From Dermatophagoides farinae (Eukaryota; Arthropoda; Arachnida; Sarcoptiformes; Pyroglyphidae): a DNA stretch of 64,000 nucleotides. Positions 1-64,000 of this stretch are shown here, piece after piece (the stretch's first letter is position 1; the number at the start of each line of letters is the position of its first letter). The DNA is taken from NCBI RefSeq assembly GCF_024713945.1, contig NC_134680.1, positions 5,001 through 69,000 of the forward strand, in the 5' to 3' direction. Below the pieces are notes generated by a model that saw only the letters and a list, made by a program, of their open reading frames with translations, did not search any database and had not been told where the DNA came from. The position numbers and the translations under genes were made by a program.

Positions 1-660
1 AACCTAACCTAACCTAACCTAACCTAACCTAACCTAACCTAACCTAACCTAACCTAACCTAACCTAACCTAACCTAACCTAACCTAACCTAACCTAACCT
101 AACCTAACCTAACCTAACCTAACCTAACCTAACCTAACCTAACCTAACCTAACCTAACCTAACCTAACCTAACCTAACCTAACCTAACCAACCTAACCTA
201 ACCTAACCTAACCTAACCTAACCTAACCTAACCTAACCTAACCTAACCTAACCTAACCTAACCTAACCTAACCTAACCTAACCTAACCTAACCTAACCTA
301 ACCTAACCTAACCTAACCTAACCTAACCTAACCTAACCTAACCTAACCTAACCTAACCTAACCTAACCTAACCTAACCTAACCTAACCTAACCTAACCTA
401 ACCTAACCTAACCTAACCTAACCTAACCTAACCTAACCTAACCTAACCTAACCTAACCCAACCTAACCTAACCTAACCTAACCTAACCTAACCTAACCTA
501 ACCTAACCAACCTAACCTAACCTAACCTAACCTAACCTAACCTAACCTAACCTAACCTAACCTAACCTAACCTAACCTAACCTAAACCTAACCTAACCTA
601 ACCTAACCTAACCTAACCTAACCTAACCTAACCTAACCTAACCTAACCTAACCTAACCTA
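1..660. repeat. Chromosome-end telomere, (AACCT)n
   Basis: About 130 near-perfect copies of AACCT, the C-rich strand of the arthropod TTAGG telomere, start at base 1. The C-rich strand read 5' to 3' from the left edge means the physical chromosome end lies to the left. A few units are imperfect: a missing CT near 187 and 506, CCCAACC near 456, and an extra A near 584. The array is directly fused to retroelement sequence through the degenerate joint at 661-689. Confidence 0.97.
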
Positions 661-689
661 TTTAATAACCTAACCTAATAACCTAATAA
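661..689. repeat. Degenerate telomeric joint before copy 1
   Basis: The repeat loosens into AATAACC/TAACCTAATAACC variants for about 29 bp before homology to the retroelement begins at 690. The preceding C of copy 1 aligns with base 10523 of copy 2. This looks like a junction created when a 5'-truncated element end was capped by new telomeric repeats. Confidence 0.75.
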
Positions 690-3600
690 CAACCAGCTGT
701 TCGTGCTTGTATCATTTTACTTAATCCATCATTATCGTCAATCATCATAACACATCTTTCAAACAGTGATTTCATCGTCGCCAACATTAATAACATAATC
801 ATAGCATCTGTGTATAGTGAACCGCACGGCAACATCAACAATACAATCAATTGTGTGATCAATACAGCGAATTATGCCAACAACAACAAATGCATTATAG
901 CCGGTGATTTCAATGCTAAATCAATTTACTGGGGTGAACCAACATCAGATGAACGTGGCCACGAAATAATATTAACGATAGTTCAGTGCAATCTTCATAT
1001 TTTGAATGAAGGAAATAGGCCAACTTTTGACACTGTGCGTGGTCAGCGCAGACTCACCTCATGCATTGATCTCACCCTAGTAAACGACAATCTTCTCGAT
1101 CAAATCAACAATTGGCATATTCATGACGAAATTCATCTGAGTGATCACCGGCCTATCACCTTCACCATCACTGACCAATGTATTGATCACCAACAAAACC
1201 AATCGACAACCAAATGGAACACGACCAACATAAATTGGACCGAATGGAGCTCAGATATCGAGTATCAGTTGCATGATCACAATTTGTCCGCCACCACTAT
1301 CAACAACATCAATGACACCAACGAACTGGATCTTGCCGTTACAATAATCACTGTATCCATTCAATTTGCATGCAACCTACATTGTGGTAAATATCGACAC
1401 AAACGTATACGACCGGCTAAATGGACGAGCAATCAATCACTATTGGACATCACAAAGAAACAAAAAGCAATTTATCGAAAAATTCGTCGATGCCACAATC
1501 CGTTCACGATAGAGAGATTGAAAAATGAATATATGATTGCCAGACAGCAGTATCGTGACATATCACAATCTTTAAAAAATGATGATTTCAACAAGTATCT
1601 AAATGGCCAAGGACCAGAGAACTGTTATCAGAAGGTCTGCCGGATGCTCAAAAATAGTGATGTCATGGTTGCTCGAACAATTGAAGGTACCAACAGCCCT
1701 ATCGAATCCACAACCAAACTGGTCAATTCATTATTTCCTGATGACGATTTTGACGATAGTAATGAACAACACGAGATACGTCAATTTACAGAAAAGTGGC
1801 TGAAGAAAAACAAAAACAATACTAGTGTGTCAGCTGTTTCGCTGCTAGAGCTGAATAATGTCATTCATAAATTCCGTGACGGCAAAGCACCAGGCTTCGA
1901 TGGTATATCACCGCGAATTTTGAAAAATCTTTGGCTCTCTTTTCCTGACCTGTTGCTCGCTTTATATAATGCATGTCTTCGACTAAAATATGTACCGTAC
2001 CTGTGGAAAAGCTCGATTATTCGTATATTACCGAAACCAGGTCGTGACGACTATAGCAAAACCAACGCTTATCGACCTATTGGTCTGATTTCCGTCTTGG
2101 GTAAAGTATTGGAACGAATAATGTCAATACGAATCACCAATCATCTTATCAGTAATGGCCACATGTCAGATTATCAATATGGTTTTATAGCTGGCAAATC
2201 TACTGATCATGCATTACTGAATCTACACAACGACCTGGAATCAGCCATCACCAGATTTAAGCACGTCTGTCTAATTTCGCTCGATATCAGAGGAGCTTTT
2301 GACCATACGTGGCATCCATTTATCATCAATCAATTGATCAACTATCGTGCGCCAAAATATTTAATCCAGCTGATTGACGCTTACCAAAATGATAGACGAA
2401 TCACAGCCAGTTACGGAGGCGTCACTTGCAACAAGACGACCAATAGGGGAACCGTTCAGGGTTCAATTCTGGGGCCATTGATGTGGAATCTGGTGGTGAA
2501 TGATCTTCTCTGTAAAAATTTCGGTCTGGATGTGAAAATTCAAGCCTATGCCGACGACGTTACCATGGTCGTGGCCTGTGACTGCATCAAATACATGCCG
2601 ATTAAAATAAATAAAATCCTGGAAATGGCCGCCAGCTGGGGACGTAAATGTAAGCTTACATTCTCCGAATCGAAGACCAAGATCATGTACGTCTCTAAAA
2701 AAATTGCACGTCCAATATATCCACCGGTAAGAATGAATGGCGCAATTATTGATCCAGTGAAAGAAACAAAAATTCTTGGCATAATAATTGATCATAAGCT
2801 TGATTATCGGCCTCATATTAAATACGCCATTGCCAAAGCCACGAGAATCAACAGAGCTGTAACTGGTATCGCTCGTAAGTCGCATGGTCTTAGCCCTCAG
2901 GTGCTAAGAATGATATACCATAGCATCACAGAGCCAATACTGTCTTATGGTGCCTTGATTACCGGTAGGGCTGTCAAGTATCAACATATACAAAAGATTC
3001 TCAGACAAATGGTCACACCAATGGCACAACAAGCTGTCAAAGCCTATAGATCGTCTTCATACATATCGGTTACAGCACTAGCTGATTTTCCTCCTATCGA
3101 ATTATTCATTGGATTCAGAGCAGCAATAGCAACAGCAAGAACAACAGGTCAGTATAAATATAATGATTTACCAATTACAGTAGATATAAATGACGATCTC
3201 AACAACAATACAATGAGCAAAATTACCACCATCATCAAAGAACCATCAGCATCACCACCGTTTAGAATCATAATCAAATCCATCAAAACAACAATGGGCG
3301 TCGGTGCTGCATTTATGATTTTTAACAACGAGAATATTATCGGCGTCAAACATTATCGTCTTCCTCCTTATTGTATGATACAACAAGCTGATTTTTTTGC
3401 CATATTAAAAGCAACAAATTGGATAAATGAAAATAGCAACAATCAAACGGTATATATCATCACCAACAACATAAGCACGGTACAACACATCAATCGTATT
3501 GACAGGAAAAACAGGCAAAGATTAGCAAATGAAATAATTGACAAATCCATCGATAATATTGTGATCGCCTGGAACAAAGTTGATAAAGCTGAACCATGGT

Positions 3601-4103
3601 ATCACAGGCTCAAAAAATATGCAAAAATAACAGCCAACAACCGTTCACGAGATTACGACTACACCAGGATGCCCATTAGTTTCGTCAAAAAATATGAACA
3701 CAACAATATGATGATAAGCTGGAACGATAGATATTTAAGAGATCGATTTGGCACAAATATCAAAAAGTTATGTCCAAACTTGCATGATGCACGTAAGTTC
3801 GTTCCATATATCGATAAATTCGTCACCCAGACGTTAACTGGTCACGGACAATTTGGCGCATATTTGTCAAAGTACGACACATCGAATGATAAAAAATGCT
3901 GCTGCGGATTCCGATTTCAGTCAGTCCAACACCTTATCAACGATTGTCATATGTTGAACCGTCTAAGACATGACTATCGAATTTCAATCAACAACAGTGA
4001 TGATCCCAAGGAAAAAACCAGATTAACGGCTGTCTTCTACGGTAATATTGCCATGTTCGCAGATCAACAAAGAAGATCAGTTCATCGTTTACATCCACCG
4101 TAA
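690..4103 (+). pseudogene. ORF2 fragment (endonuclease remnant, RT, RNase H-like, zinc motif)
   Basis: An open frame of about 1,137 codons runs without interruption from the truncation point to TAA at 4101-4103. It lacks the N-terminal part of the APE endonuclease, including the region with the first catalytic Asn and Glu, but keeps GDFNA, the IDLTLV strand and SDHRPI. The reverse transcriptase is complete, with YADD near base 2550, followed by the degenerate RNase H-like region and the C-terminal CxC-x8-H-x4-C motif. No ATG lies near the frame's start, so it is probably not expressed as a functional protein. Its coding sequence alternates between copy-2-like and copy-3-like variants, so it is a mosaic. 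Confidence 0.92.
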
Positions 4104-4204
4104 TCGTATGAATATCATTAACCGGTATCGCATCATGATGGCTAGTTATGCACAGCTAAACTGATGACATTGCACGGCATCTGCTCACTGATCTCCGGGA
4201 CCAC

Positions 4205-4363
4205 GCCAAACCGTCACGAGCGTAGCTCGTGAGGTTTGGCTCGAAATTCACTCCTACAGGACCCCCCGCCAAACCGTCACGAGCGTAGCTCGTGAGGTTT
4301 GGCTCAGAGTTCACTCCTCCGGGACAGCGCCAAACCTCACGAGCATAGCTCGTGAGGTTTGGC
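4205..4363 (+). repeat. Three tandem 3' UTR hairpins (copy 1)
   Basis: Hairpins at 4205-4240, 4268-4303 and 4329-4363 have the stem GCCAAACC(g)TCACGAGC against GCTCGTGAGGTTTGGC with a 3-nt loop. The first two carry one bulged G; the third lacks it and is a perfect palindrome. The spacing is 61-63 nt. Tandem structured repeats at the RNA 3' end of a non-LTR element are plausible binding sites for its reverse transcriptase (inference). Confidence 0.9.
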
Positions 4364-4374
4364 TTGCGGTCATT

Positions 4375-4388
4375 ACCTAACCTAACCT
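4375..4388. repeat. 14-nt telomeric linker between copies 1 and 2
   Basis: ACCTAACCTAACCT joins the 3' end of copy 1 to the 5' end of copy 2. The same 14 nt recur at 14209-14222 and 23915-23928. Confidence 0.9.
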
Positions 4389-4401
4389 AGCCTCTGCTAG
4401 G
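4386..4401 (+). other. Hairpin spanning telomere/element 5' junction
   Basis: CCTAGCCTCTGCTAGG forms a 6-bp stem with a CTCT loop. The first CCT is telomeric repeat and the rest is the element's 5' end. The same structure is present at the 5' ends of copies 3 and 4. Confidence 0.7.
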
Positions 4402-5218
4402 AAAGGGATGGTATGGTATCTGCTTGCATACACACACACAAGAATTTTTATCCACACACACCAGATTTTAATTATGTTAGACACGCACACAAGATACAAC
4501 ACTTGTAACAGACCTCTACACACACACACAAAAACACTTTGCAGCAGTACCAAATTGACATTTCCGGGTGGCTCCCGTAAATCGCTATGTCAATTAACTA
4601 GCGGAGGACCAGGACGTGAAGCTCGACCACCACAACAGCGTGACCACACATACACAACAATCTTTACAAGAATCAACCCACAGTAATTTAATTTAATGTT
4701 CCAACACAAACAAAGGACACAACAATTGTTACCAGACCCTACACTCACACATAGAACACAACACAGGGCCACTTGTGGTCACGCGTACCAACAGTCCCAG
4801 GGTGGCTCCCGTAAACAGCCACTGTTGTGTGCAGTTGTCTCAAAGTCCAAATAGTTACGGTCAAAAGCCAGTACCAACAAGAATCAACAAAAACAATCAC
4901 CACATAGTATTGGCCGCATCAGTCTACAAACATCATCAACGAATGAAGCATACACAACAAGAATCAACAACATTGAACAACAGTAACGCAACTGTCGTCT
5001 GTTCCAGTATAGCGATGCGGATCAACCAAATAATGTACCGGTAATCCAAACACAGCATCAACAGCGGCCTGCATCCCTGTTACAGTTTTCTTTTTTCGAT
5101 CCACGATCCATAGTATAAGGAAATCATGAAGAGAATCAGTGGGAAACAACCGGATCCGTAGTAGTGGCACGTCGCAACAGAAAAGTCAAAAAAAAAAAAA
5201 AAAATAAAAAAAATAGCG

Positions 5219-5245
5219 GCATGTGAAGTATTATACTTCACATGC
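5219..5245. repeat. Perfect 13-bp-arm palindrome in 5' UTR (copy 2)
   Basis: GCATGTGAAGTAT, a single T, then ATACTTCACATGC. It follows a long A tract. The equivalent in copy 3 carries paired changes that keep the stem, and copy 4 keeps an 11-bp-arm version, which favours a selected RNA hairpin. Confidence 0.85.
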
Positions 5246-7594
5246 ATTCCCACCATTGAAGTCTGTTCCAGTAATTTGAAACGTCTATGGCTTACTCAAT
5301 GGTATTTTTCCCGCCATACAGACCCAACAGACTTCATAGCTTAAATATGGTACAAATCAAGTCAGCATACAAATAAAATACAATGATCATCATAAAATTA
5401 ATATATATCATATTTCTGCTGTCCATCCATCTGAATAAACCCACCATGGCCAATCACGTGTACCATCAACAGCAACAACATCAAAATCCCGTCGAACCAA
5501 ATGAAATATTCGTGGATCTGCAATTAAAATAATAATAATCAACAATCATAATTATAACAAACAACAATAGATTATCACCAGTATTGAAACGATAAAATCA
5601 ACGGGTTAAAAACTAAACGTCCATCATATAAAACAACAGTATTCAGCATAAAATTGACTAGAATCCTAAAGAAAAATAAAAAACAAGAATCAACAAGCAT
5701 GCATATTTATCAAAAATAAAAACAACCTTACCAGTATCATAACAACGATAAAACCAACCAACGAAAATATAAAATCGAAAAATCAACGAAAATAAACAAC
5801 AAAACCAACAGTATTAATTTAAATTTAAAATTACCGTAATATGCATCTAAACAAAACAACAGACAAAACAACAATCATAAATCGACAATAAAATTAATCA
5901 CTTGTAAAGCTAAATAACAAGCAACAATCCACCGACAACAACATAATCAAGAATCAACAATCAACAAGAATAAAAATTCAACAAGAATCAACATCAAATA
6001 AAACTATGGACAAAACAATAACAAGAATCAACAACCAACAGTATTAAGAATCACCGGTATTGAAACAACACTAATTTAAAAACAACATAAATCAACAAGT
6101 TGCGACAAATATTTACATTATGTACAGACGATAAAAATAATTTAAAAATCCAACAAGTAACGACAACGAACCAACAGTATTCAAAACAAAATTTCGGATG
6201 ATAAAACCAACGAATTAAAACCACCGCATCTAAATTAAATCAACAAGAATTAACAGAATCAACAATATATCACAGGAATATTTACCAGTATTATCACAGA
6301 ACGAACGTTTTACCAAACCAAGAATCAACGGCAGCTGGACCAACCTGGGTGAAAAACAATATGATAAAAGCAATATAATTGATAATAATTTTTTGAAATG
6401 ATATCACCGGGTATAAATGAAGAATAAAACCAACGAATAAAAACGAGATTCCAACACGACGAGTCCATGGCCAATAGACCTGAAATAAATAAACAAAACA
6501 ATAATAATTGACAAATAATTAGCAGAATTATCACAGTCAGTATATCACAGTTGGTTCATCATAACTGGCACATCGTAGCGGAATTCTGGCCCATCCTGGA
6601 GAATTATCCATGATCAAATACAACAATCGTGTTTGGCTGGCAGAATCAGAATGGACCTCGATCGACCAAAAGCAGCAAAAAACCAGCATGGCACTTGAGC
6701 AGCGATGACGTGCAAAAATTTTCTTTTTCTCTTTCAAGTAGCTGCAATAATAGTCATCCAGTCATCATCGATTATAATGAACAAAATTGACCAACCAATC
6801 ATCATCATCAACATCACAACAAAAATTTGGCCAATTTATCATCATCAATGTCAAAACAATGTAAGTCATACAAACATGTCTCATTCACAACAACAAATAT
6901 ACACGCATGCACACGAACATGTAAATAATCGTTCATTTTTTGCCGCCAAATCAATTCAACCAGGATAGCTCAGGAAACAAAACAAAAGACAAAAATCCTT
7001 TTCTTTGATATGAAATTTGAACATTATGAGATTGTTATCCTCACTATTTCACATGCCACTATCGACATAAAAAATGTTAGGACACCACAACAAGATACAA
7101 ATTTTTTTCATATAAATATTTTTGCAAAACCGGCAAAACTTTGCAATTCGAACAACCTATTGGTATGATGAAAGATATTTTGTTCATTCTTGATTTGTTT
7201 TCTTTCCACACCAAATCATATCGTCTTTCACATTGTCGATCCTTGTATTTTTGTCGTTTTCTTTTCTCTTCATTTCACGACAATCTTTCACACACACCAC
7301 ACAAACATACAATCATTTCATTGCCATCTATAAACGCCTTACTTGCTCGGCTCAAATGAGTCGTGTTTACATCAATTTTTCTCATCCACAAAATTTTGTT
7401 TCAGTTTACAATTTTTCTTTTCATCACATCAAGTTTTCATTTATGTCTTTTTGATTTTCTGTACCAGTGATCTCTTTTTCCACTACTGGCTATAATCTCA
7501 TCATTCTCATCAATTGGCTTTTTCATCAAATTATTTCATCACAAATTCATTAATTTGGCTTTCTATTTCATTAATTGGCTCCATTCTCATCAAC

Positions 7595-7700
7595 TGGCTT
7601 ACAAATCATTATTTTTCATCATTTGGCTCAAAAATCATTATTTTTCATCATCTGGCTTACAAATCATCATTTTTCATCATTTGGCTTAAAAATCATCATC
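7595..7700 (+). repeat. 29-bp tandem repeats in 5' UTR (copy 2)
   Basis: About four units of TGGCTTA(C/A)AAATCAT.ATTTTTCATCA(TT/TC). Copy 3 has one unit fewer. Confidence 0.8.
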
Positions 7701-8439
7701 TTTTTTTTTTATTAACTGGCTTATATATCATCACTTTCATCTACTGGCTTAAAAATCATAATTTCATCAACTGGCTTTTATTTTCATTTTTTTTTTTTAT
7801 CATCCTGGCTTTCAATTTTATTATTTATTTTCGGCTTTCAACAATATCAACAATTTTCTGCTCATCAATATCATTATCTGGATTCAGTTTCCGTAAGCTT
7901 TCAATTTTCTTATTGCCGATCATTACCACCATCGCCGATCCTCCCATCACACATTTTATTATTATCACCATACACCAATTACATTGTTTATTAATTATCA
8001 TTCTTTATTCAATTACACATATCTCAAATAACATTCACATTTGCATAAATCATTATTATTATCACACAATAACCTTTACCAAACCAATTTCTTTGTTAGA
8101 TTCTATCACAAACCATATCAAATACAATTATATTTTTCTGGTAAATAAATAAATTTCTTTTTTTTTACAATCATACGAACCGACACCATATCCTTTATTA
8201 ATTGTCAACATTAACCACACTTTCATGTTATTTTCTGATTACATAATTCCATTCACAACTTTCACTTTTCATAAACCATTATTTCTTCTTTTGACCTTAC
8301 ATCAATTCGGTATTGGGTCATCATCATTTATCACAATCACAGCTTCGACTAAATCATTCACATCTCATTGACATTGAATCATCACACGTTTAATAAACAA
8401 TTGGCTCATCATTCATATAAATCAATCAATTCAACCTTG

Positions 8440-10233
8440 ATGGGCCCCACCCGTAAACCGACAGCAAAAAAAATCATAAAAGTTAGTGAGAAAGCATCTC
8501 CAATAACAGAAAATATCAGAGTGTCAACAGCATCTCCAGTCATGAGCAAACAAACCATAGAAATCATGGAGGATGACTCAAACGAACAACCAATGACAAA
8601 CATTGATTTTACGCAACCATCCACCAGCAGACATATTGTTACACAACCAATCACCACTTCACACAATATCGCAACAACATCACACATGAATGTCAACGTT
8701 ATGCCTCAACGTCATACATCAAGACATAACATAATCACAAGCAATGTAAATACATCAACAAATGCCCAATATACATCCAATACAGTGCCACCGTCCACAA
8801 TCTATATGCCGACACAATCACAGACACAGTACACGTCACAACAATACACACAGCCACAACAACAAATCCCGCATCACACACAGACATACGGCACTTCATC
8901 ATTTGATTATCGGTACTTACAATCCACAGTTTTGTCTAGACCTCCGACGCCTGTACAATTATCATCATCACACACCCACATGCCGTTATCAACACAACAA
9001 CCGTTAACGACAACCATCACTCGCACAAACCCACTTAATTCAAATTTACAACAACCAGTGATAACAGAAGACATCCACTACATCACTGATGCATTAGGAA
9101 TGGCCATGGATCTTAAAGGAAACATCAGCACGGAGAAAAAATTTCAAACAATAACGGCCTTGAAGATCGCAATCAATTTGCATACCGAAAACCAGGCATT
9201 AAAAGAGCAACTGTCAACCAACGCCAAGCGTAAGCGACATATCTACGACGAAGAAAAAGAAAGTATTCTAGGCGACGATGAAGACAGTCTCGACTCCATT
9301 GCAGAAATGAAAATGTGTATCCTGGATCTAAAACATAGTGTTAAAAATTTGACCGAAATTATAATGGGCCAAAAGAACAACAACGTAACCAACACCAAGG
9401 TGAATAAACCGGTTTCTTTTGCCGACATCGTAAAAGAAAACAAGAGTGCATCCACGCCTAGACACCAGACTGTGATTTCAGTAATCGACAACACCGACAC
9501 CACCATAACCAGAAAAGTGCTATCCGACCTGATTCAACCAGCAAAACACGGCATTGATATGACTGGAGCTCAAGGTCTATCCAATGGCAAGATGATTCTA
9601 GATTTCCGAGATGAGCAGAGCAAAAATAAATTCAACAACATCGCTGTAGCTACAAACAAAATTATTGCTGAACCACCCAGAAAATTGGCTCCAACGATCT
9701 TCCTGAAAGGGGTGAGGAAAGATATTGACAAAAACATGATTCCAGAAATGTTCGCGAGCTTCAACCACCTAATCGAACAACATGTTACCAGCAATAATCT
9801 GGAAATCAAAAACCTGGTTCAAATCGTGAATGAACGTACGAATTTTCGTAACAGTGATCGGCTAATCAATTACGGTGTTACTGTCGATCCCAAGATCCGT
9901 GATATCATCATCAACGATATGGCTGGAAAAATCATTCTCGACTTCTCAATGGTCCACGTCGAAGACATGTCTCCTCTGCGGCAGTGTTACCGATGTTACG
10001 GATTTAATCATAAGGCTGAAAAATGCCAGCTGAAACCGGAAGACCAGCTCTGCTTTCATTGTAGTGGACGTCATCATTTTAATCTATGTCCAAATAAGCA
10101 TCTGGAGCCTCGATGCACCAACTGTGTGAAAACTGGCATCAAGGACAACATCTTCCATAGCAGTGTGAGTAAAACATGTCCCGTCTACACCAGAATGCTA
10201 ATGCGTATTGCCAACAAAATTCAATATAATTAA
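8440..10233 (+). CDS. Retrotransposon ORF1 (Gag-like, three CCHC knuckles), copy 2
   Basis: A 597-aa nucleic-acid-binding protein starts at the first in-frame ATG (8440); the frame is open about 24 codons further upstream without an ATG. The N-terminal 200 residues are Thr/Gln/His-rich and probably disordered. A helical region around residues 205-260 is followed by a charged segment (KRKRH, then EEKE/DDEDS). The C-terminus has three zinc knuckles: C516-x2-C-x4-H-x4-C529, C538-x2-C...H-x4-C550, and C559-x2-C...H...C580. ORF1 proteins of R1/TRAS elements bind the element RNA and take it to telomeres. The coding sequence appears identical to ORF1 of copy 3, so the two copies separated very recently or were homogenised. 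Confidence 0.93.
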   Translation: MGPTRKPTAKKIIKVSEKASPITENIRVSTASPVMSKQTIEIMEDDSNEQPMTNIDFTQPSTSRHIVTQPITTSHNIATTSHMNVNVMPQRHTSRHNIITSNVNTSTNAQYTSNTVPPSTIYMPTQSQTQYTSQQYTQPQQQIPHHTQTYGTSSFDYRYLQSTVLSRPPTPVQLSSSHTHMPLSTQQPLTTTITRTNPLNSNLQQPVITEDIHYITDALGMAMDLKGNISTEKKFQTITALKIAINLHTENQALKEQLSTNAKRKRHIYDEEKESILGDDEDSLDSIAEMKMCILDLKHSVKNLTEIIMGQKNNNVTNTKVNKPVSFADIVKENKSASTPRHQTVISVIDNTDTTITRKVLSDLIQPAKHGIDMTGAQGLSNGKMILDFRDEQSKNKFNNIAVATNKIIAEPPRKLAPTIFLKGVRKDIDKNMIPEMFASFNHLIEQHVTSNNLEIKNLVQIVNERTNFRNSDRLINYGVTVDPKIRDIIINDMAGKIILDFSMVHVEDMSPLRQCYRCYGFNHKAEKCQLKPEDQLCFHCSGRHHFNLCPNKHLEPRCTNCVKTGIKDNIFHSSVSKTCPVYTRMLMRIANKIQYN

Positions 10234-13200
10234 TCATCAACCATCCAAAACCGAAAACCTCCGTATAGCTCAAATCAATTGCAATAAATCACCGACTGCT
10301 CTTTCACAGTTTTTAACCTTCTGCGACGATAATAAAATTGACATAGGAATCATAAGTGAACCTCCTTTACGAAACAACATACCATCAATCAACAGTAAAT
10401 TTAAACCAATGTATGTGACAAATCAGCTTCAATTACCGACGAATAATCAACGCATCACTCGACGACAAAGTGCTTCAAACAATCAATCAACATCCAACAA
10501 CGACCAATCAAATAATAATAATCAACCAGCTGTTCGTGCTTGTATCATTTTACTTAATCCATCATTATCGTCAATCATCATAACACATCTTTCAAACAGT
10601 GATTTCATCGTCGCCAACATTAATAACATAATCATAGCATCTGTGTATAGTGAACCGAACGGCAACATCAACAATACAATCAATTGTGTGATCAATACAA
10701 CTAATTATGCCAACAACAACAAATGCATCATAGCCGGTGATTTCAATGCTAAATCAATTTACTGGGGTGAACCAACATCAGATGAACGTGGCCACGAAAT
10801 AATGTTAACGATAGTTCAGTGCAATCTGCATATTTTGAATGAAGGAAATAGGCCAACTTTTGACACTGTGCGTGGTCAGCGCAGACTCACCTCATGCATT
10901 GATCTCACCCTAGTAAACGACAATCTTCTTGATCAAATCAACAATTGGCATATTCATGACGAAATTCATCTGAGTGATCACCGGCCTATCACCTTCACCA
11001 TCACTGACCAATGTATTGATCACCAACAAAACCAATCGACAACCAAATGGAACACGACCAACATAAATTGGACCGAATGGAGCTCAGATATCGAGTATCA
11101 GTTGCATGATCACAATTTGTCCGCCACCACTATCAACAACATCAATGACACCAACGAACTGGATCTTGCCGTTACAATAATCACTGTATCCATTCAATTT
11201 GCATGCAACCTACATTGTGGTAAATATCGACATAAACGTATACGACCGGCTAAATGGACGAGCAATCAATCACTATTGGACATCACAAAGAAACAAAAAG
11301 CAATTTATCGAAAAATTCGTCGATGCCACAATCCATTCACGATAGAGAGACTGAAAAATGAATATATGATCGCCAGACAGCAGTATCGTGACATATCACA
11401 ATCTTTAAAAAATGATGATTTCAACAAGTATCTAAATGGCCAAGGACCAGAGAACTGTTATCAGAAGGTCTGCCGGATGCTCAAAAATAGTGATGTCATG
11501 GTTGCTCGAACAATTGAAGGTACAAACAGCCCTATCGAATCCACAACAAAACTGGTCAATTCATTATTTCCTGATGACGATTTTGACGATAGTAATGAAC
11601 AGCACGAGATACGTCAATTTACAAAAAAATGGCTGGAGAAAAACAAAAACAATACTGGTGTTACAGCTGTTTCGCTGCTAGAGCTGAATAATGTCATTCA
11701 TAAATTCCGTGACGGCAAAGCACCAGGTCTCGATGGTATATCACCGCGAATTTTAAAAAATCTTTGGCTCTCTTTTCCTGACCTGTTGCTCGCTTTATAT
11801 AATGCATGTCTTCGACTAAAATATGTACCATACCTGTGGAAAAGTTCGATTATTCGTATATTACCGAAACCAGGTCGTGACGACTATAGCAAAACCAACG
11901 CTTATCGACCTATTGGTCTGATCTCCGTCTTGGGTAAAGTATTGGAACGAATAATGTCAATACGAATCACCAATCATCTTATCAGTAATGGCCACATGTC
12001 AGATTATCAATATGGTTTTATAGCTGGCAAATCTACTGATCATGCATTACTGAATCTACACAACGACCTGGAATCAGCCATCACCAGATTTAAGCACGTC
12101 TGTCTAATTTCGCTCGATATCAGAGGAGCTTTTGACCATACGTGGCATCCATTTATCATCAATCAATTGATCAATTATCGTGCGCCAAAATATTTAATCC
12201 AGCTGATTGATGCTTACCAAAATGATAGACGAATCACAGCCAGTTACGGAGGCGTCACATGCAACAAGACGACCAATAGGGGAACCGTTCAGGGTTCAAT
12301 TCTGGGGCCATTGATGTGGAATCTGGTGGTGAATGATCTTCTCTGTAAAAATTTCGGTCTGGATGTGAAAATTCAAGCCTATGCCGACGACGTTACCATG
12401 GTCGTGGCCTGTGATTGCATCAAATACATGCCGGTTAAAATAAATAAAATCCTGGATATGGCCGCCAGCTGGGGACGTAAATGTAAGCTTACATTTTCCG
12501 AATCGAAGACCAAGATCATGTACGTCTCTAAAAAAATTGCACGTCCAATATATCCACCGGTAAGAATGAATGGCTCAATTATTGATCCAGTGAAAGAAAC
12601 AAAAATTCTCGGCATAATAATTGATCATAAGCTTGATTATCGGCCTCATATTAAATATGCCATTGCCAAAGCCACGAGAATCAACAGAGCTGTAACTGGT
12701 ATCGCTCGTAAATCGCATGGTCTTAGCCCTCAGGTGCTAAGAATGATATACCATAGCATCACAGAGCCAATACTGTCTTATGGTGCCTTGATTACCGGTA
12801 GGGCTGTCAAGTATCAACATATCCAAAAGATTCTCAGACAAATGGTCACACCAATGGCACAACAAGCTGTAAAAGCCTATAGATCGTCTTCATACATATC
12901 GGTTACAGCGTTGGCTGATTTTCCACCTATCGAATTATTCATTGGATTCAGAGCAGCAATAGCAACAGCCAGAACAACAGGTCAGTATAAATATAACGAT
13001 TTACCAATTACAGTAGATATAAATGACGATCTCAACAACAATACAACGAGCAAAATTACCACCATCATTAAAGAACCATCAGCATCACCACCGTTTAGAA
13101 TCATAGTCAAATCCATCAAAACAACAATGGGCGTCGGTGCTGCATTTATGATTTTTAACAACGAGAACATTATCGGCGTTAAACATTTTCGTCTTCCTCC

Positions 13201-13936
13201 CTATTGCATGATACAACAAGCTGATCTTTTTGCCATATTGAAAGCAACAAATTGGATAAATGAAAATAGCAACAATCGTACGGTATATATCATCACCAAC
13301 AACATAAGCACGGTACAACATATCAATCGTATTGACAGGAAAAATCGACAAAGATTAGCGAACGAATTAATCGACAAATCCACTGATAATATTATTGTCG
13401 TTTGGAACAAGGTGGACAAAACCGAATCATGGTACCACAGGCTCAAGAAATATGCAAAAGTAACAGCCAATAACCGCTCACGAGACTATGACTATAACAG
13501 GATGCCTATTAACTACATCAAAAAATATGAACGCAACAACATGATGATAAGCTGGAACGACAGATATTTAAGAGATCGATTCGGCACAAACATCAAAAAG
13601 CTATGTCCAAACTTGCATGATGCACGTAAGTTCGTTCCATATATTGATAAATTCGTCACCCAGACGTTAACTGGTCATGGACAATTTGGCGCATATTTGT
13701 CAAAATATGACCCATCGAATGATAAAAAATGCTGCTGTGGATTCCGATTTCAGTCAGTTCAACACCTTATCAACGATTGTCATACGTTGAACCGTCTAAG
13801 ACATGACTATCAAATTTCAATCAACAACAGTGATGATCCCAAGGAAAAAACCAGATTAACGGCTGTCTTCTACGGTAACATTGCCATGTTCGCTGATCAA
13901 CAAAGAAGATCAGTTCATCGTTTACATCCACCGTAA
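10208..13936 (+). CDS. Retrotransposon ORF2 polyprotein (APE endonuclease-RT-RNase H-like-CCHC), copy 2
   Basis: The frame opens at 10202, right after an in-frame TAA, and gives about 1,242 residues. It overlaps the end of ORF1 by about 30 nt in the +1 frame and has no ATG until residue 68, inside the endonuclease, so translation probably needs frameshifting or reinitiation. An endonuclease lies at residues 17-265 (QINCNK, SEPP, GDFNA 177-181, IDLTLV 231-236, SDHRP 256-260). The RT core lies at about 500-800, with YADD at 725-728. A region similar to RNase H at about 960-1110 lacks the usual acidic residues. The C-terminal zinc motif uses C1175, C1177, H1186 and C1191. It would nick telomeric DNA and reverse-transcribe element RNA there. 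Confidence 0.94.
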   Translation: MPTKFNIINHQPSKTENLRIAQINCNKSPTALSQFLTFCDDNKIDIGIISEPPLRNNIPSINSKFKPMYVTNQLQLPTNNQRITRRQSASNNQSTSNNDQSNNNNQPAVRACIILLNPSLSSIIITHLSNSDFIVANINNIIIASVYSEPNGNINNTINCVINTTNYANNNKCIIAGDFNAKSIYWGEPTSDERGHEIMLTIVQCNLHILNEGNRPTFDTVRGQRRLTSCIDLTLVNDNLLDQINNWHIHDEIHLSDHRPITFTITDQCIDHQQNQSTTKWNTTNINWTEWSSDIEYQLHDHNLSATTINNINDTNELDLAVTIITVSIQFACNLHCGKYRHKRIRPAKWTSNQSLLDITKKQKAIYRKIRRCHNPFTIERLKNEYMIARQQYRDISQSLKNDDFNKYLNGQGPENCYQKVCRMLKNSDVMVARTIEGTNSPIESTTKLVNSLFPDDDFDDSNEQHEIRQFTKKWLEKNKNNTGVTAVSLLELNNVIHKFRDGKAPGLDGISPRILKNLWLSFPDLLLALYNACLRLKYVPYLWKSSIIRILPKPGRDDYSKTNAYRPIGLISVLGKVLERIMSIRITNHLISNGHMSDYQYGFIAGKSTDHALLNLHNDLESAITRFKHVCLISLDIRGAFDHTWHPFIINQLINYRAPKYLIQLIDAYQNDRRITASYGGVTCNKTTNRGTVQGSILGPLMWNLVVNDLLCKNFGLDVKIQAYADDVTMVVACDCIKYMPVKINKILDMAASWGRKCKLTFSESKTKIMYVSKKIARPIYPPVRMNGSIIDPVKETKILGIIIDHKLDYRPHIKYAIAKATRINRAVTGIARKSHGLSPQVLRMIYHSITEPILSYGALITGRAVKYQHIQKILRQMVTPMAQQAVKAYRSSSYISVTALADFPPIELFIGFRAAIATARTTGQYKYNDLPITVDINDDLNNNTTSKITTIIKEPSASPPFRIIVKSIKTTMGVGAAFMIFNNENIIGVKHFRLPPYCMIQQADLFAILKATNWINENSNNRTVYIITNNISTVQHINRIDRKNRQRLANELIDKSTDNIIVVWNKVDKTESWYHRLKKYAKVTANNRSRDYDYNRMPINYIKKYERNNMMISWNDRYLRDRFGTNIKKLCPNLHDARKFVPYIDKFVTQTLTGHGQFGAYLSKYDPSNDKKCCCGFRFQSVQHLINDCHTLNRLRHDYQISINNSDDPKEKTRLTAVFYGNIAMFADQQRRSVHRLHPP

Positions 13937-14037
13937 TCGTATGAATATCATTAACCGGTATCGCATCATGGTGGCTAGTTATGCACAGCTAAATTGATGA
14001 CATTGCACGGCATCTGCTCACCGATCTCCGGGACCAC

Positions 14038-14197
14038 GCCAAACCGTCACGAGCGTAGCTCGTGAGGTTTGGCTCGAAATTCACTCCTACAGGACCCCCC
14101 GCCAAACCGTCACGAGCGTAGCTCGTGAGGTTTGGCTCAGAGTTCACTCCTCCGGGACAGCGCCAAACCGTCACGAGCATAGCTCGTGAGGTTTGGC
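14038..14197 (+). repeat. Three tandem 3' UTR hairpins (copy 2)
   Basis: Hairpins at 14038-14073, 14101-14136 and 14162-14197 have the same 16-bp stem with a bulged G as in copy 1. The loop is GTA in the first two and ATA in the third. Confidence 0.9.
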
Positions 14198-14208
14198 TTG
14201 CGGTCATT

Positions 14209-14222
14209 ACCTAACCTAACCT
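14209..14222. repeat. 14-nt telomeric linker between copies 2 and 3
   Basis: ACCTAACCTAACCT, identical to the linkers at 4375 and 23915. It is followed by the same 5'-end hairpin. Confidence 0.9.
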
Positions 14223-15054
14223 AGCCTCTGCTAGGAAAGGGATGGTATGGTATCTGCTTGCATACACACACACAAGAATTTTTTTATCCACTCACACACC
14301 AGATTTTAATTATGTTAGACACGCACACAAGATACAACACTTGTAACAGACCTCTACACACACACACAAAAACACTTTGCAGCAGTACCAAATTGACATT
14401 TCCGGGTGGCTCCCGTAAATCGCTATGTCAATTAACTAGCGGAGGACCAGGACGTGAAGCTCGACCACCACAACAGCGTGACCACACATACACAACAATC
14501 TTTACAAGAATCAACCCACAGTAATTTAATTTAATGTTCCAACACAAACAAAGGACACAACAATTGTTAACAGACCCTACACTCACACATAGAACACAAC
14601 ACAGGGCCACTTGTGGTCACGCGCACCAACAGTCCCAGGGTGGCTCCCGTAAACAGCCACTGTTGTGTGCAGTTGCCTCAAAGTCCAAATAGTTACGGTC
14701 AAAAGCCGGTACCAACAAGAATCAACAAAAAACAATCACCACATAGTATTGGCCGTATCAGTCTGCAAACATCATCAACAAATGAAGCATACATAACAAG
14801 AATCAACAACATTGAACAACAGTAACGCAACTGTCGTCTGTTCCAGTATAGCGATGCAGATCAACGAAATAATGTACCGGCAATCCAAACACAGCATCAC
14901 AGCGGCCGGCATCCCTGTTACAGTTTTTTTTTTTTTCTTTTCTTTTCCGATCCACGATCCATAGTATAAGGAAATCATGAAGAGAATCAATGGGAAACAA
15001 CCGGATCTGTAGTAGTGGCACGTCGCAACAAAAAAAGTCAAAAAAAAAAATAGT

Positions 15055-15083
15055 GGCGTGTGAAGTATTATACTTCACACGCC
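15055..15083. repeat. 14-bp-arm palindrome in 5' UTR (copy 3)
   Basis: GGCGTGTGAAGTAT, T, ATACTTCACACGCC. Compared with copy 2, an A-T pair has become G-C on both arms, and the stem gains one pair. It sits at the start of the divergent leader block. Confidence 0.85.
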
Positions 15084-17304
15084 GTCCTAACAGTAAAATA
15101 CGTTCCAACGATTCAAAACGTCTATGGCCCATCCAACGGTACGTTTCCCGCCAAACGAATATAACAGATTGCATGGCATAAAATGGCATAAATCAAGTCA
15201 TTATACAAATAAGAGTACAAAGGTCATCATAAAAATCAAAAATGACGTAAATAATGTTTCGACATGGCCTGTCCACTCGTTGTCTTCCCCATGGCCATTC
15301 TAATGTTCAGGAACAGCATCAACAGCAGCGGCAAATCATTTAATCAAATATTCGCATGCAATGGCAACCGGCACTACCAATCTGGCCACAATATCGATAC
15401 GATCTATAAAACAACAAGAATCAACAAATTTATAATTTTAGGAAATAATAACAAATAATCACCGGTATGGAAAAGTACATAAAATCAACAATCGTAAAAA
15501 CAAAGTATCAACATTCAATAACAACAAAATCAACAAGATTAACAAGTGACATTAAAATCAACAAGCAACATGCAGCTAAATAACAACAGACAACAACAAT
15601 CATAAACGATCACTTGTAAGCAATAGCAACATCCACCGACAACAACAGAATCAAGAATCAACAATCAACAAGAATAAAAATTCCACAAGAATCAACATCA
15701 AATAAAACTATGGACAAAACAATAACAAGAATTAACAACCAACAGTATTAAGAATCACCGGTATTGAAACAACACTAATTTAAAAACAACATAAATCAAC
15801 AAGTTGCGACAAATATTTACATTATGTACAGACGATAAAAATAATTTAAAAATCCAACAAGTAACGACAACGAACCAACAGTATTCAAAACAAAATTTCG
15901 GATGATAAAACCAACGAATTAAAACCACCGCATCTAAATTAAATCAACAAGAATTAACAGAATCAACAATATATCACAGGAATATTTACCAGTATTATCA
16001 CAGAACGAACGTTTTACCAAACCAAGAATCAACGGCAGCTGGACCAACCTGGGTGAAAAACAATATGATAAAAGCAATATAATTGATAATAATTTTTTGA
16101 AATGATATCACCGGGTATAAATGAAGAATAAAACCAACGAATAAAAACGAGATTCCAACACGACGAGTCCATGGCCAATAGACCTGAAATAAATAAACAA
16201 AACAATAATAATTGACAAATAATTAGCAGAATTATCACAGTCAGTATATCACAGTTGGTTCATCATAACTGGCACATCGTAGCGGAATTCTGGCCCATCC
16301 TGGAGAATTATCCATGATCAAATACAACAATCGTGTTTGGCTGGCAGAATCAGAATGGACCTCGATCGACCAAAAGCAGCACAAAACCAGCATGGCACTT
16401 GAGCAGCGATGACGTGCAAAAATTTTCTTTTTCTCTTTCAAGTAGCTGCAATAATAGTCATCCAGTCATCATCGATTATAATGAACAAAATTGACCAACC
16501 AATCATCATCATCAACATCACAACAAAAATTTGGCCAATTTATCATCATCAATGTCAAAACAATGTAAGTCATACAAACATGTCTCATTCACAACAACAA
16601 ATATACACGCATGCACACGAACATGTAAATAATCGTTCATTTTTTGCCGCCAAATCAATTCAACCAGGATAGCTCAGGAAACAAAACAAAAGACAAAAAT
16701 CCTTTTCTTTGATATGAAATTTGAACATTATGAGATTGTTATCCTCACTATTTTCACATGCCACTATCGACATCGAAAAAAATGTTAGGACACCACAACA
16801 AGATACAAATTTTTTCATATAAATATTTTTGCAAAACCGGCAAAACTTTGCAATTCGAACAACCTATTGGTATGATGAAAGATATTTTGTTCATTCTTGA
16901 TTTGTTTTCTTTCCACACCAAATCATATCGTCTTTCACATTGTCGATCCTTGTATTTTTGTCGTTTTCTTTTCTCTTCATTTCACGACAATCTTTCACAC
17001 ACACCACACAAACACACAATCATTTCATTGCCATCTACACACACGTCTTGGCCCGTTGGCTCAAACGAGCTTTGTTTACATCAATCTTTTTCATCCACAA
17101 AATTTCTTTTGTTTCAATTCACAATCTTTTTCATCACATCAAGCTTTCATTTATATCTTTTTGATTTTCTATACCAGTGATCTCTTTCATTCACTACTGG
17201 CTATAATCTCATCATTCTCATCAATTGGCTCTTCATCAAATTATTTCATCAAAATTTTATTAACTTGGCTCTCTATTTCATTAATTGGATTCATTCTCAT
17301 CAAC

Positions 17305-17381
17305 TGGCTTACAAATCATTATTTTTCATCATTTGGCTTACAAATCATCATTTTTCATCATTTGGCTTAAAAATCATCATC
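17305..17381 (+). repeat. 29-bp tandem repeats in 5' UTR (copy 3)
   Basis: About three units of the repeat found at 7595-7700, followed by an expanded T tract (17381-17416). Confidence 0.8.
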
Positions 17382-17384
17382 TTT

Positions 17385-17415
<31 letters not shown>

Positions 17416-18145
17416 CATTAACTGGCTTATATATCATCACTTTCATCTACTGGCTTAAAAATCATAATTTCATCAACTGGCTTTTATTTTCATTTTTTTT
17501 TTTATCATCCTGGCTTTCAATTTTATTATTTATTTTCGGCTTTCAACAATATCAACAATTTTCTGCTCATCAATATCATTATCTGGATTCAGTTTCCGTA
17601 AGCTTTCAATTTTCTTATTGCCGATCATTACCACCATCGCCGATCCTCCCATCACACATTTTATTATTATCACCATACACCAATTACATTGTTTATTAAT
17701 TATCATTCTTTATTCAATTACACATATCTCAAATAACATTCACATTTGCATAAATCATTATTATTATCACACAATAACCTTTACCAAACCAATTTCTTTG
17801 TTAGATTCTATCACAAACCATATCAAATACAATTATATTTTTCTGGTAAATAAATAAATTTCTTTTTTTTTTACAATCATACGAACCGACACCATATCCT
17901 TTATTAATTGTCAACATTAACCACACTTTCATGTTATTTTCTGATTACATAATTCCATTCACAACTTTCACTTTTCATAAACCATTATTTCTTCTTTTGA
18001 CCTTACATCAATTCGGTATTGGGTCATCATCATTTATCACAATCACAGCTTCGACTAAATCATTCACATCTCATTGACATTGAATCATCACACGTTTAAT
18101 AAACAATTGGCTCATCATTCATATAAATCAATCAATTCAACCTTG

Positions 18146-19939
18146 ATGGGCCCCACCCGTAAACCGACAGCAAAAAAAATCATAAAAGTTAGTGAGAAAG
18201 CATCTCCAATAACAGAAAATATCAGAGTGTCAACAGCATCTCCAGTCATGAGCAAACAAACCATAGAAATCATGGAGGATGACTCAAACGAACAACCAAT
18301 GACAAACATTGATTTTACGCAACCATCCACCAGCAGACATATTGTTACACAACCAATCACCACTTCACACAATATCGCAACAACATCACACATGAATGTC
18401 AACGTTATGCCTCAACGTCATACATCAAGACATAACATAATCACAAGCAATGTAAATACATCAACAAATGCCCAATATACATCCAATACAGTGCCACCGT
18501 CCACAATCTATATGCCGACACAATCACAGACACAGTACACGTCACAACAATACACACAGCCACAACAACAAATCCCGCATCACACACAGACATACGGCAC
18601 TTCATCATTTGATTATCGGTACTTACAATCCACAGTTTTGTCTAGACCTCCGACGCCTGTACAATTATCATCATCACACACCCACATGCCGTTATCAACA
18701 CAACAACCGTTAACGACAACCATCACTCGCACAAACCCACTTAATTCAAATTTACAACAACCAGTGATAACAGAAGACATCCACTACATCACTGATGCAT
18801 TAGGAATGGCCATGGATCTTAAAGGAAACATCAGCACGGAGAAAAAATTTCAAACAATAACGGCCTTGAAGATCGCAATCAATTTGCATACCGAAAACCA
18901 GGCATTAAAAGAGCAACTGTCAACCAACGCCAAGCGTAAGCGACATATCTACGACGAAGAAAAAGAAAGTATTCTAGGCGACGATGAAGACAGTCTCGAC
19001 TCCATTGCAGAAATGAAAATGTGTATCCTGGATCTAAAACATAGTGTTAAAAATTTGACCGAAATTATAATGGGCCAAAAGAACAACAACGTAACCAACA
19101 CCAAGGTGAATAAACCGGTTTCTTTTGCCGACATCGTAAAAGAAAACAAGAGTGCATCCACGCCTAGACACCAGACTGTGATTTCAGTAATCGACAACAC
19201 CGACACCACCATAACCAGAAAAGTGCTATCCGACCTGATTCAACCAGCAAAACACGGCATTGATATGACTGGAGCTCAAGGTCTATCCAATGGCAAGATG
19301 ATTCTAGATTTCCGAGATGAGCAGAGCAAAAATAAATTCAACAACATCGCTGTAGCTACAAACAAAATTATTGCTGAACCACCCAGAAAATTGGCTCCAA
19401 CGATCTTCCTGAAAGGGGTGAGGAAAGATATTGACAAAAACATGATTCCAGAAATGTTCGCGAGCTTCAACCACCTAATCGAACAACATGTTACCAGCAA
19501 TAATCTGGAAATCAAAAACCTGGTTCAAATCGTGAATGAACGTACGAATTTTCGTAACAGTGATCGGCTAATCAATTACGGTGTTACTGTCGATCCCAAG
19601 ATCCGTGATATCATCATCAACGATATGGCTGGAAAAATCATTCTCGACTTCTCAATGGTCCACGTCGAAGACATGTCTCCTCTGCGGCAGTGTTACCGAT
19701 GTTACGGATTTAATCATAAGGCTGAAAAATGCCAGCTGAAACCGGAAGACCAGCTCTGCTTTCATTGTAGTGGACGTCATCATTTTAATCTATGTCCAAA
19801 TAAGCATCTGGAGCCTCGATGCACCAACTGTGTGAAAACTGGCATCAAGGACAACATCTTCCATAGCAGTGTGAGTAAAACATGTCCCGTCTACACCAGA
19901 ATGCTAATGCGTATTGCCAACAAAATTCAATATAATTAA
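18146..19939 (+). CDS. Retrotransposon ORF1 (Gag-like, three CCHC knuckles), copy 3
   Basis: A 597-aa protein from the ATG at 18146. The translation is the same as ORF1 of copy 2 over its full length, including the Thr/Gln-rich N-terminus, the basic KRKRH patch with following acidic stretch, and the three C-terminal CCHC knuckles. It presumably forms the RNA-binding shell that brings element RNA to the chromosome end. Its last codons overlap the start of ORF2. Perfect conservation next to an ORF2 that differs at dozens of residues is itself unusual. Confidence 0.93.
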   Translation: MGPTRKPTAKKIIKVSEKASPITENIRVSTASPVMSKQTIEIMEDDSNEQPMTNIDFTQPSTSRHIVTQPITTSHNIATTSHMNVNVMPQRHTSRHNIITSNVNTSTNAQYTSNTVPPSTIYMPTQSQTQYTSQQYTQPQQQIPHHTQTYGTSSFDYRYLQSTVLSRPPTPVQLSSSHTHMPLSTQQPLTTTITRTNPLNSNLQQPVITEDIHYITDALGMAMDLKGNISTEKKFQTITALKIAINLHTENQALKEQLSTNAKRKRHIYDEEKESILGDDEDSLDSIAEMKMCILDLKHSVKNLTEIIMGQKNNNVTNTKVNKPVSFADIVKENKSASTPRHQTVISVIDNTDTTITRKVLSDLIQPAKHGIDMTGAQGLSNGKMILDFRDEQSKNKFNNIAVATNKIIAEPPRKLAPTIFLKGVRKDIDKNMIPEMFASFNHLIEQHVTSNNLEIKNLVQIVNERTNFRNSDRLINYGVTVDPKIRDIIINDMAGKIILDFSMVHVEDMSPLRQCYRCYGFNHKAEKCQLKPEDQLCFHCSGRHHFNLCPNKHLEPRCTNCVKTGIKDNIFHSSVSKTCPVYTRMLMRIANKIQYN

Positions 19940-22900
19940 TCATCAACCATCCAAAACCGAAAACCTCCGTATAGCTCAAATCAATTGCAATAAATCACCG
20001 ACTGCTCTTTCACAGTTTTTAACCTTCTGCGACGATAATAAAATTGACATAGGAATCATAAGTGAACCTCCTTTACGAAACAACATACCATCAATCAACA
20101 GTAAATTTAAACCAATGTATGTGACAAATCAGCTTCAATTACCGACGAATAATCAACGCATCACTCGACGACAAAGTGCTTCAAACAATCAATCAACATC
20201 CAACAACGACCAATCAAATAATAATAATCAACCAGCTGTTCGTGCTTGTATCATTTTACTTAATCCATCATTATCGTCAATCATCATAACACATCTTTCA
20301 AACAGTGATTTCATCGTCGCCAACATTAATAACATAATCATAGCATCTGTGTATAGTGAACCGAACGGCAACATCAACAATACAATCAATTGTGTGATCA
20401 ATACAACGAATTATGCCAACAACAACAAATGCATTATAGCCGGTGATTTCAATGCTAAATCAATTTACTGGGGTGAACCAACATCAGATGAACGTGGCCA
20501 CGAAATAATATTAACGATAGTTCAGTGCAATCTTCATATTTTGAATGAAGGAAATAGGCCAACTTTTGACACTGTGCGTGGTCAGCGCAGACTCACCTCA
20601 TGCATTGATCTCACCCTAGTAAACGACAATCTTCTTGATCAAATCAACAATTGGCATATTCATGACGAAATTCATCTGAGTGATCACCGGCCTATCACCT
20701 TCACCATCACTGACCAATGTATTGATCACCAACAAAACCAATCGACAACCAAATGGAACACGACCAACATAAATTGGACCGAATGGAGCTCAGATATCGA
20801 GTATCAGTTGCATGATCACAATTTGTCCGCCACCACTATCAACAACATCAATGACACCAACGAACTGGATCTTGCCGTTACAATAATCACTGTATCCATT
20901 CAATTTGCATGCAACCTACATTGTGGTAAATATCGACACAAACGTATACGACCGGCTAAATGGACGAGCAATCAATCACTATTGGACATCACAAAGAAAC
21001 AAAAAGCAATTTATCGAAAAATTCGTCGATGCCACAATCCGTTCACGATAGAGAGATTGAAAAATGAATATATGATTGCCAGACAGCAGTATCGTGACAT
21101 ATCACAATCTTTAAAAAATGATGATTTCAACAAGTATCTAAATGGCCAAGGACCAGAGAACTGTTATCAGAAGGTCTGCCGGATGCTCAAAAATAGTGAT
21201 GTCATGGTTGCTCGAACAATTGAAGGTACCAACAGCCCTATCGAATCCACAACCAAACTGGTCAATTCATTATTTCCTGATGACGATTTTGACGATAGTA
21301 ATGAACAACACGAGATACGTCAATTTACAGAAAAGTGGCTGAAGAAAAACAAAAACAATACTAGTGTGTCAGCTGTTTCGCTGCTAGAGCTGAATAATGT
21401 CATTCATAAATTCCGTGACGGCAAAGCACCAGGCTTCGATGGTATATCACCGCGAATTTTGAAAAATCTTTGGCTCTCTTTTCCTGACCTGTTGCTCGCT
21501 TTATATAATGCATGTCTTCGACTAAAATATGTACCGTACCTGTGGAAAAGCTCGATTATTCGTATATTACCGAAACCAGGTCGTGACGACTATAGCAAAA
21601 CCAACGCTTATCGACCTATTGGTCTGATTTCCGTCTTGGGTAAAGTATTGGAACGAATAATGTCAATACGAATCACCAATCATCTTATCAGTAATGGCCA
21701 CATGTCAGATTATCAATATGGTTTTATAGCTGGCAAATCTACTGATCATGCATTACTGAATCTACACAACGACCTGGAATCAGCCATCACCAGATTTAAG
21801 CACGTCTGTCTAATTTCGCTCGATATCAGAGGAGCTTTTGACCATACGTGGCATCCATTTATCATCAATCAATTGATCAATTATCGTGCGCCAAAATACT
21901 TAATCCAGCTGATTGATGCATACCAAAACGATAGACGAATCACAGCCAGTTATGGAGGCGTCACATGCAACAAGACGACCAATAGGGGAACCGTTCAGGG
22001 TTCAATTCTGGGGCCATTGATGTGGAATCTGGTGGTGAATGATCTTCTCCGCAAAAATTTCGGTCTGGATGTGAAAATTCAAGCCTATGCCGACGACGTC
22101 ACCATGGTCGTGGCCTGTGATTGCATCAAATACATGCCGGTTAAAATAAATAAAATCCTGGAAATGGCCGCCAGCTGGGGACGTAAATGTAAGCTTACAT
22201 TTTCCGAATCGAAAACCAAAATCATGTACGTTTCAAAGAAAATTGCACGTCCAATATATCCACCGGTAAGAATGAATGGCGCAATTATTGATCCAGTGAA
22301 AGAAACAAAAATTCTTGGCATAATAATTGATCATAAGCTTGATTATCGGCCTCATATTAAATATGCCATCGCCAAAGCCACGAGAATTAACAGAGCTGTA
22401 ACTGGTATCGCTCGTAAGTCGCATGGTCTCAGCCCTCAGGTGCTAAGAATGATATACCATAGCATCACAGAGCCAATTATGTCTTATGGTGCCTTGATTA
22501 CCGGTAGGGCTGTCAAATATCAGCATATCCAAAAGATCCTCAGACAAATGGTCACACCAATGGCACAACAAGTTGTAAAAGCATATAGATCGTCTTCATA
22601 CATATCGGTTACAGCATTGGCTGATTTCCCACCTATCGAATTATTCATTGGATTCAGAGCAGCAATAGCGACAGCAAGAACAACAGGTCAGTATAAATAT
22701 AATGATTTACCAATTACAGTAGATATAAATGACGATCTCAACAACAATACAACGAGCAAAATTACCACCATCATCAAAGAACCATCAGCATCACCACCGC
22801 TTAGAATCATAATTAAATCCATCAAAACAACAATGGGCGTCGGTGCTGCATTCATGATTTTTAACAGCAATAATATTATTGGCGTCAAACATTATCGTCT

Positions 22901-23642
22901 TGCTCCTTATTGTATGCTACAACAAGCTGATCTCTTTGCCATAATGAAAGCAACAAATTGGATAAATGAAAATAGCAACAATCAAACGGTATATATCATC
23001 ACCAACAACATAAGCACGGTACAACACATCAATCGTATTGACAGGAAAAACAGGCAAAGATTAGCAAATGAAATAATCGACAAATCCATTGATAATATTG
23101 TGATCGCCTGGAACAAAGTGGATAAAGCTGAACCATGGTATCACAGGCTCAAAAAATATGCAAAAATAACAGCCAACAACCGTTCACGAGATTACGACTA
23201 CACCAGGATGCCCATTAGCTTCGTCAAAAAATATGAACACAACAATATGATGATAAGCTGGAACGATAGATATTTAAGAGATCGATTTGGCACAAATATC
23301 AAAAAGCTATGTCCGAATCTACATGACGCACGTAAGTTCGTCCCATACGTTAACAATTTCGTCACCCAGACGTTAACTGGTCACGGACAATTTGGTGCTT
23401 ATCTATCAAAATTTGACATATCGAATGACAAAAAATGTTGCTGTGGTTTCCGATTTCAATCAGTTCAACACCTCATCAATGATTGTCAAATGTTGAACCA
23501 TCTAAGACGTGATTATCGAATTTCAATCAATAGTACCGACGATGCCAGGGAAAAAACCAGGTTAACAGCAGTCTTTTACGGTAATATTGCAATGTTTGCT
23601 GATCAACATAGAAGATCAATTCATCGTTTACATCCACCGTAA
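19914..23642 (+). CDS. Retrotransposon ORF2 polyprotein, copy 3
   Basis: About 1,242 residues with all the domains of copy 2: complete APE endonuclease (GDFNA, SDHRPI), RT with YADD near base 22088, RNase H-like region and C-terminal CxC-x8-H-x4-C. As in copy 2 the frame begins inside the end of ORF1 without an ATG. It differs from copies 1 and 2 at many C-terminal residues (for example YVNNF for YIDKF and NSTDDARE for NNSDDPKE) but shares other blocks with copy 1 (EKWLKKNKNNTS, DYTRMPISFVKKYEH). No stops or frameshifts are seen, so it may be active. Confidence 0.94.
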   Translation: MPTKFNIINHQPSKTENLRIAQINCNKSPTALSQFLTFCDDNKIDIGIISEPPLRNNIPSINSKFKPMYVTNQLQLPTNNQRITRRQSASNNQSTSNNDQSNNNNQPAVRACIILLNPSLSSIIITHLSNSDFIVANINNIIIASVYSEPNGNINNTINCVINTTNYANNNKCIIAGDFNAKSIYWGEPTSDERGHEIILTIVQCNLHILNEGNRPTFDTVRGQRRLTSCIDLTLVNDNLLDQINNWHIHDEIHLSDHRPITFTITDQCIDHQQNQSTTKWNTTNINWTEWSSDIEYQLHDHNLSATTINNINDTNELDLAVTIITVSIQFACNLHCGKYRHKRIRPAKWTSNQSLLDITKKQKAIYRKIRRCHNPFTIERLKNEYMIARQQYRDISQSLKNDDFNKYLNGQGPENCYQKVCRMLKNSDVMVARTIEGTNSPIESTTKLVNSLFPDDDFDDSNEQHEIRQFTEKWLKKNKNNTSVSAVSLLELNNVIHKFRDGKAPGFDGISPRILKNLWLSFPDLLLALYNACLRLKYVPYLWKSSIIRILPKPGRDDYSKTNAYRPIGLISVLGKVLERIMSIRITNHLISNGHMSDYQYGFIAGKSTDHALLNLHNDLESAITRFKHVCLISLDIRGAFDHTWHPFIINQLINYRAPKYLIQLIDAYQNDRRITASYGGVTCNKTTNRGTVQGSILGPLMWNLVVNDLLRKNFGLDVKIQAYADDVTMVVACDCIKYMPVKINKILEMAASWGRKCKLTFSESKTKIMYVSKKIARPIYPPVRMNGAIIDPVKETKILGIIIDHKLDYRPHIKYAIAKATRINRAVTGIARKSHGLSPQVLRMIYHSITEPIMSYGALITGRAVKYQHIQKILRQMVTPMAQQVVKAYRSSSYISVTALADFPPIELFIGFRAAIATARTTGQYKYNDLPITVDINDDLNNNTTSKITTIIKEPSASPPLRIIIKSIKTTMGVGAAFMIFNSNNIIGVKHYRLAPYCMLQQADLFAIMKATNWINENSNNQTVYIITNNISTVQHINRIDRKNRQRLANEIIDKSIDNIVIAWNKVDKAEPWYHRLKKYAKITANNRSRDYDYTRMPISFVKKYEHNNMMISWNDRYLRDRFGTNIKKLCPNLHDARKFVPYVNNFVTQTLTGHGQFGAYLSKFDISNDKKCCCGFRFQSVQHLINDCQMLNHLRRDYRISINSTDDAREKTRLTAVFYGNIAMFADQHRRSIHRLHPP

Positions 23643-23743
23643 TCATATGAATATCATTAACCGGTATTGCATCGTGGTTGCCAAATATGCTCAGCTAATT
23701 TGATTACATTGCATGGCGTCTGCTCACCGATCTCCGGGACCAC

Positions 23744-23903
23744 GCCAAACCGTCACGAGCATAGCTCGTGAGGTTTGGCTCGAAGCTCACTCCTCCAGGA
23801 CCACCCGCCAAACCGTCACGAGCGTAGCTCGTGAGGTTTGGCTCAGAGTTCACTCCTCCGGGACAGCGCCAAACCGTCACGAGCGTAGCTCGTGAGGTTT
23901 GGC
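23744..23903 (+). repeat. Three tandem 3' UTR hairpins (copy 3)
   Basis: Hairpins at 23744-23779, 23807-23842 and 23868-23903 have the same stem as the other copies. Loop ATA/GTA usage differs from copies 1 and 2 while the stems are kept. Confidence 0.9.
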
Positions 23904-23914
23904 TTGCGGACATT

Positions 23915-23928
23915 ACCTAACCTAACCT
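23915..23928. repeat. 14-nt telomeric linker between copies 3 and 4
   Basis: ACCTAACCTAACCT, the third identical linker. The following AGCCTCTGCTAGG restores the 5'-end hairpin of copy 4. Confidence 0.9.
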
Positions 23929-26916
23929 AGCCTCTGCTAGGGAAGGGATGGTATGGTATCTGCTTGCAAACATACACACAAGATTTTATCCAAACACACC
24001 AGAATTTATCCACACACACACCAGTTTTTATTATGTTAAACACACCCACATAAGATACAACATCTGTAACAGACTTCTACATACACACACAAAAACACTT
24101 TGCAGCAGTACCAAATTGACATTTCCGGGTGGCTCCCGTAAATCGCTATGTCAATTAACCAGCGGAGGACCAGGACGTGAAGCTCGACCAAAACAACAGC
24201 GTGACCACACATACACAACAATCATTACAAGAATTAATCCACAGTAATTTAATTTAATGTTCCACACAAACAATGGACACAACACCTGTTACCAGACCCT
24301 ACACTCACACATAGAACACAACATAGGGCCACTTGTGGTCACGCGCACCAACAGTCCCAGGGTGGCCCCCGTAAACAGCCACTGTTGTGTGCAGTTGCCT
24401 AGTAATCAAAGTATTAACGATTCAAGCTGGAGCAAATCAAAATCAACATGAAACGGCATCTCATCATATTTGGCCATACTAGTCAACAACAAAAACAACA
24501 TTAAACAATAGCAACGTAATTTATCGTCTGTTCCAACACAGCAACGTAAATCGATGAAATAATGTACCGGTAGTCCAAAAACAACAACAAACAGCGGCCT
24601 GCATCCTTCTCACAGCTTTCCGATCCATGATCCATAGTATAAGAAAATTTTGAAAAAAATCAACAGAAAACAACCGGATCAATGGTAGTGGCACTTCACA
24701 ACAAAAGAGTCAAAAAAAAAATAACGGCATGTGAAGTATTAACTTCACATGCAATTCCATCATTGAAGTCTGTTCCAATAATTTGAAACGTCTATGGCTC
24801 ATCCAATGGTATGTTTCCCGCCACATAAACGCAACAGACTATATGGCCTAAATATGGTATAAATCAAGTTAACATATGAACAAGTGCACAATGATCATCA
24901 TCATAAAAATTAATAATATAGTATATATCATATTTCTGCGGCCCATCCATTTGAATATATCCGTCATGGCCAATCATTGGGTACCATCAACAGCAACAAC
25001 ATACGCCCCATCAAATCGAACAAAATACTCGCAGGATCTACAATTAAAAAACAGAAATTAACAATCAATATAATTATGACAAATAATAACAAATATCACC
25101 GGTATTGGAACGATAAAATCAACAGGTTAAAAACGAATACGACCACCATATAAAACAACAGAATCAACAAGAAAACAACAGTATTCAACATTAATTGACT
25201 AGAATCCTAGAGAAAAATAAAAAACAAGAATCAACAGTATTTATAATTATCAAAAATAGTAACAACATCACCAGTATTATAAAAACGATAAAACCAACCA
25301 ACGAGAATATAAAACCGAAAAATCAACAAGAATAACCAACAAAAAACCAACAGTATTAATTAATTTAAAATCACCATGGACGAAACCAACAAACAACTAA
25401 AATCAATGATAAAAAAAAAAAGAAAAATAATCAACAGTATTTAAATTCAACGAATAATAATAATTACCAATGAAAACAATTATAAACGACCACAATCCAA
25501 ATCAATAATTTAAATAACAAGAATCAACAATATAACCGACAACAACGATAACAATAACAATCAGCATAAAACCGTTAAATTAAAATCTGAAAAATAAAAT
25601 CAACAACAACAATAATCAATAATATCAACAAGTAAACAACAACACTTACCAGTATTCATTTGACAAAGTAACAACAACGAACGAATGGAATCAACAAGGC
25701 ACCGCCAACCTATAAGAAAGATTCTGTAAAGAAAACTAATGTGGTATATAATTAATCATAATGATTATCAACAATATTACCGGGCGACAAATGATGGTTT
25801 TGGCGATGAAAGAAATGATACAACCACATGACGATGACAACGATTCTAATGGAACATCATAGCCAGATCTCGGCACCAAGCAGAACGATGATATATGAAT
25901 ATTAAAATGGAACACCAAGAATTTACCATCAACATTGGATATGGCTGGCAGAACCACAATACAACACCAGTAGCAACAACGAAACCAAAACCAGCATGGC
26001 AAAACATGACAATGGCGTTTTGCAATAATCATGACAACTGAGTGGCATTTACAATCAACAATTAATCATACAGTCAACATTGAACGAAAAAAAAAAGAAA
26101 AATTGGCCAACTCACTAGCAAAACAACGTAAGTCATGCAAAAATCTTAGTCCATTCATAACAATGTCAATGTACACGCATGCACACAAACAAAGAAAACA
26201 AAGAAAACAATCTTTTCTTTTTGGCGCCAATTAACGCCCAACAAATAGATCATGAAACAAAAATCCATTTTCTTGTATACGAATTGACCATTATCAGACA
26301 TAGTTTTTACTATTTTGTGTACCACTTGTACATCGAATACACCACTAGGACACAAAAACATGCTACAAATTTTTCAATATAAAAATCTTGATGAAACAAG
26401 CAATCGTTGCGATTTACAACGACCTAGTGTTGTGATGAAAGACATTTTTCAATCTTTGATTTTCTCTCCCACACACCGCGTCATATTGTATCCAATCTTG
26501 TCGATTTTCATCTTTGTCGTTTTCTTTTTCATTTCTTCACGACAATCATCGACACATACACCATACAAAACACACATTCATTTACACAGCCATCTACACA
26601 CACGTCTTGGCCCGTTGGCTCAAACATGTCACAATACATAGGACACACAGGGTCTTTCTTTTCCTTTCCTTTTCTTTCTTCCCACACATACAAGAAATGG
26701 ACACATTTTTATTTTTGGAATCATTTTCTTTATTCAATTTTATTGTTGTTTTTTTTATTATTATTTTACTTATGTTTTTTTTTTCTGATCCATTGATATC
26801 AGTCTTTTATTTGATTCTGTATTATTTTTGAGGTCCTTGGTTTGGCCATTTGCCGACCTATTTTAAAAGAAAGAAAATAAAATTTAATTTTTTAATTAAA
26901 AAAAAAAAAAAAAAAA
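23929..26916 (+). mobile_element. Non-autonomous relative (copy 4): family 5' leader with a poly(A) 3' end
   Basis: The first 2.7 kb align, with divergence, to the 5' UTR of copies 2 and 3 (same 5' end, CA-rich tract, palindrome, CAACAAGAATC-rich part, GTAAGT region, T-rich part). Past about 26640 the sequence departs from the autonomous family. It continues with a T-rich segment, the motif TTGGTTTGGCCATTTGCCGA and a poly(A) tail (26898-26916) fused to CCTAACCT. It has no ORF1, no ORF2 and no hairpin 3' UTR. It must rely on proteins made elsewhere. Confidence 0.85.
24727..24752. repeat. 11-bp-arm palindrome in leader (copy 4)
   Basis: GCATGTGAAGT, ATTA, ACTTCACATGC. It occupies the same leader position as the palindromes of copies 2 and 3, with the inner pairs lost and a 4-nt loop. 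Confidence 0.8.
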
Positions 26917-26924
26917 CCTAACCT

Positions 26925-27820
26925 CATCGATTATAATGAACAAATTTGACCAACCAATCATCATCATCAACATCACAACAAAAATTTGGCCAATTTGTCA
27001 TCATCAATGTCAAAACAATGTAAGTCATACAAACATGTCTCATTCACAACAACAAATATACACGCATGCACACGAACATGTAAATAATCGTTCATTTTTT
27101 GCCGCCAAATCAATTCAACCAGGATAGTTCAGGAAACAAAACAAAAGACAAAAATCCTTTTCTTTGATATGAAATTTGAACATTATGAGATTGTTATCCT
27201 CACTATTTCACATGCCACTATCGACACAAAAAATGTTAGGACACCACAACAAGATACAAATTTTTTTCATATAAATATTTTTGCAAAACCGGCAAAACTT
27301 TGCAATTCGAACAACCTATTGGTATGATGAAAGATATTTTGTTCATTCTTGATTTGTTTTCTTTCCACACCAAATCATATCGTCTTTCACATTGTCGATC
27401 CTTGTATTTTTGTCGTTTTCTTTTCTCTTCATTTCACGACAATCTTTCACACACACCACACAAACATACAATCATTTCATTGCCATCCACATATGTCAAA
27501 CCTGCATGGCACAGGTACACACGCACAGGTATATACACCGGCACACACAGGGTTTTTCTTTTTCCTATTTTCTTTCTCCCCTCACATACAATGACATGAA
27601 CACACTCTAAATTAATTTAAATCAAATTTTATTTCAATTTTATTTTTGTTACTTTTTTTATTATTATTTTATATGTGTGTTTTTTTTTACTTTCATCTTC
27701 AATCGAATCCATTATTTTTATTGAGTTGTAATTTGATCGAAGTTCTTGGTTTGGCCATTGCCGACCTATTTTTTAAAGAAAGAAAAATAAAATTTATTTT
27801 TAATTTAAAAAAAAAAAAAA
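26925..27820 (+). mobile_element. Poly(A)-tailed non-autonomous element a, 5'-truncated
   Basis: Starts in leader sequence equivalent to about base 6766 of copy 2 and follows the leader to about 27480. It then switches to the alternative 3' segment ending in GGTTTGGCCATTGCCGACC, AAATAAAATTT and poly(A) at 27807-27820. Telomeric repeat lies on both sides (CCTAACCT at 26917-26924, CCTAACC at 27821-27827). There is no coding capacity. Confidence 0.85.
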
Positions 27821-27827
27821 CCTAACC

Positions 27828-28576
27828 ATGTAAATAATCGTTCATTTTTTGCCGCCAAATCAATTCAACCAGGATAGTCCAGAAAACAAAACAAAAGACA
27901 AAAATCCTTTTTCTCTGACATGAAAATTGAACATTATGAGATTGTTATCCTCACTATTTCACATGCCACTATCGACACAAAAAATGTTAGGACACCACAA
28001 CAAGATACAAATTTTTTTTTCATATAAATATTTTTGCAAAACCGGCAAAACTTTGCAATTCGAACAACCTATTGGTATGATGAAAGATATTTTGTTCATT
28101 CTTGATTTGTTTTCTTTCCACACCAAATCATATCGTCTTTCACATTGTCGATCCTTGTATTTTTGTCGTTTTCTTTTCTCTTCATTTCACGACAATCTTT
28201 CACACACACCACACAAACATACAATCATTACATTGCCATCCACATATGTCTAACCTGCATGGCACAGGTACACACGCACAGGTATATACACCGGCACACA
28301 CAGGGTTTTTCTTTTTTCCTATTTTCTTTCTCCCCTCACATACAATGACATGAACACACTCTAAATTAATTTAAATCAAATTTTATTTCAATTTTATTTT
28401 TGTTACTTTTTTATTATTATTTTATATGTGTTTTTTTTTTTACTTTCATCTCCAATCGAATCCATTATTTTTTGAGTTGTAATTTGATCGAAGTTCTTGG
28501 TTTGGCCATTGCCGACCTATTTCTTAAAGAAAGAAAAATAAAATTTATTTTTAATTTAAAAAAAAAAAAAAAAAAA
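27828..28576 (+). mobile_element. Poly(A)-tailed non-autonomous element b, 5'-truncated
   Basis: Nearly identical to element a over their shared length but truncated about 150 bp further in. The same alternative 3' segment and poly(A) (28558-28576) are followed by three telomeric units at 28577-28591. The repeated finding of one leader-to-3' junction shows a real family, not a one-off chimera. Confidence 0.85.
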
Positions 28577-28591
28577 CCTAACCTAACCTAA
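28577..28591. repeat. Telomeric linker, three units
   Basis: CCTAACCTAACCTAA between the poly(A) of element b and the start of element c. Confidence 0.85.
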
Positions 28592-29440
28592 TTTTTAATC
28601 TGTGATCGTGTTCGTCGAATTGTGTGGCTGTGACCTACGTTTTTCGTGTCCTGTCACCTTCCCATTTACTGTGTGATTTTTTGAACATTGACATTGTGAT
28701 TTTGTCGATCTTTCACCTGTGTTTTGTGCTTCGAGTCGGCTGGTGCAAATGGCCCAGACCAAAAGAAAAGGCAGATCACCTAACGACGATATGGAGCGAG
28801 GAATGAAGCAACCACGTGATCATGCAAATGTGACTTCCCTCGGGAAAGCTTCGACACAGGGAACCAGCAAGCAGCCGAATGAACCACTCATCACCATCGA
28901 TGACACTTCTGATTCCGGCGACGATGCTGCCACATTCTCATCCATTCCTGAATCCAATGCCGATAAAAAAATCCTCACCACCACCATAACGAATGTCGAA
29001 CCGGCTCAATTGGCCCTTAAAGAATTCATGGACGTAAATGGCACGATTAAGGATTCCACCAAACTACGTGTGATTGCCGCCTTACAAACGGTTTCGGCTT
29101 TTCAACAAGAAGTCCTCACCCGTATTGTTAAAATGATGGCCGCCCAAAGATATTTAAACCTGGGTAATGTCGAATCAATTGTTGGTAATGGGAATGCTGA
29201 AAACGTCCGACAACAACACCAAAATTCATTTCTCTTTTCGCCAGATAAAATTTCTTTTATTTTTCTTTTCTTTCATTCTATTCTGTTAAATTTTTTATTT
29301 TTTCATTCTGGCTTCATGATGTCAACCCAAATTCTTGATTCCATTTTTATATCATGTTTTTAATGATTGGCCATAGCCGATCAAATTTAATTTGGTTAAT
29401 AAATAAATTCAATTTTTAAAAAAAAAAAAAAAAAAAAAAA
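28592..29440 (+). mobile_element. Poly(A)-tailed element c encoding an ORF1-like protein only
   Basis: An 850-bp unit with a G/T-rich 5' part unlike the other elements, one ORF (28749-29363), the 3' motif GATTGGCCATAGCCGATC (a variant of the 3' motif of elements a, b and copy 4) and poly(A) at 29418-29440. It is flanked by telomeric motifs. It has no endonuclease or RT, so its mobility must depend on an autonomous relative. Confidence 0.8.
28749..29363 (+). CDS. ORF1-like N-terminal protein of a non-autonomous telomeric element
   Basis: A 204-aa frame from the ATG at 28749 (the frame is open 10 codons upstream without ATG). Residues 1-50 are basic then acidic (TKRKGRS; ITIDDTSDSGDD), like the start of ORF1. 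Residues around 85-130 (ALKEFMDVNGTIKDSTKLRV, then IAALQ) match the ORF1 segment ALGMAMDLKGNISTEKKFQT followed by ITALK. It ends before the zinc-knuckle region; the last 45 residues read through T-rich, UTR-like DNA and may not be meaningful. I infer a trimmed Gag retained because it helps element RNA reach the telomere. Homology is by eye; a profile comparison with ORF1 would confirm it. Confidence 0.65.
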   Translation: MAQTKRKGRSPNDDMERGMKQPRDHANVTSLGKASTQGTSKQPNEPLITIDDTSDSGDDAATFSSIPESNADKKILTTTITNVEPAQLALKEFMDVNGTIKDSTKLRVIAALQTVSAFQQEVLTRIVKMMAAQRYLNLGNVESIVGNGNAENVRQQHQNSFLFSPDKISFIFLFFHSILLNFLFFHSGFMMSTQILDSIFISCF

Positions 29441-29462
29441 CCAACCTAACCTACAAACCCAA
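29441..29462. repeat. Telomeric/degenerate telomeric motif
   Basis: CCAACCTAACCT followed by ACAAACCCAACC. It joins element c to a diverged hairpin 3' UTR. Confidence 0.75.
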
Positions 29463-29640
29463 CCTCCGGGACATCGCAAAACCGTCACTCGCTTCGCTCG
29501 TGAGGTTTTGCTCGAAAGGCACTCCTCCAGGACATCGCAAAACCGTCACGAGCTTCGCTCGTGAGGTTTTGCTCGATTGTCCTCCCATCATCTGGCCACC
29601 GATAATTGTGTAACTATCCGATCAGTACAGTACATTAATT
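29463..29640 (+). mobile_element. Orphan, diverged 3' UTR with two hairpins
   Basis: Two units of CTCC(G/A)GGACATCGCAAAACCGTCAC...GCTCGTGAGGTTTTGC are spaced 63 bp apart, clearly the same design as the 3' UTRs of copies 1-3 (GCAAAACC for GCCAAACC). No ORF precedes them. It is an old 3' end stranded in the subtelomere. Its right half forms one arm of the inverted repeat at 29557-30198. Confidence 0.75.
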
Positions 29641-29746
29641 TCAAAAAAAATTCACGAAACTGTCGAATCTGGCATTAACTGGTGATTTGTGCCGCAACTG
29701 TCGATATTATGGTGAGGTTTGGATGAACCTCACACAAATGTATCAA

Positions 29747-29912
29747 AATATTGATACTGTAGCAAAAAAAAAAAATCGATACTGTAGCAAAAAAAAAAAT
29801 CGATACTGTATCAAAAAATTGATACTGTAGCAAAAAAACGACAATGTAGCAAAAAAAGATACTGTAACAAAATATTGATACTGTAGCAAAAAAAAAAAAA
29901 AAAAAAAATGAT
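29747..29912. repeat. Minisatellite of GATACTGTAGCAAAAA units
   Basis: Seven to eight imperfect units of TTGATACTGTAGC plus an A-run of variable length, ending in a 21-nt A tract beside the MITE. Confidence 0.85.
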
Positions 29913-29913
29913 A

Positions 29914-30112
29914 CAGTAATACCCCGCTTAACGCGGGGGTTACGTTCCAAAAATTTTGAGCGTAAAGCGAAACAGCGCTAAGCGGGGCTATTTTTACATA
30001 ATGCATTTTTACCCTTCATATACAATGTAACAATGTAATTCAATGTAATGTAATTGTACAGCGTTATATCGAAACAGCGCTAATCGGGGCAGCGTTAAGC
30101 GGGGTATGAGTG
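29914..30112. mobile_element. 199-bp MITE with TA target duplication (Tc1/mariner or pogo type)
   Basis: TA (29912-29913) then CAGTAATACCCCGCTTAACG at the left end; the right end, GCGTTAAGCGGGGTATGAGTG, is followed by TA (30113-30114). The terminal inverted repeats share ATACCCCGCTTAACGC. Internal GAAACAGCGCTAA occurs twice. TA duplication, length and absence of an ORF fit a non-autonomous Tc1/mariner-superfamily or pogo-like element. Confidence 0.85.
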
Positions 30113-30198
30113 TACTTAATGTAATGAACTGCTCGGATATTTACACAATTATCGGTGACCAAATGCCCGGGAGGACAATCGAGCAAAACCTCACGAGC

Positions 30199-30459
30199 CA
30201 AGCTTTATTATTATTATTAATGAAAAAGTAGTCAAAAGTCAATTTTAAATTAAATTCTCGTTTTTCGTCATTAATTCTTCTTTTCTTTGTTATTTTATTC
30301 ATTTTTTCTAAGATAAAATATAATAATAATAATAATTTTATTACAGGCGCTATTCCGATTGGAGTCTAAGATAAAATATGGATTATTTTACCAATAAATT
30401 AAAAATAACATGTATTTCTCATTACCTATTGCGTCATACGGTTGTCAATATGAACGTGT
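30199..30459. other. AT-rich spacer without recognisable feature
   Basis: Contains ATT and AAT runs and two copies of CTAAGATAAAATAT. Nothing coding is seen. Confidence 0.6.
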
Positions 30460-31980
30460 TTATGTGCAAATTGGTACAAATTCTTCGATCATTCTGGTAA
30501 TCAGCCATAATTTTTATTAAGTACTTGGGCGTACGATATTTGATCAGCTGGTCAATGATGAACGGATGCCATGCATGATCAAAGGCACCTCTTATATCCA
30601 GAGATATTAATGCAACATATATTACAAAATAAAGGATAAACACGAAATAAACAAATTTTAATAAGAATAAAATAAAAGAAATCTGAGCAATGACTCAACA
30701 AGAATTGTGCTTAAATACATAAACAATAATTCAATAAATATAATAATTCAATTCACAACAACATATTCATTCGTCGCCAAGGCCGATTCGATCTGTTCGT
30801 TAATATTAAAAATTGCATGGTCAGTTGACTTACCAGCAATGAACCCGAATTGTTTGGTTGAAAGGTGACCATTATTTATTAAATGTGAAGATATTCGCTG
30901 AGCCATAATCCGTTCAAGCGTCTTGCTCATTGTTGAAATCAATTCAATTGGCCGGTAGGCGTTTGTTTTACAGTAATCGTCTTTGCCGGGCTTGGGAATT
31001 ATACGAATGATGGATGTTTTCCACATATAAGGCAAGTGGCACAGATCTAGACACTTGTTGTAAATGGCAAGCACAATTTCGGGACAAGACAGCCAGAGAT
31101 TTTTCAATATTTTTGGAGAAATGCCATCATAACCTGGAGCTTTTCCTTCTTGGAATTTAAAGATGGCGTTGTGCAACTCATACGTTGTTATTGGTGGTGG
31201 TCGACTGAAATTGTTGTTCTTTCGGAGCCACTGACTTGTAAAATTTCTCATCACTTTTTGATCATCATTGTCTTCTTCTTCATCATCACTAGGGAACAAA
31301 GCATTCACCAATTTGGTTGTTGATTCAACAGGATTAGATGTGCCTTCAATTGTTTTTGTAATCATATGGCCACTATTTTTGATTAATCGGCAGACCTTCT
31401 GAAAACAGTTCACTGGTCCTTCGCCGTTAATATGATTGTTGAAAGCATCACTTTTGACCACTTGTAGCCTTGAGCGGTATCGCTGTCGAAGTTGAAAATA
31501 TTCAGCTTTATATCTCTGTAATGCAAGTTGATTGTAGCTCCTGCGGATTTTTCTGTAGATTCTTTTCTGTTCAGAGATAATTTGGCACAATTGTTGATCT
31601 TTGTTCCAAGCATCACACCTGGCTCTCTTGCTGATATATTTAGAACAACACTTGTCACATGCTTGTTGCACAACATTGGTAAAGATGGAGACTGTTAAAT
31701 CAAGTTGTTGTTCACTGTCAATGATTGAAATGGAATTCTCGTTCATGTCATATTCATTCAGTTTAGAATTCACAACAGAGGCCCACTCAGACCAATTAAC
31801 GTTATTGGTATTCCATTTGACAGTTGACTCGTTACCAGATGTGGTCAAATTTGAATTGCCGATGACTGTTATGATGGGACGATGATCACTGTTATGAACG
31901 TCGTCTTCTACGGACCACCTGTTGATATTGTCGATCATATTCGAAGACACAAGAGTGAGATCAATAAAGGCTTTAATCAA
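30460..31980 (-). pseudogene. Inverted, broken ORF2 relative (endonuclease end plus RT fingers/palm)
   Basis: On the minus strand, 31980 to 30748 encodes about 410 residues aligned to ORF2 of copies 1-3 from the IDLTLV strand of the endonuclease (SDHRPI retained) to the RT segment QFGFIAGKSTDHA. The alignment resumes at about 30612 (LISLDIRGAFDHAWHPF) and stops near 30480, before YADD. The interruption is the 138-bp insertion described separately. Identity to the distal copies is moderate, so it is a different, older lineage. It lacks the 5' endonuclease half, the RT active site and everything downstream. Confidence 0.9.
30613..30766. mobile_element. 138-bp insertion with 8-bp target duplication inside the RT fragment
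   Basis: CAACATAT occurs at 30613-30620 and 30759-30766, bracketing an AT-rich 138-bp sequence with stops in frame. Without the insertion the RT frame reads through in register (EYVALISLDIRG-like). A diverged copy of the inserted sequence lies at about 36330-36470, sharing ATGACTCAACAA...CTTAAATACA...TAATTCAATT. It is a short non-coding mobile element of unknown class. Confidence 0.8.
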
Positions 31981-33653
31981 TCAATCACCTGCTTCCGCTT
32001 CTGTGTCCTGTGTGGGTGTCTGTATTGTGTACCAGCTTAGTCTGACAGAGGCATGAGGGAAGGGCCCAGAACGAGAGTGATACACGACTCAGCGAACCAG
32101 GTGAAATCGTTTGCCTACTCCGTAAGTGAGCCACGTTACGGTGCATGTCAGATGTCGGCAGTTGTGTTGTTCGTGTAAATGAGCCAATTTTTGGTGGAGT
32201 GACAATCATCCAGCGAGACCAATTCATAATCAATGCCAGTAATGGTATACCAGGAGAAAGCCAATGATGTCCAGTGGTCGAGCGAATGTCCAAAAGCCGG
32301 GAGAGCCAGTATGTATAGCCAGGGATGAAAACCGGAGAGGCCATTGACAATGCAAATGACAAATGACAAATGTCGATATAACTAATATAACCACAAAAAG
32401 GTAAACAAAAGAAAATTTTATTAAGCCATGTAATCATGAAGCATACAAATATCAATGAAAACACCGTTGAAAAATATGGACAGACACACACACACCGAAG
32501 GGTTACATGAGTCGAACAAAATTCAAATGTGCAAAAGTGCTCATTTGTGTTCATTTGTCATTTGTTAGTTATTGTCATTTTCTTTTGTTTTCTTAATGGT
32601 TTTAATTTTTTTTTCTTTTTTCTTTTATTTCTTTTTTCCTTTTTTCTTTTTTTTCTTTCCTGATTTTTTTTTTTGATATTAGCCTGAATGTGAAGAAAAA
32701 ACTGTTAATATTTCAACCCTAAGTTTCAATTGGCCCAAAAATGCCCTTCTCCTTGGAGATATATAACGATTTAGTCAATCACGATAGCCACTGATCCTGT
32801 CCATAATTCCCTAAAATTTCATCAAATTCTGAGCTAGGGTTCTCAAGATATCACACCGACCATGCTTTTTGAACATCTGATTTTCAACTGATTGTTTCAT
32901 ATTGAGGTATAAATATTTTTTATTTTTTGTTTATGTTAAATTATTCTAGAAATCATAAAAAATTAAAAAGGTAAATTTCAAAAATTTCGGACGTTTCATT
33001 GAAGAGCAATCATTTAACAAAAAATGCGTTTTTTTTGCGTCCTCTACAGTTCCTATCCCCCTTAAATTGTGTTCATTTTCTGTGTATGTGTCCGATGGAA
33101 AGTGAACACAATTCTGGTGTGTTGGCCATTGGTATTGATGAAAACAAGACACGACTTGCTTGATTGCCAACGAGTTGGTTCAAGAAGTGTGTTGAAGCCA
33201 ATATGTGTTTTTTTTTCCTTTTTCACCAACCACATCTCATGCAATGGAAACATTAGGAGATGTGTCAGTATCTGTAATATGTGTGTGTGTGTTTTTTTTT
33301 CCTTTTTCACTAACCACATCTCATGCAATGGAAACATTAAAAGATGTGTCAGTATATGTTTGTGTGTATTGTGTGATCGTCTGTGTGTAATAAAGTGTGT
33401 AATATTGAAAATGTGAATAAGATAATAATAATAATAACGTATGTGTGTAGATGTCGTGTGTAATAAAGTGTGTAAAATTGAAAATGTAAAAATTAAAATA
33501 AAATAAAGATAATAATATAGTAATAATTTTTGTTTGTGTGTGTCCTATGCTGTGTGTGTGTTTGTGCGTGGGTGTGTGTGTAAATTGTGTCTGATGTTTG
33601 TGTGAAGGCTTATATGTGGTGATTTATGTTGATTGATTATTGAATTTCGTTAA
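31981..33653. other. Unassigned subtelomeric stretch
   Basis: No convincing gene. A 189-codon minus-strand frame at 31985-32554 shows no domain I recognise. T-rich sequence (32570-32680), a unique AT-rich part and GT microsatellites (33280-33600) follow. This is probably UTR debris of minus-strand elements. Confidence 0.5.
33217..33384. repeat. Two-copy tandem duplication, 84-bp unit
   Basis: CCTTTTTCAC(C/T)AACCACATC and the following bases recur exactly 84 bp apart with a handful of differences. Confidence 0.85.
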
Positions 33654-34190
33654 TCAGTCCATAATGGCTGTGACGAAATCGAGCCAGTCCTCAGTCAGTT
33701 CGTTGGACGCCAAGATTTTTCCGATGTCCAATAGGTCATTAGGTTGTATACTGTGTTGTGTCATTAGCAGGTGCCTCTCTCGGGCCCACCCGTCACAATA
33801 TTGAATTAAATGTTCCATGGTTTGAGGTGAGTGACCATCACATGGGCATTTGTCATCGTTTGCGATTTTAAATCGGTGTAGATAATGTTTCGTCGGTCCA
33901 TGGCCAGTCAGAAATTGGGTCATTTGTTTGGTGGGCTTTGTTTTTTTATCGAATTTTTGGATGATATCAATGTTTGGCAGTAAACGGCTGGTCCATTTCC
34001 CAGTGCTCGATGTGGCTGTTCTCATCATCCATTTTTGGTTTGATTCTTGGCGGCACAGATATTTAAATGACGATGCTGGTATGTTTTTGTAGATGGCACT
34101 GGTTTGGTTTAGTGTTGTGGCTCCTTTAGCCAATTCGTCTGCCATCTCATTCCATCTGTAATTGTTGTGTGCCTTAATCCAGTGCAGCGT
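33654..34190 (-). pseudogene. ORF2 C-terminal fragment of another non-LTR lineage (RNase H end plus zinc motif)
   Basis: The minus-strand frame begins in TLHWIKAHNNYRWNEMADELAKG, the last conserved block of an RNase H domain with the W..AH..N..AD pattern. It continues about 160 residues to TGA. The end carries C-x-C-x8-H-x4-C (CPCDGHSPQTMEHLIQYC), the C-terminal zinc motif of R1-clade ORF2. The upstream RNase H part and RT are absent; a GT microsatellite abuts the break. Unlike copies 1-3, this fragment keeps an orthodox RNase H signature, so it comes from a different family. Confidence 0.85.
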
Positions 34191-34197
34191 TGTTGTG

Positions 34198-34222
34198 AGT
34201 GTGTGTGTGTGTGTGTGTGTGT
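34198..34222. repeat. (GT)n microsatellite
   Basis: About 12 GT units at the breakpoint of the RNase H fragment. Confidence 0.9.
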
Positions 34223-34404
34223 GATTGGAATGTGTGTGTGTCTGTTTGTGTTGTGTTTAATCGAAAACAAGAAAAAAATTTCGTGTGTTGATGATCGCGA
34301 TGGTAAAGATGAAATGAGAAAAATATGATCAACGATTGATTTGTCGTTGATCGTTGATCTATTTGACAGCATTACCAACTAGGCTGCTGGGACATGAAGA
34401 AATG

Positions 34405-34490
34405 ATGGTTAGGTTAGTTAGGTTCTTTTATTATTGAAAAAATAAATTATATTTTTAAATTTAAAAAAACCTAACCAACCTAACCCTAAC
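34405..34490. repeat. Innermost telomeric motifs, in both orientations
   Basis: GGTTAGGTTAGTTAGGTT (G-rich orientation) at about 34408-34425, then 45 bp resembling a poly(A) element tail (TTATTATTGAAAAAATAAATT...AAAAAAA), then AACCTAACCAACCTAACCC in the C-rich orientation to about 34489. This is the last telomeric signal in the window and marks the inner edge of the subtelomere. Confidence 0.85.
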
Positions 34491-34742
34491 GATTTCATTC
34501 ATGCAACAAAAAAAAGAACCAAAACAAATGTTAGAAAAGTGGTAATATTTATTTTATTTTTTAAAGTGAAAATGTAATCAAAAAGTAATTAAAACTGAAA
34601 ATGAACAAAAGAAATATGAATATTTTTGAGGGTGTAATTCTTTTTGTTGAACATAATGATGATTAGTAATGTAATAATGTAACAAGAAAAAAGAATAATA
34701 ATATGTGTGTGTGTGGGTGTGTGTGATAATGAAAGAAATTAA

Positions 34743-34907
34743 CTATTGATGACGAGATTGTTTCATGTGTCTAACGTAACTACCTTTCGTAAAATAGGTC
34801 TTTTCACAACCAGGGCACAGAAACTTCTTACCCTTATGGTAGGTTTCTTAATGTTCGTTATATTTCCACAGTTTAGGGAATGTTTTCCTACAGTTTGGCC
34901 ATGGACA
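34743..34907 (-). pseudogene. C2H2 zinc-finger pseudogene, two fingers with a nonsense codon
   Basis: Minus-strand translation gives C-x4-C-x12-H, a TAA within the final H-x4-H spacing, then a second finger CPGCEKTYFTKGSYVRHMKQ with its last His and a TAG stop. The TAA aligns with CAA (Gln) in the paralogous finger at 35.9 kb, so one C-to-T change made it. No upstream exons are recognised. Confidence 0.8.
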
Positions 34908-35280
34908 ACGAAAAGAAAGAAAAAAAATAACACAATAACACAATAATTGATTTCACTCAAATCACTGACCAGTATTGGTTTCAAGTGATTTGATTTTTTA
35001 ATCATCAAGATTATGTTTCTTGATTGTAGCATGTAATCCGTGAGGATGATTGATGGATTGTTGTACGACTCTGTACCAAATATTTCGTATGTATTCGTAC
35101 AAAATACCGGCAACATGTCGGACATGAAATAAACTTCACAAAGAAGCGCAATATCGATATTATTGTTGATAATATGATAAAGCGCTTATTCTGTAACAGC
35201 CATTGACGATTTGCAATTGTACTGCATACAGGTTATTGTGGATTTTTTAATTGAATTTGATAATTTAAACATTTTTCAGT
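34908..35280. other. Non-coding spacer in the duplicated zinc-finger locus
   Basis: Sequence around 34925-34990 (AATTGATTTCACTCAAATCA) parallels 35930-35950, supporting a shared origin of the two zinc-finger loci. Nothing else is recognised. Confidence 0.5.
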
Positions 35281-35560
35281 TTAAATATATTGATGATTAA
35301 AAAAAAAAGGAAAAAAAACAAAACAAAACACAAAACACAAAACACAAAACAAAAATACAAAAAAAAAAACACAAAACAAAAACAAAACCAAAACCAAAAC
35401 CAAAAAAAAAAAACCAAAAAACAAACAACAAAACCAAAACGAAACCAAAAACAAACAAATTAGCAAAAAAAAAAAAAAAAAAAACTGCAACAAAAAGAAC
35501 AAAAAGAACAAAAAACACAAAAAGCACAAAAAGCACAAAAACAAAAAGCACATGTATTGC
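35281..35560. repeat. A-rich CAAAA low-complexity tract
   Basis: About 280 bp of CAAAA/CACAAAA/CCAAAA words. The long minus-strand frames across it (Phe/Leu-rich) are compositional artefacts. Confidence 0.9.
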
Positions 35561-35830
35561 AGTGCAGTGTTCAAAAGTAAAAAAGCAAAACGTTTCTTTT
35601 TCCGTTTTGGCAACGTGATTATTGTTTATCTTATCTCGTCATCACAAATATATAGCATCACACATAATGCATACACATAAATTCATTTTACTACTAAGCT
35701 ATAATCTTTTTGTTCATTTTTACATTTACACACATTCATTTTACTATCCTATGATATTGGATACTGTCAGAATATATTGAATCACGAAATAGTTCGATAA
35801 TTTAATTAACATGAATACATTATTTCATAT

Positions 35831-35980
35831 TCAACAATTAATCATAACAAGATGGTAGGTATTTTGGTGTTCTTTATACTTCCACATATTAGGAAATTTT
35901 TTTCCGCACAATGGCCATGGACAAAGAACACAATAATTGGTTTCAAGTAATTTCATACAAGCCATCACATTCAACGTCGA
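35831..35980 (-). pseudogene. C2H2 zinc-finger fragment, paralogue of 34.8 kb
   Basis: The minus strand encodes CVLCPWPLCGKKFPNMWKYK followed by EHQNTYH, a C-x4-C-x12-H-x4-H finger, ending at a TGA soon after. The second finger of the 34.8-kb paralogue is missing. Flanking sequence (an A-rich tract, then CGTTTCTTTTTCCGTTTTGG near 36190) mirrors that of the other copy (near 35590), so the locus was tandemly duplicated. It could be the last exon of a live gene, but I see no supporting exons. Confidence 0.6.
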
Positions 35981-36329
35981 ATGCTGTGATTCTGATGTCA
36001 CCAGTATCGTCGCATGAATCGAAAAGAAACATGCGACCATCTCAACAATGACGGACATTGCTTTTGAAAAAAATCCAAAAAACACCAAAAAAATATTTTA
36101 ATTTTTGAAAAAAAAAATTCACAAAAACACAAAAAATCGTGTTTGCGCTTGTGAACACAAAAATGAAAAATAAGAAAGGCCAAACGTTTCTTTTTCCGTT
36201 TTGGCAACATGAATTTTGTTTGTTTATTGTTTATTGCTTATCTTATCTCGTCATCCAATCATTCATTAAATCATACATGGACATGAGTCAAAGAATTTGG
36301 GATGTGTTGAAAAACAAAATTAAAAGAAT

Positions 36330-36470
36330 GACACAAAAAATAAAAGTTTAATAATAATTGCCAAAAATAAAATAATAAAAAAGTTATTAGTAATTATGAC
36401 TCAACAAATTTGTTCTTAAATACACCATTGGTTCATAATTCAATTTATAACAGAATGAAACACCAAAAAC
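36330..36470. mobile_element. Diverged copy of the 138-bp inserted element
   Basis: Shares ATGACTCAACAA, CTTAAATACA and TAATTCAATT in order and spacing with the insertion at 30621-30758. No target duplication is obvious here. Confidence 0.55.
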
Positions 36471-39440
36471 AGAATATACATAATTCTTCATGAACACTTT
36501 TAATAACAACATTCAAAATTTCAGTTGGTATACAGAGAGCCAAAAACCCATCAATTGATCCGGGTTTGCGATCAAACATTCATTTAACACTTTATCTTTC
36601 TTAATTTCATTAGTTGACAAATTTCTTTGATACCCATAGTATCCGTTGATTTTCATTGGTTATTGTTGGCAATGTTTCTCCAACTAATATTTATTCAAAG
36701 TGTAAAATGGAATGATAAACACAGTTTACCATCACATATACACATGATATATATTCTAATTAAGTAAAAAAACATTCTCAAACTATTATTGAAATAGTTC
36801 TAAATCATTACAATCGAATTTACAGCATTATTAACACACGCCCACACAATAAGATTATTACAACAAAAGTGACGGAGGTTAGGCCAACTTCCGTAGCTGA
36901 GCACAGGGTTAAAATTAGCATTAGGTAGAAATGCATTATACATACATACATTATACATTAATATTAATATTATGATATCACTACAATATTATTATTAATA
37001 TATTATATTTATCAGGATCAGGAAATGTAGCATAGAATACAATTTAAGATTTAATTTAATTTAACTTAATTATTTATATCGCAAGGTTGACATGTATTTG
37101 CCAACAGCACTACAGTCATTGTTGTTCAAATTGACAATCAAGTATTATACATTACATTAAACAATAGGGTTGATCATCATTATTAGGTTGAAATCGAAAT
37201 CGAAATAATAACTCACCAAATACCAAACGAAATTTGATTTGATAACAAAATAAGAAAAAACAAAAATGAAAAAATTTCATTGTCACAGAGGGATCACAGG
37301 CAATAATATAGAAATGAATTCTGCAAAAACCAACGTGCATTTTTATAAGGACAAAAAACACGTGCTTTTCACTGTGGATGAAACAATCGCACACGAATGA
37401 GTCATAATTTACTCACATTCAATGTAAATGCATGTACAAACTACACACTACACATCCTTTTTCCATCGAGAAACAACTCAGAGATGTTCACAACAAACGC
37501 ATACCTTTTCCCACTAATGCCATCTATCCACCTTTCATTTCATCCTTCTATGGAATTTCCAAACTTGAAAAAACTCAGCAATGAGAATCAACTTTACTTT
37601 TCTTTTCTTTTCCTCTCAATGTGCGTTTTCCATTTCCAATTACATTCAGATTGTATTCAAATAGTCTTTGGAGAAAATGATGATTTGAAAATAAATGAAT
37701 CGTATACGAAAAACAAATATCGATTGATGCTGAATCAATTTTGCATTTTACAATGTAGATGGAGCAACTGATTGATGATCAGTTGTCTAAAACGTTTATT
37801 CACATACACAGCAGATGGCATACCATTGGATGGCTTTAAATCATTTCATCCAACACGATCAAGTTGGAATAAATTGCTGTTGTGTTGTCTATGATGTCTA
37901 TGATGTCTATGATGTGTGTATTTATTAATAGTTGAATCGACGTCCAAGTTTAGTAGTTTAATTATATTGCAATCAATCAAAGTGAATGTTGTGACAGGAT
38001 TTGACAGCTTCAGCAACCAATCCCTTTGTGTGAGAAGAGTGAAAAAGAGTGTGTATGTGTGACCTTGACCGAGATTCGTCATGTTGTTGGATGTGGACTG
38101 GTCACTATCAATTGTTTCAATAGGTGCTGATGGACAATCACAAGGCGCAGATGGACATAATCACTTGCTATTATTATCACAGTTATTATTGTTGCACGAT
38201 GTGACATTTCCAACTTTGTTCTCCATCCCATTACGATGATCACAATGTTTCACCATTTTATTGACAATCCATGTTAGACGATGGATGCTCTGCAAAGTTT
38301 CCGTCCGTTGCGTGAATTTTAACATCACCACTAATAGAGTGGACCTTCAATTTGGCTTATTCAAATCTTTAGGCGATTATGAAATTTCCAATCAATCAGC
38401 CAATCAGTCAATCGATTGCAATTGACCATCAATTGCCCACCACCACCACCACCACTTGGATCGATCAATCAATTGAATTGGCCAATGACGAATTGTGATT
38501 GGCACACATTTGTGTCGAGACAACACCCTGCACAATTATGGAAAGAAAAACCCTTCCCTCTTTTTGCATTCCAATCTTGTCAAGTGCGTAGCGAGGGAAA
38601 TTCCATTGATTCATGGAAATTACCTTGAACCATCATTGAATGTGATTATGACATGCAACCATTGTTTTGGCCAACAAATTAAAGGAAATTGATGCTGAGG
38701 TGTGATGGTCTAATATGATGGCTAATTAAGCCTCGTTGATTTCATCATGGATGATAATAAAAATGGATCGATTCGAAACAATGATCAATGCAAGCCACGG
38801 GCGTTGTCATCATCAAGGTGCTGGACTCGAGCACAAACACAATCACAAAACACAAAACGGCAAGCTGAATTATTTCGTTTAAATTATTCCAATTGTGTCT
38901 AAAACAGCCTACGGCCATATCATTGGTATGCGAATGAATGATGGAAATGGACACATTTCTACTGATCCAATTGTAAATGGAACAAACTGGACTGAATCAA
39001 ACGAAATCGTAATCTAAAACTGGACACTGACGACCAACCATTCTTTGCAATGACTGTCAATGGTCAATGTCATCATGGTTTCCATTTTCATCGTCATCAA
39101 ATTATTAGGTGTGTGTGTGTGTAGCTTGTATAATTGATTACGATTAACAATAACGAATCAACTTCAAGGCAAATTGATTCGATACTTGTATCATATTTAT
39201 AGATGCAACAAAAGCTTGGGGCCAAAATGGCTACTCAACGCTTCATTTCATTTCCATTTCTCGCCCAAAAACGCCAATTTCCAATGTAAATATTAAAATA
39301 ATATTCAAGTGTAACGTCGTTATTAATCGAAATTAGTCTCCCTCTCTATTCAAAATATGAAATGCCAACACGTGCTTCTCTCAATCTCTCTCTTGCTCTC
39401 GCTCTCGCTCTCAAATTGAATTATCGTTGAATGAATGAGA
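36471..39440. other. Intergenic, no gene seen
   Basis: Three kilobases of AT-rich DNA. A near-palindrome ACGGAGGTTAGGCCAACTTCCGT lies at about 36876, and ATG/TGT runs near 37890. Short open frames show no recognisable domain or ATG context worth calling. Confidence 0.6.
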
Positions 39441-39451
39441 ACGATGAGGCA

Positions 39452-39458
39452 TATATAA
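39452..39458 (+). promoter_or_regulatory. TATA box of the 39.5-kb cuticle-type gene
   Basis: TATATAAAT lies about 95 bp before the ATG, placing the start site near 39480. Confidence 0.75.
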
Positions 39459-39547
39459 ATGGACATTGAGCTTTATTCGATTCCTATCACAACGGAATCC
39501 ATCACCACTATTGTCGCTGACATTATCCAACGATCAAAACCAACAAA

Positions 39548-40099
39548 ATGAAATTTCTCGTAAGTCGTGTGTCCGTTAGCTATAACTAATACAATATATC
39601 AATATAACAATGATGATTCGATTGCACCTGATTCAATGAATTCAAACAGATCATTGCCGCCTTGGTTTCGTGCGTCGCTGCCGTACCATATGCTGCTCCA
39701 ATGTATGGCCACGGTCCGGCCATTATTGCCGCTCCAACCTTGATCACCAAAGAATACCAAACCGTGTACGCTCCAATCACTCAAAGCAAATACGGCTCAC
39801 AAGTCAACCACCTTGTTGCTGCTCCAGCTCCAATCATCAAAGGTGTTCCACAACCATACCCAGTCGCCGTTCCACAGCCATACGCTGTTCCACGACCAGT
39901 TCCAGTTGGCGTTCCACGACCAGTTCCAGTCGATGTTCCACGTGCCGTTCCAATCCCAATGGTCGCTCAAGCTGCTCCAATTGTGACCAAATCGGTTGTT
40001 GCCGCCGCCCCGGCTTACCACGCTGCTCCAATGGCCTTGGGTCACGGTCTCTACGGTGGTCTTGGTGCTGGTCTTGGCGCTGGTTACGGTCACTATTAG
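39548..40099 (+). CDS. Secreted Pro/Val-rich cuticle-type protein 1
   Basis: Two exons: 39548-39559 (ATG AAA TTT CTC) and 39650-40099, with a GTAAGT...CAG intron of 90 bp inside the signal peptide. The 153-aa product begins MKFLIIAALVSCVAAVPYAA, a clear signal peptide. It contains the block QTVYAPITQSKYGSQVNHLV, then a PYAVPRPVPVGVPRPVPVDV-type Pro/Val repeat, an Ala-rich stretch and a Gly/Leu/Tyr-rich tail (LGAGLGAGYGHY). Low-complexity AAP/PVP proteins of this kind are typical structural cuticle components of mites and insects; chitin binding is not demonstrable here because there is no RR domain. It is paralogous to the gene at 44.6 kb. Confidence 0.9.
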
Positions 40100-40269
40100 A
40101 TCAATGTTACAATTACAATCAATGGTTAAGCATAAAGAAGTCGAGAATCTCAGAATGGAATCAAGTTAATGTTAAAGTTATTTAATCAATTGTACACAAC
40201 ACCCACACAATTCATTATTCCATAATCACCAAGTCCATATTGTGAAAATTCGGCTTAAAATTCCACCTT

Positions 40270-40275
40270 AATAAA
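40270..40275 (+). terminator. Poly(A) signal of the 39.5-kb gene
   Basis: AATAAA 170 bp after the stop. A second AATAAA lies near 40300. Both sit immediately beside the 3' end of the convergent gene at 40307. Confidence 0.65.
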
Positions 40276-40306
40276 TACATAATGAGATGATGAGAACGAA
40301 ATAAAG

Positions 40307-40723
40307 TCATCTGTCATTTTCATTCACCGACCGATCATCCTGAGCAGTCTGATGATCAATAGGTGATGTGAATATCACTTGTTGGTGATGTGGCACTGTG
40401 CGTTCAACCTGATATCGAGGTTCGATCGATGATGGAACAAATTTGAAACGGGAAAATTGCAAGACACTCTGCTGAGGGTATTCTTTTTTACTTGTAGGTT
40501 CAAGTGTCGATGACGCCTCATTGTTGTTGTTGTTGTTGATGATGTTGTTGTCTGTTTCAATCAATTTCGATGCTGGTCGTTCTATGGATTCGAATGAGAA
40601 AATGCCCGGAAAAAGACTATATTTGCTTAGGATACCATGCATGGTTGTGCTGCCATTGGTGGCAGATGACCATGATGCCAATGTGACTGATGCAATGACC
40701 AATATGAACCACAATCGCATCAT
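40307..40723 (-). CDS. Small secreted protein, unknown function
   Basis: A single-exon minus-strand frame of 138 aa from ATG at 40723 (a second Met follows directly). It begins MMRLWFILVIASVTLASWSS, a good signal peptide. The rest is hydrophilic with an Asn run near residues 58-67 and no Cys. No domain is recognised. Its stop lies next to the poly(A) signals of the upstream plus-strand gene, so the 3' ends converge and may overlap. I see no TATA box. The signal peptide makes a real gene plausible, but a chance ORF is not excluded. Confidence 0.5.
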   Translation of the reverse strand: MMRLWFILVIASVTLASWSSATNGSTTMHGILSKYSLFPGIFSFESIERPASKLIETDNNIINNNNNNEASSTLEPTSKKEYPQQSVLQFSRFKFVPSSIEPRYQVERTVPHHQQVIFTSPIDHQTAQDDRSVNENDR

Positions 40724-41573
40724 TGATGGTGATTAGTCTGATTAGTCTGGTTGAAAGAAATGGCAACAATTGATTAGAGCAAATATCATCGTCATCAACA
40801 TGATGATTGACAAATAGCAAATAGTGAGCTGCAACAGTTTTGTTTTCGTGGGTTGCTTGCTCACGATAATCAAGTCTTGCCTTGATCGTAACCAATAACG
40901 TTCATTCGACGATCAACAAATATGTTGATTAGTCTTATTTCTGGTCGCCTTATCTTTATGCTATAAATCCATATATCAATCAATCAATCATCACCACCAA
41001 AATCAAAACTAAATTGTCGAATGCATTCGCAAAAACGAAAGTGAACGATAAAACTTACCGATCGACAATGCTGTGCTGAGATGAATGGTGTTGGAATGCT
41101 TCTATCTTGATATATGCATACACGCGCACACGTACATAGTACAAAAATGGCCGTATCTCGTTTACGAATCTCTGACAAACAAGAATCAACATCGCAGCCA
41201 CATTGCTGAATGACATTCCTGTGATATCTCTCTATAGAAATAGAAAGTGAACATCTGCATGATCATCATTAGACAAACAAGCCATAATGCACAGTGCTCT
41301 GCACATTACACCGGCTCTTTCGTATTATTTATTGAAGCTGTGTGTCTGCTTTTGTGATGCTTGGAAAACATTCAGAGATTGTCTAGAGATAATGACCATC
41401 ACACACACACTCATACACGCCAGACAGAGACAGAGACAGAGAGACAGGTTTCAGTGATCAGCAGCTTACCATTTTTGACCTTTTGTTCCAAATCATCGAT
41501 ATTTAATTGAATATACCGAACAAACAAACGGAAAAACAGAGCAAACAAGAATAAATAAATGAATAAATGAATT
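40724..41573. other. Intergenic, no gene seen
   Basis: Contains a CA microsatellite and an AGACAGAGACAGAGAGACAG tract (41400-41445). No coding evidence. Confidence 0.6.
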
Positions 41574-42496
41574 CTAAGCCTTTTTATACGATGCATGGTG
41601 ATGATGATGCGGGTAAGCAATGTCATACGTCTGATGTGTCACATGCGATTTAATGATGGCCTGCTTATGGATGATTGGTTGCACCACTTTCGCCACATAC
41701 GGCTCCGGCACTGGATGGTCAATCTTCACAGGATACGGCTTGTCCACTGGAACTGGATATGGTTTCTCTACAGGCACTGGTTTGTAAACTGGAACCGGCT
41801 CTGGCACTGGGAAATATTTAATCTCCTGATGCGGCATCGTGGAGTAATGACCGCCTGGACCAAATCCATCGCCAGGTTTACGATGGCCATAGAATGATGG
41901 CTCATAATGTGCCAGCGAATTGTCCGGCTCTTCATGTTTGTAAGGCTCAGCCAGTGAAATTGGATGATTATGAGGATGAGGATGAGGATATGCATGCTGA
42001 ACCTGAACCACATGATGATTGTCATGTAATTGATCGTAGCCATGGACGGCCAAATTGGCTGGATCGAATCGTAATTGTAGATGATGATACGGCTCAGGAT
42101 GAATTTCATGACCAATCTGATGGTCATAGAGTTCTGGTTCCGGAACCGGATGACCAATATGGGGTTCATCATGAAGATACCCGGGCAAATGATGATGTGA
42201 ATATTTACCGTGCATGATTGGTGGTTCGGCGTGTGGATACGATTTAATGACCAATTCATGGTGTGGCGAGTCGTGGTAGCCAATCATTGCTGATGGCTCG
42301 GGATGGAGTTCGTCTTGATTTTTACCATGAACAAGTTGATGACCAAGTGCACCGTCGAAATGGTCACCATGCATGAATGCCATTGCCATATGGACCGTCC
42401 ACAGTGACCACAACAACAATGATTTAATCTACAAGCAAATCAAATGGTTACCAACACAATGAAATGAATCATCATCATCAGCAGTAGTATTACCAT
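41574..42496 (-). CDS. Secreted His/Pro-rich cuticle-type protein
   Basis: Two exons on the minus strand: the initiator ATG alone (42496-42494), a 65-bp GTAATA...TAG intron, then 42428-41574. The 285-aa product begins M-IKSLLLWSLWTVHMAMAFM, a signal peptide. The middle is rich in HPEP, YHH and HPHPH motifs. The C-terminal part is a Pro/Val repeat (VPEPVPVYKPVPVEKPYPVP) followed by KAIIKSHVTHQTYDIAYP-like sequence and a His run. It resembles the Pro/Val part of its neighbours at 39.5 and 44.6 kb but lacks their APITQSxYGSxVNHLV block. Likely role: extracellular cuticle matrix; His-rich segments could bind metal or support pH-dependent assembly (inference). Confidence 0.85.
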
Positions 42497-42650
42497 GGTG
42501 AATTTGGTGAATTGCAAATTTACAGACAACTTGACAAATTCAACGAGAACCTGGCATTGGACAAGTAGAGTTGACAATTGACACTTGAAAATGAAAATTT
42601 GAAAACGAAACGAAACGGACCAAATGAAAGACAAGAAACAGTGGACTGTC

Positions 42651-42660
42651 GTATTTTATA
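42651..42660 (-). promoter_or_regulatory. TATA box of the His/Pro-rich gene
   Basis: TATAAAATAC on the minus strand, 155 bp upstream of the ATG. Confidence 0.7.
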
Positions 42661-44490
42661 GTCGAAATATTCCTTGTAAAAACAATAACAACAACAACAA
42701 CAACAAAGCATTGACTCTTCTTACGTTATCATCGCTGTCAACGCATTTCCATCACACTTGTTTTGTCTTTTTCGTTTTAAAAATTTTTCATTTATTCTCA
42801 GAAACAACACACGTGTGTGTGTGCATTGTGTTATTGTCATGTCGAGCCAATTTAAAGAGAAGAATTCGTTGACGAAAGTAGATGGATGTTTTATCATCGG
42901 CCACATCATGTATTGTCATCATGTATTGTAAACATAATTGGCCATTTATGATTCCCAGGCATTATGTGATGAAACGCAATAAACATGGACAATAGGACGA
43001 ATGGGATTCATTTGAAAGACAAAAGCAAAATTTAAAACCGCTCACCATTCACTGCTGATGACCATCAATTGTTCGTGCTCATTACATAATGACATTGATG
43101 GTTCAGATAACTTGCATGCATACATCACCACCACACACATAGATGAAATGTTTCATTTGACACTGAATAAATGAATATGATCAAATCAAAATGAAATCCA
43201 ACCACTCGGAATCATGGAATATCGAATCTGTGGAAACATTAGCCAAGACTCAAACACACACACACACACACATTTCGACATCACTTCAACATCACATCAC
43301 TTTTAATTTGATGACCATTGCACCACTGACAATGGATTAGACAGACAACGTGAATAGACTTGATTACATCAATTATTAGACATCATAATCCATCGACGAT
43401 TCCAGTGAACTGAATCCATATCCATGTGGCCATCATGAATGTCACGTTTCTTTGCCTTATCACTATCTCATCATAATGATCATGATCATAATGATCGATC
43501 GAGTGGGAGGACTGGCCATTGTCTTTAATTGAAGGGCAAATTTATACATCACCGAATGAAGAATGAATCAAGTTGCAATTGGAGCTTGTCATTCGAAATT
43601 CAATCATCTGGTTCACCCAATATCAATATTTAACAATCGATGTTAATATATTCAAAACATTCAATTCAGTTGGCCTGTATCAACATGCACTAGTTCCAGT
43701 CAGTCTGTCTGTCTGTCTGTTTGTTTGTCGTCGTTTGAAACACACTGCCTTGGATTTTGAAATGTTATCGATTCTTTTTCTGTTGCCTAATTGGAATTGC
43801 AACTGAAACTGAATAGATGGGCTAAGGTTAGGGTTGGGTCATGTTGATTAAATTATGCAAATTGAAATCATTTTCATGATGATGGACTTGATGGAATTGA
43901 GCAAATGAACAAAACAAACAACAAACAACCAGTTGACTAATCTTTGTCAGGGATTTAAATCGACGTGTGAAGCAACAACATTTCGTAACGTTCAAATTTA
44001 AATTTAAATTCGCCGCAGTGAAAATCATCACTCGAATCGAATGATTTCAACACACATGCTAACAACCAATCAATTCAAATTGCCACACACACACACACAC
44101 ACACACCGATAACCCACCAACGAACCAATAGTTTGTCCACAACAAATCAAAGTTCGTTCAGTGCATGATTCCTGATGATCGTGTTACAGTTATTTGTCGT
44201 TGGCCACTCGGCCAATCGTGCATCATGTGGTTCGCGATCATTATCATGGCCACAGACAATTAATCAATTCAAACATTCTCCCATTGTTGGTGTGCGTGTG
44301 TGATCAAGATCAACAAAATCAGCAAAACAAAACGGCAACATCAACACATCAACGCGTCTCTCACCGTTGACATTTGGACTGGAAAGAAAGAGAAAACTTG
44401 AATTTGACCATCACCATTTCAGTGGGATCGGACCAAGCCTATTTTCAGGTTTTTCAATCTTGACATGCATCCACTAGTGAACTTGTTGTC
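42661..44490. other. Intergenic, no gene seen
   Basis: CA microsatellites lie at about 43254-43272 and 44084-44105, and CTGT repeats near 43700. Short frames lack domains or start context. Confidence 0.6.
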
Positions 44491-44492
44491 TC

Positions 44493-44500
44493 TATAAAAA
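44493..44500 (+). promoter_or_regulatory. TATA box of the 44.6-kb gene
   Basis: TATAAAAA 71 bp before the ATG. Confidence 0.75.
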
Positions 44501-44563
44501 GCCGAGCTAAATCTCATTTTCATTTTCATTTCGTAATACTACACTCTTTTGTCATTGAACAAG

Positions 44564-45191
44564 ATGAAATTCCTGGTCTGTAATTTCACTTTTTTCTATG
44601 TCTAAATCTCACTCATTCTCTCACTATACTCTACCTAACCTAATCTAGATAATAGCTGCACTGATTGCCACCGTAAAGGCTATCCCGGAACCAGAACCAG
44701 AACCACATTACCTTCCAGCAACAGTGCTCACTGCCAAACATTACCAAACGCTGTATGCTCCAATCACACAGAGCAATTATGGCAGTCACGTGAATCACTT
44801 GGTGCAAGTTCCTGCGCCCATCTACAAAGGTGTTCCCGTGCCGGAACCATATACAGTTCCAGAACCGTATGAAGTACCGCGACCATATCCAGTGGAAGTT
44901 CCAAGACCGGTTCCGGTCCAAGTAAAACGCATTGTGCCGATTCCAATGGTAGCACAAGCTGCACCAATCTACACTAAATCGGTGGTTCATGCTCCACCAG
45001 TTTTGCATCACGGTCCAGTGGCACCAGTTTTGCATCACGGTCCAGCAGCACCAGTTCTAGCTGAGCCACCACATCCCGAACCTTATCATCCGGCTGGACT
45101 GCCGTACGGCCATCCTTTGGGGCCATTGGATCATGAAGGAGCTTACCATCAGCAACAGTTGGCGCATCAACCATTGGCTCATTACAGATAA
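44564..45191 (+). CDS. Secreted Pro/Val-rich cuticle-type protein 2
   Basis: Exons 44564-44575 (ATG AAA TTC CTG) and 44649-45191, with a 73-bp GTCTGT...TAG intron at exactly the same codon position as in the 39.5-kb gene. The 184-aa product begins MKFLIIAALIATVKA. It has QTLYAPITQSNYGSHVNHLV, the VPVPEPYTVPEPYEVPRPYP repeat, IVPIPMVAQAAPIYTKSVV, then a tandem VLHHGPVAPVLHHGPAAPVL and a Pro/His/Gly tail. Shared intron position, blocks and order make it a tandem paralogue of the 39.5-kb gene. Structural cuticle role inferred. Confidence 0.9.
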
Positions 45192-45306
45192 TAAGCCAAG
45201 AAGGATTGCTATACTATCTGCTGATTAGTAATTAGTAATTAGCAATTAGTAATATTTATATATAATGCAACCACACCACCACTCGGTGGGTTACTTTAAT
45301 TTTCAT

Positions 45307-45312
45307 AATAAA
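45307..45312 (+). terminator. Poly(A) signal of the 44.6-kb gene
   Basis: AATAAA 116 bp after the stop and 50 bp before the end of the convergent PEX16 gene. Confidence 0.65.
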
Positions 45313-45362
45313 ATCCATTCTATTCCATTCATTCATTCATTCATCCAAACCAAGTCATTCAA

Positions 45363-46903
45363 TCAATTCCATACATAAAAGTAGACTTGTTGCCATTCGG
45401 GCAACGCCCGAATCAATGGCCGACACAATCGGCCAAACAGTGGAATGTAGTTGGCAAACAACGATATTAACCGCAGTAATCGTTGTTTGGTGTATTGATC
45501 ATAGAATGGCCCCCTCAACAGATACATCAATAGCAAAAGATGGCGACGTTGAATCTCCAAACGTTCGGACCAATTCCACATCTCATCAACGTCATTCGAT
45601 GAGCCATTGTTGAATTTCATGATTAAACCAAACAGATTATTATCATTGCTGCTGCTGCTGCTCCGCAACAGACGTAGCGATATGACATCTAAACCAAGTG
45701 ACACTAGATACGGTGTCCAATGGTCTTGGACACCACCCACTATGGCTCCAGTGGTCAGATGAATGACCGGCCTCAGCACATGCAACAGTTCGCCAATCAA
45801 TCGTCTTTGATTCAGTTGTGTCACCGTTGGCGATGATCGATGATTTTTCTGCAACAAACGCTGTAAACGTTGTTGTTGTTGTGGTGTAAGCCAAGTTCGT
45901 TTCTCTTTCGCAGGCGCTTGACCGATATTTCGTATGAGGCGACCTGAACTTTTCAACCGAAAGAGCTGCGTTTCGTTTGGTTCTATGAATGAGTGGTTGT
46001 GACTATTTCCACCATCATCTGGTACAACCACTTCTTCCTCTTCATCGTCCTGCATGACGATTGCCTCGTCAACACTGGACCTGGACGATGCATCTACAGC
46101 ACTCTGCGATTGTCGTTGCTGTTGATTAAATTTCTGTTTCATCTGATATTGCTCAAATTCATGTAGCCGATTCAATGGCATCAAATACTGATGATGGGTG
46201 AGGCCCTGTTGATAGTAGAATAGCAACAGTAAACGTATGCTCGCCCTGCAATAACAGCACCAATCAATCAATTAATGAATCAATATCATTCACTCAACAA
46301 TCGACTCACTTGATAATCTCGATGATCGATATGACCAACCATTTGCCATAACGGCCATACAATTGCACGGCGGTCAATTCGACAAATACTTGAATGTACT
46401 CAATGAATTGCAGCACCATATGGAATGTGTGAACCGACGTGTTCTGCGTATCAATTGTATATGAATTTTTAAAGTTAAAAATTAAATTTCATCAACAACA
46501 ATCTTACCGCATTGGTGGTGGCCAACCCGTATGAACGACGAAGTAGACTGTCGTCGAATAATGTGAGCAGTGATGAACATGATGACAGCAATTCGGATAT
46601 GATGCGGGAATTATGAAATTTGGTAGCTACGATCAACACATACATTTACTCATTAGATTAGTAAACAAATCACCAACCAAATCATATCAACATCTTACTT
46701 GCCAACAGGTATGAGATCCAATACAATGCAGATTCAATTTCCGAAACGAGCAGTGGATTGTGTTTCACAAATAACCGGTACCGTTCAAAGTAAGTGCGCA
46801 AAATTTTCAACGAATATTCTGTTGTTGGTCGCAGATATTTGTCCACAACTTCAGCAGACATTTTCAATGGACCATCATCCGGTAATGACTGAGTATTGCC
46901 CAT
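45363..46903 (-). CDS. PEX16: Peroxisomal membrane protein PEX16 (peroxin-16)
   Basis: Four minus-strand exons: 46903-46699, 46626-46508, 46443-46310 and 46245-45363, with introns of 72, 64 and 64 bp (all GT...AG, in frame), giving 446 aa. PEX16 works in peroxisome membrane biogenesis as a docking partner for PEX3/PEX19. Evidence: the N-terminal ISYLLA...SELLSSCSSLLTLFDDSLLR region, the GRYGKWLVISIIEIIKASIR segment, and the C-terminal block YLLRGPFYDQYTKQRLLRLI ending RALPEWQQVYFYVWN, which follows the family closely. The protein is about 110 residues longer than human PEX16; the excess lies in exon 4 (Gln-rich and acidic EEEEVVVPDD). The start is the first ATG of exon 1 (46903). It is divergent to the BAP18-like gene. 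Confidence 0.93.
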
Positions 46904-47229
46904 CGTTTAACAACAATTGGTCATTTTGTCACCAATCAACAGGTGTGTGATATGATGATGACAAGATATTTTCCTTTTTTCTTCTTCTTGGTCATAGTCG
47001 AATGCATCTTCAACTCAGCAATTTCATTGAAAACAATCGATGCATAACACATACCAATAATTTGCCACTTTGACTCATGCTGCTACATCTCGAGGTATCT
47101 TTTGAAAATTAATTTCTAGCAATTCGAGTCACGTGATTACGAGTAAAGCCCGCCCATTTTGTGCAGAGTTCCAAGATATTTTGACATTTGTGTTTTGTGT
47201 TCTAAAACAAATAAGCGAATTGTTGATGC
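46904..47229. promoter_or_regulatory. Shared divergent promoter region, PEX16 / BAP18-like
   Basis: 326 bp separates the two start codons. No TATA box is obvious. Two upstream ATGs, one at 47226, are out of frame with the plus-strand gene. Confidence 0.5.
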
Positions 47230-47706
47230 ATGCATGCCACTGTTTCAATCAACAAACCAATCGACGAAAATATTGTGACCACGATGACTACGACGAATCC
47301 GGATGCTGGAACGAAAGGGGAGAATAACGCTCCTCAGAACATGGTCACCGTATCGAATGTAGCCGAGATATTCCATGCAGCTGGCTACGCATTCAAAAAA
47401 CTAAGTGAACTAATCCAATCAATGGATCCACCAACAAACGATCCGAATCCAACGAATGCAACCACCACCAATGGTGGCGAAACTGATTATCACACACATT
47501 GGGAACCGGCCGATGTTGAACAGTTCAGTTCCATTGTTACCGTTTTCACTCAAGACCTCAACCAATTGGCCGAAAATTTGAAAACGAAAATGGCCAATCG
47601 TTTGCGCGAAGAACACGTGGAAACCAAGATGCAGTCGTTGTCATCGAAACAACAGGAATTGATTCAGCCCACCACTAATCCGCCGTCCACATCCACATCA
47701 TCATGA
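47230..47706 (+). CDS. BAP18-like chromatin complex subunit (SANT/Myb-like)
   Basis: A single exon, 158 aa from 47230; an alternative start is Met19 at 47284. The segment VAEIFHAAGYAFKKLSELIQ matches the N-terminus of BAP18/C17orf49 (VGEIFSAAGAAFTKLGEL). W91 onward (HWEPADVEQFSSIVTVFTQD, then LNQLAENLKTK) matches its single SANT/Myb-like helix-turn-helix region. BAP18 is a reader component of the BPTF/NURF and MLL1 complexes that binds H3K4me3-marked chromatin. The tail is Gln/Thr/Pro-rich and short. The first ~35 residues are unconserved, so the start is uncertain. Its 3' end converges on TIPRL, 105 bp away; AATAAA lies at 47767. Confidence 0.8.
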   Translation: MHATVSINKPIDENIVTTMTTTNPDAGTKGENNAPQNMVTVSNVAEIFHAAGYAFKKLSELIQSMDPPTNDPNPTNATTTNGGETDYHTHWEPADVEQFSSIVTVFTQDLNQLAENLKTKMANRLREEHVETKMQSLSSKQQELIQPTTNPPSTSTSS

Positions 47707-47766
47707 TAAAGTCACATTAATTTAAACTCATAAAATTGTCATTTCTGTATTACATTTAATTACAAT

Positions 47767-47772
47767 AATAAA
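47767..47772 (+). terminator. Poly(A) signal of the BAP18-like gene
   Basis: AATAAA 61 bp after the stop. Confidence 0.65.
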
Positions 47773-47811
47773 ATGGAATAAAAAAAAAATTCACCAACAA
47801 TCAATCATTAA

Positions 47812-48909
47812 TCAATTCAATTTGATCTGTGATAAATGAATTTTATCGACCAGCAAATTTTTGACGGGCACGTGACCAAACAATTCCTGCGGATGAATCA
47901 ACAATGCCTGAGCTGTATGGACAGGTAGATTGAGATCGGCAACCGTAGATTCATGTTGGCTTCGTTCTCGAAGCAAATACTCACTGCCGAATTCATGATA
48001 GAGACGGGTGTCGAAATAACGAACAAACACTCGATCGACACGAAGAAAGAATCGACATAGAATGTAAAAACAATCTGGATGCACACGAATCTTCACCGAA
48101 CACTGGGCGACACCGTGATCGGCTAATTCATCTTCAAACAATTCAATCTCATCGAAAAAGTTGATTTGTTTGTGAATTTTCAGCTTCTCCAAATCGATAC
48201 GTTCGTCGGTCGGCTGGATGATCCATTCCGACAGCGGTGGCTCGTCTTCCCGGAGTTCTTTTGCCTCCATTGGTGATGATGATTTATCCAACGAATGCAG
48301 ACGAATCGTACCCGAATAATCGGTGGAGAATGTCCAATCGAAATCAGCATTGCAGACATTCTGCGTGTATTCACAGTTCATTCTGGCGCGAAGCCATGCT
48401 TCTGATGCTGAAACTTTCAGACCCACTGGTAGTCCATACGATTTGATCACGATTGGAGCGAGAGCATCCAATGCATTGAATTCGATTACCAACCCGGATT
48501 GTTTATGCACCAAACGAAGATGATTCGATGCGTATGTCATGTCGGGCAGATGGGCCATCGATAAGATGAGATCGTATTTACAATAATCACATAGACTACG
48601 TTCATAATAGACACGACGTTTCAGGTCCAAATATTCAGCCACCGATTTTCGCGGTGTACCTGTTGATTGATGTTGTTGTTGTTGGTCAGCATCATTCTTC
48701 GATTGATCATCACCGGCCATCTTCATCATCGACGCACGTGTCTTGTTGCACACAAACGATGATGTACACTTGGAGTTCAGTATATGTGATCGATTCGTCT
48801 CGAACAACCATTCATCTTGTTCATAATGTTGATGGTCGGCCGACAATCCAATCGTTCCAGGAGAAAACGGACAATGTCGCATCGCCGATTGTTGTTGTTT
48901 AGCGTCCAT
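47812..48909 (-). CDS. TIPRL: TIP41-like protein (TIPRL), PP2A/TOR pathway regulator
   Basis: A single-exon minus-strand gene, 365 aa from ATG at 48909. TIPRL/Tip41 binds and restrains PP2A-family catalytic subunits and acts in TOR signalling. The TIP41 domain is clear: LPDMTYASNHLRLVHKQSGL continuing VIEFNALDAL, FDWTFSTDYSGT, IDLEKLKIHKQINFFDEIEL, FEDELADHGVAQCSVKIRVH and the FYILCRFFLRVDRVFVRYFD block with DTRLYHE. It is about 90 residues longer than human TIPRL. The extra sequence is mainly a Lys/Gln-rich insert between the N-terminal W..ET.RSHILNS strand (34-46) and the domain proper (from 112), plus an N-terminal leader. It diverges from ZCCHC4 with a 177-bp shared promoter. Confidence 0.95.
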   Translation of the reverse strand: MDAKQQQSAMRHCPFSPGTIGLSADHQHYEQDEWLFETNRSHILNSKCTSSFVCNKTRASMMKMAGDDQSKNDADQQQQHQSTGTPRKSVAEYLDLKRRVYYERSLCDYCKYDLILSMAHLPDMTYASNHLRLVHKQSGLVIEFNALDALAPIVIKSYGLPVGLKVSASEAWLRARMNCEYTQNVCNADFDWTFSTDYSGTIRLHSLDKSSSPMEAKELREDEPPLSEWIIQPTDERIDLEKLKIHKQINFFDEIELFEDELADHGVAQCSVKIRVHPDCFYILCRFFLRVDRVFVRYFDTRLYHEFGSEYLLRERSQHESTVADLNLPVHTAQALLIHPQELFGHVPVKNLLVDKIHLSQIKLN

Positions 48910-49086
48910 TTCTCCAATTTGAATTTACTTTCCACTTTTAATTTCAAGCATTGCATGCAGCTGCAGCTGACAATTCGGAATCAAATCAACGTTCCATACT
49001 AGATGGCGGCATTGATGCCAGATTGTAGAATGTAAACAATGTAAACAATTTACAAAGTTACGAATGTTGATGATGATAAAAAAAAC
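48910..49086. promoter_or_regulatory. Bidirectional promoter TIPRL / ZCCHC4 with a YY1-like site
   Basis: Only 177 bp separates the start codons. AGATGGCGGC at 49001-49010 matches the YY1/Pho consensus (AAGATGGCGGC), typical of TATA-less housekeeping promoters. Confidence 0.6.
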
Positions 49087-50328
49087 ATGACTCTCGTGCT
49101 GGATCCACCAGGCAATTTTGGCCATCATATGCCGCCCGTATGTCCTCATGGGCCGACATTGTTGTTTTACGATAAATCTACGAGCTATCATTATTATGCC
49201 TGTTCAGCGTCCCGGGATCATCAATTCTGTCCGTTCAAATTGTCGGCACAAAAATGGAAACGTCTGGCCAGTTCAAAGAATCTGATCAAAAATCCCGAAA
49301 GAATAAAACCCGATTATCAGTATCTGTTGAACCATCCAGCCAGACATGGCTACTGCCTAGACTGTTGTCGTGTGTTGATCGCTGTGGTGAAAGATGAGCA
49401 AGTATTGGCCAAACACTATGAATCGAAACATGACAAATGCAAGAATCGTATCGATGACCAACAATTCCAGGAACTCGTCGAACGGCCATGTCGGAATCTA
49501 CTCACACCTCAAACTCGTAATGAGAATCTGGCACAATATTTCTTCTCCGCGCAGACTTTGCTGTTTATCCGCGATTATCTAGTGAAGCCATTCGGTTTCG
49601 ACAAAATACTATGCATTGGATGTCCAACCGTTCACGAGCAACTGCTGTCGTTGTCCCACAATTCATTCCTGTTGGATCTAGATGCCAGATATCATCAGTT
49701 CTATGAGGCCGATCGATTCGCTCGATTCAACATGTTCAATGGACACTTTTTCGACCAACATGGCCTGAAATCATTCGAGCAGTTCATACAACACAACAAT
49801 TCGATTCTCATTCTGATTGATCCCCCTTTCGGTGGACTCATCGAATGTCTAGCTCGGACCGTACACCGAATGTGCAACCGACGGATGACCGAAATCTCGA
49901 TAGCACTGTTCTTTCCCTATTTCAATGAACACTGGATCCGGAAGGCGTTCGAAAGTGACCAAGTTCAAATAACCGATTTCATCGTTACATACGACAATCA
50001 TACGAAATACGGCAGCCGACAATCATCGAAACCGTCCACCGTGGCTCAATCACCGGTTCGTATGTTCACCAATTTGAATCTGGCCAATTTCAGCGCCATC
50101 GATCCCGACCAATATCGATGGTGTGACCAATGTTCGCGGACAATATTTCTAAACAATCGCCATTGCAACCGATGTGGCCAATGTCCCGCAAGAGACTCGA
50201 CAAAACCAATATGGCATTGTGTCCACTGTGGACGATGTGCGAAAATAACCTCATCGCATTGTAATCGATGTAATTCATGTCATTTGCCCAATAAACACAT
50301 TAATAATAAAATAATCAATAAACAATAA
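49087..50328 (+). CDS. ZCCHC4: rRNA N6-adenosine methyltransferase ZCCHC4
   Basis: A single exon, 413 aa. ZCCHC4 installs m6A in 28S rRNA. Domains in order: a GRF-type zinc finger (CPHGPTLLFYDK...YYACSASRD, residues 19-50), a C2H2 finger (C90, C93, H110, H115), and a Rossmann methyltransferase with ILCIGCP (174-180), LLDLDARYHQFY (195-206), NMFNGHFF and the catalytic DPPFGG (245-250). Then comes VTYDNHTKYG, the SPVRMFTN segment and a C-terminal Cys/His cluster (WCDQC, HCNRCGQC, HCVHCGRC, HCNRCNSCH). The protein ends shortly afterwards, without the CCHC knuckle and basic tail that name the human protein. The first ATG follows an A-rich leader. The stop is 15 bp from that of convergent PGM1. 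Confidence 0.94.
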   Translation: MTLVLDPPGNFGHHMPPVCPHGPTLLFYDKSTSYHYYACSASRDHQFCPFKLSAQKWKRLASSKNLIKNPERIKPDYQYLLNHPARHGYCLDCCRVLIAVVKDEQVLAKHYESKHDKCKNRIDDQQFQELVERPCRNLLTPQTRNENLAQYFFSAQTLLFIRDYLVKPFGFDKILCIGCPTVHEQLLSLSHNSFLLDLDARYHQFYEADRFARFNMFNGHFFDQHGLKSFEQFIQHNNSILILIDPPFGGLIECLARTVHRMCNRRMTEISIALFFPYFNEHWIRKAFESDQVQITDFIVTYDNHTKYGSRQSSKPSTVAQSPVRMFTNLNLANFSAIDPDQYRWCDQCSRTIFLNNRHCNRCGQCPARDSTKPIWHCVHCGRCAKITSSHCNRCNSCHLPNKHINNKIINKQ

Positions 50329-50343
50329 ACAATAAAACAATTC

Positions 50344-52963
<2,620 letters not shown>

Positions 52964-53959
52964 ATGTTGCCCAAATTATCTCGATTCTGTATTGTGGCCA
53001 TTATGGTCATTCTGTTATTCGAAATGAACATCATCGAGGCAAGACGGTCCAAACATTCGAAACGAGGTGGTAGTAGTAGTAGTAGTAGTAGTAGTGGAAG
53101 CAACAGTCACCACCGGTCTCATAAGAGCAAAGGAATCCGTCGTCGAAACGCCGAATTACCGTGCAAAAAAGGAGCCGAAGGTGAAGTTGATACAGTATTC
53201 GGTCGCATCAGTGGCTATGGCAATGTATCCAGACCATTCCCAACCAATCAACAGGAATTGAACGATTATTGCAAGTAAGTGAATTGCTTTTCAGCTGTGA
53301 ATGAGTGTTGATTCGGTTGATTCATTGCAGAGGACAGTTTTCCGATATTCGTCTGATCGAATCATACGCTAAACGATGTCAACATGGTCTGCCCAAGCAA
53401 TATTTCAACATTCTCGTCTACACGATCAAAGGATCAATGTCACGTATCTGCAAAAAGAATTCGAAAAAAGCACGGCAATTTCTTTCGGCGTCTGGTTGCA
53501 TTCGACGAGCATCCGAACATTTCGACCAATGTCACCGGAATCTGATTCAACGTCTACATCGGATCAAATTCAGTGAAAACAAAAAGAAAATTCCCTACAC
53601 TTGTTGGTAAGTGTAATATGTGATGGTCATGATTTACTCACACTCTCAATTCTAATATCACTCATAGCGAATACTACACACTACGGAAATGTTTCCAAGA
53701 CGGTGGCCGTAATGAGGCAAAATGTTCGGATAAAGAAATGGAAACGGTCGAAGAATTGATTGAATCGACCAGTTCGAATGCATTGAATTTCTTTTGTGGT
53801 GAATATGCCGAAGATTCGGATAAATGCGAAAAACTGGGCCCAATGCCCGAAGTGCCATCAAAATCGGGCAGAAAATCGAGACCTAAATATCTACGATCAA
53901 TATCACTGACAGTGGCAGAAATTTTCGACACATTTCCCGAAATTTCCACCCGAACCTGA
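52964..53959 (+). CDS. Secreted cysteine-rich protein of a conserved arthropod family (unnamed)
   Basis: Exons 52964-53274, 53331-53606 and 53668-53959 with 56- and 61-bp introns, giving 292 aa. The ATG at 52964 starts a strong signal peptide (MLPKLSRFCIVAIMVILLFE, cleaved near IIEA). A basic/Ser-rich stretch with a run of eight Ser precedes the conserved part. That has the order PFPTNQQELNDYC, SYAKRCQHGLPKQYFNILVY, CKKNSKKARQFLSASGC, FDQCHRNLIQ, then CCEYYTLRKCFQDGGRNEAK and C, and FFCGEYAEDSDKC. This arrangement, including CC-x7-C and a later WC/FC-type pair, recalls an insect/tick secreted family that I know only as uncharacterised. Function unknown; extracellular, disulfide-rich. Confidence 0.85.
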
Positions 53960-54112
53960 CAAATTTGTCCTTCCTGTCACAATTCGCACACATACACAGA
54001 GAGCGAGAGAATAGAAGTATAGAAGTATAGATTAAATTAAATTGCTCACAATTTGAATGAATGTAAATAATCGATTATCATAATGAAATAACCCATAATC
54101 GCGCATCAAATG

Positions 54113-54118
54113 AATAAA
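54113..54118 (+). terminator. Poly(A) signal of the Cys-rich gene
   Basis: AATAAA 154 bp after the stop. Confidence 0.6.
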
Positions 54119-54229
54119 GAAAATGAATCATCGTTTTTTCAATGAAAAAAGGTCATGGTGATGAGAACAAGAAATGTGTTTTTGTTTTCTTTTGTACAAT
54201 TCATTATTTGGCATATGTTGTACTCATCA

Positions 54230-55588
54230 TCAACCTTGTTGAACACCTATATTATAACTCAAGAGCTCTTTATTGATGACCGGTGGTCCCCATGTGGTAG
54301 CTTCCTGTTCGGGTTGCGGTTGAGCAGCAGCGGAAGCAAGAGAAGCTGGTTGATTTCCATAAATTGAAGCCGACGAGAATGGCGATCCACTATATGCGGT
54401 TGCAGGCGCTTGTCGAAGTAATGAAGATAATTGTTGAGTGTTACCACCACCACCAACACTACTTAGATTTGGTGATGATCGGGCAACTTGTGCCAATAGA
54501 GCGGACAATGTCATTGCTGTTGCGGGTGATGATGCTGTCCGAGTAATCACTGTTGGCTGTTGATATGCTGCTGCTGCTGCTGATGACGATGATGATGATG
54601 GTGATGAATATTGATTGGTGCCACCAGCTGCTAAATTAGGAGACTGAGACATGTATTGTGGTTGGCTCATCCCTGTTGTCTGTGCTACAGTTGTATATCC
54701 TGGATAGGCCGATGCTGCTGATGATGATGAACCAGGTGACGTTATGATTCGATAAGCTGGTGAACCGGATGCTGAAATTGGTGTGGCAGCAGAATAAATC
54801 GACGATTGGCCATTGTTGGTTGTAGCGTAGCTCGTATCATTGGCTGCAACGTAGGTTCGAATAGAAATTGGTTGTAATTGTTGTCCACTGGCTACGCTAC
54901 GTATTGTTAGGGTTTGTGGATCGCCTCGTGTTATCGTTATCGGTGATAATTGTTGTTGTGGTTGTGCTGCAGTGACCAATGGAGATGCTTGTCTTGGTGG
55001 TGGTGGTGGTGGTGAATACGTTCGTACAACGGGAGCTGCTGCTGCTGCTGCATTTCTTGCAGCCGTACCAGTTGCTTGTCCGGGTGCTTCTTCATCCGAT
55101 TCTACTTTGAAACCTTCAATGCCGGCGCTATATTTGACGATGCGTTGTTTGCCTTCGGCATCGATATATCCATAGGCACCTTTCACTGTACCATCGGGCA
55201 ATCGTGTTTCCTCACGGAAACTTTGTCCAGCACCATTTTTGCCAGTATCATAGCCAAACTACATGTATTTGAATGTGAATAACAATTGACACTGCTATTC
55301 TTGTGACCACTAACCTTGTAATCGCCAGCTAAATCTTCGCCAATATTCACATAATGAACCTGTGCTGGTGGATAGTATGGTTTGGGCGTTGTGGCTGTTT
55401 GTAGTTGAGATCCCGTTTGATATGGACTCAATGATGGCACATGTTGCTGTTGTTGTTGTTGACCACGACTAAAGCCAACCAATATTGTCAGGGCAAACGA
55501 TGCCTGAATGAAACCAAATGAATCATCATTTCATTATACATCATATCAGATACATTTCAACATCACAATGACTTACGATGAGCATCAT
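54230..55588 (-). CDS. RR-type chitin-binding cuticle protein 1
   Basis: Three minus-strand exons: 55588-55577 (ATGATGCTCATC), 55503-55315 and 55258-54230; introns 73 and 56 bp; 409 aa. The signal peptide MMLIASFALTILVGFSRG is split by intron 1. The Rebers-Riddiford (chitin_bind_4) domain spans the exon 2/3 junction: VHYVNIGEDLAGDYK / FGYDTGKNGAGQSFREETRL, PDGTVKGAYGYIDAEGKQRI and VKYSAGIEGFKVES. The long C-terminal half is a low-complexity Ala/Ser/Gln/Tyr region, likely an elastic or cross-linked matrix segment. The exon plan is the same as in the gene at 58.7 kb, its convergently oriented paralogue. Confidence 0.92.
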
Positions 55589-55689
55589 GAATGAATGGGG
55601 AAATTAATCAAAATCGACACAGGAAACAAACACAAGAGGTATATTGATCCAACGAAAAATGAGTCGAATGATCAATGAACAATTGTGTC

Positions 55690-55697
55690 TTATATAC
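55690..55697 (-). promoter_or_regulatory. TATA box of RR cuticle gene 1
   Basis: TATATAAG on the minus strand, about 105 bp upstream of the ATG. Confidence 0.75.
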
Positions 55698-55699
55698 TC

Positions 55700-58600
55700 G
55701 GGGGATCGGTGACCAATTTGAACTTTGATGAACTTGTAATTTCGTTCGGAACCACCACCACAACCACCACCAACATGACCACGACATGAATAGAAGAGAG
55801 AGAGAGAGAGAACTCAATCAGGGCGCCTGAATATTATTGTTATGCTGTGATTTCAATTGATTTTCAAAATCGATCGCTTCCCTTCGTTCGAGAAAGAGAA
55901 AGTTATGCCTAGTGTCTGTGTGTGTGTTCGAATCTAGTTTTCGATCAACATTTCTACTATGACTTCCACCATCATCACATAATCATATGTTTATCATCAC
56001 CACACACACACACACCCATACTTTGTAGCTTGATATTAAGTAATTTAGGCAATTTTTTTTCTTTTCTTTTATCGAGATCGTGACATTTGTGATTCTCATT
56101 CATACGGATAACGATGATAAAAGCAGAAACTTGGGTCAGATATACCCTATGGACATGTTATTGTTGATCAACACTAACTAATCGAGAACAAATCAAACTC
56201 ACTCTAAATTAGATCAAATTAATTGTCCAAGTGTGGGGCAAGGAAACAAACAGCATTTGGTGTCACATCATAGGTGTGGTGGTGATGGCCATCATGGCTA
56301 TAGATTTGTTTGATATTCATAAATGGCCATGGCCATGGCCTAATCGACGATCCATCAATTGATTTGATTGATTGATTGATTAATTCATGCAGGGCTAATT
56401 TGTACGTACATAATGATATTATAAATCATCATTGCATGATTGATCGATGATACACCACCGAATAGGTCTGGCCCAATTTCTTTTATTCATGTGCATGGGC
56501 CACAGAAATATTTGTGAATTTGAAAAGGCAGAGAAAAATTTCCATAAATGTCAAAACTACGTTTGACATTCGTTAACCAACAAGTTTTTAAACAAACACA
56601 TTTAAAAAATCATAATGTCCAATGGCCATACCATGTGATTCCATGTGTCATGATCGTGATCATCGTGATCGTTTACCATTTTTTTTTTGTCCAAATGGAC
56701 CATGATTATCGATTTGATTTGATTCGATTTTCATGCTTCTTCATGATGATATCAGATGATTGCTTGAATAATAAATTTGAAGCCCAAAAACGAAAATTTC
56801 GATTGTTGTTGGCCGTTTTGTTTTGTTTGTTTCGTTTGTTTTGTTTGTCTGTTTGTTGTTGGGCGTAAGTAACATTGTAATCACGCGTTTGATCCTCAAT
56901 GCATTGGAAAATCATAAAATCGTGTGCCATATCACATAGAACTTGATGGTGATGAACATGAAATTCAAATTGCATTTTCTTTTTCCATCAAATTGAGAAG
57001 AAATTTTATTTTATTATCATTTCCAAACTCAGCAAATTGTATGTGTTGATTTCTTATTGATTGTGGCCAGATTAACAGCATATCTTTAAAATCCGATTTG
57101 TGATCAAATATCACAGCCATAAATAAATCAGATCAGTATGTGATTAATAAATCATGAAAACAAATGCAAATGTCTTTCTACTTACAGGATTGGATAATCT
57201 CCAAGAATAGAATTGAATTCATCACATGTTGTCACCACCGATGAAAGTGAAATGAAGTGAAATGAAAACTTTTTGTCCAATTCGAATTCATCATGTTGGC
57301 TATTTCAACATGACTAGATTACATTCGAATCCTATATTGATTTGGATTTGGATTTGGATTTGGATTTGGATTTGGATTTGGATTTGGATTTAGATTTAGA
57401 TTTCACTTGTCATGTGTGTAATTAACAAGTGTTGAAAAAATAAACTCATTAGACTTGTTGGCAACAAAGAATTGATGTTTGTGTTTTTTGGCCCAAGGTG
57501 CTTGTGGTTATCGATTTCCAATTTTCAATCATCATCATCAATGGCCATTCGCATTCATGACAAACAAACAAACGATCGATTATCGGTGATGATGATAATG
57601 AGATGACCTTAACCTCCATTCATCTCTCACACCATTGACCATTGAGACTGACATTGTTTGCCCATTTGATGCATAAAAAAACTAATCTATCGTCCTTCGT
57701 GTTGGAAATTGAACAAGAATTTCCAATCGGAATTGCAAGTTTTGCCTGTGAACAAAACAATACTTTGATGGTCCTGTTTTGTTGTCTGCATGAAAAACTG
57801 CAGATAACTGACGACGATAAAAAAAAACTGTATCACATGTGTGTTGTGAATGGCCAATTCATTGTCGGCCACACCCACCTGGATCATCATTCATTGTCTT
57901 TTTCTCCTGTCATCATCATCATCAGGGCAATAAAAACAAATTTTCCATCAAAACACATTTTGTGTGTGTGCGTTGACCCTGATTATTTGGCGCCCATCAA
58001 CACAAAATATGGCCAATTTATTCAATCGAAATGCAGCTGGTGGAACAAAGCATTGATAATTTCTCAAGGTAAACGACGCGGGATGCACACATTCCATTCA
58101 CAGTGACAGTCCACATCCAGAAAATACAATAGTACCCAATAGACCATTCACCACAAGTTCAAATCTATCACCGCCCTATTATTATTGATATTCGATTCGA
58201 ATGGAATTAATCGATTGATTGGCCGATTTTTTCATCAAGCTCAACTAATTTAAAAGTGTGAAATTTTGTTACAATTTTCCACCAGCAATATGTTGGCCTG
58301 ATTTCATTTTGTTTGTTGGCAAAATTAGATCAATCCATCAGAAATCAAACTTGATCCAAATGCTAAATGAATGAATGAATGAATGATCAAATTTAATTTC
58401 CAAAACACATGATCCTTCTCTCTCGTTCTCGATCTCAAAGATTGTCTCTCTCATAATTTTTTGGCCATATTTTCCATATTGATATTCAATATTGAATTCA
58501 GCACACGATAATGGTAAGTGAGAAAACTTTCAATAAAAAAGCATGTTAAACATTTCGATTCTCTTTTCTATCACATTAATAGTGGCCATTGTGGACATCA

Positions 58601-58722
58601 TAAAAATCCAATGATCATAAACATGAATGGTTCATTCGTTCATTTGGTTTGTTTGGTCCACACAACTTTGACAGTGACCAATTGTGAATAAATCATCGCC
58701 ATCAAAAAAACGAGACGAAACG
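55700..58722. other. Intergenic, no gene seen
   Basis: Three kilobases between the two RR cuticle genes contain GA, CA and TGAT runs. A 154-codon frame at 57642-58106 has no family resemblance and crosses poly-pyrimidine and ATC repeats, so I do not call it. Confidence 0.6.
57339..57403. repeat. (TTTGGA)n microsatellite
   Basis: About ten hexamer units, the last ones drifting to TTTAGA. Confidence 0.9.
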
Positions 58723-60087
58723 ATGAAATATTTTATGGTGAATTTGATATGAAACATTTATTGAACATTGAATTTCATCCTAATTTTGCCTTTTCCATTC
58801 TGCACATTCATTTTACACCTATAGTTAACGACGATATTGGCTGCCATCCTAGCCATAGCAAATGGTCAACATGCATTGAGCCAAGCTGGCCAAGGTCAAT
58901 ACTATACACCACCAACGCCATCAACTTCGGCTACATTGGGCCAAGCATATAATCTATCGCCACAACAATTGAGTCAACCAATCCGAGTGTATGGTTCGGC
59001 GCCCACTGCCGGTTATTCACCCGCTTCTGCTGCTGCTGCTTCTGTTGGTCAATATAGCCAGTATTCGGCTCAACCGCAAGCTCAGTATTCGGCTCAACCA
59101 CAAGCTCAGTATTCGGCTCAACCGCAAGCTCAGTATTCGGCGCAACCACAAGCCCAATACCAAGCTCAACCGCAAGTTCAAGCGGCCTCGGCCATTCCTT
59201 CCAATTATGGTTGGCAAGTTCAACATCAAACATTGCAACCACAACCGCAACCACAACCACAAGCTTTAGCAGCTGCTCCAGCACAAGCTCCACAATACGC
59301 TTCCGGTGTTGCACCTGCTACTAATGCTGCACTTCAACGATATGCTGTTGCTGCTCCAACCACTCCATTACATCGTCCAGCTTCGGTCCATTATGCTCAG
59401 ATTGGCGAAAATCTAGCAGGTGATTATCGAGTAAGTTTTCAAGAATTTTTTCCGTTTCTCTTCAAACACCACTAACTATCTCTATTCGATGAATAAATAC
59501 AGTTTGGTTATCGAACTGGTGATGGCAATAGTTTCCGTGAAGAATCGCGATTGCCCGATGGCACTGTGCAAGGTCAATATGGATTCGTCGATGCTGATGG
59601 CAAACAACGTGTAGTCAAATATCAAGCTGGTGTCGGTGGTTTTCAAGTTTTGGGTGGCGATGGTGCCGCACCTGCTGCTGCTGCTGTTCATTCGGCCCCA
59701 GTTGCTCGAAGTGCTACACCACCAGTTGCTGTTCATCAGCCTGCCGCTGTTTCACTTGGCCAATATTCTTCACCATCGATTCCACAACAACATACGACCA
59801 CATTACAATTGGGTGCTGGTGGCGCCCGATTTGCTTCGCCTGTTGCTGCTTCAGCATCACCAGCCGTTCCAACACAACACATGACCACATTGCAATTAGG
59901 TCCTGGTGGTGCCCAATTTGCTTCACCTTCAGCTGCCGCTGCTGGCCATCAGAATACGTTGACCATTCGACCAATTGCTGCCATTGCCGTACGTGCTGGT
60001 CAATCCGCTGGTCCTGTTCATCAATCGTATGGACAACCTGCAGCTGCCGTTGCACAACCACAAACCTGGGGTTCGCATTTGGGTTAA
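58723..60087 (+). CDS. RR-type chitin-binding cuticle protein 2
   Basis: Exons 58723-58737, 58825-59430 and 59503-60087 (introns 87 and 72 bp) give 401 aa. The signal peptide MKYFMLTTILAAILAIANGQ is interrupted by intron 1. Residues about 75-120 hold four to five QYSAQPQA repeats, then Gln/Pro/Ala-rich sequence. The RR domain crosses the exon 2/3 junction: VHYAQIGENLAGDYR / FGYRTGDGNSFREESRLPDG, TVQGQYGFVDADGKQRVVKY and QAGVGGFQV. A tandem TTLQLGAGGARFASP / TTLQLGPGGAQFASP repeat follows. Same exon architecture as the 54.2-55.6 kb gene, but the low-complexity block here lies before the RR domain as well. Likely role: chitin-associated cuticle matrix. Confidence 0.92.
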
Positions 60088-60348
60088 ATTGATAGGATTG
60101 AGTGCCACATATACAGATAAACATTGTTTGAATGCATTTTTTGTCCATATATTTTCTCTGCATAGAAAAAACATTTCTCATGTCTGTTCATTTTGATTAA
60201 ATATTTACAATTCAATTAATCCCATGTGATTTCTTCGTTATTCTGATTCTGATTCGTTTCGTTTCGTTTCTCAATCACATTATCATGACATTGAATAGAA
60301 TCATCCATGAACAAGTTTGTCAATATAGAATTGTTGGCAACATTACAT

Positions 60349-60358
60349 ATATAAATAA
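60349..60358 (+). promoter_or_regulatory. TATA box of the 60.4-kb peptide gene
   Basis: TATATAAATA 50 bp before the ATG. Confidence 0.65.
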
Positions 60359-60407
60359 GAACAACCAAGCAACCAATTAACCAATTTCATTTGAAAATTC
60401 ATTATCG

Positions 60408-60611
60408 ATGAAGAAATTCAATTCAACATGGTTTCTATTGATCATGATGATAGTCATGACCACCGTGCAGATGGCAAAGATTCTAAACAATGAGCAAAAG
60501 AAACCATTCCAATCTGAACCAACAGAAGTGATTGCTACAAATATCATTGCTCCAGCTACATCCATTCAGCCTAGCACCCGTAAAATAGGGAAAAGGAAAA
60601 AGTGCTGGTGA
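60408..60611 (+). CDS. Small secreted peptide, 67 aa, unknown
   Basis: A single short exon from ATG 60408 to TGA 60609-60611. The N-terminus MKKFNSTWFLLIMMIVMTTV is a strong signal peptide. The remainder is about 45 hydrophilic residues ending in a very basic TRKIGKRKKCW with one Cys. The TATA box 50 bp upstream and AATAAA at 60894 support a transcription unit. The KRKK cluster could be a processing site or a membrane-active tail; nothing identifies the family. The 5' UTR would be only 20-30 nt. Confidence 0.6.
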   Translation: MKKFNSTWFLLIMMIVMTTVQMAKILNNEQKKPFQSEPTEVIATNIIAPATSIQPSTRKIGKRKKCW

Positions 60612-61206
60612 TGGATTGCTTCCTGATGATTATATTAACCACCAAGCCAAGTAACATCATTATCGATAAAGTGGCATCCAGAAATCGGTAAAAGCCGGAA
60701 AGGTAGAAAGGCAAACTCATCCTGTATGCCGTTGAATATGAAATATCAAAAATGCGCATTCACATACTACAAATGTCAAATCCTTGAAAATTGTCTGTTT
60801 TATCAAAATTCAATGCATCCACGTCAATATTTCCTATAAAATTTTGTTGTAGTTATTATTTATCGTTAATTAATTCTTGATCATTCATCCAACAATAAAA
60901 CTCAAAAACTCAATGTCCATTAAGAACGTAATTTCCAATGAATTACACATTTCACAACCAACCAACCAACCAATGTTGTTTATGTAATCCTAAAAAAATA
61001 TTCAGACAAATCAGCCAGATTAATGAATTAACTAGAAACAAGAAAAAAAACACAGGATGACCATGAACATCCATCCATTGCTTTATACCTACACACACAC
61101 ACACACACAACAGATTCGAGCATTTCGAGGGAAAATCACAGTCATTTCATTGATTCGCGGATTTCCCCTTTCCTGGTCTGAAATGGATTCTTTCGCAAAG
61201 AATAAA

Positions 61207-61214
61207 TATAAAAA
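61207..61214 (+). promoter_or_regulatory. TATA box of the Gly/Lys-rich peptide gene
   Basis: TATAAAAA 86 bp before the ATG. Confidence 0.75.
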
Positions 61215-61299
61215 GGGCCAGCTTGACCAACGGAGAATTATCATTATTGTTGTCGAAAAGTAAAGTGATTCTTCAAGAACAACAAATCTCCTCAGCATC

Positions 61300-61500
61300 A
61301 TGAAACTTGCATCGATTTCATTCATATTGGCCATCGTAACCATGATCATCATGGCAATCGCTTCGTCACCAACTGGTGTTGAGGCCAAAAAGAAAGGCTT
61401 TGGTGGTGGATATAAAAAATTTGGCCATGGTAAAGGCGGATTTGGCTACGGTAAAGGCGGATACAAAAAAGGTTTTGGTAAGAAAAAATGGGGTCGTTAA
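61300..61500 (+). CDS. Small secreted Gly/Lys-rich peptide, 66 aa
   Basis: A single exon. The signal peptide MKLASISFILAIVTMIIMAI is cleaved around GVEA. The mature peptide is about 37 residues of GFGGGYKKFGHGKGGFGYGK-type repeats with Lys-rich ends and no Cys, strongly cationic. Composition fits either a glycine-rich antimicrobial peptide or a small cuticle/cement protein; the sequence alone does not decide. TATA box and poly(A) signal (61599) are well placed. Confidence 0.8.
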   Translation: MKLASISFILAIVTMIIMAIASSPTGVEAKKKGFGGGYKKFGHGKGGFGYGKGGYKKGFGKKKWGR

Positions 61501-61598
61501 ACCAAAAGCCAGATTGCGATTGCATTCATCATTAATTTTGTCATTTTGTTTGTTTTCCAAAAATAATTTCCAAATTTATTGAATGACCCCATAATAAT

Positions 61599-61604
61599 AA
61601 TAAA
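61599..61604 (+). terminator. Poly(A) signal of the Gly/Lys-rich peptide gene
   Basis: AATAAA 99 bp after the stop, 31 bp before the stop codon of the convergent gene. Confidence 0.65.
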
Positions 61605-61634
61605 TAAATAATAAAAACGTTTAATTTCATCGTT

Positions 61635-62576
61635 TCAATGTGAACATTGTCGTTTATACGAAATGTATAGGATGATTGAAATAATCATCATTATGATGAC
61701 GAATGCAACCAATGCCATTTGCTTGATCAATTTATTACCTTTCCAGTGATCACGATGGTGGCTGTGATGATGATTATTATCAGGTTTCCGATGTTGACAT
61801 CGATTCAATTCCTTCGAATTATATGGATACAGTCGACACATGGTCATTGCGGAAATTGTGTCCAGAATTCGTCGTTGGTAATCAAGCCAATCTTTTCGAT
61901 CATTTTTCGTGCATACCGTTTGAACATGATGCTCAATACAACCGAATAGTTCATAGATGGCGCAACACGTATCTTCAGATGTTATGTTCATTGTTTGAAT
62001 TTTTTGTTCATATTTGTCCACAATTTGATCATTACATTCGTTGGCAAGATCCACGGTGATTTTCGTGCCATTCTTGAATCGAATAACGTGTGTTTTTAAT
62101 TGCTGTAAACAATGTTCAGTTCTGGCTGTGACCTTCGATAATGGCCATATGAATCGATGTTTATTCGGTACCGGAATCGGATCATGATGATCACAATATC
62201 TGACCCATTCAATTTGACGGCATAATGTTTGCTGTATTTGTTGATATCGAAGCTTTGCATACCAAATAACTTGTAATGCTAATGATGGTGAACACCAACG
62301 TCGGGCATTCAATTGATAGCATTGTAATTGTTCCCAAATGATGCAACATGTTTGCCATAATGTTGATATCCATGTATGACGGCCAAATGGACTGAAATCA
62401 CCGGCTGCATGCTGTTGACATTGCTGGATCAGATCCAATTGTCCATTAAAACATTTTAGAACCAAATCATTTGGCTGTTCTATCGATGCTGGTAATGATG
62501 ATGCCTTGATAATGATCATCATCATCATCATGATTATGCATGTGAAACATGAAGAAATTATTCGCTTCGATTGCAT
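61635..62576 (-). CDS. Cysteine-rich type I membrane protein with a duplicated CC-x7-C-x8-C module
   Basis: A single-exon minus-strand gene, 313 aa from ATG 62576. It has a signal peptide (CFTCIIMMMMMIIIKASS, cleaved near SSLP), an ectodomain with many Cys, a C-terminal membrane helix (MALVAFVIIMMIISIILYIS) and a short tail KRQCSH. Two modules share exact spacing: CCIIWEQLQCYQLNARRWC and CCAIYELFGCIEHHVQTVC. One predicted N-glycosylation site is N-G-T in FKNGTK, another N-I-T. A His-rich linker (NHHHSHHRDH) precedes the membrane helix. The family is not recognised. The CC-x7-C pattern also occurs in the secreted gene at 53 kb, suggesting a common disulfide fold. Confidence 0.8.
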   Translation of the reverse strand: MQSKRIISSCFTCIIMMMMMIIIKASSLPASIEQPNDLVLKCFNGQLDLIQQCQQHAAGDFSPFGRHTWISTLWQTCCIIWEQLQCYQLNARRWCSPSLALQVIWYAKLRYQQIQQTLCRQIEWVRYCDHHDPIPVPNKHRFIWPLSKVTARTEHCLQQLKTHVIRFKNGTKITVDLANECNDQIVDKYEQKIQTMNITSEDTCCAIYELFGCIEHHVQTVCTKNDRKDWLDYQRRILDTISAMTMCRLYPYNSKELNRCQHRKPDNNHHHSHHRDHWKGNKLIKQMALVAFVIIMMIISIILYISYKRQCSH

Positions 62577-63722
62577 ATTTCGAATGTTTTGATTAGTTTC
62601 TCAGATCAACAAATAGTTTGATTTATCACCATGTATCATCATTGGCTTTTGATCAAATCAATTGTTTGCTCCACTATGCAATAAAGCAATAACACCCCCC
62701 ATTTCCAAGTAACAGATTCGTTATCATTTTGACTTTGTTTTTTAAATAAAATTTTAACTTATCCATTCGAAAACACAGGTCCACAAGACAGCCGACATAA
62801 TGCAGAACAAATCAATCAATCAATCAATAAATGAAAAGCATCAGACTAATAAACAAACAGATCAATCATTCAACAATCAGATTTGTGTCTTTTTTCAACA
62901 ATTTTCCGAAGAAAAGTCGGATAACTGTGCATAATGAAAATTGTGAATTTGTCCAGATTTTCATTCATTTCCGATTTGACACCTTAAATAATACGATACG
63001 ACTTGGTTGTTTATTTTGACACTATCCGAATGAATGATAAAGTTTCATATCACTCGAGAACGAATCAAGATGGGTTCAGTGTAACAACAGAGTGATAACT
63101 TGATTCGAAGGACAAACCGCCAGACGTATTCGATATGATGATGGTGATATTAATTTGATTAATGCAACCACACATACACTAATCATCATTGAATTGAATC
63201 TCTTTTTTCAGTACATTTCTATGAAGAAGAACCCTTTCATCATCCATTGATCGCATGATGGATTAATATATCAGTATATCAGTATATCGATGATCAAATG
63301 AATGAATCACAAAACGATAACGAAAACAACATCATTATCATTCTTTCATTCATTCATTGAATTGTTTTTCACAAAAACGAAAACAGATCAAACATTGTGT
63401 TACATGTGTCATTTCAGTGAGATAATAATCTACCATCGAAACATGCAAGCAATTCGAACATTCCAACACATACACACACACATACGCAGATATGGAAATC
63501 AAATTTCAAAAAATGGAAATCTGAAAACCATGATCAAATAACGGACGTGACCATCATCGCGTCCCACTCTTGAATCCTTACCACATACCATACTCACTGT
63601 TGTAATTGACGACAAATTTATCAACACAGAGGTCTCCGCCCTGTTGTTGTCGTTGTTGTCGTATCTACATATCTGTATATCCGATTTCAGATTACGAATC
63701 GGGTTGCTTCATTCTCAGTCTC
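62577..63722. other. Intergenic, no gene seen
   Basis: AT-rich, with ATCA and CA runs. It contains the upstream region of the fatty-acid-binding-protein gene. Confidence 0.6.
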
Positions 63723-63730
63723 TATAAATA
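63723..63730 (+). promoter_or_regulatory. TATA box of the fatty-acid-binding-protein gene
   Basis: TATAAATA about 140 bp before the ATG. Confidence 0.7.
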
Positions 63731-63864
63731 TCGACGCATTTTCCAGTTTGTGCTTCATACGGTAACCATTCACCGAATAATAAATAACAGTCTTCTCGTG
63801 CCCACCATAAATTTTTCGACTTTGATTTTTGATTTGCTTTCATCCGAAACAACAAACGACAACA

Positions 63865-64000
63865 ATGGCCATCGAAGGAAAATATCAAATGGAATCTTCG
63901 GAACATTTCGAAGAATTTGTCAAAGAAATGGGTAAGTACAAGTAGTGATTTGTCGGATGTGGCTTCAAATTTGGTTAATGTGTTTGTGTTTAGGCCTTGA
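63865..64000 (+). CDS. Fatty-acid-binding protein (mite group 13 allergen type), first exon and start of exon 2
   Basis: Exon 1 63865-63931 encodes MAIEGKYQMESSEHFEEFVK followed by EMG. A 62-bp GTAAGT...TAG intron ends at 63993 and exon 2 begins GCCTTGA, cut off by the window edge. The N-terminus matches cytosolic FABP/lipocalin proteins, in particular mite group 13 (pattern M..IEGKY..E.SE.F.EF...G), and the intron sits where FABP genes have their first intron. FABPs bind long-chain fatty acids in a beta-barrel. Only the first 24 or so residues are visible. Confidence 0.88.

What the first reader, a model, noticed from the sequence alone, without database searches (positions are those of the whole stretch)
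1..29452. Chromosome end built of TTAGG repeats plus head-to-tail non-LTR elements, all with 3' ends toward the centromere
Seen: telomeric repeat at base 1, then seven consecutive elements or fragments in one orientation, each separated by 7-15 nt of AACCT repeat. Known: Drosophila HeT-A/TART/TAHRE arrays have this polarity because cDNA synthesis primes from the chromosome 3' end, while silkworm TRAS/SART cut into TTAGG arrays. Inference: this mite may use terminal priming on a TTAGG overhang, combining both strategies. I know of no description of this in mites.
Basis: partly seen in the sequence, partly recalled or inferred. Interest (0 to 1): 0.92.

Follow-up and report, generated by a model that had tools for sequence, protein, structure and literature searches.

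The report
Mite chromosome ends built of retrotransposons
At most chromosome ends of this assembly, apparently a house dust mite, the short telomere repeat is joined to long head-to-tail rows of retrotransposons that nearly all point the same way and resemble the silkworm telomere element TRAS, in an animal that also keeps a telomerase gene.

Summary
The assembly fits Dermatophagoides farinae (62.4 Mb). Window base 1 is the inner edge of a scaffold gap, not the terminus. ACCTAACCTAACCTA at 4375, 14209 and 23915 lies inside the element's 3' UTR; four true poly(A)-TTAGG linkers (10, 9, 17, 15 nt) remain. Genome-wide, 47 of 51 poly(A)-CCTAACC junctions and 31 of 37 main ORF2 matches lie at contig ends; 45/47 and 30/31 point 3' toward the centromere. 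Five ORF2 groups (39-54% identity between groups) have stop-free copies; dN/dS is low where measurable. Closest solved protein: TRAS1 endonuclease (1e-26; R1Bm 0.003). Junction register is compatible with the published TRAS1 nick (TT^AGG), and the shortest uninterrupted linker (8 nt) with its 7-bp recognition. A telomerase gene is present. Best reading: TRAS-type nick-primed insertion into TTAGG; polarity follows from strand choice and does not show terminal priming, which is not excluded. New here: a hairpin plus 10-15-nt telomere-complementary motif conserved in 3' UTRs across families, 5' ends fused to other elements' 3' UTRs, and mostly very short linkers.

The parts
1..686 (.). TTAGG (AACCT) array distal to the outermost element; its left edge is a 2500-N scaffold gap
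687..7328 (+). F1 copy 1: 5'-truncated ORF2 (687-4103; one stop reported in the wider match) and 3' UTR without its last ~330 nt and poly(A); fused directly to copy 2
7329..17039 (+). F1 copy 2: 5' UTR, ORF1 8368-10233 (three zinc-knuckle-like motifs), ORF2 10208-13936 (endonuclease + reverse transcriptase), 3' UTR; fused to copy 3 at ~17040-17066
17040..26914 (+). F1 copy 3: ORF1 18074-19939, ORF2 19914-23642, 3.3-kb 3' UTR ending in poly(A)
4201..4364 (+). 3' UTR hairpins of copy 1 (three tandem ~61-63-nt units)
14026..14198 (+). 3' UTR hairpins of copy 2; the 231-nt region 14020-14250 folds as RNA with z = -8.8
14209..14223 (+). internal telomere-complementary motif, copy 2
23732..23904 (+). 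3' UTR hairpins of copy 3
23915..23929 (+). internal telomere-complementary motif, copy 3
26915..26924 (+). true linker, 10 nt, after poly(A)
26925..27818 (+). 5'-truncated element, B-type 3' UTR with poly(A)
27819..27827 (+). true linker, 9 nt
27828..28574 (+). second 5'-truncated B-type 3' UTR with poly(A)
28575..28591 (+). true linker, 17 nt
28592..29438 (+). short element, read as an internally deleted derivative: 5' UTR, start of an ORF1-like frame, 3' tail, poly(A); 84-95% relatives at C6L and C3L
29439..29453 (+). innermost true linker (AACCAACCTAACCTA), 15 nt
29464..29577 (+). array-boundary module: two hairpins with TTC loops; the same kind follows the last linker read at C3L, C6L and C2R
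30748..31980 (-). related, degraded ORF2 fragment in the opposite orientation

Best explanation
The window shows one of many chromosome ends made of head-to-tail LINEs of the TRAS type, capped by TTAGG repeats, in an animal with a telomerase gene. Proposed cycle (inferred): the ORF2 endonuclease nicks the G-rich strand at TT^AGG; the 3' end ...GGTT primes reverse transcription of the poly(A) tail; the cDNA grows toward the terminus, so the element's 3' end faces the centromere; its 5' end joins the remaining TTAGG cap, more often than expected after ...AACC. Repeated insertion builds rows of elements. The mostly short linkers are either what survives because longer interstitial tracts break, or a sign that insertion happens when the tract is already short. 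Hairpins and a C-strand telomere motif in the RNA may help bring it to the G strand. Shown: polarity, junction class, linker lengths, stop-free ORFs and low dN/dS, location, telomerase gene. Inferred: the nick, the priming step, the role of the motif, any benefit to the host.
For: Closest solved protein is TRAS1 endonuclease, E 1.1e-26 against 0.0029 for R1Bm (1.1e-25 for whole ORF2). GDFN and SDH motifs are kept in 13 of 13 aligned ORF2s, all without stops; whole-ORF2 dN/dS 0.12 (copy 2 vs 3), 0.10, 0.12, 0.04 (F2 pair) and 0.10. Junction class: A10+CCTAACC 51 matches, 47 at contig ends; A10+TAACCTA 4 and A10+CTAACCT 1, none at an end. The published TRAS1 nick TT^AGG with 7 bp upstream and 3 bp downstream (PMC7265360 passages) predicts poly(A)|AACC and linkers of at least 7 nt: 27 uninterrupted linkers run 8-46 nt, most often 9 (7 of 27). 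5' boundary AACC| in 12 of 27, 20% expected, P 0.003, matching the published TRAS position between C and T. Polarity 45/47 junctions, 30/31 end ORF2s. TTAGG lies outside the outermost element read on C4L, C6L and C7L and at the ends of C3R and C7R. Telomerase gene: Telomerase_RBD 3.9e-16, RVT_1 1.8e-13.
Against: The junction class A(n)CC covers three of five possible joins, so it fits TT^AGG without proving that exact base. Reversed-pattern controls gave 10, 3 and 29 chance hits genome-wide. Eleven of 38 tracts are interrupted and run on, some to 28-200 nt. Three A-runs continue otherwise (TG-TAACC, CCCCCTA, CAAAATC). Two 3' ends abut TTAGG without poly(A) (C2R 39677, C7L 16910). Some sub-region dN/dS values are higher on few changes (RT of copy 3 vs C3L 0.44; EN of copy 2 vs C1R 0.27). 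Five of 37 main ORF2 matches carry stops. Clade membership rests on the endonuclease. Contigs C3L and C10L begin inside an element, so their caps are unseen. Junctions are not all independent.
Confidence: 0.75

Rival explanations
1. Terminal priming: the RNP uses the chromosome's own 3' TTAGG overhang as primer, as in Drosophila HeT-A/TART, and telomerase afterwards heals the new end. Each cycle leaves only one to three repeats as linker.
For: Uniform polarity; most linkers very short; 5'-truncated elements beside linkers; variable 5' boundary (12 AACC, 5 CCTAA, 4 AAC, 4 CCTA, 2 CCT of 27), as telomerase healing could give; a telomere-complementary motif in the RNA.
Against: A single 3' junction class needs one fixed overhang end; endonuclease motifs conserved and under purifying selection; among the long A-runs examined, element tails are followed by telomere-like sequence with two exceptions (CCCCCTA, CAAAATC at C2R); TTAGG outside the outermost element at several ends; MoTeR work shows short interstitial tracts without this model.
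Confidence: 0.16
2. Arrays grew mainly by recombination (unequal exchange, break-induced replication), not by serial insertion; the 9.7-kb units of the window are tandem duplicates.
For: Units 1-3 are fused without poly(A) or TTAGG; ORF1 is identical over about 2 kb in copy 2 and copy 3, and nearly so in C3L, C7L and C1R, while the 3' UTRs of copies 2 and 3 are only 63-83% alike in six of the last seven windows, a mosaic that points to exchange; MoTeR arrays can extend this way.
Against: Many other neighbours are different families or different truncations, each with its own poly(A) and linker, which duplication alone cannot create.
Confidence: 0.25
3. The single-polarity end arrays are an assembly product (collapsed repeats, scaffolding choices).
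For: A PacBio assembly merged from three assemblers and scaffolded by Hi-C (passages); gaps and flips at ends: C4:1-5000, C8L before an N run, a head-to-head palindrome in C5, facing boundary modules at C9R.
Against: The array, its inner boundary and about 30 kb of flanking sequence lie in one window in which I saw no gap; similar arrangements recur at many contig ends with different element content.
Confidence: 0.03

Closest known systems
TRAS1/TRAS family of Bombyx mori (R1 clade, telomere-specific LINE)
   Same: Two ORFs, endonuclease most like TRAS1, insertion in TTAGG, junction class compatible with TT^AGG, 5' side enriched for the published site between C and T of CCTAA, host keeps a TERT gene
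   Different: Arrays with mostly 8-26-nt TTAGG between elements; several deeply diverged families side by side; no opposite-polarity SART-like partner seen; 3.3-kb 3' UTR with tandem hairpins and a 10-15-nt telomere motif; many 5'-truncated copies, whereas a review says only full-length ones are identified at Bombyx telomeres (PMC4700185 passage)
SART1 of Bombyx mori
   Same: Telomere-like short sequences in the 3' UTR downstream of a stem-loop, proposed to anneal to the target (PMC7265360 passages)
   Different: Opposite polarity; SART1's are GGUU/AGG, here up to three full C-strand repeats
HeT-A/TART/TAHRE of Drosophila
   Same: Head-to-tail, 3' ends to the centromere, long 3' UTR, G-poor sense strand, 3' UTR pieces at 5' ends recalling TART's non-terminal repeats (review passages; details of TART recalled)
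   Different: TTAGG linkers and caps and a telomerase gene are present; one junction class
MoTeRs (Magnaporthe) and FoTeRs (Fusarium)
   Same: Telomere LINEs; MoTeR 5' ends always nearest the chromosome end, short stable interstitial telomere tracts, truncated copies (passages)
   Different: They have restriction-like endonucleases; here an APE-type TRAS-like one
GilM/GilT of Giardia
   Same: Head-to-tail arrays in one direction between subtelomere and telomere repeats (review passage)
   Different: Not compared by sequence here

Membership tests
TRAS-type telomere-specific LINE (R1 clade) | ORF2 with APE endonuclease nearest TRAS1 and a reverse transcriptase | tested here: met
   1wdu TRAS1 E 1.1e-26, R1Bm 0.0029; RVT_1 and Exo_endo_phos_2
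TRAS-type telomere-specific LINE (R1 clade) | Insertion in (TTAGG)n in the register of the TRAS1 nick | tested here: met
   51 matches in the compatible class (47 at ends) against 4 and 1, none at ends; the class spans three of five possible joins; 7 of 38 tails have the variant CCAACC
TRAS-type telomere-specific LINE (R1 clade) | Polarity set by priming on the G strand (3' end toward the centromere) | tested here: met
   45 of 47 end junctions, 30 of 31 end ORF2s; the Bombyx polarity is inferred from the nicked strand
TRAS-type telomere-specific LINE (R1 clade) | ORF1 with CCHC knuckles (recalled as typical of the clade) | tested here: met
   knuckle-like motifs at 540 and 562 and a looser third at 583 of ORF1
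TRAS-type telomere-specific LINE (R1 clade) | Reverse transcriptase groups with TRAS in a tree | not tested
   no TRAS/SART reverse transcriptase sequences were at hand
TRAS-type telomere-specific LINE (R1 clade) | Endonuclease cuts TTAGG | not testable with these tools
   needs biochemistry
HeT-A/TART-like terminal retrotransposons | Attachment to the bare chromosome end, no telomerase repeats | tested here: not met
   TTAGG linkers and caps; telomerase gene
HeT-A/TART-like terminal retrotransposons | Head-to-tail arrays with 3' ends to the centromere, at ends only | tested here: met
   with the exceptions named in the report (one reversed piece, two reversed junctions, a pair in mid C5)
TART | 5' and 3' non-terminal repeats | tested here: inconclusive
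   C7L copy starts with 263 bp 98.5% identical to its own family's 3' UTR, but other copies carry other families' 3' UTRs
SART | Opposite polarity in TTAGG | tested here: not met

The most novel reading that the evidence does not exclude
The element RNAs carry a structured 3' UTR module, tandem hairpins followed by up to three C-strand telomere repeats, that acts as a built-in guide: it base-pairs with the G-rich telomere end and brings the RNP to nearly exhausted TTAGG tracts. Several diverged TRAS-like families would share this module and together buffer chromosome ends as a second, RNA-guided end-extension system beside telomerase.
Probability: 0.25. Interest if true: 0.82.

Novelty: new variant of a known kind. 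Interest (0 to 1): 0.62.

Why it matters
It extends telomere-targeted LINEs with a TRAS-like endonuclease to what appears to be a mite, where my searches showed no description (listings; passages), and shows an animal with a telomerase gene in which 15 of 20 assembled scaffold ends carry retrotransposon arrays of very roughly 9-54 kb. It sits between the silkworm (elements inside TTAGG) and Drosophila (elements instead of TTAGG), and so bears on how a telomerase telomere could turn into a retrotransposon telomere. The conserved telomere-complementary 3' UTR module makes the question of how such RNAs find the chromosome end directly testable.

Tried and rejected
Rejected: base 1 as the chromosome terminus. 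Rejected: the three 15-nt motifs as linkers. Rejected: polarity as proof of terminal priming, because a strand-specific endonuclease gives the same. Rejected: absence of a telomerase gene. Considered: a known RNA family or ribozyme in the array; Rfam gave 0 matches at E up to 1 in window 1-31000. Considered: an ORF1 family; no Pfam match up to E 5. Considered: an RNase H domain after the reverse transcriptase; Pfam gave none up to E 5. A small DNA alignment of hairpin units was superseded by a direct pair count: 10 distinct hairpins among 41; few pairs vary, with compensatory changes (C-G to A-T at arm-1 pair 3, A-T to G-C at pair 4, C-G to T-A at pair 2) and also mismatches (arm-1 pairs 1, 3 and 7, arm-2 pairs 5 and 6). 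DNA palindromes would vary in the same way, so this does not prove an RNA structure. An idea that the fused 5' ends come from splicing was dropped because the break point seen (…GGCTCAAAC|ATG…) shows no GT donor; template jumping or recombination remain.

Literature searches touching telomeric retrotransposons or telomerase in mites; no such report seen in the listings (15 of 43, 15 of 19, 0, 2 of 2, 10 of 330 and 2 of 2 papers listed). In PMC7738191 (a mite genome) the word telomere does not occur in the main text; in PMC11074847 telomere and retrotransposon occur only in reference titles. Papers seen as passages only: PMC7265360, PMC5537684, PMC4700185, PMC7367193, PMC12857005, PMC2868851, PMC7738191; PMC11074847 as outline with abstract and passages. 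Two original TRAS1/SART1 papers were not held.


Full report
What the window is. The window is G000:C4:5001-69000 in a 62,435,336-bp assembly of 22 contigs. Size, ten large scaffolds and a 7.118-Mb scaffold fit the D. farinae assembly described as 62.43 Mb, 10 pseudochromosomes, N50 7.11 Mb (PMC11074847 abstract). The species name is therefore an inference. C4:1-2500 is repeat-rich sequence that starts in the opposite, GGTTA, orientation and later becomes degenerate; a 2500-N gap follows. Window base 1 is thus the edge of a gap inside a scaffold end.

Anatomy of the window. After the 1-686 AACCT array comes element F1 three times: a 5'-truncated copy (687 to ~7328), copy 2 (7329 to ~17039) and copy 3 (17040-26914). 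Copies 2 and 3 have ORF1 (621 aa, three zinc-knuckle-like motifs) and ORF2 (1242 aa, APE-type endonuclease, reverse transcriptase). The motif ACCTAACCTAACCTA at 4375, 14209 and 23915 lies in the 3' UTR: the copies at C3L, C7L and C1R run through it, and on C3L and C1R the sequence continues about 3 kb to a poly(A). Copies 1-2 and 2-3 are fused with neither poly(A) nor TTAGG. Then follow two 5'-truncated pieces (26925-27818, 27828-28574) and a short element that I read as internally deleted (28592-29438), separated by true poly(A)-TTAGG linkers of 10, 9, 17 and 15 nt. The array ends at a hairpin module (29464-29577). A degraded related ORF2 piece lies in reverse at 30748-31980.

Distribution. 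A 1.9-kb ORF2 DNA query gave 13 matches and an 871-bp 3' UTR query 17 matches. All 30 lie at contig ends, + at left ends and - at right ends. The ORF2 protein gave 47 rows (37 of 124 first-look candidates were scored, so this is a lower bound): 37 main matches and 10 short N-terminal pieces that lie next to ten of them. Of the 37, 31 lie at contig ends and 30 of these face the same way; the exception is the reversed piece in the window. The other six are four distant LINEs (28-30% identity) and a head-to-head pair in the middle of C5. Five of the 37 carry stops. Fifteen of 20 ends of the ten large scaffolds show array matches; C1L, C2L, C5L, C5R and C9L do not (my tally).

Junctions. A10+CCTAACC occurs 51 times: 47 near contig ends, 45 of them with the 3' side toward the centromere. 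The two exceptions are C8:9923, in a stretch followed by an N run, and C9:3580433, beside an inverted boundary module. The four internal ones are C3:1655571 and three on C5. The other two classes give 4 and 1 matches, none at an end. The pattern read backwards, as a control, gives 10, 3 and 29 hits genome-wide in the three searches, so some of the 51 could be chance, but only four lie away from ends. Because the A-run hides the A's of the repeat, A(n)CC stands for three of five possible joins, TT^AGG among them. If the join were random, 3/5 would fall in this class, giving about 4e-11 for 47 independent junctions; they are not fully independent, so this overstates. One search lists 46 A-runs of 12 or more in the held ends; three likely tails continue otherwise: TG-TAACC, CCCCCTA and CAAAATC. 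Seven of 38 tails continue as CC-AACC, a TTGG variant exactly at the junction, which I cannot explain.

Linkers. Of 50 A-runs of 13 or more, 38 lead into telomere-like sequence. Eleven of the 38 are interrupted and run on after an irregularity; several of these reach 28-200 nt when counted through. The 27 uninterrupted ones measure 8-46 nt, most often 9 (7 of 27), and 24 of 27 are at most 26 nt. The 5' boundary falls after AACC in 12 of 27 (P 0.003 against 20%), CCTAA 5, AAC 4, CCTA 4, CCT 2. The published TRAS1 endonuclease needs 7 bp upstream and 3 bp downstream of TT^AGG, which predicts a minimum of 7 nt. In MoTeR arrays stable interstitial tracts hold at most two repeats because longer ones break (PMC7367193 passages). 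Selective loss of long linkers therefore could explain the excess of short ones without terminal priming; near-terminal insertion would also do.

Proteins. The endonuclease matches TRAS1 (1wdu) at 1.1e-26 and R1Bm at 0.0029. Thirteen ORF2s from eight ends, chosen from the held sequence, have no stops; the GDFN and SDH motifs are kept in 13 of 13 and the QINCN and SEP motifs in the seven whose compared frame includes them. Identities are about 96-100% within F1, 73-74% F1-F2, 53-54% to F3, 39-42% to the rest, with 76-80% and 43-49% among the rest. Whole-ORF2 dN/dS is 0.04-0.12 in the five pairs with measurable dS; four more distant pairs were saturated; single domains reached 0.27 and 0.44 on few changes. 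A telomerase candidate at C1:166455-166832 (-) has Telomerase_RBD and RVT_1 in an 847-aa frame; its activity is unknown.

The 3' UTR module. Two or three ~61-63-nt hairpins (GCCAAACC-N-TCACGAGC-NNN-GCTCGTGAGGTTTGGC) are followed, 12-13 nt later where measured, by telomere-like motifs of 10-15 nt, in families whose ORF2s share only about 40% of residues. I tallied 16 such modules in the held sequence; two more have a degenerate motif (C7L 6162, C6R 8568). The 231-nt region folds with z = -8.8. TCACGAGCNNNGCTCGTGAGGTT gives 68 matches (nine self-palindromic places count twice): 66 within about 55 kb of contig ends, 2 at C5:2827478-2827561, 0 elsewhere; the reversed control gives 0. Variants with a TTC loop follow the last linker read at C3L, C4L, C6L and C2R and sit at comparable distances at other ends; C6L has two such sites (about 4.1 and 13.2 kb). 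Distances from contig end to the TTC-loop module, about 9 kb at C7R to 54 kb at C2R, are what I give as array size; they are rough. SART1 has shorter telomere-like sequences below a stem-loop, proposed to anneal to the target. That the mite motif guides the RNA is a hypothesis; an alternative is that the module was captured from subtelomeric DNA.

5' ends. Four F1 copies that reach far enough carry 3' UTR sequence at their 5' side without poly(A): own type at C7L (263 bp, 98.5%), B type in window copies 2 and 3, and 2.9 kb of a different family at C1R. On C7L the 3' UTR of F1 runs directly into F2. Template jumping during cDNA synthesis or recombination can produce this; TART's non-terminal repeats are the nearest parallel. 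ORF1 is nearly or fully identical over about 2 kb in five copies on four ends, while 3' UTRs of copies 2 and 3 diverge, so exchange among copies has occurred.

Weighing. Polarity alone cannot separate nick-primed from end-primed insertion. Junction class, endonuclease kinship and conservation, and the minimum linker favour a TRAS-type nick; linker shortness and variable 5' boundaries leave room for insertion at nearly exhausted ends. I file this as TRAS-like by endonuclease and insertion site, with reverse-transcriptase phylogeny untested.

Noticed in passing
L039 (C5:2829500-2833500): Near-perfect head-to-head palindrome, 3.1-kb arms at 96.5%, of telomeric element sequence in the middle of C5, with end-type hairpins nearby: a chromosome-end fusion or a join/read artefact.
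   Followed up: partly
C9:3578115-3580643: Two boundary hairpin modules facing each other with poly(A)-TTAGG junctions of both orientations: a second possible head-to-head join.
   Followed up: no
L009 (C4:1-2500) and L016 (C8:1-10000): Scaffold-end stretches that look reversed and precede N runs; C4's degenerates into GGGGA- and CCGAA-like repeats, possibly sequencing or consensus error.
   Followed up: partly
window 28592-29438; relatives at C6L 2118-2999 and C3L 21492-22367: Short element with a 5' UTR, the start of an ORF1-like frame and a 3' tail, 84-95% alike at three ends: looks like a non-autonomous internally deleted family.
   Followed up: partly
window 18260-19760 and equivalents at C3L, C7L, C1R: ORF1 region 99.6-100% identical per 500-bp window in five copies on four ends while 3' UTRs of copies 2 and 3 diverge: mosaic exchange.
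   Followed up: partly
window 687-29453: Strand toward the centromere is G-poor (G 0.148, C 0.223; 5' UTR of copy 3 G 0.065), mean GC skew -0.215 against -0.040 in the flank, as described for Drosophila telomere elements.
   Followed up: partly
C1R 20334, 33045; C2R 27526, 36653; C4L 34440; C6R 21543; C10R 3505: Seven of 38 poly(A) tails continue as CC-AACC, a TTGG variant repeat exactly at the junction; by eye this looks more frequent than inside the caps.
   Followed up: no
L041 (C7:4931500-4932500): TTAGG-like hexamers appear in place of expected bases in a copy of the 3' UTR module near the contig end; possibly consensus error.
   Followed up: no
C6L 4105-4182 and C6:13184: Two boundary-type hairpin modules at one end, each preceded by poly(A)-TTAGG junctions, as if two arrays were stacked.
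   Followed up: no
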